From Paramacrobiotus metropolitanus (lineage: Eukaryota > Tardigrada > Eutardigrada > Parachela > Macrobiotidae), in the NCBI RefSeq assembly GCF_019649055.1, contig NW_026570464.1, positions 1-64,000 on the forward strand: a stretch of 64,000 nt of DNA, read 5' to 3'. Below the pieces are notes generated by a model, which made no database searches, was not told the DNA's origin, and saw only the letters and a list, made by a program, of their open reading frames with translations. Position numbers and translations under genes: made by a program. This document shows positions 1-64,000 of the stretch, one piece after another (position 1 is the first letter of the stretch; each line of letters opens with the position of its first letter).

Positions 1-3000
1 TGGCGCTCTACCGGCGCGTTGAATTGACTATGGAACGGTGAAAAGTGAAAATGCCGAATATAGAGCACTAATAATATTTATCTGATCAGTTACCTTATTG
101 CAAAGTTCCATTCCGTTATCGGTGAAAATTTTTTTTGGCAAAAAGAAAAATTTGCTCGAGCATTGCGCATTGTTGGAATGATGGCCTATTCTTTGTTTAT
201 TTTGTCTATCCCTAAAGCCATTTTTGTGACCATCCGGAGTGGCAGCTTTTTCAGAGAAAGGTCAAATAATACATTCGAAATTCCACAATCCTTCGAAGGG
301 GATAAACCTATGCGCAACGCCGCAAGGTTGCCTTTGAGAAGCTTCAAAAATTTCAAGAAAACTTGAGCAACACTGAATACATTGTCATTAACGAATAAGC
401 TGATTTGCAGCGCAAAGATCCCAGACGCGGCCCTCACCAGTAGGCTGGTGAGGCTGGTGCGAGCATGCACCCTGGTTGTTCAATGCGACATGGGAAAGCA
501 CATACTGATTGAACTGTTCTCATTCGGGATTCACTTCTTTGCTAGCCTGACGAACAAAAAGCGAAACTTTTTGCCTTGGAAAGGTGCCGCTGAGGATAGG
601 AGAGTTGTACTTGTTTTGTTTGTTACTGAAGCCAGCAAGAAATCCTCGCTATCTTTTCTCATTTATCTAAAATCTAAATATACGAAATCTTATGCACATG
701 GATATATTATCTGACTATTTTTAGGTCAGGATGTTTGAGAACAACGGTGTGCCAGCTGGCGCCTACCAGCCGTTGGAGCCAGAAACGTTTCTAACGGGGA
801 CCGTGTGGTTAAAACATTTCATTTTATGGTTTCTTACAAGACAAACATATTCAGTTTAGAGGAAAGCTGTTCCATGTTGGACTGGTATTTCGTAATTAAT
901 ATGAAAATAATCCTTCTATCAATTCATAAATACCGTGGCATCTACCAGCCCATAATTAGTCGAAGTCCACATGTGCAGGTGTAGTACAGATCTTTAATAA
1001 TGCCTTTCGGTATTGATAAGTGATTCAACAATATTTTTATATCCATCATTTGATATTTGGTTTGCTTGCCAACCTCTGTGGAAACGTCGAATTTCCTCTT
1101 CCCTGTATTCCGACCAGTTCTATGGATGGAGAAAATTACCAATGCCTTCTACAATCTTGAACGAATTTGCCCATCGTTTTAATCTTAAAAGAACTTAATT
1201 TTAAGTGTCTCTGAAGCGGAACTAAAAGCTATATCTCGTAAAGTGTGACCTTCGAACCGTTATTTAAAGCTTAGCGAGTCTGGTTCCCGAATCAAGTAAA
1301 CTGCGATGAAATATCCCAGGATTATAGAAAGAATAACGCTGAAGAAATGATGCGAATATAAAAGTGTCAAACTCACAGCTTAAAGTGTGGGCGTAAGCCA
1401 CTAAATGCCCTGGAATTTCTTTTTGAACAATAAGACCACATAGTTCATCTGTAACGTCAGCACCTGCGTATGAGCCTGGGAAATGGAATAACTTATGTGA
1501 ATCAAGCAGTTAAGAGACGGACATTTCATCGCTTTGCTTCACGATTTCGCGACCAGCTTATCGATCGGCGACACTGAGTGTCGATTGTACGCAGAGTTGG
1601 AAAATATTTCGCCACAATTGCGCTGAGTCTTTGCGCTACAACAGGCCAATATTTTACGTCAAGCACGTTTTTGTACGCTGTGAAACATTCGCAAAAGACG
1701 ATCCTTACGGCAATCTTCTTTGTGCCTACATGAGATGAATAATGAGGAAGGAAAATCCTAAAACGCAAACATCGATGTCAGCTTTTCCTGCCAATCGCTG
1801 ACTAAGCTGTCAAAAAAGTGTGGAATAACAAGCGCAATCGTTGGCAAAAATTTGGCGAAAATGGGTTACAAGAGTTTTATTGGTCACAGACTGACGCTGT
1901 TATTCCTCCTGCAGAGCACCAATGTCATGATATCCAAGGATACCCCATTCTCATTTCTCCTAACAGCAAACAGCCCGGAAACACAGGCAGCACGTCGCCG
2001 AAGGACATTCGAACAACGATGGAATACGATTTTAAGATTTTCCTGGTTTAAGTAACATCGAGTTTCTGAAACACCATGACTTTTATCCAACAAACGAAAT
2101 TCAATGCGCGCAGATCCTTTTTTTGTTTTATTCGTTTTATCCGTCTAACCACCAAATGTCATGAATAAATTCAGACAGAAAAACTTGTCAAAATTTAGTT
2201 TCCAAACTAACTTCCTCATTTCTGTTCTTTATTTCCGATCTTTGCCCGCCTGTATTCCGAAACGCGCCGTTCAAAAGAATTTAGTTTTCCTTCGAGCGAA
2301 ATGTTTTTCATATAAGGAAGTGGATTAGGAACGTTATACATCGTTTCTCATCCCAGCATTTTTAAGTAGAAAATCAGCAAAAATTTCACGTACAGCTGCA
2401 AAAGTTTTGTGTTGAGACCACGCAAAGGTCGGGAGGAGGCATTTTCCTAGAATCGGTATGAAAGCCAATAGCTTCATCGACCATCGTCTGGATAGCACTG
2501 GGCGGCAGCTGGGTGAACAGCCAGCAGGAGAATTCCACATGTGGCCGCTCATCTCGAGAAATGAGTCCGTTACTGACCGTCAGTCCGGGCAGCAGGCCAT
2601 AATTCTTGAATCAAAAATTCACCGCTCACCAAATTCACCATTCACATGTTCAGCAAAGTGTGCGTAGCGCTTTATCGTTGATCTACCGAGTGGCCCACTC
2701 AGCTTTCTCCGCGGTATTTTCCTTTTTTTGATGGCCTGCAGTAATAACGGGCGGTCACTGCTGTCTTGATAATAAGTATTTATCAGAAGTGGGTATGGCT
2801 CAGTCTGGACGTTTTTCATGAAAACTTAAAAGGCGTAAAATTCCCTAATTTCCAGGCACTGGATTTTGGTAAGGAATTTTTCGGCCAAGTTTTGCATAAC
2901 TCTGCCGTCCGATGCGGCAAACAAAACTGATACGTTTCCTTATAAATTCTTTTCGTTTCTCGGTAGATCGGGATACTGACGAGTGTCATGTAATAGATTT

Positions 3001-3884
3001 ATATCTTCAGGAATCTGGAAGCACGCCAGAGATGTTTTATACATCTGTCAGGCTTTCTTCTTGTACAATTGGAAAAAGGATGAATCTTTTCCAGGATGGC
3101 GCTAAAATTGGTTCCTCGACGTCCTTCCGCCCTTCTTCACTATTTAGAACGTAGAAGCTGTCATTTTCTACTTCAATATGCTGCTCCGTATGATGTATCG
3201 AGAAACGAACTGAGATGCGTCTCTTGTTTTTTCAGTTTTCAGTAACTGTACCCAGCTTAGAAAATCAAACAACATATGAAAAGTTCCCAGATGAGCTCTA
3301 GCTGTTTGATCCACCGGTATGGCTGTCGATGAAAGAATAAGGCACCACTACGGAAACCCTGTCGCTACATCCAACTGCCGATTATAGTGAAAAGGAAGCT
3401 CCTAATACTCCAAAAACGAAGCTTCGTTCGAAAAATCCCGTGTCTGTACCAGAGCAATATGTTTCAGGGTTACCTTAACGTCGAGACACCTGCTCCCACG
3501 TTCCTCAGCCCGTGTTTGTCGATACAGCAGTTGTGTATAACTGGATCGTCATAAAGATATTTCCGACGACCATTTAACTACCGTAGCAAATATGCAGTTA
3601 CTGGCTACCACAAGATCCACCTTATGCTAGTAAGCCAACCCTGCGCAGAACCGAACACCATCCTGAAGCTTGAATCCGCTCTGTCCCGAAATGCGAAATA
3701 TACGTGGAACTTAATGAATAGATCGGCCTTGCTTTTCATATTATACGTACAACTTACGAGGTCTTTGCGGCGCGTGCTTGCGTCCTTCCTGGTTTGCAGA
3801 ACATAAAGACACTGATATGTGGTTTACCGACATAGACACACTGTTTTCACAATGCCGTCTTTCCTATTATTATACGTACAACGG
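1..3884. other. No recognisable gene
   Basis: Only short overlapping open frames of about 60-110 codons occur on both strands, and none shows a domain or motif I recognise. The base composition is moderately AT-rich, like the rest of the left flank. I see no RNA gene, LTR pair or terminal inverted repeat here. Degraded mobile DNA is the most likely content, but I cannot show it from the sequence alone. Confidence 0.4.
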
Positions 3885-3898
3885 CTTCTTTAGCTGTT

Positions 3899-4180
3899 TG
3901 TGAAGTATCACATACCGCCAGGATACCCAGGATAGCATAACCAGGATAGCCAGGATATCCAGGCAGTAATATTTAACATGTATTTAATTGCACGTTCTAT
4001 TGCGATGTTGTATTGCACCTTTCACTGCAGTGCCAACTCTGCGAGAATATTTAGCCTTGAGCTTTTTACCGTGTGCTGACACGGATGTTTACCTTAAGCA
4101 TTACCGTGTGCTGACACGGATGTTGCCTTAAGCACTTTCAGCGCTATGTGCTGACACAGCACGCGCTATAAATAGCTCTT
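3899..4180 (+). repeat. Dispersed repeat, copy 1 (LTR/promoter-like)
   Basis: This segment resembles 35506-35750. Both begin GTGAAGTATCACAT, carry several CCAGGATA units, then a GTGCTGACnCGGATGTT block, and end at CAGCACGCGCTATA, which reads as a TATA-like core promoter. Within this copy a roughly 35-bp unit starting ACCGTGTGCTGACACGG is tandemly duplicated (about 4069-4137), and CCGTGT/ACACGG forms a small hairpin. The layout resembles an LTR U3 region, but I found no matching ends or target duplication, so the element class is undetermined. Confidence 0.5.
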
Positions 4181-4330
4181 GAATGGAAAGCAGAAAGCAG
4201 CATTTTTCCGAATTAAGGCCTAAACTCCCACAGTTTTCTCTTCCGCCCGGATTCTTCTTTCCCTTATCTTCTTTTTTGTAACCCCTTCGTTTTTGCGAGA
4301 GAGTTTCTATAGAAATTCGCAATTACTGCA

Positions 4331-4708
4331 TCCTCTAATACACTGAATAGATCATCTAATACTAGAGTTTATTCTGATAAACTTTATCAGGTTCACCGGT
4401 CGCCCATTTAAGAGCAGTTGGCTATCAAATTCGACGCTTAACAATTTCCTAAAAAGACGGGCAGAGGCACACAAATGACAAAGGAATATGGAACTCAGGT
4501 TAACGCAAACATATAAGACTCACCGCGAGAGTGGGTTGCACAACACTGGACCAGTCTCAACTGAGGTACCCGCACTAGGATTCGGTGCACTGAGAGGTTT
4601 AGCGCGTACGTCAGTTTTTGACGGGCCCGAGTGAGACACCAGTTCAGTATTCCTGACTTTGAACAACGGTTCATCAAACGTAACTAGGATCCGGTGATGG
4701 ACACTAGG
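4331..4708. other. No recognisable feature
   Basis: This is the stretch between the dispersed repeat and the gag-only LTR element. I see only short shadow frames. The last five bases of the flank (4709-4713, GCCAT) are the left target-site duplication of the LTR element that follows. Confidence 0.4.
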
Positions 4709-4713
4709 GCCAT

Positions 4714-4868
4714 TGTCACGTCTTGGCACAGATGTTTATTGTGCCACTCTGGCCGGATAGATACTGAATCATGAAATACTCGTAGTACCACATAAAATGC
4801 GTCCTCTACAGGTCAACACATTATGCGGGTTGCTACGCGCTAATATGGCGCGTAGCCACTACACTACA
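4714..4868 (-). repeat. LTR (3' copy, minus orientation) of gag-only element
   Basis: 155 bp, essentially identical to 5832-5987 except for a small difference (TT versus GCC) before ATGCGGG. It contains a perfect 9-bp stem, GCTACGCGC/GCGCGTAGC with loop TAATATG, near one end. Confidence 0.85.
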
Positions 4869-4903
4869 CCTTCACCCTTAAAATGAAGTGAAAAAGCAGA
4901 ACA

Positions 4904-5747
4904 TTATGGCATAATGTCGAAATAGTCTTCTTCGACATTGTAGACGGTATCGACCTTTTCCTTCTTCTTGTTGTCCTTCTGCTGGCATGCCCTCTCTATG
5001 TGGCCTTTCATGCCGCAAGCATTGCACCTGGTGTTTTTATACCAGCATTCCTCGGGCGTATGCCGCCAGGATCCGCATCTTTTACACTTCCGCCGGGACG
5101 GCATCTCTTCGTCACTTCCACTTTCTTCTTCATTCTCTTCTTGTCTCTTTTCTCTACTGCTCTTCTCCTCTTTCTTCACTCTTATTTCTCGCTTCTTAAT
5201 GTTGTTCACCACATTCTCTTCCACATTAGTTTTTCTCGCCTCTTTCACGCTTGTTTCATTTTTGATATCAATTTGGAGGGCGGCGTCGAACGTCTTCAGC
5301 TCTTGCAGCATTAGGTAGCGTCTTGTTGCGTCGCTTTTGACGCCTGCCACGAGCACAGCACTTAAATTCTTCTCCAGCACTGTTGCCGGAAAGTCGCATA
5401 GGATCGTTTTGTCACGTAAACGTGTCGCGAAGTCCACCAGGCTTTCTTTTCGTCCTGCCGAAGACTGAAGAACAGCGCCCACTCGGTTATTTGGTTTGTG
5501 TACGGGGCGTAGGCCGTTTCCAGCTTCGTGACCAGTTCACCCAGTGTGAAGTCGGACGGCATCTTGGGTTTGCACATCGAAACTAAAAGCTGCAGGGCCT
5601 TCGTGTCCAGACTGTTTATTAGCAAGGCACGGTGCTTGTCCGTATGAAGGTCGGTCAGCACAGTATAATTATCATACAAAACTTCCACGCCTTCCAGTCC
5701 ATGGTTTCCGGATTGAACTTGGTCAATTGATCGGTTGTGGTCGTCAT
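4904..5747 (-). pseudogene. gag: Gag with two CCHC zinc knuckles, frameshifted
   Basis: The start is best placed at the ATG ending at 5747 (MTTTTDQL...). Two frameshifts, near 5690 and near 5430, divide the roughly 280-codon frame. The middle part has the helical capsid-like pattern of Copia/Ty3-type Gag. The C-terminal part carries two canonical CX2CX4HX4C knuckles (CKRCGSWRHTPEEC and CNACGMKGHIERAC), which bind the RNA genome during packaging. A Glu/Lys/Arg-rich stretch separates the capsid-like part from the knuckles. No protease or RT motif follows the knuckles; the frame stops 35 bp before the 3' LTR. With the frameshifts this copy probably makes no functional Gag now. Confidence 0.75.
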
Positions 5748-5831
5748 TTTCGATCTCTTATTATATAGCGCTCGCTTTCCTCTTCTCCTTTCCCGCTTCA
5801 GAGTTCAGAGAATACTACACTTCACGCCAAT

Positions 5832-5987
5832 TGTCACGTCTTGGCACAGATGTTTATTGTGCCACTCTGGCCGGATAGATACTGAATCATGAAATACTCG
5901 TAGTACCACATAAAATGCGTCCTCTACAGGTCAACACAGCCATGCGGGTTGCTACGCGCTAATATGGCGCGTAGCCACTACACTACA
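5832..5987 (-). repeat. LTR (5' copy, minus orientation) of gag-only element
   Basis: 156 bp, paired with 4714-4868. The target duplication GCCAT follows directly at 5988-5992. A TGG-initiated primer site lies just inside it on the minus strand. Confidence 0.85.
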
Positions 5988-5992
5988 GCCAT

Positions 5993-7953
5993 CTTTATCC
6001 ATATCCGTGGAAACTCCATTCCTATCGTCATTCAAAATGCCGTGGCAGCGAATCTTCGATTGTAATAATATTCCGGGGAGGATTCAGAGTTTTCGAAAAG
6101 TCGACATCAACATGTTCCAGATCATACACCCAACGAAACTCGGGAACCAAAGCAAAGTCGGTTTTGCAGCGTAAGTTCGGACGAGAAGCCTAAAAAACCC
6201 AAGTACTAACATTCGTAGTTTTCTTTACAGAAAATGATTCAACGAGTTAATAATTTGTTACCTGGTGATAGGCCATCGCACACCAGGCATACAAAGCGTT
6301 CCATTGCGAGTAAAACGAAAAGTTAGCTAAAGGAGAATGTCGATGAGCATCGTCCTAATAATAAAAAAAAAAACTTTTATCAGCCAATATATAATCGCCA
6401 CGTAACAGACTATCTGTATCCACAATAATACTGAGTATAACGGCATGGAATGCTGTTCAAGCTAAGTGTGCTAAAAATAGATCATCTACTAGTATTGTAT
6501 ACATAAACTTAAAGACTGCCCTTGAATCCGCACTGACAACTCTACTGCCAAGTTTTTTTGGAGATCATCTATTGACATCCAAGTAAGCTCTGCTGCACTT
6601 TGAGATTACTTTCTCCTAAACTTAAAAATCTTCTCAGCTGGTCATTCATTTATCACCAAACCACTTACCAATAACGGTTCAACCACTGTAAACTCTATTA
6701 CATTTTTCGGTTTCCGAGGGCAATTTAGCCTTTCCAGAACCGTGCTGAAATCTAGCATTTTCAGAGCTTTCAAAAACGGCAGCAACAACCTCCGAATACG
6801 GCGCATCACCACAATAGTCGCTGAAATGTCGATACCGAGAAGGAACAGGAAATAGTAAACGATGGCCATGACAACGCAATCATTGGCTCGTTGGCAAAAA
6901 AACGTCCAGAACCGTGATGTCCACTTTTTAGCCTAGCTGAAATCTGTCTCCTGAGTCGTTCTGGAAGAATCCGCTTATTATGCGGCGCAGGCCGGGCGAA
7001 CTTAAATTTGGTCACCCAGGGGATCAACATACAACACATTGTCTCCTTCCCGCAGCAATAATGTGGCGTGATCTCCATGAAAAATAATTTGGGCTGCTCG
7101 GTCGTTTTGACATGAAAAGTCATTGCCCAGAAAATTTGTCAGCGTTTCGATAAAATAGGAACCCTTTCCAATTTCGTCGTGGTGAGTTCTTCCAATTAAA
7201 TGAGCGACGTCGATGATTCCACATTTATTTCCTCACCGTCTGTCTGAGACAGCTAGTACGTACGCTCGGTGATGTCCAAAAAAGGCAAAGGATCCTCTGC
7301 ATTCAACAGGGTGGCATGAGAATGTCGCACATCGCGCCTCACAGGCACGGGGACACCATGCAAAATCGGTAAAACCAGCTCATCCATCTCCTTTATACAG
7401 CTGATAATTATTTCCGCTGAGCTTGTTGAATTGTTTTTAACTGCATCAGTTGAGGGTGGTTTTTTATTTTTCGCCTACAACAACCATCAGCATGAGGAAC
7501 TTTCTATATAGTAATCGTAATAACTGATATATAAATGTTTTATAAAAAGATCGTTTACTATTGCTGAAAATAAAAAGCAGATAAACTATATATCTCGAAT
7601 AATCAGCAATTAATAAAATTATTTTAAAAAAACAGCGGCAACGTGTTTTAACAGATCTTCTATTTGCTGAAAGACATATTACCTATGCATAAAATGATAC
7701 TCGGAATACCATCTGTCAGCTGCAAATGTGCTCTTAATAGATCATCTATATGCTTGTTTGCATAGACCGCCCACCAACCAAACGTCAGCCAAAAAAACAC
7801 GGAGATAGTGTGTATAATAAAAAAATTCTTACATGGACCAAGAAAGCATTTGTGTCCTTTCCTAAGATTTCTGCAGGAAACAATTCCAGAGGGCTATTTT
7901 TCCCCACGGAATCCAAAGGTAGACCTTTCGCATGCTCATTCGGAGTGGGCAAA
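5993..7953. other. No recognisable gene
   Basis: Short minus-strand frames at 6642-6869 and 6806-7123 look more protein-like than their surroundings, but they share no motif with a family I know and are not long enough to support. The stretch from about 7400 to 7750 is AT-rich with no visible structure. Confidence 0.35.
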
Positions 7954-8436
7954 TTATGATCGAATTTTCGCAGTAGTAAGGAAGTAATTCCGTGCCCAAG
8001 TAGGTTCTGGCATATCCCGATTTCCGAAGGACGCCAACAATTCCGGATCGTCATAGTAACCATTTTTTGGCTGTAAACTGGCGATTTGCATGATGTTCTT
8101 CATCACTGTTTCCGGAAAAGCCTGACCGCGTCCAAATCTAAAATTTTGCCGCACAGTACTGTTCGCAAGAAAAGTGTCGAGGTCATCCAGTACAGGTTCA
8201 TTACTGCCGTAATCGACGAACATGTTTATCCCCGTCAACTGATTTTGGTAGACGCAGGCGACAGGTATATCACGATCATCAACAATGACTTGTCCACGCT
8301 TAATTATCGAATCCTGGTTTGCCGGATTAGGCGATCGACGGAAATTCAGATAAGTGTTGACCAGTCCCGAAGTTTCGCTTTCAGGTCTTGGAACTGTACA
8401 GCACGCGTAAACGCACAGTTCTGCGAAAACAAACAT
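7954..8436 (-). CDS. Hypothetical protein, 160 aa
   Basis: An ATG-initiated 160-codon frame starts with a short hydrophobic, Cys-containing stretch (MFVFAELCVYACC). An acidic, Asn/Asp/Pro-rich body follows, containing VIVDDRDIPVACVYQNQ and a DLDTFLANSTVRQNF segment. The body has the composition of a real, moderately acidic soluble protein rather than a shadow frame. I do not recognise the family. An overlapping upstream minus frame (8381-8689) could be part of the same broken gene. It could equally be an exon, in which case the apparent start is not real. Confidence 0.35.
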   Translation of the reverse strand: MFVFAELCVYACCTVPRPESETSGLVNTYLNFRRSPNPANQDSIIKRGQVIVDDRDIPVACVYQNQLTGINMFVDYGSNEPVLDDLDTFLANSTVRQNFRFGRGQAFPETVMKNIMQIASLQPKNGYYDDPELLASFGNRDMPEPTWARNYFLTTAKIRS

Positions 8437-8689
8437 GCCTTCGAAGCTGTACAGAATATGTACTTACTCGAAAGCTCATTATGTTTAAACTGTTACCACT
8501 TATTCGGACAGGGTTTTTGGTGTACTTCGATTCCAACGAGGAGTATGTTACGTGCTTCTTGGTTGGACGCTCATTGCCACAATTTACATGGATATTTTGG
8601 GCATCTTGCGTTGACTTATTTGTTAGAAATTCTCTGAACGGTGGGCAGTTCATCCGCCGGGATCTCAAATCCTCGACATTAATTATCAT

Positions 8690-9416
8690 GGCTGAAAATA
8701 CCCTGCCGCGATATACTGAACCTTATTGTGACCAAGCTGTCCAATATTCCTAAAGCGGTTGGACTTCCGGGTCTGGATCAAAAAGGTGACTTAAGTTTGG
8801 TTTATGATCGATAGTTTTCGGCGAAAGCGTTCCATATACTCATGCTAAGGTAGCGCCATGCATGACGTATCTAATGCTTTATAGCGCTAACCCAGGATCA
8901 GTGTGTGCGCATCGGTGTAAATGTACCTCGTCGTCTAGATCTATATAAAATAATTCATTCTTGCACAATCATTCAATCTTGCTTAATAAATACCATTTAC
9001 TAGTTTGGCTTGTAGAAATATTCGAACGGACCTGGCTGCTCGATATCTCAAAATCCCGCAATATCATCCCTATAATTTCACATTTTCCACAATTTTCTCT
9101 TGTGGAAATCGGTCGCAGCCGCCTGAAAAAAAATTTCTGGAGCAAGTGCAATAGCGCTTATGGTATCGAGTTCTTATGGTGCCACTACTGTCACCACAAC
9201 CGATTTTTATTCTGATCCGAAATTTGCAAATTCGCATGCCCCTTATTATCACAGTCAACAACAAAGCCGATCTGATCACTGCGCCCTAGCCTTCAGCGCA
9301 ACTCCGGTTAAATCTGATTTATGGAATAACGAAGAGACAATGCTTCCGATAATCAGGCCAATCAATATTCGACCGAAGCGTAGCGAAGGTCCTCTATGTT
9401 CAGAATTAATGGGAAG
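8690..9416. other. No recognisable feature
   Basis: Only overlapping short frames on both strands are present, with nothing I can assign. Confidence 0.35.
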
Positions 9417-9680
9417 CGTGATGTCCGTTCGTCGGTCACCGCCACGAAATGCATACACGCACGGTGGCATTGGGAGGAGATGCACTAATGCGCGGAGGCC
9501 GTATATACTTACACGTCATGTTACTGGCGATGTCATACTCACACCCTATGTAAGGGCGATGTCCGTTCGTCGGTCACCGCCGCCGTGCTTGTGTAAGAAC
9601 AAATATGTACACAAGCAAGGTGGCCGTACACACTTACACCCCGAGTAACTTGTGTTGTCCGTTCGTCGGCACCACCAACT
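9417..9680 (+). repeat. Degenerate tandem repeat, about 2.2 units
   Basis: TGTCCGTTCGTCGG recurs at about 9423, 9562 and 9658. In the first two units it is followed by TCACCGCC, a GGTGGC block and then a CTTACAC block, so the period is roughly 138 bp and then shorter. The second unit also contains a perfect 8-bp hairpin, CTTGTGTA/TACACAAG. The open frame across the region (9160-9648) looks like a by-product of the repeat. Confidence 0.55.
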
Positions 9681-9689
9681 GATTCAAAA

Positions 9690-11540
9690 AAGGATGGGGC
9701 AGCGTACTGTCTAACAAAATTGATAACATCGCAAAATTAATCAAGACGGGATTGTTCTTGTCGAGAAACCGTAAAAAAGCTCTTATGTGAGAGATGTTAC
9801 TGTTAAGATATTATGTCTATTAGGACAACAATATTTCTAAAGTAAAGCAACAGAATATCTATTTGGTACAGCAGAAGTTACGTTAAATTAAACAAAACCG
9901 TTCGCTTGCGAAAACCAAGTTATTAGAGCAGTGGACGGACTTTCTGTTTCATTCTTTTTTAGGCCCCTTTGTGATGTGCAGGTCGGCTTGCTCTTTTTTG
10001 CGGCGCCAAAATGTTGCCTTGTTGTCAGTTACTTAACACTTTGATTGTTTTCGTGAAATTGTGAACTACATGTACCGATGATCATGAATTGTACGAACCA
10101 CAGGACAATAAAGGCTGATACACATTGTGTTGAAAATAGCTTAAGTTTCTTTACCATTAGAGGCTCTGCCCAAACTATTCCAATTTAGACACATATTCCT
10201 ACTACGCTTCGGTCCTGCAGTGCCCGCAAAAAGCGAGTGCACTTTCCTAGTATAGTGACCGTCAATCCGCACGTTTACGCATAGGTATAGTGGAAAGATC
10301 GTAGCCGGTGATGTTGGATATGGTGTTGACCTTAAATCCGCACCTGGCAAGTATAGGCTATAGATCGTGGTCGGCAACTTTACTAAGATAATCTTTTACT
10401 TATATTAATTTTTATTTTATCCTACTTATTTTGTGTGCATCCTTTTCTTTTTTTCTTTATTATAGCGCAGGCGCGGCTCGGATTGCCTTGGTACTGATAT
10501 CACCTTGGTTCCAGCATTAAAGCTGTTGTTATTTGGATCTTAATTTCTTTTATTCTCAATCGACCGTTGTAATACACTAAGTACAGCCCAGTCCATTGTT
10601 TGCATATTTAAAGGCACTGAAAGACTTTCGATTTGCTGCTGTTGTTCGAGACTAACTGCACCATATTTTCTCGAGAGAACGGTATCTCATATTCTTCACA
10701 GAAAGGGAATAAATTCCGCAGTATAGTTAATAAAAGTTATACTAGTCCGCTCGTCCGGCATGCCAAGGTTTTCGCAAAAACTCAAGTCTTCTGCGAAAAA
10801 AAATTCCGGGAACGTGGGAATGTGATGCGTTAGCTTTCCAACAAAACAATTTTACAAAAATATTGTTTTTAATAGTTATCATTCTAGCGCGACTTGTCTC
10901 CGGCAGCATTACGACTAATGGTACGCTGATCATTACAAGCCGAGACACAGCTTTACTCTGTATTAACAGGACCGAGAGCGCCGATCTACCCGTAGTCTTC
11001 ATGCACATGAACAATACCCTTGGACATATTTCGGATTATGTTAAACATTCCAACTCCAAGCCATGTCTGACCGAATTTCATCTGTGTCATCAAGTTCTTC
11101 ATTAAAGGTTGTCTCCAGTTTTGAAAAGAAAGCGACGTAATTGTCAAGCCGCCTTTCCTGACTTTCCTGACCTTTTGTTTTGAACCCAAACCAGCAGGTT
11201 ATGTTATCATTTGTAGTACGCAATAACCGGCTTCGCCTGCATCACTACCTTAATTGCATCGTTGAGTGATCGTTCTTTGGCACTATGTTGGCATGCACTC
11301 TGCCAACGCAGTACACTCTGCCAACACCTCTGCAAGCATAACCATTCGTACACCATGCGGCGTGCACACACCGTGCGCTGAATCGAGAATGCGTCCCAAG
11401 CTTATTTCTAATACTTCGAAGAGGATTCTTGTGTTCAAAATGATTCCGATGTCTGCATGTGATTAAACACGTTGCCCTTGTACCAGTCAGACCACAGCTA
11501 ACTGTCGCCAGGCTAATGAAAGAAGTCGTCAAAGTTTTAA
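9690..11540. other. No recognisable gene
   Basis: Only short unassigned frames are present on both strands. Degraded DNA-virus-type sequence may extend here, because a DNA polymerase B N-terminal relic follows at about 11.56 kb, but I could not read further conserved motifs. Confidence 0.35.
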
Positions 11541-11554
11541 ACTCCAGTCAACAT

Positions 11555-11760
11555 TTTATACTTGACGAATCTTTTGAACTTTGGGTGTAACTTTCAAATT
11601 TGCCTGCTGGTATGTGTCGCTACAATGTTCCGTTACTGCTGCGCCGCAAACTGGACCGAATGCAAAGTGTTATTTCAGTTAAAAACGATGACGGTCTATG
11701 CCTGGCTCGCGCAATTGTGATCTCCAAAGTGATTCTGATCCTTAGTTGTTCCCCAATGGC
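11555..11760 (+). pseudogene. DNA polymerase B (protein-primed, Polinton type), N-terminal relic
   Basis: Plus-strand translation gives LDESFELWV, a stop, then LSNLPAG, and continues in the same region with RMQSVISVKNDDGLCLARAI. This matches the layout of the N-terminal region of Polinton/adintovirus-type family-B DNA polymerases, where a P-x-G turn precedes an N-x-D-x-LC-x-ARAI motif. Only about 70 codons are readable and at least one stop (TAA in WV-stop-LSN) is present. Reading frames downstream lose similarity at once. It is an isolated fragment and no polymerase active-site motif is present. Assignment is by remembered family pattern, so it is tentative. Confidence 0.45.
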
Positions 11761-12142
11761 TTCCGTCGACACCAGGCATTTAGCATGTTCTTGTTTACTT
11801 TCTCTGGTTATCAGACCAGCTTTCACGAAGGCGGCTTTGCTTTCGTCAACGTAGATAGTTAGCGATGGCGAGACTTGTTTCGACCTAAACAGACTAATCA
11901 TGGCACTGGATATTCACCAGTGTCGAATGCATTATGTCGTTTGCCCGATGCGAAAAGCCCGTGCACTGATTCCATCAATTATACTACCTTATGAAATTAG
12001 AATATGCTTGTGGCGAGACATTAGGAAGTTCGATGATTTCTCCAGTCGGTTGAGGTACGGGGCCATGGAACAGGGTATGAAACACCTCGCTGTTCACACC
12101 TAATAAAAATAAATTTATAACAGGTTTTATTTTTCGAAAGTG

Positions 12143-13430
12143 CTATGCGCCCCAAAATTTTAGGGCGCATAGTTACTTTGCTATGCGCCCAAAAAATTGC
12201 AGTTCAAAGTTTTAAATTTCAGTTTTTACCGTTTTTTTACTTTCTTATAACGGGAAAATTAATTCTGCGTTCGTTATCTGTTTTTAGAAGTTTTTTCAAT
12301 GTTTTTGAGTTGTCCGCGAAATCTGATGCATTTTTTCGTGTATGTGTACAGTACAAGTACATATGTACCCCGCTGATTTACCAGTTGGATTTACCAGACT
12401 TGAATTGGCACATTTCGTATTCAGGCTGTAAAAGTATAAATGGCACACGGTTGACCTTATCTATTTAACCGGTAAATTTCGTTTTCGTGAATTTCATCAA
12501 TTTTTTTCCTTTGCGATTATCGATATTAATAGCTTACTGCAACCAGTTTTTCTGTGGTTACCGGTATTTGGGCCGCGCTTCCGAGACGGCTTCCATAATT
12601 CCATGCCACTGTCTCGATTACAGAGGGTGTTTCAGCCGTGTTTACAGTTTTTCGGACATTTATTGTGAGATATATATGAGAATATCAAATTGGAGAATAT
12701 GATTTTCTAAAGATAAATAGTTATCAGAATAACAATTACCGGTACATAGACATAAAAAGGTAGACTTTTAATTTCGCTGTACTTGTATATCTGTATTTCG
12801 GCATAGTTATCATCTAAATTTATAATCAAATGTACTCTGCATTTGGCAAGTTGTTAAAAACAAAATTTGTTTGCTTATTTAGGTTTTCTTCAGCACTGGT
12901 TATGTGTTATTTAGTTAGCAATGCGTTATGGCTTCTACAGGCATTACGAATGCATGCTTCAACATTTCAACGTAGAGATTGCCTGATTGAAAAAAGAAAA
13001 CTATCTGCCGGCTATGTTCACCAAAATTAAGGAGTACAAGTACCCCATTAATAAAGTTCGTAAATTCAATCAATAATCACGGAATGTTACATTTTTCTTA
13101 GCCAATGACAGATTAAATAGGAAATACTGCAGCAATTTCTTTTGAATTAAAATCTGATTATGCCTGGTTAGTGAGCCATCATAATTATTTGTGTTATGAT
13201 GTTCTGTATTAAAGTGCCGTAAGGCATTGTACGAGTACAAGCAAGACCATTGTTTTTTTTGCAATATTTGCCTGGTACGTCTGTACCACTTTCACAGCAA
13301 CATTACGGATTCGCTGATACCATGTTTTAACGTTCCATAACGTTTTGAATTACTGGCTTTTCTATTTTGACCGGAAATTTTGGGGCGCATAGCAAATTAA
13401 CTGTGCGCCCTGAAATTTTTGGGCGCATAG
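12143..13430. mobile_element. TIR element, 1.29 kb, with hairpin termini (non-autonomous DNA transposon)
   Basis: The ends are inverted repeats of about 55 bp (12143-12198 and 13376-13430, roughly 85-90% matching by eye), starting CTATGCGCCC. They are flanked by an identical 5-bp sequence AAGTG (12138-12142 and 13431-13435), taken as the target duplication. Each end is internally palindromic: CTATGCGCCC pairs with GGGCGCATAG inside the same terminus, and a third copy of the unit closes each TIR. The AT-rich interior has only short frames and no transposase motif. A 5-bp duplication with this terminus does not match a superfamily I can name. Confidence 0.75.
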
Positions 13431-13435
13431 AAGTG

Positions 13436-15611
13436 ACCTTTATTTTTTCAGGCTTTCATATTTTAATTTAAACGCAGGTGTACCGAAACACTTGGAAGCA
13501 TTTTGAATTTTCTGTAGATCCAGCTAGAAACTCCGTTTGCCTTAAATCATTCTTTATCAGAAGATTCTTCCACAGTTCGAGAATCGGTAAAAGCGCAATT
13601 CGATGATAATTTTCCATTTTCCAAACCTTGAGAAAGCCGAATAAGTAACGCAAAAATCACTTGCAGTTTGCAGTTTTATTCTGTCCTGGTAAAGAAGTGG
13701 TTTCTGCGGGCAGGATGCCATAGTTTATGTACGAAAAAATCTAGCCAAATGCAACGGAAAAGCCAATGGTATCCTTATTCGGAGAAAGCACCCTGAAATG
13801 GCTAGTGGCCTCGAGCTTCACCTGACAGTGTGACACCTGAAGGCGTGAGACGGGTCACGGCTGATGCAGACCTAAACTTCTGTTTCACTGAGTACTCTGC
13901 GCCGACGACAAGAAAGAAACTGGGCAGGAGCAAAGCAACAAAGACTCATGGATTCAGGGATACGCTATGCAAGTTCAATTTTGTGAACGTTTTAGTTTTT
14001 TATGTTTTGATCTGGATTAATTTATATCTTTGCGCGTCAACTTGATACCGTCACTGTTGTCTTTTCCAATTTTCTTTCAAAATCATCGGATTTGGCGTAA
14101 TGGGGTTCCACAAATTGTCGGAGCAGTTATACAACGTGTGTAGTATTTCTACTTTAATATTTATTTCTGCCACTGTCTTCTACCGCGATCCGCTTGCGGC
14201 CGGAGATTGGGGAGGTGCGTACGTAAAAATTCGATTTATACCGATATCGTCCGCAGTTATTGCTCACTTCCATCCAGGTGGCTGACCTTTAACTTACCTT
14301 AAATGGACCTCTAATCTCGCTTGCCCTTTAATTATCAACATGAGCGCTTTACAAAAAACTCTTAGATTTTGGAACAGTTGGATCGTTTTGCAGTGGGTCT
14401 GTCCGGTATATACCGGCATCTTGCACATTTGCTGTACTCCTGCAGCGTAGCTGCAGTTAAAAGAGAGAGCAAGAGGGTGTCAGGGCTCATTTGCCGTTAT
14501 AAAAATCACCCGGTTCTCAACTGGATCTACTCTACGAAGACCCACTGCGGAAAACACGTTATAAATGTCTAACTTCTACTGTCCATCTTCGCCTATTTTT
14601 TTTATTGTACTGCTCTGTGCATTGCCTGTCTGTTGGTCACGGTACGCAGTGATTCCTTGCGCCCGGGGACGCTACATAATTAACTTACAACTGAAACCTA
14701 CGGGTGACCTTCACCGTGGCCGGAAGGTCCCAGCAAATTTATTCGGCTTTATCCTGCTGTGTTAGTATTGTCGAAAACAGCAAAGTAGACCGGAATTAAT
14801 TGGATATATTTTTTTGGATGTTTTGTTTCGCCGATCGTGCGCTGGAGCGGTTTGGATTGCTCGAACTCGTTGGTAAGTCAGATTAGAGCTGCCCAGCGTA
14901 GTATGCTTTTCATATGGTTCCTCGCGCTTTTGGTAGTCTCCTGCTTAACTAAATTATTCGCAATCATGGCTTTTTATTGTGCATACCGTGTAATGCATCG
15001 TGTAGTGCACTGCAATATTTAATTATACAAGTAAAATTTTCGGTTTTCAGTTGGTTTGTCAGACTGTCTAACTGTACGCCGAACTCCGGAGTTTTTCTGG
15101 CCCGTTCTGTGCAGTACGGGTGTCCTTGCCGCTGGAGAAGTAATGCTCCTTAATACGCTTAATTTATTTTTAACGGCTGGTGTAGGGATTGTATTTAAAT
15201 TTATTCAGTATTTATTCAAGAAACACAGCCGATACATGCTTCTAATTAGCGCGAGAATTCATACTTCCATATATTTTTTTTCACCTCTATTTCCGTGTGT
15301 TTTGGTCAACGCCCTGAAATCATCCGAGAAATACAAAATAAACAAAATTGGCGAGGATTTCATAACGCTCCGGTAAAAGAGGTTATACCGGAGCGTCAAT
15401 TTTCGCAATAAGAGGTTCTGGGTCACCTTCTGCCTGCTACCGGTTTGAGCAGATGAGCCGGGGATCCGTTACAATTTGGAGATTCTGGCAACGAGGTGGT
15501 TGTGTAACCGTTACTTCTGGTGTTAAAGATTTTGGCAATTAACCGGCATTGTTGTCAGAGGCTGAATCAAAGATCCCATCGGCCATCGCTTCTTAACAGA
15601 CGTTCCGCATG
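13436..15611. other. No recognisable gene
   Basis: Several plus-strand frames of 60-106 codons occur (for example 15056-15376), some hydrophobic, but none has a recognisable motif. AT-rich tracts are common. Confidence 0.35.
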
Positions 15612-16152
15612 ATGTTGACGTGTGTAGATGCTAGTAATACGTACATATCTATTTAACTGTGATTACTGTGGTACGCCTTCTCCTGCGTCATTGCGGTTGC
15701 TCATTGTCGCTATCTGTGATCCGCCTGTTCTCATCTTGATAGCGATGTATCTCGTGCTCCTAGAAGTCTATATAAGATCTTGCATCCTGTGTTTAACGGA
15801 ATCAGTCTTGATCACTTAAGACTGGCAACTTGCTTTTAACTTTCTTGTGTTGTGCATATGATTGTGTGTTAGCGGAGTAAAGCATTTTCTGTGTTATCGA
15901 CGTTCATAATTAAATGCGGATTATAGCGTGGTAATCACGGTATGCTCGTGCTTCGTGGACCCTCATGTGTAACGACCGGAAGTTAGGAGTATTCAGTACA
16001 ATTGCTTAGGGATTCCTGTGAGTTCGCGTTCCTGATCAGTTTCCATCCGATTTACTGTAACAGTTGATTTAAGAGTTTGCTCTACCGATTGAGTCGTGGC
16101 TGGGAAGTGGTAATTCTCGTACATTAATCCGTACCGAGTCTCTTCACACGAC
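15612..16152 (+). repeat. Candidate LTR of an old retroelement
   Basis: The right boundary is supported by ...CACACGACA followed directly by TGGCGCCCACC at 16153, the usual junction of an LTR with a tRNA primer site. CTATATAAGAT at about 15770 is a plausible TATA box. The left boundary at TGTTGACG is a guess from the TG...CA rule. No second LTR is visible in the window, so the pair is lost or outside. Confidence 0.5.
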
Positions 16153-16163
16153 ATGGCGCCCAC
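16153..16163 (+). other. Primer-binding-site candidate
   Basis: TGGCGCCC is complementary to the CCA-ending 3' terminus of lysine-type tRNAs and is a common retroelement primer site. It directly abuts a TG...CA-type LTR end. Only the first eight bases fit, so the tRNA identity is uncertain. Confidence 0.5.
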
Positions 16164-16422
16164 CGATGGTTCGTGATTTTCCCGATGTTACAGTAAAATT
16201 TGTGGATGGAATTGTGATGGTTTTTACGTGTGAGAGCGTGAATGGTCCGTAGAAAGGCGTTGAACCGTCAGGTACGCCGAAGGAGGTCAGCGTTCCTGAT
16301 CTGACCTAGGGTTTTTATTGGGTGAGCTTCCTCCCCGGGCTGAGCTTCCTCGCCTAATAATTGGCTGAGTTTCCTCGCCATATAAATTATAATTAAAATC
16401 GGACCGAAGTCAGCAGTAAATT

Positions 16423-16859
16423 CACAGTCGAAACCTTAAAGGTCGACTGTGTTGGCAGATAAACCGCGTAAACTGTGGGTAATTTCCGGGTTTGTCTGCG
16501 CAAAGCAGTGACCGCGGTAAAATAAAGCGTAAACTGCAGAGTCAGCGTGCCTGGCCAGCAGTCCGATCAGTGGCTGTAGATAAAATCAGGGCTTAAGCCA
16601 TTGTCAGTGGCAAGCCTAGATAAAATCTTCAGCAGCGGAGAACAAAAGGCAAACCAAACCGGTAGCCTGATCGGCAGTCAGTGATAGCTGGCTGGTAAAA
16701 CGTAAACAGTCCAGGCAGTCGGTGACTGACCTGAGACAAGAGGAAATTAAAATTCAGTTGTGGAATAACCGCAAAGGTTGTCCACAGTAATTAATTATAA
16801 GGATACTGCAGCAAATTGCGGTAGTAGTCAACGTCTCAAACCTTAAAGGAGAGACGTTG
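16423..16859 (+). other. Cluster of leader hairpins sharing one loop motif
   Basis: Three perfect or near-perfect hairpins occur: 16423-16451 (stem CACAGTCG/CGACTGTG), 16759-16786 (stem TGTGGA...AACC/GGTT...TCCACA) and 16829-16859 (stem CAACGTCTC/GAGACGTTG). The outer stems differ completely, yet all three loops carry AACCnnAAAGG. A conserved loop on compensating stems is the pattern of a selected RNA structure. They lie in the 0.7 kb after the candidate LTR and primer site, where retroelement packaging or dimerisation signals sit. The function is inferred from position only. Confidence 0.5.
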
Positions 16860-16898
16860 CTTTTGTGAACAGTAGCACAATAGCTGCTGTGTTTGGGT

Positions 16899-16958
16899 AC
16901 AATAGCCGTGGTATATCAGTAGCTTGGTATGGGAACAATAGCCGTGGTATATCAGTAG
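16899..16958 (+). repeat. Short tandem repeat, two exact 24-bp copies
   Basis: A 24-bp unit beginning ACAATAGCCGTGG is repeated exactly at 16899-16922 and 16935-16958 (period 36 bp). Just after it, AAATTGTCTTACATTC also occurs twice (about 16986-17035), followed by a small ATTCGGTCC/GGACCGAAT hairpin. Confidence 0.65.
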
Positions 16959-17111
16959 TTACGCATGTTCGTTGTACAATGGAAGCCAAATTGTCTTACA
17001 TTCATTGTAAGAAACTTAAATTGTCTTACATTCGGTCCGGGACCGAATGACCAATAAAAATAAATGGCCAGGACCAAATGACCAACGAATAGAAAGCGCG
17101 CAAGAATACGA

Positions 17112-17460
17112 ACACTTATTCCTGGCGCATTTTCCAACGAAAACCATCAAGCGATATCTTAAACGAAAGACAAACAAATTTCAAGAATTTCAATACCATA
17201 CGGGTCATCCTTCAATGAGATCTAAGAGATAATCATTTTAGTTTTTCGTAGACAAAGCACACGATTTCTGTGTGAACACTGAAACCAAATCGCGGATGCA
17301 AATCCCATGCTATGTCTACGAGAACTTTTAGATGCCCAGATTATCTCCTAGATCTTATAAAGAAAACCTTGTTTGGTATCAAAATTCTTGAAGTTTTTTC
17401 CTCATTCGTTTGAGATATTGGTCGATGGTTTTCGTTGGGAAATACGCCAGGTGCAAGTGT
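17112..17460. repeat. Fold-back (long inverted repeat) element
   Basis: The arms 17112-17234 and 17339-17460 are inverted copies of each other, roughly three-quarters identical by eye. They share CCAACGAAAACCATC in one arm and its complement in the other. A shorter inner pair (TCGTAGACAAAGCA and TGCTATGTCTACGA) continues the symmetry towards a loop of about 45 bases. There is no coding frame. The structure fits a MITE or fold-back transposon, and a transcript would form a long imperfect hairpin. Neither a TSD nor a terminal consensus is clear. Confidence 0.65.
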
Positions 17461-18468
17461 AAATGTCAGCAGGCCGATGACCAGTCAGAAATTTGGCTGT
17501 TCTTAATTAAAGAAAAGTGCTTGATTGCGCGAGTTTTGTGATTACATAAGTGTAAGACAATTTTTGGCGTCCATTTTTTCAAAGTTTATTTATTATAAAA
17601 GGCGTGCCATGGAAAAACATTGCGGCGTCCTCCTTTATCCCGTTATTTGAGTTGTATCGAAATCGTCCGTAATAGTGCGATTCTGCACACAGTATGGCGT
17701 CTTACCGTACACATCAGACACCGTCCGGACAGTTGAAAATAAAATTTAAGAAACGTGCTGAACGCTAAATGAATTTAAACAATTTTAACGTGGACAGTGC
17801 CCACATGTATCGCGCTTTACTGTATGCGTTACTGCGTCTGCGCCACCAGGCTACTGATGCGTTCATGAGATCGGTCGCTTTCAAATCCGTGTCACCAAGA
17901 GCACTGCTACTGAATGGCGAACGCCTTGAAATCGATATTGTATAACTATGTGGATAAACGGAACGTTCACAGCGTGACTCTACGTAACAACCTTTAACAT
18001 TTTTCAACATTTTTTTCTTAATACTTCCAAGTTTAGCCACGCATTTAACAACCGCAGGCGCCTTATGGGCATTATTTTTCCTGAATTCAGTCAGATATCA
18101 GGCATTCAACAAATTCTTGGCGATGCGCATATTCGATTTGTGTTTGTAGAAATCTTTCGCATTTGATGCGCAAAGATATTTTGATTTCTTAATAAGCCTT
18201 ATAAGGTGCACGCGCATGGCGTCCTTCACAACCAAATCAGAAGGGATCTCATTCCGGTAAGCAAATGAAACATTCAAAACCGGCAACAAGGCGTTACCAA
18301 ATACTTCAAATTCGGTTTATTGGGAAGGGCGAAATCCCGGCTTCGTAAACTGTATATCGTTATCATATTCTTCCAGAACAACCGTACGAAAGTCCAATTG
18401 GGAATTGGTGAAGTGATTGGAATTGTATCTGCAGATCTTCTGGTATCTCCAGTTTCAATTTTTCCTTT
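17461..18468. other. No recognisable gene; weak minus-strand frames
   Basis: Minus frames 18098-18289 and 17765-18040 lie downstream of, and could once have continued, the hypothetical ORF at 18469-18900. I see no motif in them. Confidence 0.3.
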
Positions 18469-18900
18469 TTATTCTCCAAGAGTGTACCAAGTATACATAG
18501 CTTTAACGTCTTTAACACCATTGATTAGATGGGTTGTGAAAGGCATATCGAAAACAACTGCTCTAAAGGAAAATGTTTGATTTTTGGATGCGCTTGTCTT
18601 CAAGAAAAGGATGTCATTTAAATAAAAAGAATTTCCTGCAAAGTCGATATTTTCGAATAGTTCACGTAGTTGACTTTGACTTTCAATCTCCCATTTCTTA
18701 ATTTTATCATAGGAAATACGAGATATAGGAGGACCTGTATCTTTTAAAGCGCTGACTTGATCAAAATTTGTATCGATGGAAACTGGTGGACGATTAGCGG
18801 TAGATCCCCCAAGGATTGCCTGAATTACCATAACCTTATTCTGTCTCCTAGCTGCGGGGAAGGTCGCGTTTTGTTGTGGCTTTTTGCTTGGGTAAACCAC
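18469..18900 (-). CDS. Hypothetical protein, 143 aa
   Basis: A 143-codon ATG frame has a basic, Gln-rich start (MVYPSKKPQQN) and then a mixed body with a YDKIKKWEIESQSQLREL segment and a C-terminal hydrophobic region. The composition is consistent with a real protein. No family is recognised. It lies head-to-head with the dead RT at 18980. It may be a fragment of a mobile or viral gene, given its surroundings. Confidence 0.3.
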   Translation of the reverse strand: MVYPSKKPQQNATFPAARRQNKVMVIQAILGGSTANRPPVSIDTNFDQVSALKDTGPPISRISYDKIKKWEIESQSQLRELFENIDFAGNSFYLNDILFLKTSASKNQTFSFRAVVFDMPFTTHLINGVKDVKAMYTWYTLGE

Positions 18901-18979
18901 TGTGGCGTGAACGCCCCCGCATTTCCAGCACTGTAGGCGATTCTGCGAGTTGCAGACGCCGGTTGCGAAAGATTGTTAA

Positions 18980-19702
18980 GAAAAGACAGCATTTACCACC
19001 CCTGACGGGCTATATCAATTTAACAAAATGCCATTTGGTCTGTCTAATGCAGGCGCTACATTTCAAAGGCCGATGGACAAGATACTGTCGAGCTATCGGT
19101 GAGAACTTTGTTTAGTAAATATTGACGTCGTGCGAATTTATTCAAAAACATTCAGCGATCATGCAAAGCATATCGACCTTATTTTTCAGAAATTATCCTG
19201 TGCTGGCGTAACGATAAAACCGTCGAAATGCACATTCGCAACCGACGAAGTAAATTTCTTAGGCCATGTCATCACCGGTAAAGGCATAAAACATGACCCG
19301 AGCAAAATCACAGCAGTTCTGCTGTATGAAAAACCTAAATCGGTTACTGACATTAAAGGATTTATTGGCCTGTGCTTATATTTCCGGCGTTTTGTGCAAC
19401 ATTTTGCGGTTGCGGCCGAGCCGCTAACCAGACTCACAAGGAAGTCAGTTCCATTCATTTGGACAAACGAGCAAGATCTCGCATTTAATGTGCTAAAAAA
19501 TGCTCTAATTAACGCACCAATTTTAGCACATTATGACGCCGAAGCTCCCATTGAGATTCACACGGGTGCTTGTAAATTAGGTGTTGATGCCTGCTTAATC
19601 TGCGAAATCAAATATGACAACTGCTGCGAGATCAATATGTGGTGCAGCGTTCAACAGGACACAAAAGGACTGCATGATATGCGTAGTTGCATACTAACTT
19701 GA
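18980..19702 (+). pseudogene. pol: Ty3/gypsy reverse transcriptase-RNase H relic
   Basis: A single plus-strand frame reads from [20 protein letters not shown] (RT domain 3/4 signature) through a TGA stop, across the expected YxDD site, then LGHVITGKGI and an early RNase H region. It is clearly non-functional: the catalytic YxDD reads NIDVV, there is the internal TGA near 19101, and the RNase H TDAS-like motif reads HTGA. The 5' part of pol, the integrase and gag are not visible. It may belong to the same ancient element as the LTR candidate at 15612-16152, which has the same orientation 2.8 kb upstream. Its last bases overlap the end of the minus-strand homeodomain ORF. Confidence 0.85.
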
Positions 19703-20059
19703 GGGCTGCAGCTGTGCAGGAGTGGCAGAAGCATCCAGCCCTTTGTGAGTGGCTAATGGGAAAGATCCCCGAAGCTGCTGTGGAAGGCTGGCAGCTTTTT
19801 CTTCCGGAAGGTTTTTGGAGCGATAATTTTTGAACCAAATGTAAACTCGCTTTTCCGCCTCAGTACCTCGCACACCAAGTTTTTCGGCTATGGCCCGACG
19901 CTGATTTACGTCACGATATAAGAATATCTTAAAAAATTTCTCCAAAAGCAGGATCTGGTCCCTTCGAAAGTGGGTACGAGGAACTATTTCCCGACGGGCA
20001 CTGGCCCTAGGCTCGATGACTGAACGAAGCTCCTCATGATCCAGGTTCATCGATTCCAT
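19694..20059 (-). CDS. Divergent homeodomain protein, 121 aa
   Basis: An intact ATG frame carries one homeodomain at about residues 28-83: RTHF at the start, an LEKFF helix-1 core, the helix-2 segment QRRAIAEKLG, and a recognition helix reading VYIWFKNYRSK. The canonical WFQNRR is WFKNYR here, and the region between helices 2 and 3 is slightly altered, so it belongs to no class I can name. Homeodomains bind AT-rich DNA in the nucleus; the atypical helix 3 may change specificity. The whole protein is short, single-exon as seen, and abuts a dead retroelement. It could be a lone exon, a retrocopy or a young intact orphan gene. A TATATAAG sequence (about 20077, reverse strand CTTATATA) lies just upstream of the start. 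Confidence 0.65.
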   Translation of the reverse strand: MESMNLDHEELRSVIEPRASARREIVPRTHFRRDQILLLEKFFKIFLYRDVNQRRAIAEKLGVRGTEAEKRVYIWFKNYRSKNLPEEKAASLPQQLRGSFPLATHKGLDASATPAQLQPSS

Positions 20060-20982
20060 TCACAATACCACAGCGTACATATATAAGAATTTTTCTGGCT
20101 CCTAGAAACTAGAAACACACTACAATATGCAGCTTCTAGAAACCAATGCGATCTTCAACATCGCTTTCGGCCACAATATGGCCGAAAGCGAACAAGCCCT
20201 TTCGAAGTCCATTATCACTTCACGGTTCAACGATCATCCATGCAGTCTCACCAATATATGACGAATTAATTAATGCGTGTATTCATATCGACGCCCATAA
20301 TTTCGACGATTATAGTTTGCAGTTGAATCACTGCATATATTACATATATCTACGGCTTTTTAATTAATTAAACGCGAGAACTGCTTGGATTATAATTAAC
20401 GTACGTATATGACCGTACGCACAGTATGTCCGTACTATACTATAGTGATACGTAGTATATGGTCATATTATCGCGCTGCGCAGCGATCCTTTTTTAAAAT
20501 TGCCTCAAGAACGGCCAGGTAGACATTTATAATAACTCTTATTAATTAATTATATAGCTGCACCACGCGCATTATATTGCGCGGTAGTACGTTTCTACTT
20601 AATATAATATAATTACTGCATGATTTTGCGAATTGTACGCACGTAATCGAAATTTAAATGTGCGCCGATCCATTGATTTGTAACTGTAAGTTGTGGCTGA
20701 TAATTACGGCACATATTATGTCATTCGAGACCTGGATTTCGAGACCATGCAAGCTGGATCTATAAGCGCGTTCGAGACCTGGATTTAATTGGTAATTTTA
20801 GAGTCGCATATGCAGCTTAAGTGCATGTAAACATACGATTTCCATATTTTGTCGATCTCATCGTACCCGCGCTTAATTGCTTCCATGTTAAAGATGTGAA
20901 ATTAAATATCTGTGAGAGATTTCGTTAATTCCATGCACTTTACGGTCGCGAACGTTTTGGATGCATCGAATGATTATATTAT
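20060..20982. other. AT-rich non-coding stretch
   Basis: There is no supportable frame. TTCGAGACCTGGATTT occurs twice (about 20727 and 20770). The palindromic runs of TTAATTAA and ATATAT are low-complexity. Confidence 0.45.
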
Positions 20983-21132
20983 TTAGATGGTTAATTAGAT
21001 CCTCCTTTTTAACATTCCCAATGCAGTCCACAGTCAGGAAGAGTTCTAGGAACCTTTAGATGGTTTATTGGATCCTCCTTTTAAACATGAATTGCCCACG
21101 CAGTCCACGGCTAGGATGAGTTCTAGGAACCT
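20983..21132 (+). repeat. Tandem duplication, two units of about 75 bp
   Basis: Units 20983-21055 and 21056-21132 both begin TTTAGATGGTT, share ATCCTCCTTTT and CAGTCCAC, and end GAGTTCTAGGAACC. They are diverged by several substitutions, so the duplication is not recent. Confidence 0.7.
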
Positions 21133-23308
21133 GGTATGTGATGTGAACGTACGTGTACGTTGTGATTTAATTATAACTTCCTCGGGGCTGTAATGAATGT
21201 TACCCTAATTTGATCCCGATCTGGCACTATAATTATATGATAATTGCGTGGCTCTGGTGGTCATGCAGTAGCTATATATAGCAGTGGATGCTAAAATATA
21301 AAATCAATTAGGTATCAAAGTCAGGAATTGCGTTACGTTGACAGAAACTTTAAATGTGCAAGCTTTGTGTATTTTCCTCAACTTTTCTAGATCCTCAGGC
21401 CGAGCGAAATCGGGGATGAGAGTTTGAACACTGTGAAAACCTTCCCATCCGCTGCGCGATACTTGTTTTCACGTACATATCGTTCAAATCCGCTACGATA
21501 TACTGCGATACTTTATGTGCAAGTTTCTCGCGGAGGATCCATACCTGCATATGTGCGCTATTTATGATGGCATAATTGGCTGACGGACACATACCCCAAG
21601 GACTTATCCACAACGAAAATATTAATGGAGATGGCCAGCCGAATCTCCAGCAAGGGAATGTTCATGCGCAGCTAAATATTCTGCCGCAGGGAAATGCGCA
21701 TGCTAGTCAGAATACCGCTGTCGGAGTGCTGCCCCAGCTAAACCTCCGGAAGTTATAAACGGAATCATGTTTCCTGAATAAACCACTGTCCTAATCATTT
21801 TTCAAAGTACTGCATTGTAAAAAGGACTGTTTAAAGCACTTTCCACCACACTTCCGGTGGACAAAGATCCAACACCTGCACCCAGCGCACGTGCTGATGT
21901 TGTATGTACCCGTGCTACAGTAGAATGCTGTATATCACACTTTTGACCACTCGGAAGTCCCCACACTTTTGAAATCTACTTCCGCTAAGCTCCGGAAGTT
22001 ATAAATTATTTAGAAGATATCATTTTATAATTTTAGGAACCAACCCTGACTACCTGGTTTGGTTCTGAAAGTTTCTGCAGTTATCTCCAAATGGGATACA
22101 TTCAGTGTAATGAGTCACAGTGCAACCGCACGGTACAGCAGATACACAATGCACTACCAAACTGCTTCACCGGAAGTCCTTCTTCAACGAGGGCCCCCAC
22201 CCGAGGTACTGGCCCGATTTAGTTGTTACTGTACGGCCATGAAGGGATGAACTTTTCCTTGCTGCTGACCCACCTTCTGGGTCTCCATCATCACTGCTTC
22301 GCTTATGGCGCTGCACATGACCGCTGACCTGTTGTGTATTCTCAACTCACTGCAATACACCTGCTGTCTTCCAGAATTCTATCTGCGCTTCCAGTAGCTT
22401 TTGGAAGTTTGCCATTTTGTTAATCAGACCGTCTCGTGATTTTAGGCATATAGTGCGTCAAGCCAGCTGTCTGGCTGGACGTAGCCACGGTTCCGACTGG
22501 GTATACATACTTAATCATTTAGCGGGACCGGAAGTCTCCATGGAATTCATGTTTTCCCAGGAACCCGTTGGAAAATCATTCCCCCTTATGACTCAATCGA
22601 ACGCGGGAATTTTTACGACCTTTTAAGCCATTAATGAAAATTTCATTATTTGAACTCCGGCCGCGGTGGCGTCTTGAAGGAACACTTTCGTTTTGCACAA
22701 ATGTGTCATCCTTCCGGTGCTTGTTAGTCGCCTTATTACTAAATTTTGCTTCCGATTATTTCTGGAGGTTATTTATCATTAAAACCTCATTTATAATTAT
22801 TTTATGCGCACACCCGCTTTACGCAGTTTTGTTCTTCATTTAATTTAGGAACATTTAAAACAGCCAGAGCATTCGCTTCAGCACGGGCACTTCTGTCCTT
22901 TTAAATTTTACACTTCTAACAACTTGGCTGCAAAAAAACTATAGAGTGCAAAATTGCCATTCAAAATTATTGTGCTACAATTATAGGCAGCACCACGTAC
23001 AAAGGGTATAAATTTCAGCAAAAGAAAGCCCATTTCATCATCAAACTAAAATAACTGCTGTTATGTCTGGAACTCCTTATTTCGGAGGACGTCCTTCACG
23101 CATACGGACCTCCTGGCGAATCAGTTTCGCCATGTCTTACAACTTGCATAAACGTGCGGAGCGAAATCGCCGACTGTCCCTTTGCAAGCGAATGCCCTCA
23201 ATGGTGCGTGGAAGTTTGAGGCTGCGCTCCATCCGTTTCTTAGCCTAATTATTTGCTGTGTTTTGCGCATTTTTCCAAGCCATCAGCACCGTAGCTGCTG
23301 CGGCAACA
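21133..23308. other. No recognisable gene
   Basis: Short frames such as 21576-21758 (Gln/Asn-rich) and 23063-23248 have no motif I can assign. Nothing structural stands out except moderately AT-rich tracts. Confidence 0.35.
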
Positions 23309-23832
23309 CTACTTCCGCTGTCTCTTTGTCTGTGTCTGCAAGAGCTTCTGACGCTCTTTCTCTTCGTCCTCCTTCCAAGCCCCCTGCGCATCCTGGAACG
23401 GCTTCCAGTCAGAACATGGAATGCCCGGTGGCTTTATCTCCGGCCACAACGGAGGTCTTTCTGCAAATCCGCAGCTACTGAGACTTGTAACTGCCGCATA
23501 TTCTGAGCTATTTCATCCACTTGCTGCACATACTCCTGTTTTTGCTTTTGCAGCATCTGTTGATAATACGCCAGGCCAGGTTCTGAACGGCTTTCTGCTT
23601 GCCCGTTCTCCAAGGCTTCGCGTGCCTCTTTCTCCTTGATCCATCGCATTCCCTCTCGAAACTTCTTCTCAGAGAAGTGCTTGCCTCGAGCCATGATGCG
23701 CTCGATTTTCTTGGCATCCTTCTCGTGACGCTGCTGTTCGGCGATCTTTTCAGCTTGCTGCTGCGCAACGTACTCGGCTAGGTGCTGTTCCCTCCACAAT
23801 CGCTGTTCTTCCCGCACTACTCGTCGTGGCAC
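23309..23832 (-). pseudogene. Charged coiled-coil protein, frameshifted
   Basis: An ATG frame of 132 codons is dominated by Glu, Gln, Lys and Arg in a heptad-like pattern (for example EYVAQQQAEKIAEQQ), so a long coiled coil is expected. Near 23440 the frame shifts: the next frame continues with the same composition (SDWKPFQDAQGAWKEDEEKE) to a TAG at 23309-23311. The continuity shows it was one protein of about 175 codons. There is no catalytic or binding motif. It could be a Gag-like protein, since other retroelement debris lies on the same strand at 25-26 kb. This is inference only. Confidence 0.5.
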
Positions 23833-24341
23833 ATATTCGGGCTTCCTAATACTGATAAATTTATAAATTATAATTTGAACATTTGAGCATCAAAATTTGT
23901 AGGCACATTCTGTGCAAATGTCCACACTTTACTCGTTTATAAATTTAGATTTCCACACTCTACTGTTCTCTACTGTCACAGCACTGAGAGCCTGTTCATG
24001 CTTGTTTGTTTACTGCCCCTTGCAATCTGAATTGAACTACGAATGAGGGCGGTTGAATAATACGCCAATTTCATTCACTTCCGGTGTGATATAACCATGA
24101 TTTTAGCTTTTATTTAATTTATCCTCATTCCATTTCATGAGATACGTATTGAAACAGATTCAGAATTTCAAAATGTGCTGGGAGATCTGATTTCCACAGA
24201 ACACGAAGGCATCCATTGCCCATAGAATTAAATAAAACATTGTACGCAGCTGTACATCCTTCGTCACAAAAATACTAACATTTATACAGCATCAACAACG
24301 TCGCCCACAAAAGAAACCTAATGAACAAATCTTCACTGTTT

Positions 24342-24964
24342 TTATTCATCCCAGTAAAGCCAGTCATTACCCTCATCAACTCGCTGTTCATCCTTATCTT
24401 CCTCTTTGTCTTCAGACAGTTCGTTTGCTGCGTTCCAGCGATCCACATTACGAGACATGCCAATTACGGTGCCAGAATAGGATACCACCGTAACTCCCAT
24501 TGCGCGCAGATCATAAATGATCTGGCCAATATCGTTTGCTTCTGGATCGTTGTAAAGGAAGTCCATCATTCTTGAATAAGACTGCTCGTTCTGATTAAGG
24601 CGATGCACAAAATAATTCAATTTCCGACATGTCATTCGTAAACCTTTTTGAAATAGTTTACCGTCCAAAAACAACCGCGTGTCTGCATGGATAGGCGCAC
24701 AATCCATGTGGATGCCTGTACGGAGAACATCAAAGGGAATCCGATTGTCCCTTGCGCTCGCGCATAGTCTGTCACATCATCTGGAATGTCGATGTCCGTA
24801 TCTTCTTCACTGCTTGGATCTTCATCGTCAGGGCCAGGCGCTACTGGGCCTACATACTCAAAACTCTCGTCTTCACTGACAGGTTCGCCGTTCACATCCT
24901 CCACAGAATCCTTCATATTCGGATCGGGGAACAATCCCTGGCCATCTGCCATTTTGTCAGGCAC
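24342..24964 (-). pseudogene. Acidic protein of unknown family, one frameshift
   Basis: The ATG at 24964 opens a frame with a strongly acidic N-terminal half (EDESFEYVGP, DDEDPSSEEDTDIDIPDD). Around 24650-24700 it passes into an overlapping frame that continues with IHADTRLFLDGKLFQKG, a helical region, and another acidic tail ending DWLYWDE. Together they make a protein of about 205 codons. I do not recognise it. The acidic ends and mixed core could be a transcription- or chromatin-related protein or a mobile-element accessory protein. Upstream lie four CCAAT-containing repeats (25123-25228) that may be its promoter. Confidence 0.45.
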
Positions 24965-25122
24965 TCACTCACGAATTTCCTCGTCCCACACAAAGAGTTC
25001 GTAACAACAGTAAAAACTCAAAAAAAATGGAAGTCGTCGAAATAAATTTGTAGTTTCCAGACTTCACTGAGTTTTCTTCACACTCTGGACATTTACGCGG
25101 TAATTTTACCGTTAATTTAATC

Positions 25123-25228
25123 AACCAATAAGCTCCGCTCGTTTCGACGAATCAACGCCGCTCGTTTTCACTCGTCTTGGCCAATGAACGCCACTCATTT
25201 TCAGCCAATCAGCTCCACTCGTTTTCGT
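25123..25228. promoter_or_regulatory. Four imperfect CCAAT-type repeats
   Basis: Four adjacent units of about 26-28 bp each carry a CCAAT- or GAATC-type start followed by a GCnCCnCTCgTTTTC block (25123, 25149, 25178 and 25204 approximately). Three of the four contain CCAAT. They sit about 160-260 bp upstream of the minus-strand acidic ORF, a plausible promoter position. The regulatory role is inferred. Confidence 0.45.
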
Positions 25229-25374
25229 GGCTAATTACCGTAACGTTAACGTTACAAAATTTCGACAGTTTCAAAGTTTCGCAATTCAAATTTCAAAATT
25301 GTAACTTCAAACACTTAACAATTAAACAATATTGTGCTTTCTATCTTGCTCAATGTTTTTTCATCCGGATTCGT

Positions 25375-25800
25375 CTATGTTTTTCGAATTGTGTGAGATT
25401 TACAATCCGCACAGCAATCCGCATACTGCCTGAGATCTTGGGCCATCTGCGGCCAATACAGTCTGCAGATTTTATCCAGATAGTATTCTGGAGAGATCCC
25501 AGCTGTTTCACCATGGCTACATCTTCGATGCACGATTCCACTACGGCTGGCCGCCATTTATCTGGGACTAATGCCCACGGTTTTGTTATTGCGGATTCTT
25601 GCGTGATCACCAAGGTAGGCGACGCAGCCATTGTGTATGGTGAAGTATGGCCTGTACTTTGCCACAAACTGTTCCATACCGTCCTTGATTTTACCGCACA
25701 ACACATCCCTCCAGAACCGAGTGTCCTGGCATTCCTTTTGTCTGCAGCGCCAGAACGCCCAAGTATCCAGACAGTTATCGGAATACTGCAACTACGCATC
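25375..25800 (-). pseudogene. Retroelement integrase N-terminal region (HHCC zinc domain), broken
   Basis: On the minus strand, FWRDVL...FTIHNGCVAYLGDHARI is followed, after one in-frame stop at 25558-25560, by a zinc-binding pattern. The two His lie in VHRRCSHGETAG, then comes LYWPQMAQDLRQYADCCADC with the paired Cys. This is the H2C2 domain and preceding linker of Ty3/gypsy-type integrases. The catalytic DDE core is not visible downstream. The stop means it is dead. Confidence 0.7.
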
Positions 25801-25993
25801 CATCATTGAACAGGATGGATTTACGCCGCCATTCGCAAGTGGTGTTACTGGCTAGGATACATTCAGTTCGCCATTTCTGGTCTGTACAGGTAAGCTTTCT
25901 ACCTGCGGTACTGTTCCTTTCTTGTTTCTGCGTTTCTTATCTGGCTCTACACCATATTTGGCGACTGGTTTGCTGGTTCTGCCTGATTTTGTT

Positions 25994-26225
25994 CTAACTG
26001 CACTGCAGCCAACCGTTCCTCTTCTTCTTTGGCCAACGCCAAATCGCCAGCGGAAGTTGCCATATCGGCACGACCGGCGGAGGCGCCAAATCCTCATCTA
26101 CTTCCTCCACTTCTTCTTTCTCAACACACTGAAGAAGCTTAGCCGGACGCTCATCTCCGAGAACGGCGTCCACATCCCGGAAACGGTACGGTTTTAGTCT
26201 GGAAACGTGAACGGTCTTAGATATC
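25994..26225 (-). pseudogene. Integrase C-terminal tail relic
   Basis: The VHVSRLKPYRF motif near 26180-26212 is the conserved end of Ty3/gypsy-type integrases; an acidic tail (VEKEEVEEVDEDLAPP) follows. It lies upstream, on the same strand, of the integrase N-terminal zinc domain at 25375-25800. The two are in the wrong order for one protein and come from two elements or a rearrangement. Confidence 0.6.
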
Positions 26226-26495
26226 GTCGGCATAGAAAGTTGACCATTGGTAGGCACCACCCCAGTTTCTCAGCGCTTGTGCGAAATGAATTAGTTGGTG
26301 CACAGTGTAAAACTTTTTGCGTTTTCCGTACAATTCTTCGAATAGCCCAGAAAACTTTTCCACAAGTTGTAGCACCATTTCGAAATGTTCTTGCAAATTT
26401 CCGTGATGCAGTTGGTAATCCGTTAACAAAACGTACACAGCCATTACACGATCCATTAAATTTTCATACAAGACATGAGGCACTTGTCCATCCAA
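26217..26495 (-). pseudogene. CACTA/EnSpm-like transposase C-terminal fragment
   Basis: The 92-codon minus frame reads MVLQLVEKFSGLFEELYG...FYTVHQLIHFAQALRNWGG. It follows the pattern of TNP2-type transposase-associated proteins, in which an FV..F..LYG block precedes a YN-HxLLHL...V+.WGPL block. The upstream portion is not readable and it ends at the junction with the integrase tail. Family assignment is from the motif pattern only. Confidence 0.45.
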
Positions 26496-26499
26496 GACC

Positions 26500-27756
26500 T
26501 AAAACGCGCCGTACATCAAAATAGACAGACAGCGTCCGGGATTGTGCCGAATTCCTCAATTCGATATATTGCTGCAAAACATTTATGTCTTTGCAACCTG
26601 AAGAGTGCCAAGCACTTTGTCAGCTAGTGCATGGTATTTGCTTGGCCGCTACAATTTCTCAATACGATGACCGCTTATTTGTTCCATCCATTCCGAACAT
26701 GACGGAAACAACACGTCGTTCCGTCGAAAGTCTAAACGGAAAGTTCTAAAGGTTACCACATTTTTTTCCATATTAATTCTTTCTTGCTTTCGACACATAC
26801 AGGGCTCAGAGTCCGTATCGTGCGGTGGTAGCGAGATGTCCTCGTAACGCGGCAGGGGGAGCTCCTTCTGCGTATCAAGATCTATGTATCGTTACCGTAT
26901 TACAGGGATCACGTCAACTTCACGCAAAAGTTTGATCAACAATGTCAGACTAGGCGTTAAAAGATGCAACGCTATCATGAAATTAGGGCACCAGGCCTCT
27001 TAGTCCATCGGCGAGAGCTATTCAGACATTTTAAAAATTATTTCAGACAACTGAATTTAGCACATGATAAACACAAGTTTGTGAGGGCGAAACGTACAAT
27101 GAAAAGGTCAATCTCTCATGCAGCTGCCGGACCGGCTGATTTAAAAAGTACAAAATCGCCAGCAATAATAAGCAAAGGAAAACTTTTCATGTGCGACACC
27201 GGACACGCTGCGCTACTGAAACTGCAAGCAACAAAAAGAAACTCACGCTGCATCCGCAATTGAAAACACTTTCAAGCGCATCGCTTTTTGCAGATGTTCT
27301 AGGAAGCAATACGCAGTACAGCACTTGACCTTGTAGCAAGGTGATGCGTCCGTGCTCGTTTAAATTTGAAGAAGCCCTTTAGAGGCCAGCTGCACTCAAC
27401 CCATCTCTAAGGTAGACCATTTTATGTTTACGGACGGCTTTTGCAATCAAGACCGTAAGTCGTAACCGGCGCATCGAAAATAATTTTTCTGAACACTGTT
27501 CTGAGCAATGGCAAACAAATTGAACACACGTGATACAATTTTTAAAACTTTATCGGAGTGCGTGTCCCAGTGCAGCAGTCTGTTACAACTGTGGTCTGTG
27601 GAGGGCTTTGGATACTGGAAACATTGCTCGCAAATTTTAGATATACCTGTTAACTACGGCAAGATCCGATGGACGTGCTTTAAAATGACCAACGAAGAGA
27701 GCACTAAAGCATGCTCCCTGATTTCAACTGGATCCGATGCACAAAAAAAGCGTTGG
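26500..27756. other. No recognisable gene
   Basis: The plus frames 26964-27263 and 27508-27765 are short and unassigned. I see no repeats beyond the start of the inverted duplication at 27757. Confidence 0.35.
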
Positions 27757-28210
27757 CTTCATTAAAAAATTGTGCGACCAGTTTTACGATTGATCGATCT
27801 GGGATTATACGCTGTTCACTAGCCCTATCCACTACAGGCTTCTCAGATTTATAACACGGTCACGAGTCTTCTGAGACGTTGCTGCGATGTTTTGTGTCGT
27901 AAACGTTGTCGGAGAAGAAGCCGGTACCCACATCGAAGCTCTCCGGCGACACTTCGAGCCAGTTGATGAGTCCAGTCCCGATAAGCTCACGGTATCGGGT
28001 GGAAATTTGTCAGTATCGGCTTCCGGCAGGTCACGATGGGCAAGGAACGCGTTCGCCGTGTCCACAAGATACAAGTGGACAAGTGGTTATTGTTGCGTCG
28101 GGCATAATGAAGTTAGAGTAAGAACGCTATTGGACCGACGCCATGCATATTGTACCAAACAATAAAGGTCAAGAAAACGTTGCCTGCCCTCGTGTGACGC
28201 TACTTTTGTC
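27757..28210 (-). repeat. Inverted duplication, left copy (DNA-virus relic)
   Basis: Its reverse complement aligns with 31710-32165 over about 450 bp with scattered substitutions and small indels. The homology stops exactly where the right copy's capsid-like gene passes VAQFF, so the left copy is a truncated, inverted duplicate. Further up the same strand (28217-28423), ISTSCVMRSILIKAQ and PLTMNARCMSIDF may be the preceding part of the same gene. The frame is broken throughout. Confidence 0.65.
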
Positions 28211-28219
28211 GCTGACTTA

Positions 28220-30620
28220 GGCATGCATCAGCATGAAGTCAATAGACATGCATCGAGCATTCATTGTTAGCGGCCATGCAATGGCTGAATAGGTATTTCC
28301 ACTTTCTAAATATCGTTGCGCTTTGATTAGAATTGACCGCATGACGCAGGAAGTCGAGATGCGTTTGCTGGAAGGCACATTTCGGGGATCGAAACGGAGT
28401 AGAAAAATGCTTCCGTTAGCCATCCTGTCATTATATCAGAAACGAGAATGATCCACTGAATAACGAAGCCTGTTTTGCGCGTCTCGATAGTGGGTGGTCG
28501 GAGGTAGTGGTAGTGCTTACCGGAAGGAAATAGAAGTGAGCTAAAAAGAAAAACAAGATTTGATGAGTGCTGAGAAAGCAAACATCATTGGTATGAGATA
28601 GATTTAGACGCACATGGCGATTTTAGAAACAAGCGGACGGTTGTGGATGCTCAAAATATTATCCCCGAAATCCGGTCCAAGTACCTTGTTCATTCACCTC
28701 ATTCCTTGTAACAGAAATTCCATTTCTGGTTTACTTCCAATCCATAGAGTTCCATCTCTTTCCTCTAAAGCGGTGTTACTTTCCGCAATAAGCAGCAGAT
28801 ACGATAGTGTTACCGTAGCGACTGTTCGATTGTTCGTTGCACACAAGGTATTGGATACAAGACACTGAAAGCAGAAGTGAAATGCGTTGTACCAGATTAT
28901 GCTTTTGTCCATGATCAGCCCGACACTTGCCAAGGAAAACATGATTATCCACAACCCTTTGCTATTACCTGGTTGAGTGTAAGTGCAGTGAAAGCGCAGC
29001 GATACTTTAGGGTGCAATGAAAGCGAAGCGACTACAAAAGCCAAACTATGGATTGGACTTTTGTAGTCCGGTAACTTCAGACGTTATTTCTTCCGTCGGC
29101 CGTATTTTCAATACAGGCGTGTCCCATACCCGTATGCGTAGCCTAGTTCCTACAGAAATTCTGTAACAAAGCATTCTCTGCCAGGTTCTTCTTTATTATT
29201 CCTTCCTGTGCAGCGAAGAGCAACATTCTTTAATAGCGATTTTTCATTTATGCTAAATGAAGGCCACTGACGGACATCATGATAGAAATTTCTTTCTTCA
29301 GGTTAGCTGAGTGCAGAACCGTTGCATTATATTTTACACTGACGTAAGTCAGACAGACCCCGTTTCTCCGTCCGAATCCTGATTCGGGTCCAAGGTTTAA
29401 TATTATTTGGTTTTTGAAATCGGCACCTTTCTCCTATTTTCCCGTGATTTTGGAATCAACGTCGCATTTAAAGCTCCCGGCCAGTTATTTGTTGGCTTAG
29501 TTCACGAAAAACGTCGTCACGCCTCCGGAGTAGATAAACGTCCATTTCGATAGCGTTTCGATACTTGCGGATTTTCAACTGCCATTCAGCGCACAGCCAA
29601 GAACTCTTCCACCACTTGCTAAAAGCCTTTCTGCAAGCCGAAGCGTTACACGGAATCCATTTGCGAGTTCGAAGCGACAAAGGACGTTACAAAGTTTCTT
29701 TTAGGGATCATAGCTAATCCGTTCTTTTGTGATTATCTTTTCTTGTTTAGGTCAAAAAGTGTTGGTCGGAAGATGTATAAAGATCCTAATGGGGTAAGAA
29801 ATAGGAACCATTATCACCGGAAAATCCGTGCGCAACCAAAAAACGCCTTTAAGTGGATCTCAGAGTATTAGTTTTGGAGGACCTTGCAGCGGTTTTTTAT
29901 TTCATTGAAAATAAGAAATACTAGACTAAGATAATGAATCACACATCCTTGCTTTGTATCTAGTATTTCTCCCGCGCATCCAATCGATGTGCAACAACCA
30001 TAGACTGAAAACCGAACGGCCTCGGATAACGCGGCAGGTGTTATCGCGAATAAAAAGGGTAAATACAACTTTATTGAAAATTCTATCATTTACTGCCGTC
30101 AGCACGTCAAACTCTGCACTGTTGTGCGCAGAAATTTGATTTGCTCTTTATGAATATATGTATCGGAATTTGTCCGCCTTGACAATTGCTGGCGTTTGCC
30201 ATTTCTTTTGGCGCTCTCGACAGTTGAAAGAAACAACTGGCGGTCGTTAAAACGCCGTCCTAACGTGCGCAGTTTTTTAAAAAAGGGCGGTGGTTATCGT
30301 ATATTGGGGGAAACACTCATTTGGAACGGGAAGTTACATTCGGAACATTTTACATGGATAGCTTGTGCCAGAAAACAGAGACAATTTTAGTCCTCCGTAG
30401 ACTTCTAGCGCAGGAATCCTGCAACAACGAAACCCAGTTACCTGATTCCTGTTTCCCATTACACAACGCAACATCTTCACCATACAAAAGGTCGAAACGC
30501 GAGGACAACACTATCACAAGTTGGGTACAGCATTGTAATTTTGTGTGAAAGCGATGTGACAGAAACCTGGCGCAGGGTTCTGATCTTGAACATTTAGCTA
30601 CACATTGGCCAATCTTTTAC
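28220..30620. other. No recognisable gene; probable eroded viral DNA
   Basis: Numerous short frames on both strands are present, none assignable apart from the possible capsid-gene fragment at 28217-28423 (minus). Its position between the inverted duplication and the polymerase relic suggests more of the same virus-derived element, beyond recognition. Confidence 0.3.
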
Positions 30621-30630
30621 ACTTTAACAC

Positions 30631-31246
30631 CACGGATGCATTATATGGTGAACGAACAAACGGAACCCGTCTGTTTTATAATTGTAGAGAAGGCGAAGCA
30701 TGGTTTTGCGACCATATCTGAGTACCCCGGTTTCGCGATGTCATATCTGTTTGTGAACTGGCGGAAAAATTATCCAATAGCCCCATGCGTCAAGTGAAAG
30801 GAGATTTCGATCAACTAAGTAATTATTTTGGATTAGTTAAGGCCACAGTGCTGCCGCGTAAAACTTTTGGCTACCGGTGCTGCCGTACGCTACCCTTGCG
30901 TCGAGTGTGCACGGAATATCAAGACATTGAATTCTGTCAACACTCAGACCAGGACCGCGCATCAATTGGGGTGTGGACCGACGTGGAACTAAACCGGGTA
31001 CCGCTTTATTGCCGTACATAAAGTTTGACATTTTCCAAATTCCGACAAGGGTTTACTTGCAAATTATATCATGCATTTAATAAATCCTTAAACCGAAGCC
31101 AGCGGATGGCCGACTGAGATCCACAGCGAAGAAGCAAAGCAGAATTACTTGAAAGATTTCCTGACAAGGGAAGTTAATGTGCTTGTGCCTGACAAAATCT
31201 AAAAAAACGGGTTTGCGCTCGCTCAACAAACTTTGCTTGAATAGGT
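30631..31246 (+). pseudogene. Protein-primed DNA polymerase B relic (Polinton/adintovirus type)
   Basis: Several conserved blocks appear in the right order but in shifting frames: DALYGERTNGTRLFYN (the YGGRT-type motif), then KNYPIAP, then NYFGLVKATVLPRKTF followed by a CQHSDQDRA block and W-x-E-L-N-R. After another shift comes ASGWPTEIHSEEAKQNYL, then PDKI, a stop and KNGFALAQQTLLE. This is the central region of DNA_pol_B_2-type polymerases, which copy linear genomes from a terminal protein. At least four frameshifts or stops show an old non-functional copy. The C-terminal catalytic YxDTD region is not visible. It shares the + orientation with the capsid-like fragment 850 bp downstream, consistent with one ancient insertion. 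Confidence 0.75.
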
Positions 31247-31709
31247 CAGTATTCACGCAAATCGTACTGTGCGAAAAGTTGTTACAGTTCTTATAAATTT
31301 TAGCTTTTGGGACGCAGTCTACTTTTACTGTAGCATTTTGCCTTATAACCCGGAAAATCTTAAGATCTTTAGTGGCAGAAATTACACACAGGTTTCACTC
31401 TGTGTCACAGACATTTCTTTTTTCTCTGTATTTCTTTCAGTTTTGCTGCATTTCTCCTTTCTCGTAACTACGTGTAATAACGGCGGTCTTGTGTTCAGAA
31501 AGTACCGAACGGCGCTTTTAGCTGAATCACGATTCCGTCCAGTTCCGAAACTTTCAGATCGATTAGGTCATCTTCATTGCCAAACTAAAGAAAGCAAAGA
31601 AAGTTTCGAATATTGTCAGCGACAAGCAACATCTGACTGGCACCAAGTTCTCGTTCCGATCATTAGTGTAACTTAATGATGTGTAATTGGCTAACTGGAG
31701 CCCCTACTT

Positions 31710-32165
31710 ATGGGAAAATTGCAAAAGTCGCGTCATACGAGTGCAGGCAACGTTTTCTAGACCTTTATTGTTTGGTACAATATGCATGGCGCCTGTCCAA
31801 TAGCGTTCCTACTCTAACTTCCTTATGTTTGACGCAACATTTACCACTTGTCCATTCGTATGATGTGAACACGCCAAACGCGTTGCCTGCTCACCCTCAC
31901 CTGCCGGAAGTCGATACCGACAATTTATCTCCACGATACCGTGAGTTTATCAGGACTGGGCTCTTCCACTGGCTCGAAGTGTCGCCGGAGAGCATTGGTG
32001 TGGGTACCGACTTCTTCTCCGACAACATTCGCGACGCAGATCATCGCAGCAACGTCTTAGATGACTCCTGACTGCTTACGAATCTGAGAAGCCTGTAGTG
32101 GATAGGGCTAGTAAACAGCGTAAAATCCCAGATCGATCAATCGTTAAACTGGTCGCACAATTTTT
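31710..32165 (+). repeat. Inverted duplication, right copy
   Basis: Counterpart of 27757-28210 in the opposite orientation. Its 3' end enters the capsid-like coding sequence. If the copies had been terminal repeats they would bound a 3.5-4.4 kb unit containing the polymerase relic, but the coding content argues for a duplicated gene segment. Confidence 0.65.
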
Positions 32166-32700
32166 TTGTTCTCATTTGCTCGAGATGACCATTCCATCTG
32201 AAAGTAGTCACTGGTCTCGTGACGACTTATTTCGAGGATTTATTCCAAAGCAACTTTTCGTTGCTCTAGTTTTGTCGGAGGCGGTTGGTGGAAACTTAAC
32301 TCGCAACCCCTATAATTTTCAGCCCTATGAACTGAGCCAGGTTATCACTTATGCCAATTCCAAACCGTTTCCTGGGAAAGTCTTAGAGGTTTCAGCAACA
32401 AATACGCGCTACGGGTACCTGAGTCTGTTGGAGACAACTGGTATGATTTACAAAAACTCAACATTGGCATTCGATGAAAAAGAATGGGCCAGAGGTTATG
32501 CAATTTTCGGTTTTAAACAAGAACCGGATATCGGAGACCATTCGTTCATAAATCCAACGAAAAAATGTGTTCTTGGACTGTCTTTATCGTTTTCGGCTCA
32601 AACGACTGCCACTCTTTCCGTATTGGTCTATTTCAACAAGAACGCCCTCGTGGAGATCGACGCACGACGGAACGTTTACTGCCCGTACAAACGTGCTTAA
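32098..32700 (+). pseudogene. F54H12.2-like (capsid-type) protein, C-terminal half
   Basis: A 200-codon open frame matches the C-terminal half of the invertebrate F54H12.2-like family: a WSRDDLFRGFIPKQLFVALV block, a NPYNFQPYELSQV block, an ARGYAIFGFKQEPD block and a final VEIDARRNVY. These proteins occur in Polinton/adintovirus-like elements, and I take them to be double jelly-roll capsid-type proteins. That functional reading is from family context, not from this sequence. The N-terminal half is missing: upstream sequence is frameshifted and duplicated in inverted form. Its open state over 600 bp is notable given the decayed polymerase next door. Confidence 0.65.
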
Positions 32701-33530
32701 ATATGAATAATATCAAGCTTCTAGATATCGTGCAGCACGATAGCTGTCTACAGAAAATTTTCCTCGGAGTGTTATCCCGAGATACGCTGCCGACGCGAGA
32801 AGCTGCGTAAAGAAGCGATTTGAAATTCAGGTGCGGCGAAAATGAAACTATCAATAAGGCCGTAACCGTTCACTTCTACAGGAAAAATCAGGGAATTCTT
32901 TAAAGACAAGTTTTATTCCATTGTCTTGCGCAATTAAGGATACCAGCAACAATGAGAAACTCGACTTTTTCCCTTTTTCTTCCGTAGATCCAGTGGCCAA
33001 AAATTACGGCACATCCAGCTACGCGGAAGTACCACACGTCCGGTCTCGCAGTGAGCTTTAGCGACAACGTTAAATTCAAATTGTGCTTACTGGTATCTGG
33101 AATTTTGCTGATCTGGAGTTCTCACAACGAACGTCCTGGGTGATGATGGATCTTTGTTTCTTGTTGACGAATTTTTGCTTGAATCGTGTTATGACAGGTT
33201 TAATCCAAAAGTTAAAGGCTTATCTTGTTGGGACAAGTCACATAGAAATTTACCAGCCGGTAAACGTCCATGAATGCGTGCAATTTATGCCGGCCCGAAC
33301 ACAAACAAGCCGCACAAAGAGCTAAGAGATTGTGGCCTTTTTAACCAATCGGGTTATGCGAACGTTTTCCGGTATAAAAACGAAGCTTCGAACAGTAGTT
33401 ATATTGTCGAACCTCGGATTGAATTTGAAAACCTTAAGGGGATTTCACACTCCAGCTGGATGAATGCCATATTTTATGTCTTACGATGCAAGAAAAGGTG
33501 CTTTGGCGTTACGGAAATACAACTCCTGAG
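32701..33530. other. No assigned gene; open frame cut by a solo LTR
   Basis: Plus frames 33083-33325 and 33274-33576 are protein-like (for example NKPHKELRDCGLFNQSGYANVF) but unassigned. The second is interrupted by the solo LTR at 33535. Confidence 0.35.
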
Positions 33531-33534
33531 GGAG

Positions 33535-33825
33535 TGTGGGATTCTCCCACATACAGTGAGTGTTATGATGCGGTGAATGACTTGTGTGGTGAATGACTTT
33601 TGTGAATCGTATTGATTGTTGGCTGGTACGGTATGAGTCATGTTGTTGTTGTACGTTCGTGGATGGCTGATCAAATGTGGGTCATTCGATCAGCCCGTGG
33701 TATAAATATGCTCCAAGAAGAGCAATAAAGATTGGGAGCGTTTTCAGTTTTGCGAGTTGCTGAGTTGTTAGATATTTGCTAGTACTTATGCAGTAGTGAT
33801 ATATATTGTAGAGAGGTGCACTACA
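33535..33825 (+). repeat. Solo LTR, 291 bp
   Basis: The segment runs from TGTGGGATTCTCCCACA to ...GGTGCACTACA and is flanked by GGAG on both sides (33531-33534 and 33826-33829), a 4-bp target duplication. Inside it are GGTATAAATATG (about 33700) and AATAAAG (about 33724) in the spacing of an LTR promoter and polyadenylation signal. No internal region is attached, so it arose by LTR-LTR recombination. Confidence 0.7.
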
Positions 33826-33829
33826 GGAG

Positions 33830-35500
33830 CCAGGTAGCAGAACTGTATGCCAAATCCTTACGGCGGTTCCAGAAGAAAGCGATTTCATTCCACTTTAGCA
33901 GACGGATATTGCCGCTACGACGTTTATCCCTGTCGATTTGGAAGCCTCCACTTCCTACCACCCGTTCATCGCCGCCCACGGTGCAGTGGAAAATACCATT
34001 AGGTTGATGAAACAGACTTCTTTGGAGGATACCAAGCCAGTATTTTAATATAAAAACTCGATTTGCTCCTTTCTTCAACAACGAACGTATCGCGGCAGTT
34101 TTATTTTGAGCTTCCCTGTTGTATGGTATCCCCCTTTAAGTGAATGCCCAAATGCCCAATGAGCAAAACGAAAATTTTATCGTGATGTATGGCAGCTTCT
34201 GTCTACCCCATGTTATTTGGAATTCTGTCGTATTTAAAAGTGCAAAATCTGTGATTTTTAATGTTGCCAAAATGGAAGCCCGTATCACTGAAACGCTGAT
34301 CTGGGACGATCACTGAGCTGCTTGTCATGGGTAACTCGGACGGTGACAGGACGCGGATGAATTGACGAAGTCGGATGATGCGCGGCACATTTTACGGGTC
34401 ATGTCCGATGAGGAGTCTTTTGCGGCAAAGAACATCCACGGCTTTGCTGCCATCACAGCCAGCCCATTGGATAAACGCATCCCGCCACGGAGATACATTT
34501 TTTGTTTGTTACCTGAAACCGGTATAAATTATTAGTTTAGAGCCCGCCAAATGGAGGAAACCCGAAACAGATATGCCAATGTTTTAAAAAATTTAGCACT
34601 GAAAGGCCGAAAGTTTTTGAACTAGCGGTAGCGCGGACTCACGAAAGCCAGCTGCGGATGACGAGGGAGCATCAATCAACAGTAACCATCGGGTTTATCT
34701 ACCGGTCCGCTCCACTGGCAAGACATCCGCATCAGAGGCATTCAACGATCCTATACACTCTCACACAAAGGCTTCGCCCGCCTGTGCACTTTTTTTGCAG
34801 GCAAACCCCACCTTGCCGCCATGGAAAGCACTGTACATCGTATCGCTGGCCATTGGGTAGACCGCATCCACACCAGGGAGTTTGTCGAGGGATGCAAATG
34901 AGTGCCACGGGGCGCAAGTAGTTGGGAAAGTAAACAGAGCCCATGGCGTTTACATTGTTTGGTATTTCACCAGATCCCCGTGCCTTGACACTATGCAAAT
35001 AACATCATGAAACAGTGATGCCAATGAAATCTACTGATCTTTAGTTTTTGTACGAATTCAGTACCTGACCTTTGAAAACCATTGAAATTGGCTAACTTGG
35101 TTGCACCTTATAGCACTTCTTTCAAAGAAATCGCTTACATGCTGCACACAAGAGCAGTGAATAATTAAAAATGCATTGCACTCTGAATCCGGATCAGCTG
35201 ATCTCTTGCTTACACATTTTCGTACAATAAGGTTTTGAGGTTAGATCCGCGAGTCTTTGGGATGAAATCTTTCCGCAGGATTTTGTGGGACGATTGGCAT
35301 CTTCCAGAAGCGCCTATTAGGACATCCACGTTGGTTGCAGCATCCATTTCTCTCCGTGCAACGCAGGGCGAAAAAAATGACGGTTCCATTCGCACAAAAG
35401 AAGCCTATTGTTACGGCTGAAAACGTTTGTTCAGATCTTCTCCGTCTTTCCTCTGTCAGGGCGCAGTTCCTTTCTTATCATGGCGGAAAAATGCTGTCCT
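33830..35500. other. No recognisable gene
   Basis: Short frames are present on both strands (for example minus 34732-34998, Cys-rich), with no family match that I can support. Confidence 0.35.
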
Positions 35501-35505
35501 GCTAA

Positions 35506-35750
35506 GTGAAGTATCACATGCCAGGATAACCACCACGACAACCAGGATAACCAGTATGCTTGATTAATAACGTTATAATAACATTATGTGTGAGATATTT
35601 CAATGCGCCTTTCAGAAGAGCATGTGAATATTTAAACCTCGAGCCTTTTATGCCGTGTGCTGACTCGGATGTTTGTGAGTGCTTTCCGCTCACTTTAGCC
35701 TAAAGCATTTTTGCCCGCTATGGGCAGACACAGCACGCGCTATACAAGGC
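35506..35750 (+). repeat. Dispersed repeat, copy 2
   Basis: Related to 3899-4180 over the GTGAAGTATCACAT start, the CCAGGATA units, the GTGTGCTGAC block and the CAGCACGCGCTATA end, with clear divergence in between. Confidence 0.5.
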
Positions 35751-35759
35751 TCAACAATT

Positions 35760-36555
35760 GAATGCGAACGAGTGCGATTTTACGAACAAAAGCATCATTT
35801 CCCACAGCTATTTTCCTCGGTGGGTTTGCCACCTTCATCAAATCATCGGGCCAGGAGGTGTCTGTGCCGATTTTGCAAACTGATCGAGGTTACGAAGAAG
35901 ACTTGAAAAAGATCGCCTACCAGTTTGCAAGCTTCTTGCTATGCGTAAATGCGTAAGCGGCCTTGCAATCTAGATCAAGGCCAAGGCCGGAGCTCTGAAT
36001 GCTGGACTGCCTACTTTAGTTATAAACGTATTACATTTATATATCTTTCTGTTCCATAAGGAAACAAGAGCCAAGGAGGCGATAGTCATTGCTTGCCATG
36101 CATGTGCCACGGAGTGATCACGCGCACGTCCTCCTGCTAGACCTGAGGCCAGATGTCGCTATCTTTCTCCGTGGGCATGCGGGGGCCACGGAGTTGAAGC
36201 ATGCAGTGCTATTCATACGCACATCCTGCCTGTGGGAACTCCCACATTAAAGTATTTTGTCTCCAAGGTAATATGATTACGAAATGCACTGCTGTCGTTT
36301 GTACACAGGGTGTTGAACAGTTGGACTTTATTCAACTCACTCTCCGATGATTACAGTGTGATATCAACCAAAAATCGCTTGTGCATGAAGCCAAATATAA
36401 AAAAATATTTGGTAATGATGATCTCACATCATCTATCTTGCATCTGTTTTCTTATTATTTATTGACAGATTTTCTATGGCACGAGCAAATATTTCCGATC
36501 ACATGCCATACGCCCGGAATGCTGTTGAATAATAGCACAAAGAATTCTTTCTTTT
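35760..36555. other. Left flank of the giant retrotransposon, no gene seen
   Basis: I see no supportable gene. The last four bases before the LTR (36556-36559, GTTT) are the left target duplication. Confidence 0.4.
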
Positions 36556-36559
36556 GTTT

Positions 36560-36946
36560 TGTCAGAGACCGCTCATTCGAGGCGGTAGACACCTCTCGTG
36601 GCTTTCTCTCGCCCGCCCGCACACGGCAACGCCGTTCGTGCCGCGCTATTACGCTGCTTACTCAGCGTATACTTTGTCTACGCTGACCAATCAGCGCATT
36701 TCTCTGCACTCTTGGGGGCGGAGCCCTGCGCCTACGGGCGATTCCATGCTTTGCAGCATCAGCTGTTGCACACCGGCAGCACGCGGATTAATTATCACGA
36801 TTCCTAGCTAGCGCACTGCAGGCACTTTTTCCATAGCTTTTTCCCACATCGGGTTTTCCGTTGGTTTTGTGTTGTTGTTGCTTTATTGTTATCACAATAA
36901 AGGCTATTGGCCCCGTTTTCCATCTGCTTCTGTGTCATATCTGACA
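36560..36946 (+). repeat. 5' LTR
   Basis: 387 bp, TG...CA, with a terminal TGTCAGA/TCTGACA inverted repeat. AATAAA at 36896-36901 sits inside a perfect 9-bp hairpin (36881-36902, CTTTATTGT/ACAATAAAG). I see no clear TATA box. Confidence 0.93.
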
Positions 36947-36956
36947 TGGTAGCAGA
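36947..36956 (+). other. Primer-binding site, initiator-Met tRNA type
   Basis: TGGTAGCAGA directly follows the LTR. It is complementary to the ...TCTGCTACCA 3' end of animal initiator methionine tRNA over 10 bases, then diverges. A short match of this kind is usual for LTR elements. Confidence 0.75.
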
Positions 36957-37970
36957 CTCGCTCGGTTTTCTTTCCTGCGAGACCTCTGATCCCCAGTGAA
37001 GGCAACAATCGGTCGAACTACGCTGATCGCCTATAAGTAGGCCAGCCATCCCGCGACCACCATCTCCTGCATCATACAGGTTTCACTGGAAACCTGCAGC
37101 GCGACGGAATAATCATACGGGTCGGCGCCTATAAGTAGGTCCCCCGCAGCTTTGGCTCCCCGCGCAAAAACTGCGTTGGGTACGTCGCTGTTGACCAAAT
37201 AAGCACCCTACCGGGTTGCGTTGATACGGGTCAGCGCCTAAAAGTAGGCCTCCCGCAGATTTGGCTCCCGGCGCAAAAACTGCGTTCGGTACGGTCCTGA
37301 TACTCCATTACGCCCTATCGGGTGCGCTGCGGCCCTTACGGTTGAAAAGGGTGAAGTGGAACGACGGAGCAGCACTGTCTGGAGCGAACAAACCGCCGGT
37401 ATGACCTGTTGTGGCGTCGTAGGTTTTCGTAGAACCTTTTGAAAATTCGAGGTTTCCGCGTAGAACCTAAGCAAAACCCTTCATAACTTTTTAACGCTTA
37501 TCCGATTTGCTAAAAATTGGCATTTTCGGATTCCTCGTGAAATTCTGTACTAGAAAAACGTAACAGAACTCTCGAGAAATTTTTTCCTGACTTTTGACGA
37601 ATTATCGGCGAAAAATAATCGCCATTTTGTCCAGCCGGAATTTTCGCGAAAAAGTCGCGTGACGTCAAAGTGGTAACTTTCCATAAAATTTCGACCAATC
37701 AGAACACGTGGGAAACTTCCCCATGTTATAAGACTCGTAATGAGTCATATTGTTTTTTGAATTTTGCTCACTGCACGCTACTCGTGACGTAGAGCTTATT
37801 GCAAGACCACTTTGTAATCGACGTCACACTGGTCAGTAGCGTAACATAGGGCCATAGGAAGCTAACGCTAAACCTGAGCTCTAGCGTACCTGACCAGCAC
37901 CAACCAGCGACAGCCAACCCACCGTTCCGGTCCGGACCAAGATCAAAGAAATCTTTTAAGTCCCAATACC
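36957..37970 (+). repeat. 5' leader with tandem repeat units
   Basis: This is the 1-kb untranslated leader between primer site and gag. A unit of about 68 bp containing GCGCCTA(T/A)AAGTAGG, CGCAG, TTTGGCTCCC and GCAAAAACTGCG occurs at about 37117-37184 and 37226-37294, and its CGCCTATAAGTAGGCC core occurs a third time at 37028-37043. ACCCTACCGGGT (37205-37216) and CCCTATCGGG (37313-37322) are small hairpins that recur upstream of the 3' LTR. A structured leader could serve packaging, dimerisation or translation; the function is inferred. Confidence 0.65.
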
Positions 37971-38531
37971 ATGGGCCAAATCGAAAGCGCCTTGGCCAAG
38001 GTGATGCCATACACCAGCCATGAGCAACTCCAACGGAGATTGCTCAGTCCTATGGACGGGCGCCAACCTAACGAATACAAGAAGCAACTGGGGAAGAACT
38101 ATGCCACACGCGACCCACCGGGAACTTACGGTTTCCGCAGGGCCAAACAGAGCGGTTCTGAACCAGACGAGCCAAACTCGGCCGGCTCAACGAGTTCGGT
38201 CGAGGCCAAAGCCAGGCGGGACAGACAAATCCTGCCGGCCGACTTGGAAACCAGCGACGAACTAGTCTGGACGCCACCAGGGACGATACATTCCAGAAAG
38301 CGTCCGACGGATTGTCCGAGGCCAACCAGCCTCTGGACAGCCAACCTGGCGCCGATAGGACGGCCCAGGCCAACAGTGTCCCTCGGGACTTGGCGCATCA
38401 ACCGGCCATACCTGGTCCGGGCCAAGTCAAACTTGCGGCGCCAACGGCGGGCACAAGTGAGGACAAGACACGCACGGACGGACCAGGGCCAAACAACTTG
38501 GCCCGGTCCAACCTTGATGTCCAGGATCTGA
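37971..38531 (+). CDS. gag: Gag N-terminus (myristoylation-type start)
   Basis: The ATG opens a frame beginning MGQIESALAKVMPY. Gly at position 2 and Ser at position 6 fit the N-myristoylation consensus used by retroviral matrix proteins to bind membranes. The first 105 or so residues look like a folded, basic domain; after about residue 105 (near 38280) the reading frame becomes low-quality while the -1 frame carries the gag sequence (DDTFQKASDGLSEANQ). A one-base loss at CCAGGGACG would explain this. A ribosomal -1 shift is possible, but I see no classic slippery heptamer. I therefore treat this frame as the first part of the Gag at 38312-42127. Confidence 0.75.
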   Translation: MGQIESALAKVMPYTSHEQLQRRLLSPMDGRQPNEYKKQLGKNYATRDPPGTYGFRRAKQSGSEPDEPNSAGSTSSVEAKARRDRQILPADLETSDELVWTPPGTIHSRKRPTDCPRPTSLWTANLAPIGRPRPTVSLGTWRINRPYLVRAKSNLRRQRRAQVRTRHARTDQGQTTWPGPTLMSRI

Positions 38532-41500
38532 CAGCACGTCCAACCCTACCGGGCTCGGACCAGATCCAACCTGAGGCACTAACGGTGGCCAAAGGTGGAC
38601 GCAAGGCAAAGGGCCAAGCCAAAAAGGCTGGTCCAAAGGCACATGACCAGGGCCAACAGCCCGCGAGTCAGTCGCCACTCATGTTTGAGGACGATGGCCC
38701 AACCTACACAACGCCATCGCCAACCAATGACGTCATCGGCGCGTCTGGCCCGTCCAAACCGGACGAAGAGCCAATTGTGGACCTGGCCCAACTTAGCAGG
38801 GCCACAGCCAGGATGGACCTAAACCGGCCTTCCTGGGACACAACCCGCGCCAGCGTCACCCCGCCAAAGCTGAACCAGGCAACCCGGCCCGAGGAGCTCG
38901 ACGAAATCGACCAACTCAGGACCACAGTACGGGACCTGACCAAACAGCTGGCGGATATTGCAGAAGCAACCCTGCTATCCGAACGTTGGATGCAGGACGA
39001 GATCTGCAGGCACAAAGACCTTGCGTTCCAATCGGACGCAGAGGCTAAACGTGTCTCGGCCATACTGGCCCAGACCCAACTTGAGCTAACTCAGCTCAAG
39101 TTGTCACCATGTCCTAATGCTGAGCGAGACCAGCTCTACACGACAATCCACAGCCTAGAAACGGCTGTGGCGGGCCTTGAAGCCCTGCTCACCTCTACGA
39201 GGACCGAGCTGGCCAAAGCCAGGGACGACTTGGCTGCGGCCCGGGCCACTATTGATGACACTGACTCTGAGGCGGACCGCCTTCAGAGAGAAAACGAGCG
39301 TCTCACCGACGACTTGTCCAATTTGCAGGACGAAATCAACCGCCTGCGGAATGGATACAACCTTCTTTATGAGAGTCACCAGAACCTCATGAAGACTATC
39401 CAACAAGGAGGACTGATGAGCCAAACGGTTCAGCAGAAGGAAGCACAAAACGTGCAACTCCAGCAACAGATCGTTGCCCTCCAGAGCCAGCTCAACACCG
39501 AAGCAACCATTCGGGTCCAACTTGAGCAAAACAGCGCCATTGGACATCAAAACTTCGTCCAATTGGAGCAGGCCTTCAATCAAGCCAAACAGGTGATCCA
39601 GGGCCAACAAGACCGGATCATCGTTTTGGAGGCCAATAATGCCGGCCTGGTCAAAGACTACCAGGCGGCCACCCAACGTATAACTGAGCTAAACGAGGAC
39701 CTGGAAAGGCTAAACATGGAAAACGCCTGTTTAGATGCGGAGAAATCACATCTCGCTGATATAAACTCCGAGTTGTCCGCAGGACCACCGTCCTACCATA
39801 CCTTTCCGGACTCGGACACACAACGTCGACAAGAAAAAGTCGACGAGGCTCTGCGGCAGGGCCAACGCTTCTACCGAGAGCCAGTGTATCACCAGCAGAA
39901 CTATCAAGTGAATATGGCTGTGGAGGGACCATCGGTTGGAGATCTTCCAAAGGGGCCAACCATACCCGCGCCTCCCAGCCCGGTGGACCGCGGAACATCA
40001 ACGGCGACAGTAACACTGCCGCCACCACCAGTCCCGGTCACCACAACAGCCACTACTGGTCCAACGACGATAGTGACGCCTGCAACGCAGACTTATCCGT
40101 CTACGTCAAGCGGGTCAAGCTTTGATCCGAGCCAGGCAACACCCAGCCACAGCTACTTCGGATCAAGGCCACCATACCCGTCCTTGTATCCGTCGATATT
40201 CCCGAACATGGACTTCAATTTTAGTCCACAACCGGCCACAAGCCAGGCTCACACCAGCGCCATGGATCCAAACCGGACCAACCCAATGAGCCCAACGCTC
40301 GGGCCATCGGCCATGCAAGGACAGATAGGAGGCCAAAGTGGTACACCAACGGTGCAACCACCACTAGTAGGCCAACTAAGCCTATTTGGCCCTCCTATCA
40401 CGGCGGCAGCCCAAACGGGCCAAGCTCAGCCACAGATGGGCCAAACCACGCCCACAGGCCAAAACGTGCCCCAACCACCAAGCATACCGCCAACAGCGGC
40501 CATGCCACCAGGACCAGCAGCCCAACCAGGCCAGGGCCAAAATGCGCCCATGTTGGTCCAGCTCCCGAATGGAGCATACGCATGGATGGCGTCCAACGGG
40601 GCTATCCAGATTGTACCGGGCCAACCATTGTGGGCCCAACCTCAGCAAGTGCCGCTAACACCACAGCAGCCAACACCTGCCCCATCACCACCGGTCAGCC
40701 CAGCTCTCTCAACCAGAGAGCAAATTAAAGAAATGGCCCAAGAGATGGGAAAAGCCACCGCGAGAGCTCAAGTCCGCACCGAGTTGCCAAAATTTGATGG
40801 CAACAAAACAATGGTGAAAGGATGGCTTGCACAGGTCCGACGAATCTGTAAGCAGTCGTTCGATCTGAAGAAACCAGATCCGGACTTTATGAGCCGCATT
40901 TACATGGCCGTATCAGATCCTGTAAAGGAATGGTACACTGGCCAAGCCAATCGTGAAGACGAGGACGGTTGGACAGTGGAACAGTGGCTTCAGAAATTTG
41001 CCACTCGTTACGGCGATGATAAGCAGCAGGCAACTGCCATGGGAGAAATCACACATCGGTACTACCAGCACCTGACCGAAACCCCTGAGCAGTATTACGA
41101 CGCCATGCTGACCCTCCAGACGCGCGCTGGCTTGGACGACACCATGACCCTCCACTTCCTGAGGGAGAACGTGAAGGAGCCAGAACTGCGCCGCGCTCTG
41201 GACATCCGGATACCAAAGTCACCGGCAGAATTCCGGGACTATGTCCGGCAGTACACAATGGGAAAGCCGGAGTACGAAGGGAAAGCAAGCCGCGGATACC
41301 CAACAAGCCGAACGGCCATACAAACGCCACCAGCCCAAGTCGTACCACAACAACCGGCACTCTATCCCCCGCAGGCTACACAAGCCCAAATTGAGGCAAC
41401 ATACGCCGCCATCGCGGCCTTGAACTTAGCCTCCCCACAACGTGGGTCTACACCGCCAAATGGCGGTAGTGGCGGCTATGGCCAGGCCCGAAACCAGGGC

Positions 41501-42127
41501 AACTATGGCTACAGCCAGGGCAACAGCGGCGGAGGACCAAAGGGCAAGTTCTCCAAGGGCCAAAACGCCAGCTTTAGCGGAAACCAAAGCGGCAACAGCC
41601 CTGGAGGACAAAACCGAAGCCCGGGAGGCCAGAGTGGCCAACGCCAGACTCTGAGCCCCGAAGAGGCCCGCAGACAAGAGGACATGTACATCGACCGGGT
41701 CGAGCGCATGTTCGAGCGATGGGCCAAAGACGGGATAATTACCTGCAACCACCACCCAACCGACGGCTGTGGCTACGCGAACAGGCCATATGGCGAAAAT
41801 CCAAACCGAAAATGGTATTTGGATTGGCGAAATCGCTATCAAAAAGGCTACCCTACCGGGTCAGCCAATCCTAACCGCCTCGGCTTAGTGCCACCCAAAC
41901 AACCCAGACCACCGCGTGGTAATGGAGGGACAGGCAGCCGAAGGCAGTCCACCGGCTCAGGAAGTGGGTCCGGTGGCGGCAACCGACAGAATGGTCCAAA
42001 GCAGGGATACCAGACGCCAGCCAACGAAAGGGCAGCGTTACCACCCATACCGGACCAGCTGGTGAAGCCAAATGGCAACAGCGGCGGCGGCCCTAACCGG
42101 GCCAGCCCAACCGCGGGAAACGCATAA
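38312..42127 (+). CDS. gag: Giant Gag: coiled coil, capsid domain, Gly/Asn-rich tail
   Basis: 1,271 codons, open from about 38280 without its own ATG (it begins at a TTG), so it continues from the 37971 frame. In order: a Pro/Ala/Gln-rich linker (residues 1-190); a long coiled coil (about 193-490, for example LQRENERLTDDLSNLQDEIN); a Pro/Gln/Thr-rich linker (500-800); a Ty3/gypsy capsid domain (about 820-990) with LPKFDGN, WLAQVRR, YYDAML and RAGL motifs; then a Gly/Asn/Ser/Gln-rich RNA-binding-like stretch (about 1040-1115) and a C-terminal region with ITCNHHPTDGCGY. There is no CCHC zinc knuckle. Ordinary Ty3/gypsy Gags are 300-500 residues, so this one is several times larger. It would form the virus-like particle; the coiled coil suggests multimerisation or cargo or host-protein binding. 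Capsid identity is solid; the roles of the extra parts are inference. Confidence 0.88.
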   Translation: MSEANQPLDSQPGADRTAQANSVPRDLAHQPAIPGPGQVKLAAPTAGTSEDKTRTDGPGPNNLARSNLDVQDLTARPTLPGSDQIQPEALTVAKGGRKAKGQAKKAGPKAHDQGQQPASQSPLMFEDDGPTYTTPSPTNDVIGASGPSKPDEEPIVDLAQLSRATARMDLNRPSWDTTRASVTPPKLNQATRPEELDEIDQLRTTVRDLTKQLADIAEATLLSERWMQDEICRHKDLAFQSDAEAKRVSAILAQTQLELTQLKLSPCPNAERDQLYTTIHSLETAVAGLEALLTSTRTELAKARDDLAAARATIDDTDSEADRLQRENERLTDDLSNLQDEINRLRNGYNLLYESHQNLMKTIQQGGLMSQTVQQKEAQNVQLQQQIVALQSQLNTEATIRVQLEQNSAIGHQNFVQLEQAFNQAKQVIQGQQDRIIVLEANNAGLVKDYQAATQRITELNEDLERLNMENACLDAEKSHLADINSELSAGPPSYHTFPDSDTQRRQEKVDEALRQGQRFYREPVYHQQNYQVNMAVEGPSVGDLPKGPTIPAPPSPVDRGTSTATVTLPPPPVPVTTTATTGPTTIVTPATQTYPSTSSGSSFDPSQATPSHSYFGSRPPYPSLYPSIFPNMDFNFSPQPATSQAHTSAMDPNRTNPMSPTLGPSAMQGQIGGQSGTPTVQPPLVGQLSLFGPPITAAAQTGQAQPQMGQTTPTGQNVPQPPSIPPTAAMPPGPAAQPGQGQNAPMLVQLPNGAYAWMASNGAIQIVPGQPLWAQPQQVPLTPQQPTPAPSPPVSPALSTREQIKEMAQEMGKATARAQVRTELPKFDGNKTMVKGWLAQVRRICKQSFDLKKPDPDFMSRIYMAVSDPVKEWYTGQANREDEDGWTVEQWLQKFATRYGDDKQQATAMGEITHRYYQHLTETPEQYYDAMLTLQTRAGLDDTMTLHFLRENVKEPELRRALDIRIPKSPAEFRDYVRQYTMGKPEYEGKASRGYPTSRTAIQTPPAQVVPQQPALYPPQATQAQIEATYAAIAALNLASPQRGSTPPNGGSGGYGQARNQGNYGYSQGNSGGGPKGKFSKGQNASFSGNQSGNSPGGQNRSPGGQSGQRQTLSPEEARRQEDMYIDRVERMFERWAKDGIITCNHHPTDGCGYANRPYGENPNRKWYLDWRNRYQKGYPTGSANPNRLGLVPPKQPRPPRGNGGTGSRRQSTGSGSGSGGGNRQNGPKQGYQTPANERAALPPIPDQLVKPNGNSGGGPNRASPTAGNA

Positions 42128-42219
42128 GGTCGGGGAGTATCGGCAATTCACCCGACCTGAGACCGGAACCGAAACCGCCGGACATAACCCATACTATTAC
42201 TAATCCGCACTTAACCTAC

Positions 42220-43512
42220 ATGGATCCCAAACTAACCCCTACGGCTCAACAGCCCACCAGTGGATCCAGGCTTTGCGCCAAACCAGCGCCTAAGCCACCT
42301 GGCTCTAAAAGCGATGCCAGGCCGACAGTCGTATTGCAAGCGACCAAGTCGATTTTCGGAGCCTCAACTAACCCCAAGGCCAACCGATCACCAAAACTCG
42401 GAGCCTCAACCAACCCTAAGGCCAACCGAATACGTGGCAAAGCGAGACGTCGCACCACGAACATGACGTATCCTAAATCGGCGTCAGACACATCCTCCGA
42501 CAGCGCAACGGAAGGATGGTCCGTACAAGATACGGACAGCGAGGTCGGATCCTTAAAAGATTGGACAACCGAACCTCTTGAGGCGTCAAGTCCCCGTACC
42601 TGCTGGCCCCAGATCGGTGGACAACCCCTCGGCACCACACCAACGGTGCGAACTATAAACAGCTCACGGACCTTCCTTAACACCAAAAGTATGTTTTCCA
42701 CCCTACGGGTTGCGGAAACACCACCACAGGAAGAGTCTGTCCAACAGCAGCCACCTTCACCTCACTACGCTCCTGATGATCCAGGACCAGTGTCGCTAAT
42801 CCCCATTGTACCAGTGATGCGGGAAGTGACAGTTGGCCTGGATGAGAATCGCAAACCGAAAACCGTCAGAGCATGGACGCACAAAGTCCAAATTGGACCA
42901 GTCCACACGCTCGCCATGCTGGACACTGGAGCCGAGACATCCCTCATCAGCCAGCAATTCTGCACCGCCAATGGCATCAAAACAGAGCCGTTAGGACGGA
43001 ACACCAAAATCCTTGGTGTCGGCGGACAAACCGCCTTCGTGGTCTCCCACTGCTGCACCGTACAAGTGACACTGCAGGGATACAAGAGCCACCACACGTT
43101 CTTCGTCCAACCGACGTTAACGGACGTGCGCGTATTACTTGGCTGTGACTATCTCCAATCCAAGTTTACCTTCATCCTTAAGCCAAACGAAGAAATCGTT
43201 TGGGACGCGGTAAAGTCTATCCCGATACCAGAGGCACCGGGACCCGATGATGAAGTGAGAGTTAATCGGCTTGATCACCCGAAAGGTTCTCCTTCTACCT
43301 GTTGGGAATGCCTGGACACCATTGAAAGCCTCATATGGGAGCTGCGCGTCCATAACGCAATCGAGCGTTATATGACTCAATTCCGTGCAGGCATACTCAA
43401 GCCAAATCACGGGATAGTAAAGACTATCCCGATACCAGAGGCACCGGGCCAACGGCCGGTGCCTGACAGAGAAACTAACGTACCGCTAACGTGGGCGCAG
43501 ATAGCAGACTAG
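42220..43512 (+). CDS. pro: Aspartic protease polyprotein segment
   Basis: 430 codons from ATG, 92 bp after the gag stop and in a different frame from gag. The N-terminal 190 residues are low-complexity and include a tandem GASTNPKANR duplication. The protease core follows: LAMLDTGAETSLIS (active-site DTGA, Asp about residue 234) and LLGCDYL (about 306), matching the retropepsin pattern. After it KPN-x-x-IV-...SIPIPEAPG occurs twice, an internal duplication. It cleaves Gag and Pol during particle maturation. The frame ends at TAG (43510-43512) and then stays open in the same frame past a second TAG (43597-43599) into the linker, so it may once have been continuous with Pol. Whether the stops are read through or are mutations cannot be told from one copy. 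Confidence 0.85.
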   Translation: MDPKLTPTAQQPTSGSRLCAKPAPKPPGSKSDARPTVVLQATKSIFGASTNPKANRSPKLGASTNPKANRIRGKARRRTTNMTYPKSASDTSSDSATEGWSVQDTDSEVGSLKDWTTEPLEASSPRTCWPQIGGQPLGTTPTVRTINSSRTFLNTKSMFSTLRVAETPPQEESVQQQPPSPHYAPDDPGPVSLIPIVPVMREVTVGLDENRKPKTVRAWTHKVQIGPVHTLAMLDTGAETSLISQQFCTANGIKTEPLGRNTKILGVGGQTAFVVSHCCTVQVTLQGYKSHHTFFVQPTLTDVRVLLGCDYLQSKFTFILKPNEEIVWDAVKSIPIPEAPGPDDEVRVNRLDHPKGSPSTCWECLDTIESLIWELRVHNAIERYMTQFRAGILKPNHGIVKTIPIPEAPGQRPVPDRETNVPLTWAQIAD

Positions 43513-43611
43513 TACGGACCATTCGCCCAAGAACTGGACGACTTGGTCCAAGAAGGAGCTTTATGGGAGGACGAACGTCTAGCCCTCGTGTGGGAATAGA
43601 GGGAGTACCAC

Positions 43612-44580
43612 ATGGAAATGCCGAAAGCACTCCAAAAGATGTGCACGGATTTTTTCGACGACGTAATAACGCTTCGAAAACAAGTGGCCCAACATCCTGG
43701 CTTAAGCGTCAGCATACGGCCAAAGTACGACCTGAGCCTGACTAACGTTAGGACCATACCGGAACCATTGCCGGAAGCTGCACCGCATATAGCGACAAAA
43801 GTGCGCTTCAATGATGGCCCACACCCAGAACAGGGAGGCCATCGAAGGGACACCAGCCAGAACGAGCAGGACCCTTCATCAGAGGAAGTCCAACTGACTT
43901 GTCCTCTATGTGGAGACGGCGTTGAAGCGGTAATACGGGCCATACAAACCCGTTCGACTCAACGTTGGGCAAAAGGCCGACCAGCCTCGCCACTCCCAAA
44001 TGGGGACCGTCCAACCACTTTGGCGGAACCGGACGAACCTGAAAAACAGGGAATCGCAACCGGAGCGCCAGAGATCCAAGAAATGGATCCCGTGACCAAA
44101 CCGGCACCAACAGTGGCCGGAGGAGCGCCAACCTCTAACGAGGGCAATGGCAAGCCAAAACCCGAGCAAGAAGACAAACCCGAGTCTACCGATTCGGACG
44201 TCCAAAGCTCAAGTGACTCACCGGACACGGACTCCGATAACCAATCATCGGAGGAGTCAAGCGATGAAGAAGAGGACACAGAAATTCTCCAACTCCGAGC
44301 CGAGGCACCGGTAATCCGCAAACTGCGGACCGAACGTCCAACGGACTGCCTCAAGGAAGAGAGAGAAGTCGTCTTCGTTCATCAGCGGTACAACTTACCA
44401 GCCTACTCAACTTGCTGGATTAAGGTCCGGTCCTATCGGACTATGGACCCGGGACGGCCAATCCACTTTAAATCGCTGAGACGACCACACCGCTTGGTTA
44501 TACCGATCGAAGCGGAGGTCCAAACTCGAAACAGCGAACACGCGTGGATTCAGGTCCAAAATAAGTCCCGACGCGACTAA
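43612..44580 (+). CDS. Pol linker protein, first part
   Basis: 322 codons in the same frame as the protease, between two in-frame stops (TAG 43597-43599, TAA 44578-44580). It starts with a helical segment (MPKALQKMCTDFFDDVITLRKQ) and a CPLCGDGV Cys pair, and a long acidic Ser/Asp/Glu stretch follows (about residues 195-230). It ends with a beta-rich segment (YNLPAYSTCWIKVRSYR...HAWIQVQN) that runs through the stop into ILRKGAKVG. That last part resembles the segment just upstream of the reverse transcriptase, as if duplicated. There is no catalytic motif. Confidence 0.65.
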   Translation: MEMPKALQKMCTDFFDDVITLRKQVAQHPGLSVSIRPKYDLSLTNVRTIPEPLPEAAPHIATKVRFNDGPHPEQGGHRRDTSQNEQDPSSEEVQLTCPLCGDGVEAVIRAIQTRSTQRWAKGRPASPLPNGDRPTTLAEPDEPEKQGIATGAPEIQEMDPVTKPAPTVAGGAPTSNEGNGKPKPEQEDKPESTDSDVQSSSDSPDTDSDNQSSEESSDEEEDTEILQLRAEAPVIRKLRTERPTDCLKEEREVVFVHQRYNLPAYSTCWIKVRSYRTMDPGRPIHFKSLRRPHRLVIPIEAEVQTRNSEHAWIQVQNKSRRD

Positions 44581-44610
44581 ATTCTCCGCAAAGGTGCAAA
44601 AGTTGGCCAT

Positions 44611-44975
44611 ATGTACTACAGTGACATATATGAGCCAGACATCAAGGAGGACGGCGTAGATTGGTCAATTCCCAATGCCGACGCCTTACCATGGCCAAAA
44701 GCGGCAGGGAATAATCCAAACCGGTACCGCACTATTAACGACCATGCTATGGTCCGGGCAACTGTAAAAGTGGAGCTCCCACCGGAGTCCGTCACCCCGG
44801 TCCAAGTCAGCATCGACTTTCCTGTCGACCCGAGACAGAAACTCATGTACCTCGGAAGCCAAGATACCAAACGGAGTCTGGCCATGCTCGACGGACCAGT
44901 CCGGCATGATGGCAACAGTTTCACCATACTGGTGTCAAACTATTCCAAGAGCCCCACATACTCCGGAAAGGAGTC
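44611..44975 (+). CDS. Pol linker, pre-RT beta domain
   Basis: The same frame continues after the TAA at 44578-44580 with MYYSDIYEPD, then a VKVELPPESVTPVQVSID and FTILVSNYSKSP block. This is the beta-rich segment that normally leads into a Ty3/gypsy RT. At about 44950-44965 the coding signal moves to the -1 frame (ILRKGVNMGQVEPYEEI), which is the pol frame, so the open frame beyond about 44975 (it runs to 45120) is a shadow. The frameshift could be a mutation near the CCCC run or a programmed shift. Confidence 0.65.
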
Positions 44976-44978
44976 AAC

Positions 44979-47900
44979 ATGGGCCAAGTGGAGCCATACG
45001 AGGAAATCTCGGATGAAGACTACGCCAAGATCAACTCCCTCCAAACCGGAGAGGAAGATCCTGAAGTGGAACGCGAAATTCGCGCCCACATCGCCAACGC
45101 ACATTTCGGTGACCACCTGACCGAAGAGCAGACCGCTCTACTCCGTCAGGACTTATGGGAACTCCGGGCCATATTCCCGACGTCCAAAAAGCCTTACGGC
45201 GACGTTAAGGGAGTGACCCACGTCATAGAAGTTGGCGACGCTGCACCAATTAAAATGAACCTAACTCGAACGAGTTGGAAGGGACGAGAGTTCATAAACA
45301 AGCACGTCCAAGAAATGTTGGACCAAGGCGTAATTGAACCGTCCATGGCAGCGTGGAGTTTCCCAGTGGTCCTCGCTTCGAAGAAAAACGGCGACGGGAC
45401 CATGGGCACCAGGTTCTGCATAAACTACATAAAGCTGAACTCGGTGACCAAGAAGAATAATTACCCATTGCCCAATCCAGACGAACTTCTGGATCAATGT
45501 GCAGGCAACGCCTATTACGGCAAGGTAGATTGTCAGTCCGGATTCTGGCAAATCCCTATGGATCCAGGGTCAATGGACTACACTACCTTCGTGACTCCAG
45601 ATGGGATGTTCCGGTTCAAACGAATGCCGTTCGGCGTCTGCAACGGGCCAGCCACATTCCAAATGACAATGGACAAGATCATGGCGCCAGCACGCAAACA
45701 GGGCGGCGTCTTCGCATACATCGACGACGTGATATTCTTCGGCAAGACATTCGAGGAATTCAGGAAAGCGTTTAGAAACACGCTCCTCTGCCTCCGAGAC
45801 GCCGGAATCACGATAAAACTGTCGAAGTGCGAATTTGGAATGGAAAAACTCCAATTCCTTGGACACATCCTCACCAAGGACGGTGTCCATACTGATCCCG
45901 AGAAGGTAGCGGCCATCGCCGATAAACTACCGCCCAAGACCGAGCGCCAACTTCGCTCGTTCCTTGGACTCGCAAAATATTACCGGAAGTTTATTCTGGG
46001 CTACGCCCAGAAGACTTCCAAGATGTATGAACTCCTGCGGAAGGAAAGTTCAGTGAAGAACGACTGGACCGACGCCCACACCGCAGAGTTCAATGAAATT
46101 AAAAAGGCCCTAACGGAAGCCCCAATATTGGCCAAATTCGATGCGACCAAACAGACCACCATCGAATGTGATGCAAGTGGCGCTGGCATCGGAGCCATAC
46201 TCAGCCAGGACTCGAGGCCAATCGCCTACGCAAGCCGTGTCCTACATGGAGCTGAGAAGAACTACGGCGTAACCGAATGGGAATGCTTAGCCGTAGTGTG
46301 GGCCGTCCAGAAGTTTAAGCATTACATTGACCACGGACCTTTCACAGTAAGGACGGACCACAGAGCTCTAACCAATCTGCTCAGATGCGAGTCTAACCGG
46401 CCCGGCATCAATCCTCGTCTTACTCGATGGGCCCTCGCCTTACAGGGACGGGACATCACCATTGAGTACAAACCAGGCACATTCTGTGACAATGCCGACG
46501 CATCGTCCAGATGGCCACTCGAACGGGACGATGACAAAGGCCCACACGAAGAGTTGGACCAAGTCCCTAACTTCGAGGATTACAAGGACGAGATTCCAGC
46601 ACGCATCATAAAGGTGCGCAGGCTGCAAGTCACGGACGAGGACCCCGCAAATGAATGGGACAAGCCTCTCCTGCCCGATTGCAACGCAATCACAGATTGG
46701 GACCAGTTCAGCACGGCGGACATAAGGGTGATTAACGTACCGGCGCCCGTACCGGGAGAGCCAGAGCCCGAAGTCCCACCGTGTCCAGAAAAAGTTACGG
46801 ACCGCACCGCGCAAGAACTGCGACGGATGCAACACCGTGACCCAACTCTGGCCAAGAAAATCCATGAGCTGGAACACCAAAGCGAAATGGACAAGAGGTC
46901 CAAATTACCTGAACATTACCAGATGGACAAAGGTGTGCTCTACCGACTCACCGACATCAATGCGAAACTCGAAAGGAGATTCGTTGTCCCTCTGTTCATG
47001 CAGAAGAATATCATCCAGTCCCTCCACGATGGAAAAACAGGGAACCACTTTGGATACCGCAAAACCATTGAAGCAGCCAAACTTCGGTACTACTGGGACC
47101 GCATGAGCTGCGACATACACGACTACATCGATCGATGTCAGACGTGTATTTTCGGCAAAGTACCGCAACGAGCTACCTACGGTAAGCTGCAACCGACCGA
47201 AGCTGTCGCACCTTGGTACCGCGTCTTCGCCGACTTCAAAGGACCTCTACCGGTGACCCAAACCAAGAAATACCGGTATATTGCTGTGGTGGTCGACCAA
47301 ATGACGAAGTTCACCATAGCCCGGCCGACCAAGACAAATTCGGCCAAAGAATTCGAGAAGTTCTTTGTCGAAGAAGTTGTACTAAAGTACGGCATGCCAC
47401 ATACAATGCATTCCGACCGGGGCACGCATTTTACGGCAAAATCCTTCGCCAAAGTGGCGAAAATCTTCGGCATCGAGCAGACCTTCGGATCCGCTTATCA
47501 TCCAGAGGGCCAAGGCCAAGTCGAACGCCAGATGCAAACCATCTGGGATGGAATTCGAAACTTTGGCGGCGCCGGCGACGAACACCGTTGGCACCGGGCC
47601 CTACCTTACGTGATTTCCGGCATGAACCGTGCCGTGCACGCAACCACCGGATTCTCGCCATACCACATGTTGTTTGGACGAGAAATGACCATACCACAAG
47701 ACGTCCTCGCTGGGACCAACGTCCCAGAAACTTTTACGACTAACGAACGTTATGTCAAGAGGATGCAGCAGCGCCTGAACCGGGCGCATGAAATCGCCAA
47801 AACGCGGATCGAAGAAGGGTTCCTAAGGGATGCGGCCATCTACAACAAAAAGAAGTCGCAGGCCGAGTTCAAGAAGCGGGACTTGGTCACCCTGAAGAAC

Positions 47901-48587
47901 ATGGTGGACGACCCGACTAATCCAAACAAGTTCGAAGGCGTCTACATTGTTATCGGCATACCTAAGCCGAACACTTACTGGATCCGAGAGCGGGACACCG
48001 GTGTGGAACACACCGTATGTGTTGACCGCCTAAAGCCGTACCTTAACCCGAACGGCCCGAGTCGCAGAATAAGACGCTCATCCAAGAAGAAGAGCGGCGA
48101 CGCGGAACCTGAACCCACAGAGTCGGAAAGGTGCAACAATAAGGCAGAGCCGGGACAAGATGCAGAGCTCTCACACGCCCAGAGCAAACTTGAGACGTTG
48201 CTGAAGAAGCAGAAGCCCGGAAAGGGCCCGTCCAAGAAACTTGTGGCGGAGCAACAAAAGACTTTGCGAATCCCTGGCTATGGCCCACCTGATCCAAAGA
48301 CATCAGACCTAGAGCCACCAGTGAAGCGTGGCCCCGGCCGACCTCGAAAGGCCAAACCGGATTTCGAGACACCGGCGCTGACAAAGCTTCAAAACCAGCC
48401 GTTAGCCGTCATTGACCCGATTTGGCTCCGGCGGAACCAGAAAAAAGGACATCCGTCACGGACAAGCCAGCGGCGACCGAAGAGCCAAAAGTGGCTCGGG
48501 CGCCTAAGGAAAAGCCCAAAAGACCAAAAACGCCCAAGAAGCCGAAGGCAACCCTTACGGCCCAGCAAGTCCTGGAAGAGGACGTAG
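44979..48587 (+). CDS. pol: Reverse transcriptase-RNase H-integrase polyprotein
   Basis: 1,202 codons from ATG (MGQVEPYEEI; the frame is open a little upstream). RT carries the MPFGVCNGPATF block and catalytic YIDD (residues 247-250). RNase H starts at IECDASGAGIGAILSQ (Asp 398) and has DHRALTNLL. Integrase has the zinc domain (His about 683, then H-x-G and the C-x-x-C of CQTC), DFKGPL, a SDRGTHF second Asp, and a GQGQVERQ Glu, so the DDE triad is complete. The conserved end TVCVDRLKPYL is followed by a long tail of about 180 residues rich in Lys/Pro/Glu, with GPGRPRKAK (about 1117-1125), an AT-hook-type minor-groove binder. The enzyme core has no visible inactivating change. The tail shifts frame near 48420-48446, continuing in the next entry. 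Confidence 0.95.
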   Translation: MGQVEPYEEISDEDYAKINSLQTGEEDPEVEREIRAHIANAHFGDHLTEEQTALLRQDLWELRAIFPTSKKPYGDVKGVTHVIEVGDAAPIKMNLTRTSWKGREFINKHVQEMLDQGVIEPSMAAWSFPVVLASKKNGDGTMGTRFCINYIKLNSVTKKNNYPLPNPDELLDQCAGNAYYGKVDCQSGFWQIPMDPGSMDYTTFVTPDGMFRFKRMPFGVCNGPATFQMTMDKIMAPARKQGGVFAYIDDVIFFGKTFEEFRKAFRNTLLCLRDAGITIKLSKCEFGMEKLQFLGHILTKDGVHTDPEKVAAIADKLPPKTERQLRSFLGLAKYYRKFILGYAQKTSKMYELLRKESSVKNDWTDAHTAEFNEIKKALTEAPILAKFDATKQTTIECDASGAGIGAILSQDSRPIAYASRVLHGAEKNYGVTEWECLAVVWAVQKFKHYIDHGPFTVRTDHRALTNLLRCESNRPGINPRLTRWALALQGRDITIEYKPGTFCDNADASSRWPLERDDDKGPHEELDQVPNFEDYKDEIPARIIKVRRLQVTDEDPANEWDKPLLPDCNAITDWDQFSTADIRVINVPAPVPGEPEPEVPPCPEKVTDRTAQELRRMQHRDPTLAKKIHELEHQSEMDKRSKLPEHYQMDKGVLYRLTDINAKLERRFVVPLFMQKNIIQSLHDGKTGNHFGYRKTIEAAKLRYYWDRMSCDIHDYIDRCQTCIFGKVPQRATYGKLQPTEAVAPWYRVFADFKGPLPVTQTKKYRYIAVVVDQMTKFTIARPTKTNSAKEFEKFFVEEVVLKYGMPHTMHSDRGTHFTAKSFAKVAKIFGIEQTFGSAYHPEGQGQVERQMQTIWDGIRNFGGAGDEHRWHRALPYVISGMNRAVHATTGFSPYHMLFGREMTIPQDVLAGTNVPETFTTNERYVKRMQQRLNRAHEIAKTRIEEGFLRDAAIYNKKKSQAEFKKRDLVTLKNMVDDPTNPNKFEGVYIVIGIPKPNTYWIRERDTGVEHTVCVDRLKPYLNPNGPSRRIRRSSKKKSGDAEPEPTESERCNNKAEPGQDAELSHAQSKLETLLKKQKPGKGPSKKLVAEQQKTLRIPGYGPPDPKTSDLEPPVKRGPGRPRKAKPDFETPALTKLQNQPLAVIDPIWLRRNQKKGHPSRTSQRRPKSQKWLGRLRKSPKDQKRPRSRRQPLRPSKSWKRT

Positions 48588-48772
48588 TTGCTGAAGATGA
48601 GGCGGATACCCGCATAACCACAGGACGGGAAAAATCTGAGAAAGTCTCAAAGGGCAAAAAGCAGAAGTCCAATACAGTCCCACCGGACGTATCGGACAAG
48701 TCCAGTACCGTCCCACCGGACGTACTGGACAAGGCGGTTGATAAGGCTGGACAGAATGACGCTCTAAAATAA
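48422..48772 (+). CDS. pol: Pol C-terminal tail in the -1 frame
   Basis: 116 codons overlap the end of the pol frame. Composition (KPKRPKTPKKPKA and two NTVPPDV/SSTVPPDV repeats) continues the Lys/Pro-rich character of the pol tail, while the pol frame itself becomes Arg/Ser-rich beyond 48440, as shadow frames do. The frame most likely belongs to Pol after a one-base shift around the A6 run at 48441-48446, a common indel site. It ends at TAA 48770-48772. Not an independent gene in my view. Confidence 0.6.
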   Translation: MAPAEPEKRTSVTDKPAATEEPKVARAPKEKPKRPKTPKKPKATLTAQQVLEEDVVAEDEADTRITTGREKSEKVSKGKKQKSNTVPPDVSDKSSTVPPDVLDKAVDKAGQNDALK

Positions 48773-49050
48773 TATCCGACATGGTAGACTTAGAATTAGT
48801 CTAACTAACATAAAGTCCCACGATCGTCTCTGTGATACGCTACCGAAATTAACTAACCTAAATTTAACTAACCTAAATTTAAAAGACCAGTAGCTTAGAA
48901 GTAGCTTAATTTGGTCCAATACCTGACAACCATATCTGACATGGTTTAACCATATCTAACCTTATCCGACATGATAGCCTAGGAGTAGCGTAAAACTATA
49001 AATTACCTACTGGTTAGTTCAAGAAAAAGTAGGTAGGAGTCTAACACCGC
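48773..49050 (+). promoter_or_regulatory. Pol/accessory junction with three LTR-PBS-like repeats
   Basis: There is no coding frame. ATATCyGACATGGTAG-type sequence occurs at 48772-48789, 48932-48947 and 48962-48977 and matches the 3' end of the element's LTR plus the start of its primer site (36937-36955). ACTAACCTAAATTTA is duplicated at about 48852-48882. A CTAAC branch-point-like word near 49041 and TCGTCTCGTGACAG (ending 49070) precede ATG 49084 and could be a splice acceptor. Confidence 0.6.
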
Positions 49051-50577
49051 GTGATTCGTCTCGTGACAGCGCCCCATTCAACGATGGAAGGACGCCGACG
49101 CACCGATCGCTCTGATGACTCCGACCGCAGTAACCGAACACATCCATATTCACGACCGGAATCCCGGTCGGGCGGATCTTCCACCCGGTCGTCTAACCGG
49201 CCTCCGAGTGTACAGGTACCGAACATCAGAGCTAACCTAACTGCTGAGCAGCTGGCAACTATGTCAGTCGGCCCCAGTTCACGGGCCGACACACCGCTAC
49301 CGCGGTCCCAGCCTCTGCCACCTCGAGCCATTCCGCCACAACTTTGGCCGCCAGGGACATTCTCTGACGATACTGGACTCCTGGTGAATGCAGCAGTAGC
49401 CGGCAGCCAGCCAAGCTCAACATCGGACCCAACGATCCGACATTATCCTCATGGCCGCACCGGCCCACCTCAACCAATTTTGTATGGTGGCTTACCGACC
49501 ACTTCGGCAAACCAGCCAGTCTTCACAACTGCGGCAGTCGGGCCAACGGTCACGACTACGCCGGTCCATACTGGACCGCGGCCACAGTACACTCCGCCGC
49601 CATACTACAGTCCACATTATGGATATCCACCGTATCCGGCGCTTGGACCTTCAAACCAGCCGCAGCCGGACATAAACCCATGGCGATACCCACCACCGTG
49701 GATGTATCCGCCAGGACCATACGGATATCCACCGCCTTATGGCGGATATGGAGCATATGGCCAACCGCCGTATAGCCCACCTTCAGCGGCACAGCCTGAC
49801 CCTAGGGGCCAGACGCCGTCTGATTCATCCATTGAGCCTCCGCGAGCAGGACCGGACGCGTATCGAACTCCAGCGCCGCCGGAAACCCAGCCAAGCGCAT
49901 CACAGCTCAACGAGCCAAGTGATTACCCACTACGGGTATTTGTGAATGGACGGCTCACAATATATAACCGGCCAGAAGAGGTTCCACCAGAATTGGCGGC
50001 CGAACTTGGCTTAGCCGAACCGGAACCAGTAGCACGGCCACCACTGAACCCAGTGTGTGTAATCAGGCGTGACCAGACTGCCCCACCGACAGAACCTGTG
50101 TCATCGCCAGAGCCAGAAGGCGAAGGGGACTTCCAATGCGATCCAACTACACCGCCGATGAGGATTGAATCCCCTATTGAACCTTTGGCCGACGGCCGAA
50201 CTCCACTCTACCAACTTCAGGACAATCTGAAGGAAGTAGAGAACGCCATCCAAGAACTGGAGGCCATGATTCGAGAACCGGACAGACGCAGCCCACACTA
50301 CCGTGAGATGGCTCAGCGCATCATTCTCGATCAAGATGAATTCCGGCGCCTCGCTCATGAACTTAGCGAGGAAATTGCGACCCGCCAGGCTCAAAATGAG
50401 ATAATCCCTTTGCATGACCAAACCGGTCAGGCATTGCTGGCGGCATCTCGCAGGCTGAGGGACCAGCTGGAACAATACAGGACGGAAAGACAGCTGAGGA
50501 CCGAAGGATCCGCAGCACAAACACGTCCAGCACCAGCGCCATCAGCAGCACCTCCCCCACTAATCCAACAGTCGTAG
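49051..50577 (+). CDS. Accessory protein A: Pro/Tyr-rich with PPPY motifs
   Basis: 508 codons; the ATG at 49084 (MEGRRRTDRS) is at least as likely a start as 49051. In order: an Arg/Ser-rich start (RTDRSDDSDRSNRTHPYSR), a Pro/Ser/Thr-rich part, a Pro/Tyr/Gly-rich low-complexity block (about residues 180-250) with PPPYYSP and PPPYGGYG, an ordered patch around YPLRVFVNGRLTIYNRPEEVPP (about 290-312), and a C-terminal predicted coiled coil (LYQLQDNLKEVENAIQELEAMI onward). PPPY is the WW-domain/Nedd4 late-domain motif used for budding by some retroviruses; its use here is inference. The family is not recognised. It ends with TAG at 50575-50577, and the next open frame continues with the same composition in another frame, suggesting further decay. 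Confidence 0.75.
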   Translation: MIRLVTAPHSTMEGRRRTDRSDDSDRSNRTHPYSRPESRSGGSSTRSSNRPPSVQVPNIRANLTAEQLATMSVGPSSRADTPLPRSQPLPPRAIPPQLWPPGTFSDDTGLLVNAAVAGSQPSSTSDPTIRHYPHGRTGPPQPILYGGLPTTSANQPVFTTAAVGPTVTTTPVHTGPRPQYTPPPYYSPHYGYPPYPALGPSNQPQPDINPWRYPPPWMYPPGPYGYPPPYGGYGAYGQPPYSPPSAAQPDPRGQTPSDSSIEPPRAGPDAYRTPAPPETQPSASQLNEPSDYPLRVFVNGRLTIYNRPEEVPPELAAELGLAEPEPVARPPLNPVCVIRRDQTAPPTEPVSSPEPEGEGDFQCDPTTPPMRIESPIEPLADGRTPLYQLQDNLKEVENAIQELEAMIREPDRRSPHYREMAQRIILDQDEFRRLAHELSEEIATRQAQNEIIPLHDQTGQALLAASRRLRDQLEQYRTERQLRTEGSAAQTRPAPAPSAAPPPLIQQS

Positions 50578-50641
50578 TTACCGCTACGACAGGGGAATCT
50601 TCCGCGCCACCAGTGCCCAGCCTACGTCTACCGACGAGGCA

Positions 50642-52171
50642 ATGTTGACAGCCACTGGTTTGGAATTGCGCGAACCAGCATCTTCTCCGTATGATCTGAG
50701 GGCTTACCCAGACATACCGCCCTTGGAGCGTGAACTACACGCCGCGGAACTCCTTGAAGAGGAAATCCGCAAGGCTATCACCAGCCTGATGGGGGTGGAC
50801 ATCGCCACCTTACGGAGAAAAGTCGCGTTGGACCTGGAATTCCAACGCGTCCTGGAATACATAACCAGGATTAGACGGGCCATGCTTCGGTTTATGGATA
50901 AGCCGTTGGATACGGCCAACGACGCACCATCATTGCGCGATTTCCGTAACCGGCAGTACCAGCTTGGCCTGATCGACGAAGCACTTAGGCGCGTGTTACC
51001 CAAACCCCGACCGGGGCAGCCAACACGCGTCGGACAAACTGGACCTCTCGTACCGACACGTTCCTCAACACGCCAACCGGCGGAAGAGTTGAGGATGCGA
51101 GTCTCGAGAATCATGCGGATCTCGGCAGAACGGTTCGCAGCCGGACCAGCACTTAGTCGACCAGCCAGCGCGTCGGACACAGAAACCGACAGCGATATTG
51201 AATGGTTCGACATGCCGGATCCGATCCCAGTACCAGGCTTAACAGCTCCGCCTGATCACTTGGTTGCGCCAGAACGACAGGTCCACCCTAGACCAGGTTC
51301 ACTGGCGCCACCACCAGACATAGCGGAACGCCTGGGACTGATAATGAGGGGTGACGTCACGCGAAGCAGACCAGCTTATACGGACGATTTCCCAGTACTG
51401 AACGAACCGGCCAATGCCAATCAACCGGCCCCCAGGACTTTACGTCAACAATGGGACGAAGATCAAGCAGCAGCGGACCAACGGTTACGCGAAGCTGACA
51501 CGGGGCCAAGGCAGATGACAGTACCTCAAATGGTGAGGCAACGGCACTTGATCCAAGACGCCGAAGACATTGAACGCCGTCTAACCAATCGGATCCGAGA
51601 GCTCAGCCCATTTGACCCAGAAGCGGCCAAGCTGACAAAACAGCAGCAGAGCCTAGCCCAACGGGTGGCTCTGCTCAAGGGCCTTACCTCTAACCACACG
51701 ATGCCTACCGGTTCATCGTTAGTGGCTATGGACCACACTATAAGATGGATCCGTGAATTCATCGAAGATTACTGGAAGGTCCACCGACCTGGCCCGTCAA
51801 CCACGGCACGCTCCAGTGACTTCGATCCAGTAAACGAATGGCGACCATCACCAGTGTCCGAGCCAGCACTTTTGGCCCTGACATATGAACCGGCCGCCCC
51901 AATATCAGTTGGACAGCCAATTCCAACTGAGTTGGCCCAGGCCCTACCGGTGCCTGGTCCAACATCAAGCCAAACAACGGGCACTGCTGGACCTGCCCCA
52001 GCGGACAGCAGTAAAGAAGTCCCACAGCAGGACGTCGAAATGGACGTGAGCCTGCCTGACAATACCCTTGAGCTCTGCTCGGAGAAGCCAGCCGAAGCAG
52101 AGCCGACACCGGTCCAACCGACTGGTGAACCGACAAGTCCAATGGCTGTTGATGCGCCAACGGCGTCGTAA
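50642..52171 (+). CDS. Accessory protein B, N-terminal part (helical, Pro-rich)
   Basis: 509 codons, helical and charged at the start (ERELHAAELLEEEIRKAITSLM), with a Ser/Asp acidic patch (DTETDSDIEWFDMPDPIP), another helical region at about residues 290-370 (for example DIERRLTNRIRELSPFD), then a Pro/Ser/Thr-rich C-terminus. Its TAA (52169-52171) is followed without a frame change by 74 more open codons (QPTSKPTEGDTSSRTP...) leading directly into the frame at 52394. So it is the N-terminal half of one very large protein broken by a single stop. No known domain is recognised. Confidence 0.75.
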   Translation: MLTATGLELREPASSPYDLRAYPDIPPLERELHAAELLEEEIRKAITSLMGVDIATLRRKVALDLEFQRVLEYITRIRRAMLRFMDKPLDTANDAPSLRDFRNRQYQLGLIDEALRRVLPKPRPGQPTRVGQTGPLVPTRSSTRQPAEELRMRVSRIMRISAERFAAGPALSRPASASDTETDSDIEWFDMPDPIPVPGLTAPPDHLVAPERQVHPRPGSLAPPPDIAERLGLIMRGDVTRSRPAYTDDFPVLNEPANANQPAPRTLRQQWDEDQAAADQRLREADTGPRQMTVPQMVRQRHLIQDAEDIERRLTNRIRELSPFDPEAAKLTKQQQSLAQRVALLKGLTSNHTMPTGSSLVAMDHTIRWIREFIEDYWKVHRPGPSTTARSSDFDPVNEWRPSPVSEPALLALTYEPAAPISVGQPIPTELAQALPVPGPTSSQTTGTAGPAPADSSKEVPQQDVEMDVSLPDNTLELCSEKPAEAEPTPVQPTGEPTSPMAVDAPTAS

Positions 52172-52393
52172 CAGCCTACGTCGAAGCCAACTGAAGGCGA
52201 CACATCAAGTAGAACCCCTGTTGTACGGCCAACGCCCAGGAAATCGACAGGAGGACGGCCAGAACCAGCCACTCCTGCTACAACAGGCGGCCCACAGTCG
52301 CCCAGGTTCAAGAAGAAGAAGAGGACTCCCCCAGAAGCAGAGGAGCCTCCTTCACAACGGTCACTCCCACCTTGGCGAGGGCCAAGAGAAAAC

Positions 52394-55300
52394 TTGGAGC
52401 TGAACCGCCCAACCAGGCCCACTCTACCAGCGTGGAGTGGCCCGCCAACGGACTTAGATGTTCCTGGCCCTACCAGGCCAGGCCGGTCCATACTCAAGCC
52501 GAAGAAGGCGGAACCACCGACTTTGACGCTTCGCGGCCTACCGACCAAGAAGAAGAAGTCGCCGCCAAAGAATTTTCCTGGTAAACGACATGTGCTTTCA
52601 CCACCGGAAGCACCAAAGATTCCGTCAGGAACAACTCAGCCCTTGCGGGACGAACCTCCAACGAGGCATCGAATCCGACTGACTCAAACAGAGTCAGGGG
52701 ACGACCCGCACAACCATGTTGTAAGCGAGATCATAGAACTTGATCTTCGCTTAAACCTTACTGAGGAGGATATGCGCCAGCGACTACGCGCCGGCGATCC
52801 AACACTAACGGACCGTGAGATTGACCGCATCAACCGCGGTTGTCAACAGATGGTCCAAGGACGCACAATTCTCATCAGAAAACTGATGGCTATGCGGAGC
52901 AAGAGCCAGGCACTTCGCCAACGCAAGTTGCCCAGCGAAATAATCGAGCATGCCATCTACATCCGTGGCCCTCACATTAACCCAAGGGCATGGACAGTTG
53001 AACCGCGCCCACGACCAGGCCAGCCAGTGGAAGACGAACTTCCACCGGAGGAAGCAGCAAGTGAGGACGAACATCCTCAACTGCCAGCGGCCTTCTGGGG
53101 CGTCTCCTCTAGCGAGGAGTCGGAGATCGAGGAAGACTTGGACGAAAATGTCCAAAGGGCGTTATATGAGACCAGTCAGGTCCGGCTACCTTCAACGAAG
53201 GAATCGCCACGCCGAAGCCGATCTCCATCAAAAAGGACTTCTCCTGGACGCGCCACATCAACTCCGGCGCGAATGCCCAGTATGCCGGCCATCGAACCGG
53301 CGCCTGCCAGGTTCACACCGAGCCGGCCAGGCAAGTCCCAAACCAAAGAGAGGATGGATACAACACCTCCTCCAGAGCCAACGATGACCATTACGGTGGA
53401 ACGAATCGCAGCACCTACGGTGTCCGCAGATTCAACACTTGAGCCAGTAACGGTCACGGTTAGGACTCCTGCACCAGTGGTCGCAGAATCGGCCAGAATG
53501 ACGGTGCGGATAACTCCGGCTGTCTCGGCCCAAGAAGTGGAAGCTGACGCGGCCTTGATGCCCATGAGTGCTCTCACTCCTATCGAGCAGAGACACTTAC
53601 TGATCCATGCTGACCATAACGAGCGCCGGCAATATCCGTTCCTGCTCACAAAGAGACAGGAGGCCAAGGAGCAGAATCGTATGGAAGAATACGACATGAT
53701 AACCGAAATGCTCCTATCCTTGGTCCTACGGATGATAGACGATTACCGGCGCCGTCGCAACCAGAAAGCCTTTCCCCCACCGGAGGAAGACTTTAGAATG
53801 GCTGAAACCCTGTCGTCAAACGCGCCACCAACCGTGGTATCGCCAAAGACGCAGGCACAACCACCAGCGGCTTCAGAGCCAATGGACACTTCTCCGTCTG
53901 GACCTGTGGCCATTGTGCCACAGCCAGAACCAGCCCAACTGGAGGAGCCACCGAAGGCCATTTCGTCGGCGCAGGATACAACGGGCCAAAGTCAGTCCGG
54001 AACAGGGCCAACGGCCGCTGCTCCGATAAACTTGACGAACATGCCCGCCAGCATCGACGACATACCTTTCGGCCGTCCGGTTACTTTCCCAGCAACAGGG
54101 ACAATGGAGAATTTTGCACTCGGCCTGGGTGTAATTCACTCAGCTTACTCCCAACGGAGTAAGCAGCCGAGAAAAGCCAAAAACCCAGAGAGGGCCAAAC
54201 CGGCCTCTCGTCCAACTTCTCCACAACCGAGGACCAAACCGGCCACTCGTCCAAACTCCCCTCAACCGAGTGGAAGTCAGGCGACCGTATCACGGCCAAC
54301 ATCTAATCCAGAGGCCGAACGGAATCGCCAGAAGAAACAAGCGGCCAAAGACAAGAAAAGTCATGAGGCCAAGATCGCCCAGCTCGAAAAACGGCTGTCA
54401 GGCGATGAAGACGTCCAAGTCCTATCGGACAGTATGGACAAGTCACAAGAGCCAGCACAATATCGTCCATGGCAAGAAGAGGAATACGAGCCAGTTCCCG
54501 AAGGTGAACCGCCTTCGGAGGAGACAATGCTCCCCGCGCCTGGAGACGATGAAGCTGAACTCCCGGACCCTGGACCGGAGGCCACGCACATTGAGATCCC
54601 AACGGGTCCATATGTGCGCCAATGGGTGGCAGCGGCCAGGATCATGAGACGCACAACAGGAAGAGACATGTACCAGTGTCTCGTCCGAGTTCTCCGAGCC
54701 AGAATGGTACATGGAGAAGAATTCAGAGGGCTACCGCCAGCGGACCGTGTACTAACGGCACCCTTTATGCGGCGAGTAGTAACTCTCATCCTGGATATGG
54801 GACTTCTGGTCCGCACACACCGTGACTGGACCAGCATGATGGAGCTTCACGTGCCTCATCGGCCAGCAGGGCTTTCCCGTAGCCGGAATTACCCCTTCCA
54901 CCAGATATGCAGGACCATCGCTTACCTGCATAACCCAAAAGGCTCCAATTTAGTCGACATCGTTAGGACCCTTAATGCTCTCTATTACAAAGGAGAGGGT
55001 GACCTGGAAGAACTAGAGCGCATCATACTCGACGAGTTGTTAGCGCTGGTTAAGGATGGAACCTTGGAGACGACCAACGCCTACCGGGCGGAAGCTATCC
55101 GCTTCACCATTCCCGGGTTCATCCCGCAGAAGACCCAACGGTCTCTGTACGTGTCACACGATGTGGGCACAAAATGGGACCCGGATAGGAAGAAAGCGGT
55201 CGGACCGCCGAAAGACAAGTTGACCGGCAGCCAAGGAGGCATACTTGATCTCCCAAGTGGCCAAACTGCCTGGTCCAAAGAACTTGCCGGTAGAAAAGCC

Positions 55301-55411
55301 TCCTCGACCATCCGTTACAAGAAGAGAATTGGCTGCACGCCAAGAAGCGGAGGACGAGATGCGCGCAGCCGGAATTCGACCTGCGTCCAGGGACACAGTG
55401 TCACTGCCTAA
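52394..55411 (+). CDS. Accessory protein B, C-terminal part with winged-helix-like segments
   Basis: 1,005 codons in the same frame as the 50642 ORF; 52394 is a TTG, so the true start is upstream through the TAA at 52169. After Pro/Lys-rich linkers comes a helical part (TDREIDRINRGCQQMV), an acidic patch, SR-type RRSRSPSKRTSPGR, a long Pro/Thr-rich stretch, and a Lys-rich coil. Two segments follow with the helix-turn-helix-plus-wing pattern: about residues 737-820 (QWVAAARIMRRTTG ... FMRRVVTLILDMGLLVRTHRDW) and about 831-913 (FHQICRTIAYLHNPKGSNL ... ILDELLALVKDGTLE). Such folds bind DNA or act in protein complexes. Near 55220 the coding signal moves to the +1 frame. Assignment of winged helices is by pattern only; no family is named. 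Confidence 0.75.
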   Translation: MELNRPTRPTLPAWSGPPTDLDVPGPTRPGRSILKPKKAEPPTLTLRGLPTKKKKSPPKNFPGKRHVLSPPEAPKIPSGTTQPLRDEPPTRHRIRLTQTESGDDPHNHVVSEIIELDLRLNLTEEDMRQRLRAGDPTLTDREIDRINRGCQQMVQGRTILIRKLMAMRSKSQALRQRKLPSEIIEHAIYIRGPHINPRAWTVEPRPRPGQPVEDELPPEEAASEDEHPQLPAAFWGVSSSEESEIEEDLDENVQRALYETSQVRLPSTKESPRRSRSPSKRTSPGRATSTPARMPSMPAIEPAPARFTPSRPGKSQTKERMDTTPPPEPTMTITVERIAAPTVSADSTLEPVTVTVRTPAPVVAESARMTVRITPAVSAQEVEADAALMPMSALTPIEQRHLLIHADHNERRQYPFLLTKRQEAKEQNRMEEYDMITEMLLSLVLRMIDDYRRRRNQKAFPPPEEDFRMAETLSSNAPPTVVSPKTQAQPPAASEPMDTSPSGPVAIVPQPEPAQLEEPPKAISSAQDTTGQSQSGTGPTAAAPINLTNMPASIDDIPFGRPVTFPATGTMENFALGLGVIHSAYSQRSKQPRKAKNPERAKPASRPTSPQPRTKPATRPNSPQPSGSQATVSRPTSNPEAERNRQKKQAAKDKKSHEAKIAQLEKRLSGDEDVQVLSDSMDKSQEPAQYRPWQEEEYEPVPEGEPPSEETMLPAPGDDEAELPDPGPEATHIEIPTGPYVRQWVAAARIMRRTTGRDMYQCLVRVLRARMVHGEEFRGLPPADRVLTAPFMRRVVTLILDMGLLVRTHRDWTSMMELHVPHRPAGLSRSRNYPFHQICRTIAYLHNPKGSNLVDIVRTLNALYYKGEGDLEELERIILDELLALVKDGTLETTNAYRAEAIRFTIPGFIPQKTQRSLYVSHDVGTKWDPDRKKAVGPPKDKLTGSQGGILDLPSGQTAWSKELAGRKASSTIRYKKRIGCTPRSGGRDARSRNSTCVQGHSVTA

Positions 55412-55880
55412 CGCAGCTGGCCGGTCCAGACCTCCTTCGCCAGCCTTATCGGCCACATCCACAAAGAGCCGAAAGGCCACGGCTACAAAGGAAAAGAGGG
55501 AAAAAGATCCCTCACCGCAGCCAAGCGATTCGGACTCTGAGGACTCACAACCGGAGGACTCAGAGGATGACGAACAAGAAGAGCCGGACCAGGACCAAAC
55601 CATGGAGTCCCAAAAGTCTGACTCTGATGATGATGATGACCAAAGCCCTGGTAAACTTACCATGGACCTCCCACCGGACCATGACATGGAAACCCCACCC
55701 GGTGACGAGAATCAGCCACCTAACGGTGACCAGGACATGGAGGACCAGGGTGGCGCAGAAGGCGCCAACCAGGAACAAGGCAACGCAGAGGGCGCTAGCC
55801 AAGAAAGTCCAGCCAGCGTGGACAACGCTGAGCCAAGTGGAAGCGCTGCATCGCCCGAACGGAAAGGATGCGCGACTTGA
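55245..55880 (+). CDS. Accessory protein B acidic tail/linker
   Basis: 211 codons. It begins at a TTG within the previous frame, so it is most likely the continuation of protein B after a frameshift near 55220 rather than a separate gene. It has a basic helical start (RRELAARQEAEDEMRAAGIRP), a Lys/Ser-rich patch, then a long Asp/Glu/Ser/Gln-rich acidic region (SDSEDSQPEDSEDDEQEEPD, SDDDDDQ). The stop at 55878-55880 overlaps by 13 bp the ATG of the next ORF (55868), in a different frame. The acidic run could be an interaction or charge-mimic region. Confidence 0.65.
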   Translation: MISQVAKLPGPKNLPVEKPPRPSVTRRELAARQEAEDEMRAAGIRPASRDTVSLPNAAGRSRPPSPALSATSTKSRKATATKEKREKDPSPQPSDSDSEDSQPEDSEDDEQEEPDQDQTMESQKSDSDDDDDQSPGKLTMDLPPDHDMETPPGDENQPPNGDQDMEDQGGAEGANQEQGNAEGASQESPASVDNAEPSGSAASPERKGCAT

Positions 55881-56665
55881 CCTCATCGGAATCAGATGAC
55901 GGTGAGATTCCATGGACTTTACCTGACCCGTGCCCGGCCATACCGCGGATCGACTATGTCTCGCCACCAACACCAAAGGTGGCCAGGAAATGGCCCGGCG
56001 GCCCTTCTAAAAAGCCGCGGATCTCCAACTCTGATAAGCGATGGGCATACATCAAGGCGGCCCTTAAGGCGCTGTCCCAAACGGGTACAACCCTTGCTAC
56101 AGGGGGCTTGGCCTTCCAACTCATCAAGAAATGGAATGGCCCGCCGCTGACCAAGTCCAAAGTGATGAAGTACATACAGATGGCCTACCATGAAGGAGCC
56201 ATATTACGGACCCATCTGCCCAATACGCAGATCTTCTACACTTTTCCACCGGAAAAAGTGGATAAGGCTCCTCAAGGTTACTGGGAATGGCGTAACGCCG
56301 TCCTCACAGTGCTGACCACCACTCAGCACCCATTAGGCCTCACACGAGGCGAAATAGCCAACCAGCTCCTGGGCCGATACGACCTGAACGTCATCTCGCA
56401 CCATCCACAACTTATCGATGGGATAGCATACATGCCGAACCAGGGCCGCCCTAGCGGGTTGTACCCTATTTGCGAGGACGTCAGATACGTCGTACGGAAG
56501 ATGTTAAACGAAGGATGGCTCGTGCAAACTGTTGACGAGCCCGAGGCCCAGCAGCGGTACAGACAACATAACATCCCACCGGATCGTTACGGCCCTCGTC
56601 CCACCGAATCCGACTCCTTGGCCTCAACCAAGTCCAAGAAGAAGCGGCGTACTTACCATCAGTGA
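55868..56665 (+). CDS. Accessory protein C: tandem winged-helix-like protein
   Basis: 265 codons with a proper ATG that overlaps the preceding stop. An acidic start (SSESDDGEIPW) is followed by a KKPRISNSDKRW basic patch and two helical modules of about 70-90 residues: residues about 55-125 (AYIKAALKALSQTG ... KVMKYIQMAYHEGAILRTHLP ... YTFPPE) and about 138-225 (WRNAVLTVLTTTQHPLGLTRGEIANQLLG ... VRYVVRKMLNEGWLVQTV). Each reads as helix, helix, recognition helix, then a beta wing, as in winged-helix DNA-binding domains. The C-terminus SKKKRR looks like a nuclear-localisation signal. This suggests a nuclear DNA- or chromatin-binding role for an element protein; it is inferred from secondary-structure pattern, not from homology. 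It may be fused to protein B in the ancestral form. Confidence 0.72.
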   Translation: MRDLTSSESDDGEIPWTLPDPCPAIPRIDYVSPPTPKVARKWPGGPSKKPRISNSDKRWAYIKAALKALSQTGTTLATGGLAFQLIKKWNGPPLTKSKVMKYIQMAYHEGAILRTHLPNTQIFYTFPPEKVDKAPQGYWEWRNAVLTVLTTTQHPLGLTRGEIANQLLGRYDLNVISHHPQLIDGIAYMPNQGRPSGLYPICEDVRYVVRKMLNEGWLVQTVDEPEAQQRYRQHNIPPDRYGPRPTESDSLASTKSKKKRRTYHQ

Positions 56666-56855
56666 CCTAGGCTTAGAATTCGCATAGGGTCTAGGGGGTG
56701 ATCCCGAAATAATTAACCGGGCAAGAAAAGCCTAGTTAACAAATCACACGTAAAATCATAGGGACGTAAAACATAGGGCGTAATTATTATAGGGACCCGT
56801 CATAGAAAGCGGACTTAACCTCATTCTGCAAGTTTCATTTCTGTTACCACAGAGA
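56666..56855 (+). promoter_or_regulatory. Intergenic spacer with splice-acceptor-like end
   Basis: There is no coding frame. The last 45 bases hold a branch-point-like CTTAACCTC and then TTTCATTTCTGTTACCACAG, a good match to a pyrimidine tract plus CAG acceptor, ending 3 bases before the start codon context of ORF D. This would fit expression of ORF D from a spliced subgenomic RNA. The donor is not identified. Confidence 0.5.
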
Positions 56856-58814
56856 ATGGGACTTACATCGCAGCAGAAATACGAACCGCGATGCTCGGAC
56901 TGCAGACGCAACAGCGGCTATAGCATGACACATCCTCACCGCCGGGACAATTCCTCACGGGAGTTGTTCCCCTGCGCATACCACCTGCGGCCGGGCTTCC
57001 GCGACGAGAGCGAACGAGCCTACTGCTTCTACCTGGAAGTGGTGAGAGGCAACTTTGATGCATATATACACATGACCAGCCGCGACGGAAGCCACCTGAT
57101 TCCCCTACTGAGGGATCATGAGCAGATAGAGATCTACGATCTCTACATGCAACGTAGTGGCGCCCGACAACCTGGCTGGTGCAGTACCGGAACTCCAATT
57201 CCTCCACTCAGCCAATCGGCTCGAGAACGGAAGGACGAGCGGGACCGGGAACGTCGATCCCGCAACTCAGGATCTGACCAGTCCTCAGGGCGTGGCCCAA
57301 CGGCCGCCCCGAGAAATTACGACCGTCAGCGGCCACCATCAGGCTCTCGATCCTACGGACACGAGTTGCCCATACCCATGGAATACAACCAGGGGTTCGA
57401 AAAAACGATCCTGGAAAACATCAACAAAGCTATGGTTGACCAGGTGGCCCGACAGCTGATGGAAGGTGGATTGCTGGATGCCTTGAAAAGCCAGCCAGCG
57501 CGCACCGAGCAGCGCACGCCACTGGCACCGCTACCGCGGAACCCAGATGACTTACGTCATCAGATCCAGAGCCGCAACCAGGACCAAAGTGGCCGTCAAA
57601 GCCGTAGCCAGCCCGAGCGCCAACCGCGCACATCACCCGGGAAGCGTAACGAGACCGAGTCCAGCCTGGTTGTCGCACAGTCCACCAAGCGACCAGAACG
57701 AAGTGTCAGCTCAGTGGCCCACAACATCAGTATCCAAATACCAATGGACACTGAGGCCACACTGCCAGCGGCGGACCTACCGGTCCAGCCTGCACCAACT
57801 GGCAGCACTTCGGACTTCGATCCTTACAAGTATGCTGAGGACCAGGGCATCAACATCCGGCCACTTCCCCACCGGGTTGTGACGGATTATATTATGGGCG
57901 TCATCCCATACCCCAGGGACAGATTGGCCCAAGTGGATGCCATGGTCCAGAACCTGCAAACCTTCGTCACCCGGTCCGGACTTGAAATGGAAATGCAGCG
58001 GAAAGATTGGCCTCGTGATTTTAGCATGGCCGAACACATACAGAACCGCGAGGGCTACCCAAAGGTCCGTGACAATGCTCTATCGAGCATCACGGACGTG
58101 AACTTACTTGGACAGCCCATCACCAGACCGGACTGGAACGACTTGTGCCAACTGCACATTAAGGACGACCAACTTGATGTTGTCAAATACCTGGCTCAGT
58201 TCGTCCTACCGGACGCAAACGCCAGTTTCATCATCGCAGCATGCAGAGCCGCCATAGACATCCCATGGAAACCGGCTGACCACAAGGATGACCCAGAAAC
58301 ACAGAAATACTCCTATAACGGCACGATGATACGCATCTTTGCCGTCAGGCTTGGTCATTTACACTGCCACTGGGAACTGGAAGTTGCCTACCGGCAAGGA
58401 CAGATCGTTCCTCGACTATTGACCCAAGTGGCCCTTCTCGGAAACCAAATCCACGAGATCGAAGCGGGAGTCAAAATCCAGAGTGCCCTGAATGTATTCA
58501 GGAGCCACGTCAAAGATTACCGCTATAAACGTCCAACGGACTTCGACGACAATGCGGAAGTGTTCGTCAACCGAACAGCAACGAGGAAACTTCCAACGAA
58601 GTTTCGAACTCAGCGATCCTCAACAGGATCGTCCACACATGTCCAAACCCAGGCCGTCCAACCAGACCAAGATCCTCAGCCGACCAGCACCTCCAGCCAA
58701 CACCAACAAAACCTGACAGAACAGGAATTGGCGGCCATGGAGGAAAGCGTCGTCGACCCACTCAACCCTGGGTTGGGCGACGGCGACCAAGCCGGACAAG
58801 GAGGGCAGGGATAG
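56856..58814 (+). CDS. Accessory protein D: Cys/His N-terminus, Arg/Ser-rich, helical C-terminus
   Basis: 652 codons with an ATG start. Residues about 13-45 contain CSDC, a HPHRR pair and CAYH, spaced like a small zinc-binding module. An RERKDERDRERRSRN block (about 125-140) and Gln/Arg/Ser-rich linkers follow, then an ordered C-terminal half (about residues 320-590) with many conserved-looking hydrophobic/aromatic positions (for example HRVVTDYIMGVIPYPRD, WNDLCQLHIKDDQL, LHCHWELEVAYRQGQ). The end is Gln/Ser-rich and ordinary. I see no signal peptide or transmembrane segment, so it is not an envelope. The family is unknown. It is the last frame before the 3' UTR and is uninterrupted over nearly 2 kb. 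Confidence 0.78.
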   Translation: MGLTSQQKYEPRCSDCRRNSGYSMTHPHRRDNSSRELFPCAYHLRPGFRDESERAYCFYLEVVRGNFDAYIHMTSRDGSHLIPLLRDHEQIEIYDLYMQRSGARQPGWCSTGTPIPPLSQSARERKDERDRERRSRNSGSDQSSGRGPTAAPRNYDRQRPPSGSRSYGHELPIPMEYNQGFEKTILENINKAMVDQVARQLMEGGLLDALKSQPARTEQRTPLAPLPRNPDDLRHQIQSRNQDQSGRQSRSQPERQPRTSPGKRNETESSLVVAQSTKRPERSVSSVAHNISIQIPMDTEATLPAADLPVQPAPTGSTSDFDPYKYAEDQGINIRPLPHRVVTDYIMGVIPYPRDRLAQVDAMVQNLQTFVTRSGLEMEMQRKDWPRDFSMAEHIQNREGYPKVRDNALSSITDVNLLGQPITRPDWNDLCQLHIKDDQLDVVKYLAQFVLPDANASFIIAACRAAIDIPWKPADHKDDPETQKYSYNGTMIRIFAVRLGHLHCHWELEVAYRQGQIVPRLLTQVALLGNQIHEIEAGVKIQSALNVFRSHVKDYRYKRPTDFDDNAEVFVNRTATRKLPTKFRTQRSSTGSSTHVQTQAVQPDQDPQPTSTSSQHQQNLTEQELAAMEESVVDPLNPGLGDGDQAGQGGQG

Positions 58815-60889
58815 GCCAATGGCCATTCCTGCATGTTGGCCCTAAAAAGGGACCAACATCACCTGAAACCGGACTTGAACACCATAATGGGTGCAATCCA
58901 ACGGTTGTTACCCTCGCCCAACAAACGTGGCTTACGGCCATGTACCGTCCACCTCACCGGACCTAAATCTCTGGATCTTAACCGGATTCCCCGGATAGGC
59001 TCTGGCTTAGCGGCTGGGACCATGAATTTGGCTCGGCCATCCCAGACCATCCGACGGAGTCCACCGGACCGAACTTGGCACAACGCCTAAGTTCACCGGC
59101 ATGGAAGGGATCCAGCGCCCAGAAGGCGGCGACGGCCCGCATAGAAGTTGCGACAAGCCGTGGATCAGCCTGGCCCGCATACAAGTTGCGACAAGCCAAG
59201 GCCAAGTCCTGGCCCATAGAAGTTGGACCAGGCCCACTATGCGTCTAACCGACCATACGTGGCTCACGAGTCTAGTTGCCATACCAAGCAACTGGGACAA
59301 GTGAGTTTGGGAGCCACATAGAAGTTGTGGTACACCCACTTTGCATGCCATGTCCAACATCCTCACCACGGACCGCCCAGTGGCCCATCCAAAAGATGCA
59401 CCGCCCCGAGGCCAGAAGAGGATGTTCCTAGTCAGCAGACCGACTCCTTTGTGGAAAACGCCTACCGGCGCCCACAACTTAATTTTTTTGGAGTTTGGCC
59501 CGGCCAACCTGATGTTTTCGTCAGACGCCACTTAATTTTGTTATGGCCACGGTCTCAGGGAAACCTACCCTGCCAATTGGACATGGTAGCCAACTCATGG
59601 CCTACGGCCAGTGAGGCGGACCAGACTTAACCAGTCTGCAATTTTGGACCGTCGACAAAACGACTAAGTCCTTTTGGCCCGCCATTAACCTTGGACCGTC
59701 GACAAAACGACTAAGTCCATTTGGCCCGTCCAACGACGTGGCCGACCGAAAATTTTCTAAGTCTTTTGGCCCGTCCAACGACGTGGCCGACCGAAAATTT
59801 TCTAAGTCTTTTGGCCCGTCCAATGACGTGGCTCATCAAAAAAAACGACTAAGTCCACATCGGAGAGCCAAACCCGGTTATACAGGACCCACACCACAGC
59901 AAAGGCCTGAAGCAAGGCCATACTATTTTGGAACCCTGTATCCCGGCCCAGAGCATGTCAGAGACCGAGTTTGGACCGCCCCAACGGGTTTGGTCCATTA
60001 CACCACTTGGTCCTCGGACTTAGAAATTTTTCCATTATGGCCCTCCTGGACTCAGAAGATTTTTGGACCTAGGCGCATGACCAAACCGGCATGCAAGGCC
60101 AAAACCGGTCCAAGTTAGAGACCCTTATGGGCCATCCAAACGGAATCGGTCCAAGCATACCATTTCGGTCACAGGAGCACCTCTCCTGTCCAGAGACATC
60201 ACTCTGGCCCACCATGGACCGCCCAATTGGGCTTGGTCCACCATAATCAGGAAGGGGACAACCTGTCCTTGCGCATGCAACCGTGCCTTCCATACACCGC
60301 ACCGCTGGATTTACTTCACTGGACCCCTGTGGATATCTCTGGGAACCGTCGCCCCGGATTCACAGGACCAGACATATCCTACCGGATAAAGCGGACCGTT
60401 GACTAGGACCCGTGTGGACATTGGCCCTGTGGTAACCCTAGTCGGAATAAGCCTTTCTGTTTTGTCTAGTTTTTTAACCAAACCTGGTTTTTCTAGACTT
60501 TATTAACAAAAGATGATGTTTTTATTTAGCCATTAACCAAAGGAATTGGCTTTGGGATCTCTAACTATGATCTTATTTTCTTTAATTCTCACCGGAATTG
60601 TGATCTTTTTTATTTCGATGTTTAACCTACGAGCCTTATAAACTTTATTTTTTTACTTGTTCGACCAACCAAGCCTTCAAACCCCACTGGAACCCCCTGC
60701 AACCAGAGTGCACTCCAGATTTCGGCCGTTCGGTGCACTGCACCGCGGGTCTGGAGGAAGCGACCCTATCGGGTTTAGAGACAAAGTGGCATCCGGCCCT
60801 ACCGGGTATCGGATCCTGGCACCCTACCGGGTTGGCCAGGGGCAGAGTCGGAAGGTGCTCGCAGGAGCTCCCACTCCCGCCCAGAGGCA
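58815..60889 (+). other. Long 3' untranslated region of the giant element
   Basis: 2.1 kb with no protein-like frame, though GGCCAA/CCAAC-type composition continues until about 60.4 kb. It contains tandem repeats (next entry); a hairpin at 60464-60498 (GTCTAG/CTAGAC outside, AACCA/TGGTT inside); a T-rich block (60460-60660); and three ACCC-TAyC-GGGT mini-hairpins (60763-60774, 60796-60807, 60821-60832). No strong polypurine tract abuts the 3' LTR: the preceding bases are CCCGCCCAGAGGCA. Confidence 0.6.
59644..59845 (+). repeat. 3' UTR tandem repeats
   Basis: A 28-bp unit (GGACCGTCGACAAAACGACT core) occurs twice (59644-59671, 59692-59719). It is followed by a 45-bp unit starting GGCCCGTCCAACGACGTGG at 59723, 59768 and 59813 (two exact copies and a partial one). 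The third, partial copy fuses back into the first unit's AAACGACTAAGTCC. Confidence 0.75.
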
Positions 60890-61278
60890 TGTCAGAGACC
60901 GCTCACTCGAGGCGGTAGACACCTCTCGTGGCTTTCTCTGTCGCCCGCCCGCACACGGCAACGCCGTTCGTGCCGCGCTATTACGCTGCTTACTCAGCGT
61001 ATACTTTGTCTACGCTGACCAATCAGCGCATTTCTCTGCACTCTTGGGGGCGGAGCCCTGCGCCTACGGGCGATTCCATGCTTTGCAGCATCAGCTGTTG
61101 CACACCGGCAGCACGCGGAATCATTATCACGATTCCTAGCTAGCGCACTGCAGGCACTTTTTCCACAGCTTTTTCCCACATCGGGTTTTCCGTTGGTTTT
61201 GTGTTGTTGTTGCTTTATTGTTATCACAATAAAGGCTATTGGCCCCATTTACCATCTGCTTCTGTGTCATATCTGACA
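60890..61278 (+). repeat. 3' LTR
   Basis: 389 bp, near-identical to 36560-36946. Differences seen: one C/T near the start, a 2-bp GT insertion in TCTCTGTCGCC, AATCA versus TTAAT, CACAG versus CATAG, and CATTTA versus CGTTTT near the end. AATAAA is at 61228-61233 in the same 9-bp hairpin (61213-61234). Confidence 0.93.
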
Positions 61279-61282
61279 GTTT

Positions 61283-61491
61283 TCTGTTCGATGTAGCTAT
61301 GCGAGATATGTAGCGCCATATTATATGCATGTTCGGGGCGAGCTGCGGCAATTTGTTGCATCGAGTTTCGCCAAGTGCGTAGCCGAAGTCAATAATAGCT
61401 TTGATCAGGCCTTGATCTGCGCGGAACTCTCATGCTATACGCGGAACTCCTTGATACTGCAAAGTCTTCTCATGATAGGTAAATGAATGAA
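61283..61491. other. Right flank between giant element and viral gene cluster
   Basis: About 210 bp follow the GTTT duplication (61279-61282). There is no gene. GCGGAACTC occurs twice (about 61420 and 61441). Confidence 0.4.
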
Positions 61492-62121
61492 TTACGATAA
61501 GGACTGTTTCAGCAAAAAAGGAGTTACAAAAAAGGACTTAATTAATGTAGTCTCGGTGTGAGAGCTGGCGACGGTTGCGATGGTTCGCAGCAACGGTACC
61601 ATCGCATCGCCGACGAACCCGTGCTCAGTAATGTCGCAATAAACATGCACAACACGACTCTGTTTGCCCGGTCGTAAGTGGTACGTTTGACCACCGGCAC
61701 CGGCGAAAAAGTGCTTTTGCAATAAACCCAGCGCCCTCGCATACTCTGATCCCTGAAACGTGAGCTCGGCATCAGGATTTACCACCTGCTGTGCGGAGCT
61801 ACCAGTCACGTCAATATGTCCAAAGATGGTGTCTTTGTAACGCAGTAGAAGGTTTATTTTCCGAATTAGTTGATTCTCGTCATTGTATGACTCTTTATTT
61901 AAATACCGACTTTGTCTCAGCGTAGTCGTGGTTTTAACTAGCACTGCCAAACCCACAGTAAACCTGAGACGCATCGGTGGTAAAATAATTTCGGAAAGAC
62001 CGACTTCCCAGTTTCCATCAAGATCAATACCTTTGGCTAGCAAAGTTGTAAATTTCCCACAACGATTTGCGGGATAAATACTGTGAGTTGCGGAAGACAG
62101 TAGTGTCATATAGAAACTCAT
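61492..62121 (-). CDS. MSFY-type protein of Polinton/adintovirus-like elements
   Basis: The start is placed at MSFYMTLL (ATG ending 62121) rather than the longer frame from 62175, because the family begins MSFY and this ATG overlaps the upstream stop as ATGA (62118-62121). Conserved blocks include an LDGNWEVGLSEI segment, a helix with LIRKINLLLRY, and HVYCDITEHGFVGDAMVPLLR near the end. The 209-residue product stops soon after LIKSF, where relatives as I remember them continue for about 60 residues more, so the C-terminus may be lost near the element border. Such proteins neighbour F54H12.2-like capsid proteins in other invertebrate genomes; a virion role is likely, but unproven. Confidence 0.65.
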   Translation of the reverse strand: MSFYMTLLSSATHSIYPANRCGKFTTLLAKGIDLDGNWEVGLSEIILPPMRLRFTVGLAVLVKTTTTLRQSRYLNKESYNDENQLIRKINLLLRYKDTIFGHIDVTGSSAQQVVNPDAELTFQGSEYARALGLLQKHFFAGAGGQTYHLRPGKQSRVVHVYCDITEHGFVGDAMVPLLRTIATVASSHTETTLIKSFFVTPFLLKQSLS

Positions 62122-62802
62122 TTTAGATCTTCTTTGTTTTCCCAAGAGTCGTAAGCGGGACCGTAACCGTACCAACGTATAAGGTATTGCTGTTTTCCCT
62201 TGTACATTCTCTCCCTTAATATACGGTGAAACGGTCGCTCGGTCATAATAAATTTTGACAGTTCGCTGGCATAAAGATCTCCATCAATTTTCTCACCTCC
62301 TAGGTCCCCTAAAGCGTAGATGTAATGATTCTGTCGTTTTTTAACTTGTACAATTTTAAAAATTTCTTCAGTGTAATTGGTTTCGTACGTATTGTACAAC
62401 TGGTTCACGTTCGATATACTGCACAACGAGATCGCGCTCGATATACTGCACAATAGGTTCGCGTTCAATATATTGTATTGTGGGCTCACTTTGGATAAAT
62501 ACCGGCTCACTTGGTAGATACTGAATAACCGGAGGTTCGGTCGCTTGTGTTGATCCATCAGTAAGAAGATGCGCAGCTTGAGTACCATAGTTCCTTTGCG
62601 AAGTTACGTTTGGTTTGTGTTCGTTAACTTCAGATTCCTTAACGCGTGGTTCATAGTCTGCAGACTTAGTCTGGTACGCGGCCCGAGCCAGCAAATCATG
62701 AGTCATGGCACTACGAATTTCTTCAGCTTTTTTCCATGATGTGGCTTTGGTCTTGCCGGGTGCAGAAAATTCGGACTAAGGTACAAGAACGTAGGTCTTC
62801 AT
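62118..62802 (-). pseudogene. Chromodomain protein with tandem YIERE repeats, broken
   Basis: The natural start is the ATG ending 62802, which overlaps the upstream stop as ATGA (62799-62802). A TAG at 62776-62778 breaks it after eight codons, and the same frame continues from there. The middle has an 11-residue repeat of the type EPIVQYIER (four to five copies). Near 62390-62400 a frameshift leads to an SH3-like linker (IYALGDLGGEKIDG, ASELSKF) and a chromodomain ending YLIRWYGYGPAYDSW. Linker plus chromodomain is the tail module found on many Polinton and retroelement integrases, where it binds methylated histone tails. Here no integrase core precedes it. Two lesions make the current product doubtful. 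Confidence 0.7.
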
Positions 62803-63119
62803 TTTGTTATAAATGATGCAACTAGTGTTCCTAGAATTGGAAGGAGAGCAGCTAAGAATCCTCCTTTTTGCGCTAAAATTGTTCGCTTTTTAACGTGTGA
62901 AAGTTTTCTGTCGGCTAAACGCTTAATTATCGGTGCAAAACGTTGTGCTCTGGCTAAATCAACTTTACTCAAAGCCGTTGGTTGCTTCACCAAATTTAAA
63001 CAAGCTTCTTCAATTGCTAAAATTTGTTTTTTAGAAGCAACCTGTAAAACATATCTACGCAGTCGTGGATTCATAATTTCCAAAGCGCGTAGTATACTGA
63101 GAACGTCTTCTGGATTCAT
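62799..63119 (-). CDS. pX-like virion core protein
   Basis: 106 residues, with helical, basic N-terminal two-thirds (LRRYVLQVASKKQIL, RLADRKLSHVKKRTIL) and a C-terminal GGFLAALLPILGTLVASF. The Gly-Gly-Phe-Leu hydrophobic tail after a basic domain is the hallmark of adenovirus pX/mu-type and adintovirus PX core proteins, which condense DNA. The start ATG overlaps the ATPase stop as ATGA (63116-63119), and its own stop overlaps the next start in the same way. The frame is intact. Confidence 0.65.
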   Translation of the reverse strand: MNPEDVLSILRALEIMNPRLRRYVLQVASKKQILAIEEACLNLVKQPTALSKVDLARAQRFAPIIKRLADRKLSHVKKRTILAQKGGFLAALLPILGTLVASFITK

Positions 63120-63751
63120 TTTTCCACGTATATTTTCCAGTAGTCGAATATGTTTGACTGTAGCCTTAGCTTGTCAGGTGTATCATGACGGAGATTTATT
63201 ACCAAATAACCAAAAGGTTCCTTTATAGCTTTTTTGTATGCATCACACAAATGCGGCATACCTAGCTGGCGAGAAAGTAGTTTAATCTGTTGTACATCAC
63301 GTACAGATTTAAATGAAATTAAATATTGGGAGTTAAGAGAGATATCTCTTATGCTTTTACCTTGTTTGTATAAATTTTGCGATATAAAGATAACGGAAAC
63401 ATTTTTATGATGCACATCTCTAGTACATATTGTCGAACACGTTGCGTTTTTTGATATTTCTTCCATGAGATCATCAAGAATAAGTAGCGTAGGCGTATTT
63501 CTATCAAAAAAATTTTCATCTTCCAAGATTTTATCCATTCCAGGCAGCAGCTCGATGGACTTATCAAAATTACTGCATGTCTCTTGCCATGTACCGTACG
63601 CATATACTATACGTATGGGCGCGGGTGTGAAATTATCGGGAATACTCCGTAAAAGTTGCACTGTAAATGTCGATTTTCCGGACATAGTTGGACCAGAAAT
63701 ATAAAGTGAACAAGGAGTTTTAAATCTGAAATCAAAAGTCACCTTTTCCAT
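63116..63751 (-). CDS. A32-like genome-packaging ATPase
   Basis: 211 residues from ATG. Walker A is GPTMSGKST (about residues 20-28) and Walker B is TLLILDDL (about 87-94); VSVIFISQNLYKQGKSIRD follows, like the sensor region of the FtsK/HerA/A32 packaging ATPases. Polintons and adintoviruses carry one such ATPase to load DNA into capsids. The frame is intact and the motifs are complete. It is the first gene of a four-gene minus-strand cluster; about 11 bp upstream starts a short plus-strand frame (63763-63900), so the promoter must lie in the AT-rich 63752-64000. Confidence 0.75.
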   Translation of the reverse strand: MEKVTFDFRFKTPCSLYISGPTMSGKSTFTVQLLRSIPDNFTPAPIRIVYAYGTWQETCSNFDKSIELLPGMDKILEDENFFDRNTPTLLILDDLMEEISKNATCSTICTRDVHHKNVSVIFISQNLYKQGKSIRDISLNSQYLISFKSVRDVQQIKLLSRQLGMPHLCDAYKKAIKEPFGYLVINLRHDTPDKLRLQSNIFDYWKIYVEK

Positions 63752-64000
63752 TTTAAAAAATTATGTTTTCTAAGCGCTATTTGTATGCTTTACCTATGAG
63801 AAATTTTTCTCAAAAAACTCCTGATTTTGACTTTGAAAAATTCCGTTATCGATTCAGATTTTGGAGTTTTCAGTTGCAGAATCTAGGAGTTTCATTATAA
63901 ATTCAAACCTTCTTGAGTTTGTTTCGAAGAAGTACAACCAAGGACTACACAGCTACCGGTATGGAAAATATGAATGGTGGCGTACGAAAGCCTTAATTTT
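63752..64000. other. AT-rich upstream region of viral cluster
   Basis: TTTAAAAAATT just before the ATPase start could be promoter sequence. A 45-codon plus frame (63763-63900, MFSKRYLYALPM...) is present, but too short to call. Confidence 0.35.

Follow-up and report, generated by a model that had tools for sequence, protein, structure and literature searches.

Positions 36560-61278 of a 64,000-nucleotide stretch of Paramacrobiotus metropolitanus contig NW_026570464.1 (the window) are occupied by a 24.7-kb Ty3/gypsy LTR retrotransposon, as recognized from sequence features and Pfam domains. Comparison of the sequence with other copies indicates that it belongs to a set of Ty3/gypsy LTR retrotransposons of giant size (22-30 kb) with two accessory genes. 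These genes are under selection and are combined with predicted family-specific hairpins, which, as is on balance somewhat more probable than not, serve as a multi-copy RNA signal bound by an element protein. What is new relative to the preliminary description of this DNA is that the accessory ORFs form two genes, one of them with predicted winged helices, and that predicted family-specific hairpins are distributed over the sense strand.

The boundaries of the element are marked by the following features:

36556..36559 (left copy) and 61279-61282 (right copy), no strand: target-site duplication GTTT (sequence)
36560..36946, + strand: 5' LTR (repeat comparison, pairwise alignment)
36947..36956, + strand: putative primer-binding site TGGTAGCAGA, directly 3' of the 5' LTR (sequence)
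60890..61278, + strand: 3' LTR (repeat comparison, pairwise alignment)

The LTR pair and 4-bp target duplication reported earlier were recovered: the left flank reads GTTT followed by TGTCAG, and the right flank CTGACA followed by GTTT. The LTRs (387 and 389 bp) end in TG...CA and differ by 6 mismatches and 4 gap columns when aligned, and GC content and strand bias shift at both element ends. Duplications of 4 bp also border the copies C21 (GGCA) and C205 (ACTG); none was seen on inspection of the flanks of C104. The sequence TGGTAGCAGA is presumably a match to initiator tRNA-Met. By eye, no canonical polypurine tract precedes the 3' LTR, where CCCGCCCAGAGGCA, with AGAGG as its sole purine run, is found in identical form in C21, C104, and C205. 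Besides the window, at least six same-strand LTR pairs spaced 23.1-24.8 kb were found among the 40 LTR matches scored of 232 candidates, so the size is not an accident of a single copy. The four copies measured combine LTRs of <0.45 kb with an internal part of ~21-30 kb, and one copy of the related families spans 30.4 kb.

Between the LTRs, the gag and pol regions are arranged as follows:

37971..42127, + strand: gag (N-terminus MGQIES, coiled coil, capsid-like region)
42097..43512, + strand: protease ORF (Pfam, ORF list)
43600..45120, + strand: protease-RT spacer, with two ORFs in the window (ORF list)
44910..48587, + strand: RT (about 45390-45872), RNase H, and integrase (Pfam)

Pfam domains for aspartyl protease, RT, RNase H, and integrase occur in this order, in agreement with the complete Ty3/gypsy enzyme set noted before. 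Among solved proteins, pol is closest to the Ty3 polyprotein (E 5.4e-94 and 2e-65), followed by 8r0s (1.3e-43), the PFV integrase (2e-31), and other Gag-Pol entries (about 1e-28). The protease ORF lies in the -1 frame relative to the gag ORF and shares 31 nt with it, and overlaps of 28-31 nt are present in C21, C104, and C205. The gag N-terminus MGQIES is taken to be myristoylation-like. The gag frame of the window is broken near 38.2-38.5 kb and no CCHC pattern was found in it; one such pattern per gag is present in C21, C104, and C205. C205, first taken for a full element, lacks most of RT through IN by an in-frame loss and is counted among the hairpin copies despite this gap. In a check for an envelope membrane anchor by hydropathy alone, the highest 19-residue mean across 15 frames was 1.39.

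Downstream of the integrase, the accessory genes and a noncoding region were delineated:

49045..56665, + strand: accessory ORF A (frame comparison with intact copies)
54608..55117, + strand: ORF A helical stretch and first predicted winged-helix module (structure model, pLDDT 48-68), the module itself at about 54890-55117, an approximate position mapped via copy alignment
56040..56567, + strand: ORF A C-terminal pair of predicted winged helices (structure model, pLDDT mostly 60-80; coordinates mapped via copy alignment)
56793..58814, + strand: accessory ORF B, first Met at 56856 (sequence, selection test, structure model)
58815..60889, + strand: 3' noncoding region, in which 6 hairpins of the loop class and 23 family words were counted (hairpin and word scans)

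The earlier view holds: this is a Ty3/gypsy element of giant size, and its accessory coding sequence (~9.7 kb) belongs to it, the same segment recurring at many other insertions. Of the extra length, ~2 kb (58.8-60.9 kb) contains no ORF >180 aa; gag is also long. ORF A is intact as a single frame of 2,540-2,559 aa in C110, C6 (two copies), C21, and C23, i.e. in 5 of the 14 family-A stretches fetched. In the window it is split into P0006-P0010 by frame changes near 50.5, 55.2, and 55.9 kb and an in-frame stop near 52.17 kb. The ORFs at 49.05-56.66 kb thus derive from a single frame, which rules out a series of distinct accessory genes at 49-56.7 kb and brings the number of accessory genes to two. 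The ORF A product (about 2,550 aa) is largely of low complexity, with a mean pLDDT of 45 in the structure model. Its C-terminus is predicted to hold winged helices, with three helices, a two-strand wing, and winged-helix matches; in the predicted pair, a helix-helix-helix-strand-strand unit is followed by a similar one. ORF B (~675 aa) shows a zinc-finger-like CxxC...Cxx[CH] N-terminus and a helical remainder (mean pLDDT 39.6). Searches of the accessory proteins against Pfam and PDB sequences, and of the element against Rfam, yielded nothing convincing.

The accessory segment is present in other copies of the element. An assembly search recovered many insertions carrying it, and at 60 of 128 loci in the host assembly a same-strand RT is followed 9-14.5 kb downstream by the accessory marker P0010 (controls 0 and 1). 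Related families, whose RT is 78-83% identical, show the same gene order and retain ORF A and ORF B at 27-33% identity. Purifying selection acts on both accessory genes, with dN/dS values of about 0.2 for ORF A and about 0.15 for ORF B, and the part of gag compared between C104 and C205 gave 0.375. A reading of the segment at 49-59 kb as a nested element or host exons within an ordinary Ty3 element was ruled out, its probability being negligible: the same-strand RT spacing and the gene order shared with other families argue against it, as does the absence of repeats of at least 40 nt flanking the segment inside the element. No intact same-family relative devoid of the segment was seen in the part of the copies read. 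C25, considered as a copy without the accessory part, was rejected, as the start of ORF A (30% identity) follows its pol; foreign Polinton-like sequence lies downstream.

Hairpins with a common loop motif are numerous on the genomic strand, beyond chance. Dozens of short hairpins (at least 4 Watson-Crick pairs, predicted from sequence) with a family-specific loop and a variable stem sequence are found on the sense strand, and three loop classes mark three families, namely YAHC (the window's family), ACANA, and CAATA. The window holds 46 loop-class hairpins, 42 of them outside the LTRs. Examples from the hairpin scan are:

36881..36902, repeated at 61213-61234, + strand: LTR hairpin, 9-bp stem, loop TATC, with AATAAA within its 3' arm
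47710..47727, + strand: hairpin in pol, 7-bp stem, loop CAAC
54143..54164, + strand: hairpin in ORF A, 9-bp stem, loop CAAC
57773..57786, + strand: hairpin in ORF B, 5-bp stem, loop TACC
58202..58215, + strand: hairpin in ORF B, 5-bp stem, loop TACC
58586..58605, + strand: hairpin in ORF B, 8-bp stem, loop CAAC
58614..58631, + strand: hairpin in ORF B, 7-bp stem, loop CAAC
60375..60388, + strand: hairpin in the 3' noncoding region, 5-bp stem, loop TACC

YAHC was closed by a stem at 42/811 sites in the window, compared with 97/23,120 for other 4-nt loops and 1/354 for the antisense class; the values for C21 were 41/622 and 0/252 (antisense). ACANA was closed at 25/156 sites in C104, 29/171 in C205, and 16/76 in C3 (antisense 0/15, 0/21, and 0/8, respectively), and CAATA at 13/25 in C73 and only 2/11 in C68. 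Loop classes were defined and tested on the same copies, and copies within a family are non-independent (three read for family B, two for family C); read in this light, Fisher p values for own versus other loops were 2.1e-28 (window), 1.7e-27 (C104), 2.5e-30 (C205), and 2.9e-24 (C73), and for own versus antisense loops 2.5e-6 (window) and 5.9e-7 (C21). Antisense loops and the host flank showed background rates of closure. The best single loop reached a -log10 p of 10.9-23.0 in 5/6 element sets; when the window element was block-shuffled 60 times, no loop scored above 3.9, and none in the host flank scored above 3.0. CAAC is the second-best loop in the host flank as well (5/170), and the looser CAANA was closed at 3/47 sites in C73 ORF A and at 4/175 in the window, where it was unexpected.

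Own-loop hairpins exceed synonymous-codon shuffles in most coding regions (window ORF B, 8 vs. a mean of 0.37; C21 ORF A, 15 vs. 1.10; C104 ORF A, 11 vs. 0.34) and dinucleotide shuffles in the 3' noncoding region. No excess over the shuffle maximum was obtained for the window protease, window RT-IN, C73 ORF A (0 hairpins), C73 ORF B, and the 5' leaders of the window, C104, and C205. Own-loop hairpins were part of the local minimum-energy fold in 80/90 cases over five stretches (controls 98/226). Stems were fully kept between copies for 55/64 own-loop hairpins and 106/167 control hairpins (p 0.0005). Compensatory changes affected 1/9 changed pairs in family A (controls 2/47) and 3/7 in family B (controls 10/68); as they are few, the case for the hairpins leans on retention more than on covariation.

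Fold-back copying during reverse transcription can yield perfect inverted repeats. The accessory genes could then be captured cargo and the hairpins functionless by-products of such copying, and giant elements with extra domains do exist, as reported for Burro (PMC6431247). This explanation is nevertheless very unlikely: fold-back copying should not favor one loop class per family, the other loops are closed at the host-flank rate, own-loop stems are better kept than controls, and both accessory genes are under purifying selection. A loop type that is shared by dozens of hairpins and differs by family suggests a built-in RNA recognition signal. On the genomic RNA, the hairpins would provide many copies of this one signal. 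Their binder would be an element-encoded protein, the candidates being the winged helices of ORF A, the ORF B product, and Gag with its single knuckle, and binding at multiple sites may gather the unusually long RNA and mark it for packaging or export. Protein and loop may have changed together during family divergence. The Gag capsid region differs between families to the same degree as ORF A (about 33%), which leaves no ground for picking out ORF A as the coevolving partner.

In a related proposal, ORF A or ORF B would control the export of unspliced genomic RNA from the nucleus, with the hairpins serving as its many response elements. A precedent is CERV, a novel LTR-retrotransposon protein described as needed for genomic RNA export (PMC10309623). 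The sense-strand excess of hairpins would fit such a function, and a very long unspliced RNA would presumably need this kind of help; we regard this specialized role as improbable.

A possible second layer of signals consists of short words dispersed along the element: family A has G[GT]CCAA/TTGG[AC]C and family B CCGACYT/ARGTCGG. The words are largely family-specific. In the 3' noncoding region both orientations are represented (9/14, 12/9, 12/9, and 15/9), and a 45-bp tandem repeat (59720-59854) carries some of the words. Their counts are above those of synonymous shuffles, with z 5.5-10.3 for gag, RT-IN, and ORF A and z 3.2 for the protease, and they are not enriched in the host flank; other words tried (CCGACC, AAGTCGG, TACCGG) gave little or no excess. 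Summed over regions, 70/104 family A words were retained, compared with 723/1,501 same-composition controls, which may contain CpG while the family A words do not; for family B the numbers were 44/53 and 323/470. The words lie mostly outside the hairpins, and because the two hardly overlap, the idea that enriched words explain everything was abandoned.

These words could be the primary target. By analogy with VANC, the ORF A winged helices might bind them in element DNA and prevent silencing, leaving the hairpins as a second, separate feature. The specificity, double orientation, and retention of the words, together with their position outside the hairpins, speak for this possibility, as do VANC proteins, which bind short motifs differing by transposon family (PMC5735166). 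The VANC motifs are placed there in noncoding tandem repeats, whereas the present words extend through coding sequence as well and are for the most part scattered. Moreover, ORF B and the LTRs show no enrichment of the words, 3 family-B words occur in the window protease (0.7 expected), conservation does not exceed the control level in family A ORF B (0/6) and family B gag (12/19), and complementary words could also pair within RNA. DNA binding as the main function is rather doubtful.

Returning to the preferred reading of the hairpins as a protein-bound RNA signal, a more specific version is conceivable, which we put forward tentatively and as falling somewhat short of probable. The family-specific loop would constitute a private RNA address code, read by a co-diverging element protein, so that each family would handle only its own 24-30-kb RNA; the strand-symmetric words may contribute to this function or act at the level of DNA. 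The system bears on the selection, export, and packaging of very long retroelement RNAs, and on the means by which related elements keep from handling one another's RNA. Within one genome, families whose RTs share about 80% identity are cleanly separated by loop class and by their accessory proteins and hence offer natural pairs for specificity tests with isolated domains. If the proposal is true, dispersed packaging signals would be extended from RNA viruses to LTR retrotransposons.

In the literature searched, mostly titles and abstract openings, no published account of such dispersed hairpins in LTR elements or of such a giant element was found. The planarian gypsy element Burro resembles the window element in being a Ty3/gypsy LTR element that exceeds 20 kb, has huge ORFs, and carries accessory coding sequence of a non-enzymatic kind (PMC6431247). 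Its extra motifs (MATH_TRAF_C, BIR, ankyrin, BCL2-like, SUMO-like, and env-like, the last between BCL2 and PR) reside in ORF1 with gag, upstream of PR, whereas the two extra genes of the window follow the integrase. None of these motifs, nor a dUTPase-like domain, was among the Pfam matches (E values as high as 1 admitted) of the ten window proteins scanned, a set without P0009, and the Burro section consulted mentions no hairpin system. Ogre of plants, according to the same source, owes its size mostly to LTRs of 1.9-6.5 kb, unlike the short LTRs found here. Cer1 of C. elegans is likewise an animal LTR retrotransposon with a novel accessory protein; CERV comes from a spliced mRNA (PMC10309623) and acts on genomic RNA, an activity that is only proposed for the window element. 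The VANC/VANDAL system (Arabidopsis, anti-silencing) shares family-specific words in a transposon encoding a candidate nucleic-acid-binding protein, and differs in the repeat-bound placement of its motifs. A further parallel is the published RNA virus assembly model of dispersed packaging signals (PMC6281560), in which, as here, multiple sequence-structure motifs with a common recognition motif are spread genome-wide; those signals are viral, whereas the hairpins described here are predicted ones in a retrotransposon, with a loop class that differs between close families.

The LTR pair, 4-bp target duplication, putative primer site and Ty3/gypsy enzyme set ascribed to this unit in the preliminary description were all recovered from sequence and domain order. 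Its protease, RT, RNase H and integrase are arranged as in Ty3, whose polyprotein is the top match of the pol protein among solved chains. Family A includes the window element and a copy on contig C21 of the host assembly; families B (C104, C205, C3) and C (C73, C68) lie on further contigs.

36560-61278 (+): Ty3/gypsy element, LTRs of 387 bp and 389 bp at its ends, flanked by the target duplication GTTT; primer-site candidate TGGTAGCAGA
36881-36902 and 61213-61234: predicted LTR hairpin, 9-bp stem, AATAAA inside the 3' arm
49045-56665: ORF A, accessory gene 3' of the integrase
56793-58814: ORF B, second accessory gene, one frame starting at 56793
C104, 466090-496525: family B element, 30.4 kb
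C205, 45728-68064: family B element, 22.3 kb

GC rises from about 0.43 outside to about 0.55 inside the window element, and an A-over-T bias begins and ends at its two ends. The LTR hairpin is reminiscent of the retroviral poly(A) hairpin. Since a canonical polypurine tract was not found by eye before the 3' LTR (60870-60889), plus-strand priming may be unusual; CCCGCCCAGAGGCA directly adjoins this LTR instead, in the window, C21, C104 and C205 alike. Beyond the 3' LTR, Polinton/adintovirus-like coding sequence (61492-63760, -) includes a packaging-ATPase-like ORF (Pox_A32, E 4.9e-4) and, by eye, what we take to be a short protein with a hydrophobic tail and an end resembling a chromodomain; a similar ATPase was seen by eye at C25:1227500-1229999 (stretch L048). 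Upstream lie long inverted repeats (27764-32166; arms of 91-205 nt, 86-95% complementary, 3.5-4.2 kb apart), probably a DNA transposon, and an RT-RNase H remnant of another element (19103-19702, +).

The host assembly (169.8 Mb, 533 contigs), which the preliminary description proposed to search for full-length copies, holds at least six further same-strand LTR pairs spaced 23.1-24.8 kb apart (C44, C1, C7, C27, C231, C57; 40 LTR matches scored of 232 candidates). P0010, a piece of the window's ORF A, gave 141 matches, merged by eye into 128 loci, with identities clustering near 97, 79, 70, 39 and 35%. An RT precedes this marker by 9-14.5 kb, in the same orientation, at no fewer than 60 of these 128 loci (150 RT places were scored of 1,286 candidates, so that the remaining 68 are not judgeable), versus 0 for RT downstream on the same strand and 1 on the opposite strand. 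This spacing places the accessory segment within the element, in line with the preliminary description.

The C21 copy (24.8 kb) is young, as its LTRs show one mismatch in 389 columns. The C205 element lacks most of RT through IN, in frame (stretch L027, 1-7515), with ORF A and ORF B still open; the copy is otherwise open and its LTRs are 98.9% identical, so that it may have been mobilised by relatives. Other families share 78-83% identity with family A in RT, 29-33% at the ORF A C-terminus, 27-30% in ORF B and about 33% in the Gag capsid region; in a further family (C25), an ORF A start lies downstream of pol (30% identity). A noncoding stretch, ACCGGAT...AGCGGAC...CTAGTCGGAATA, seems by eye common to families A and B (60380-60460; stretch L032, about 2580-2680).

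The accessory coding sequence described earlier is present in the window copy and its relatives, but its upstream ORFs proved to be pieces of one ORF A frame, broken in the window by a stop codon near 52.17 kb as well as by changes of frame near 50.5, 55.2 and 55.9 kb. ORF A is a single open frame of 2,540-2,559 aa in 5 of 14 fetched family A stretches (C110, C6 twice, C21, C23); the remaining nine, among them one truncated where its contig ends, lack such a frame. dN/dS between copies, the measure suggested at the outset, is 0.18-0.23 for intact ORF A (all ten pairs) and 0.14-0.16 for ORF B (six pairs); family B pairs gave 0.06-0.17 (four pairs) and family C pairs 0.04-0.11 (two pairs), a single misframed comparison being left out of these figures. 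At the level of sequence, both accessory genes are conserved.

A loop was counted as a hairpin whenever four or more Watson-Crick pairs closed it, and each family favours its own loop. YAHC loops (family A) are closed in 42/811 cases in the window versus 97/23,120 for all other 4-nt loops, and in 41/622 versus 87/17,354 in C21. Closed ACANA loops (family B) number 25/156 in C104, 29/171 in C205 and 16/76 in C3 (other 5-nt loops, about 0.6%), and closed CAATA loops (family C) 13/25 in C73 (others 0.4%) and 2/11 in C68. Antisense counts are 1/354 (window), 0/252 (C21), 0/15 (C104), 0/21 (C205) and 0/8 (C3), a sixth being 0/3; in host flank the three classes gave 5/889, 1/175 and 2/58 versus 0.5-0.6% for its other loops. 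A scan of all 4- and 5-nt loops gave best-loop -log10 p of 10.9 (window), 14.8 (C21), 12.6 (C104), 17.2 (C205) and 23.0 (C73), but only 4.9 in C68 (for CAACA); host flank reached 3.0, and none of 60 block-shuffled versions of the window element went above 3.9.

The window carries 46 own-loop hairpins: 4 in LTRs, 5 in gag, 1 in protease, 3 in RT-IN, 8 in ORF B, 6 in 3' noncoding sequence and the remainder in ORF A and spacers. Against 200 shuffles per region, own-loop counts exceed the largest shuffle in 13/17 coding regions and 6/6 3' noncoding stretches; no excess over the maximum was found in window protease (1, max 2), window RT-IN (3, max 3), C73 ORF A (0), C73 ORF B (1, max 1) or three 5' leaders (1 each, max 1). 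Stems in the window vary in sequence, a few recurring (ACCC/GGGT with TACC three times; GTCC/GGAC with TATC twice; CGTC/GACG with CAAC twice, inside a tandem repeat), and C-G closes 54/67 distinct hairpins in family A, 31/43 in B and 9/11 in C. When copies are compared, the stem of an own-loop hairpin is completely preserved at 29/35 (A) and 26/29 (B) sites, versus 35/61 and 71/106 for control hairpins (pooled p 0.0005; sites in gaps set aside, 3 own and 7 control in A, 7 control in B), and the loop remains in class at 34/35 and 26/29. Compensatory pairs are few (1/9 changed pairs in A, 3/7 in B; controls 2/47 and 10/68).

Number, strand, family specificity and retention of the hairpins are shown by the sequence; folding in the cell, binding, the binder's identity and the step served are inferred. 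Because the excess sits on the sense strand, the hairpins would act at the RNA level, if at all. On the most likely reading, a single hairpin signal, addressed to a protein of the element, recurs many times along the genomic RNA; its recognition by that protein would gather and mark this very long molecule for packaging or export, the loop serving as family address. One main rival, modelled on CERV of Cer1 (PMC10309623), would see an export regulator here. The other, by analogy with VANC (PMC5735166), envisages DNA-level anti-silencing through a layer of short family words, G[GT]CCAA (A) and CCGACYT (B) with their complements. In gag, pol and ORF A these words are more frequent than under synonymous shuffling, and in the 3' noncoding region the two strands carry them almost equally. 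Most of the words fall outside hairpins; they might be sites for DNA binding or, as RNA, pair among themselves. No word enrichment was found in ORF B, the LTRs or host flank; ORF B (56793-58814) nevertheless has many loop-class hairpins.

As for a hairpin signal repeated along the RNA, no loop-coded hairpins across an LTR retrotransposon were found in the literature searched, most subscription papers lying outside its coverage; in RNA viruses, packaging signals dispersed over the genome have been described (PMC6281560). Giant Ty3 elements such as Burro and Ogre have been described before (PMC6431247); the extra genes of the present element differ from those of Burro in position and domain content, and its LTRs differ in length from those of Ogre.
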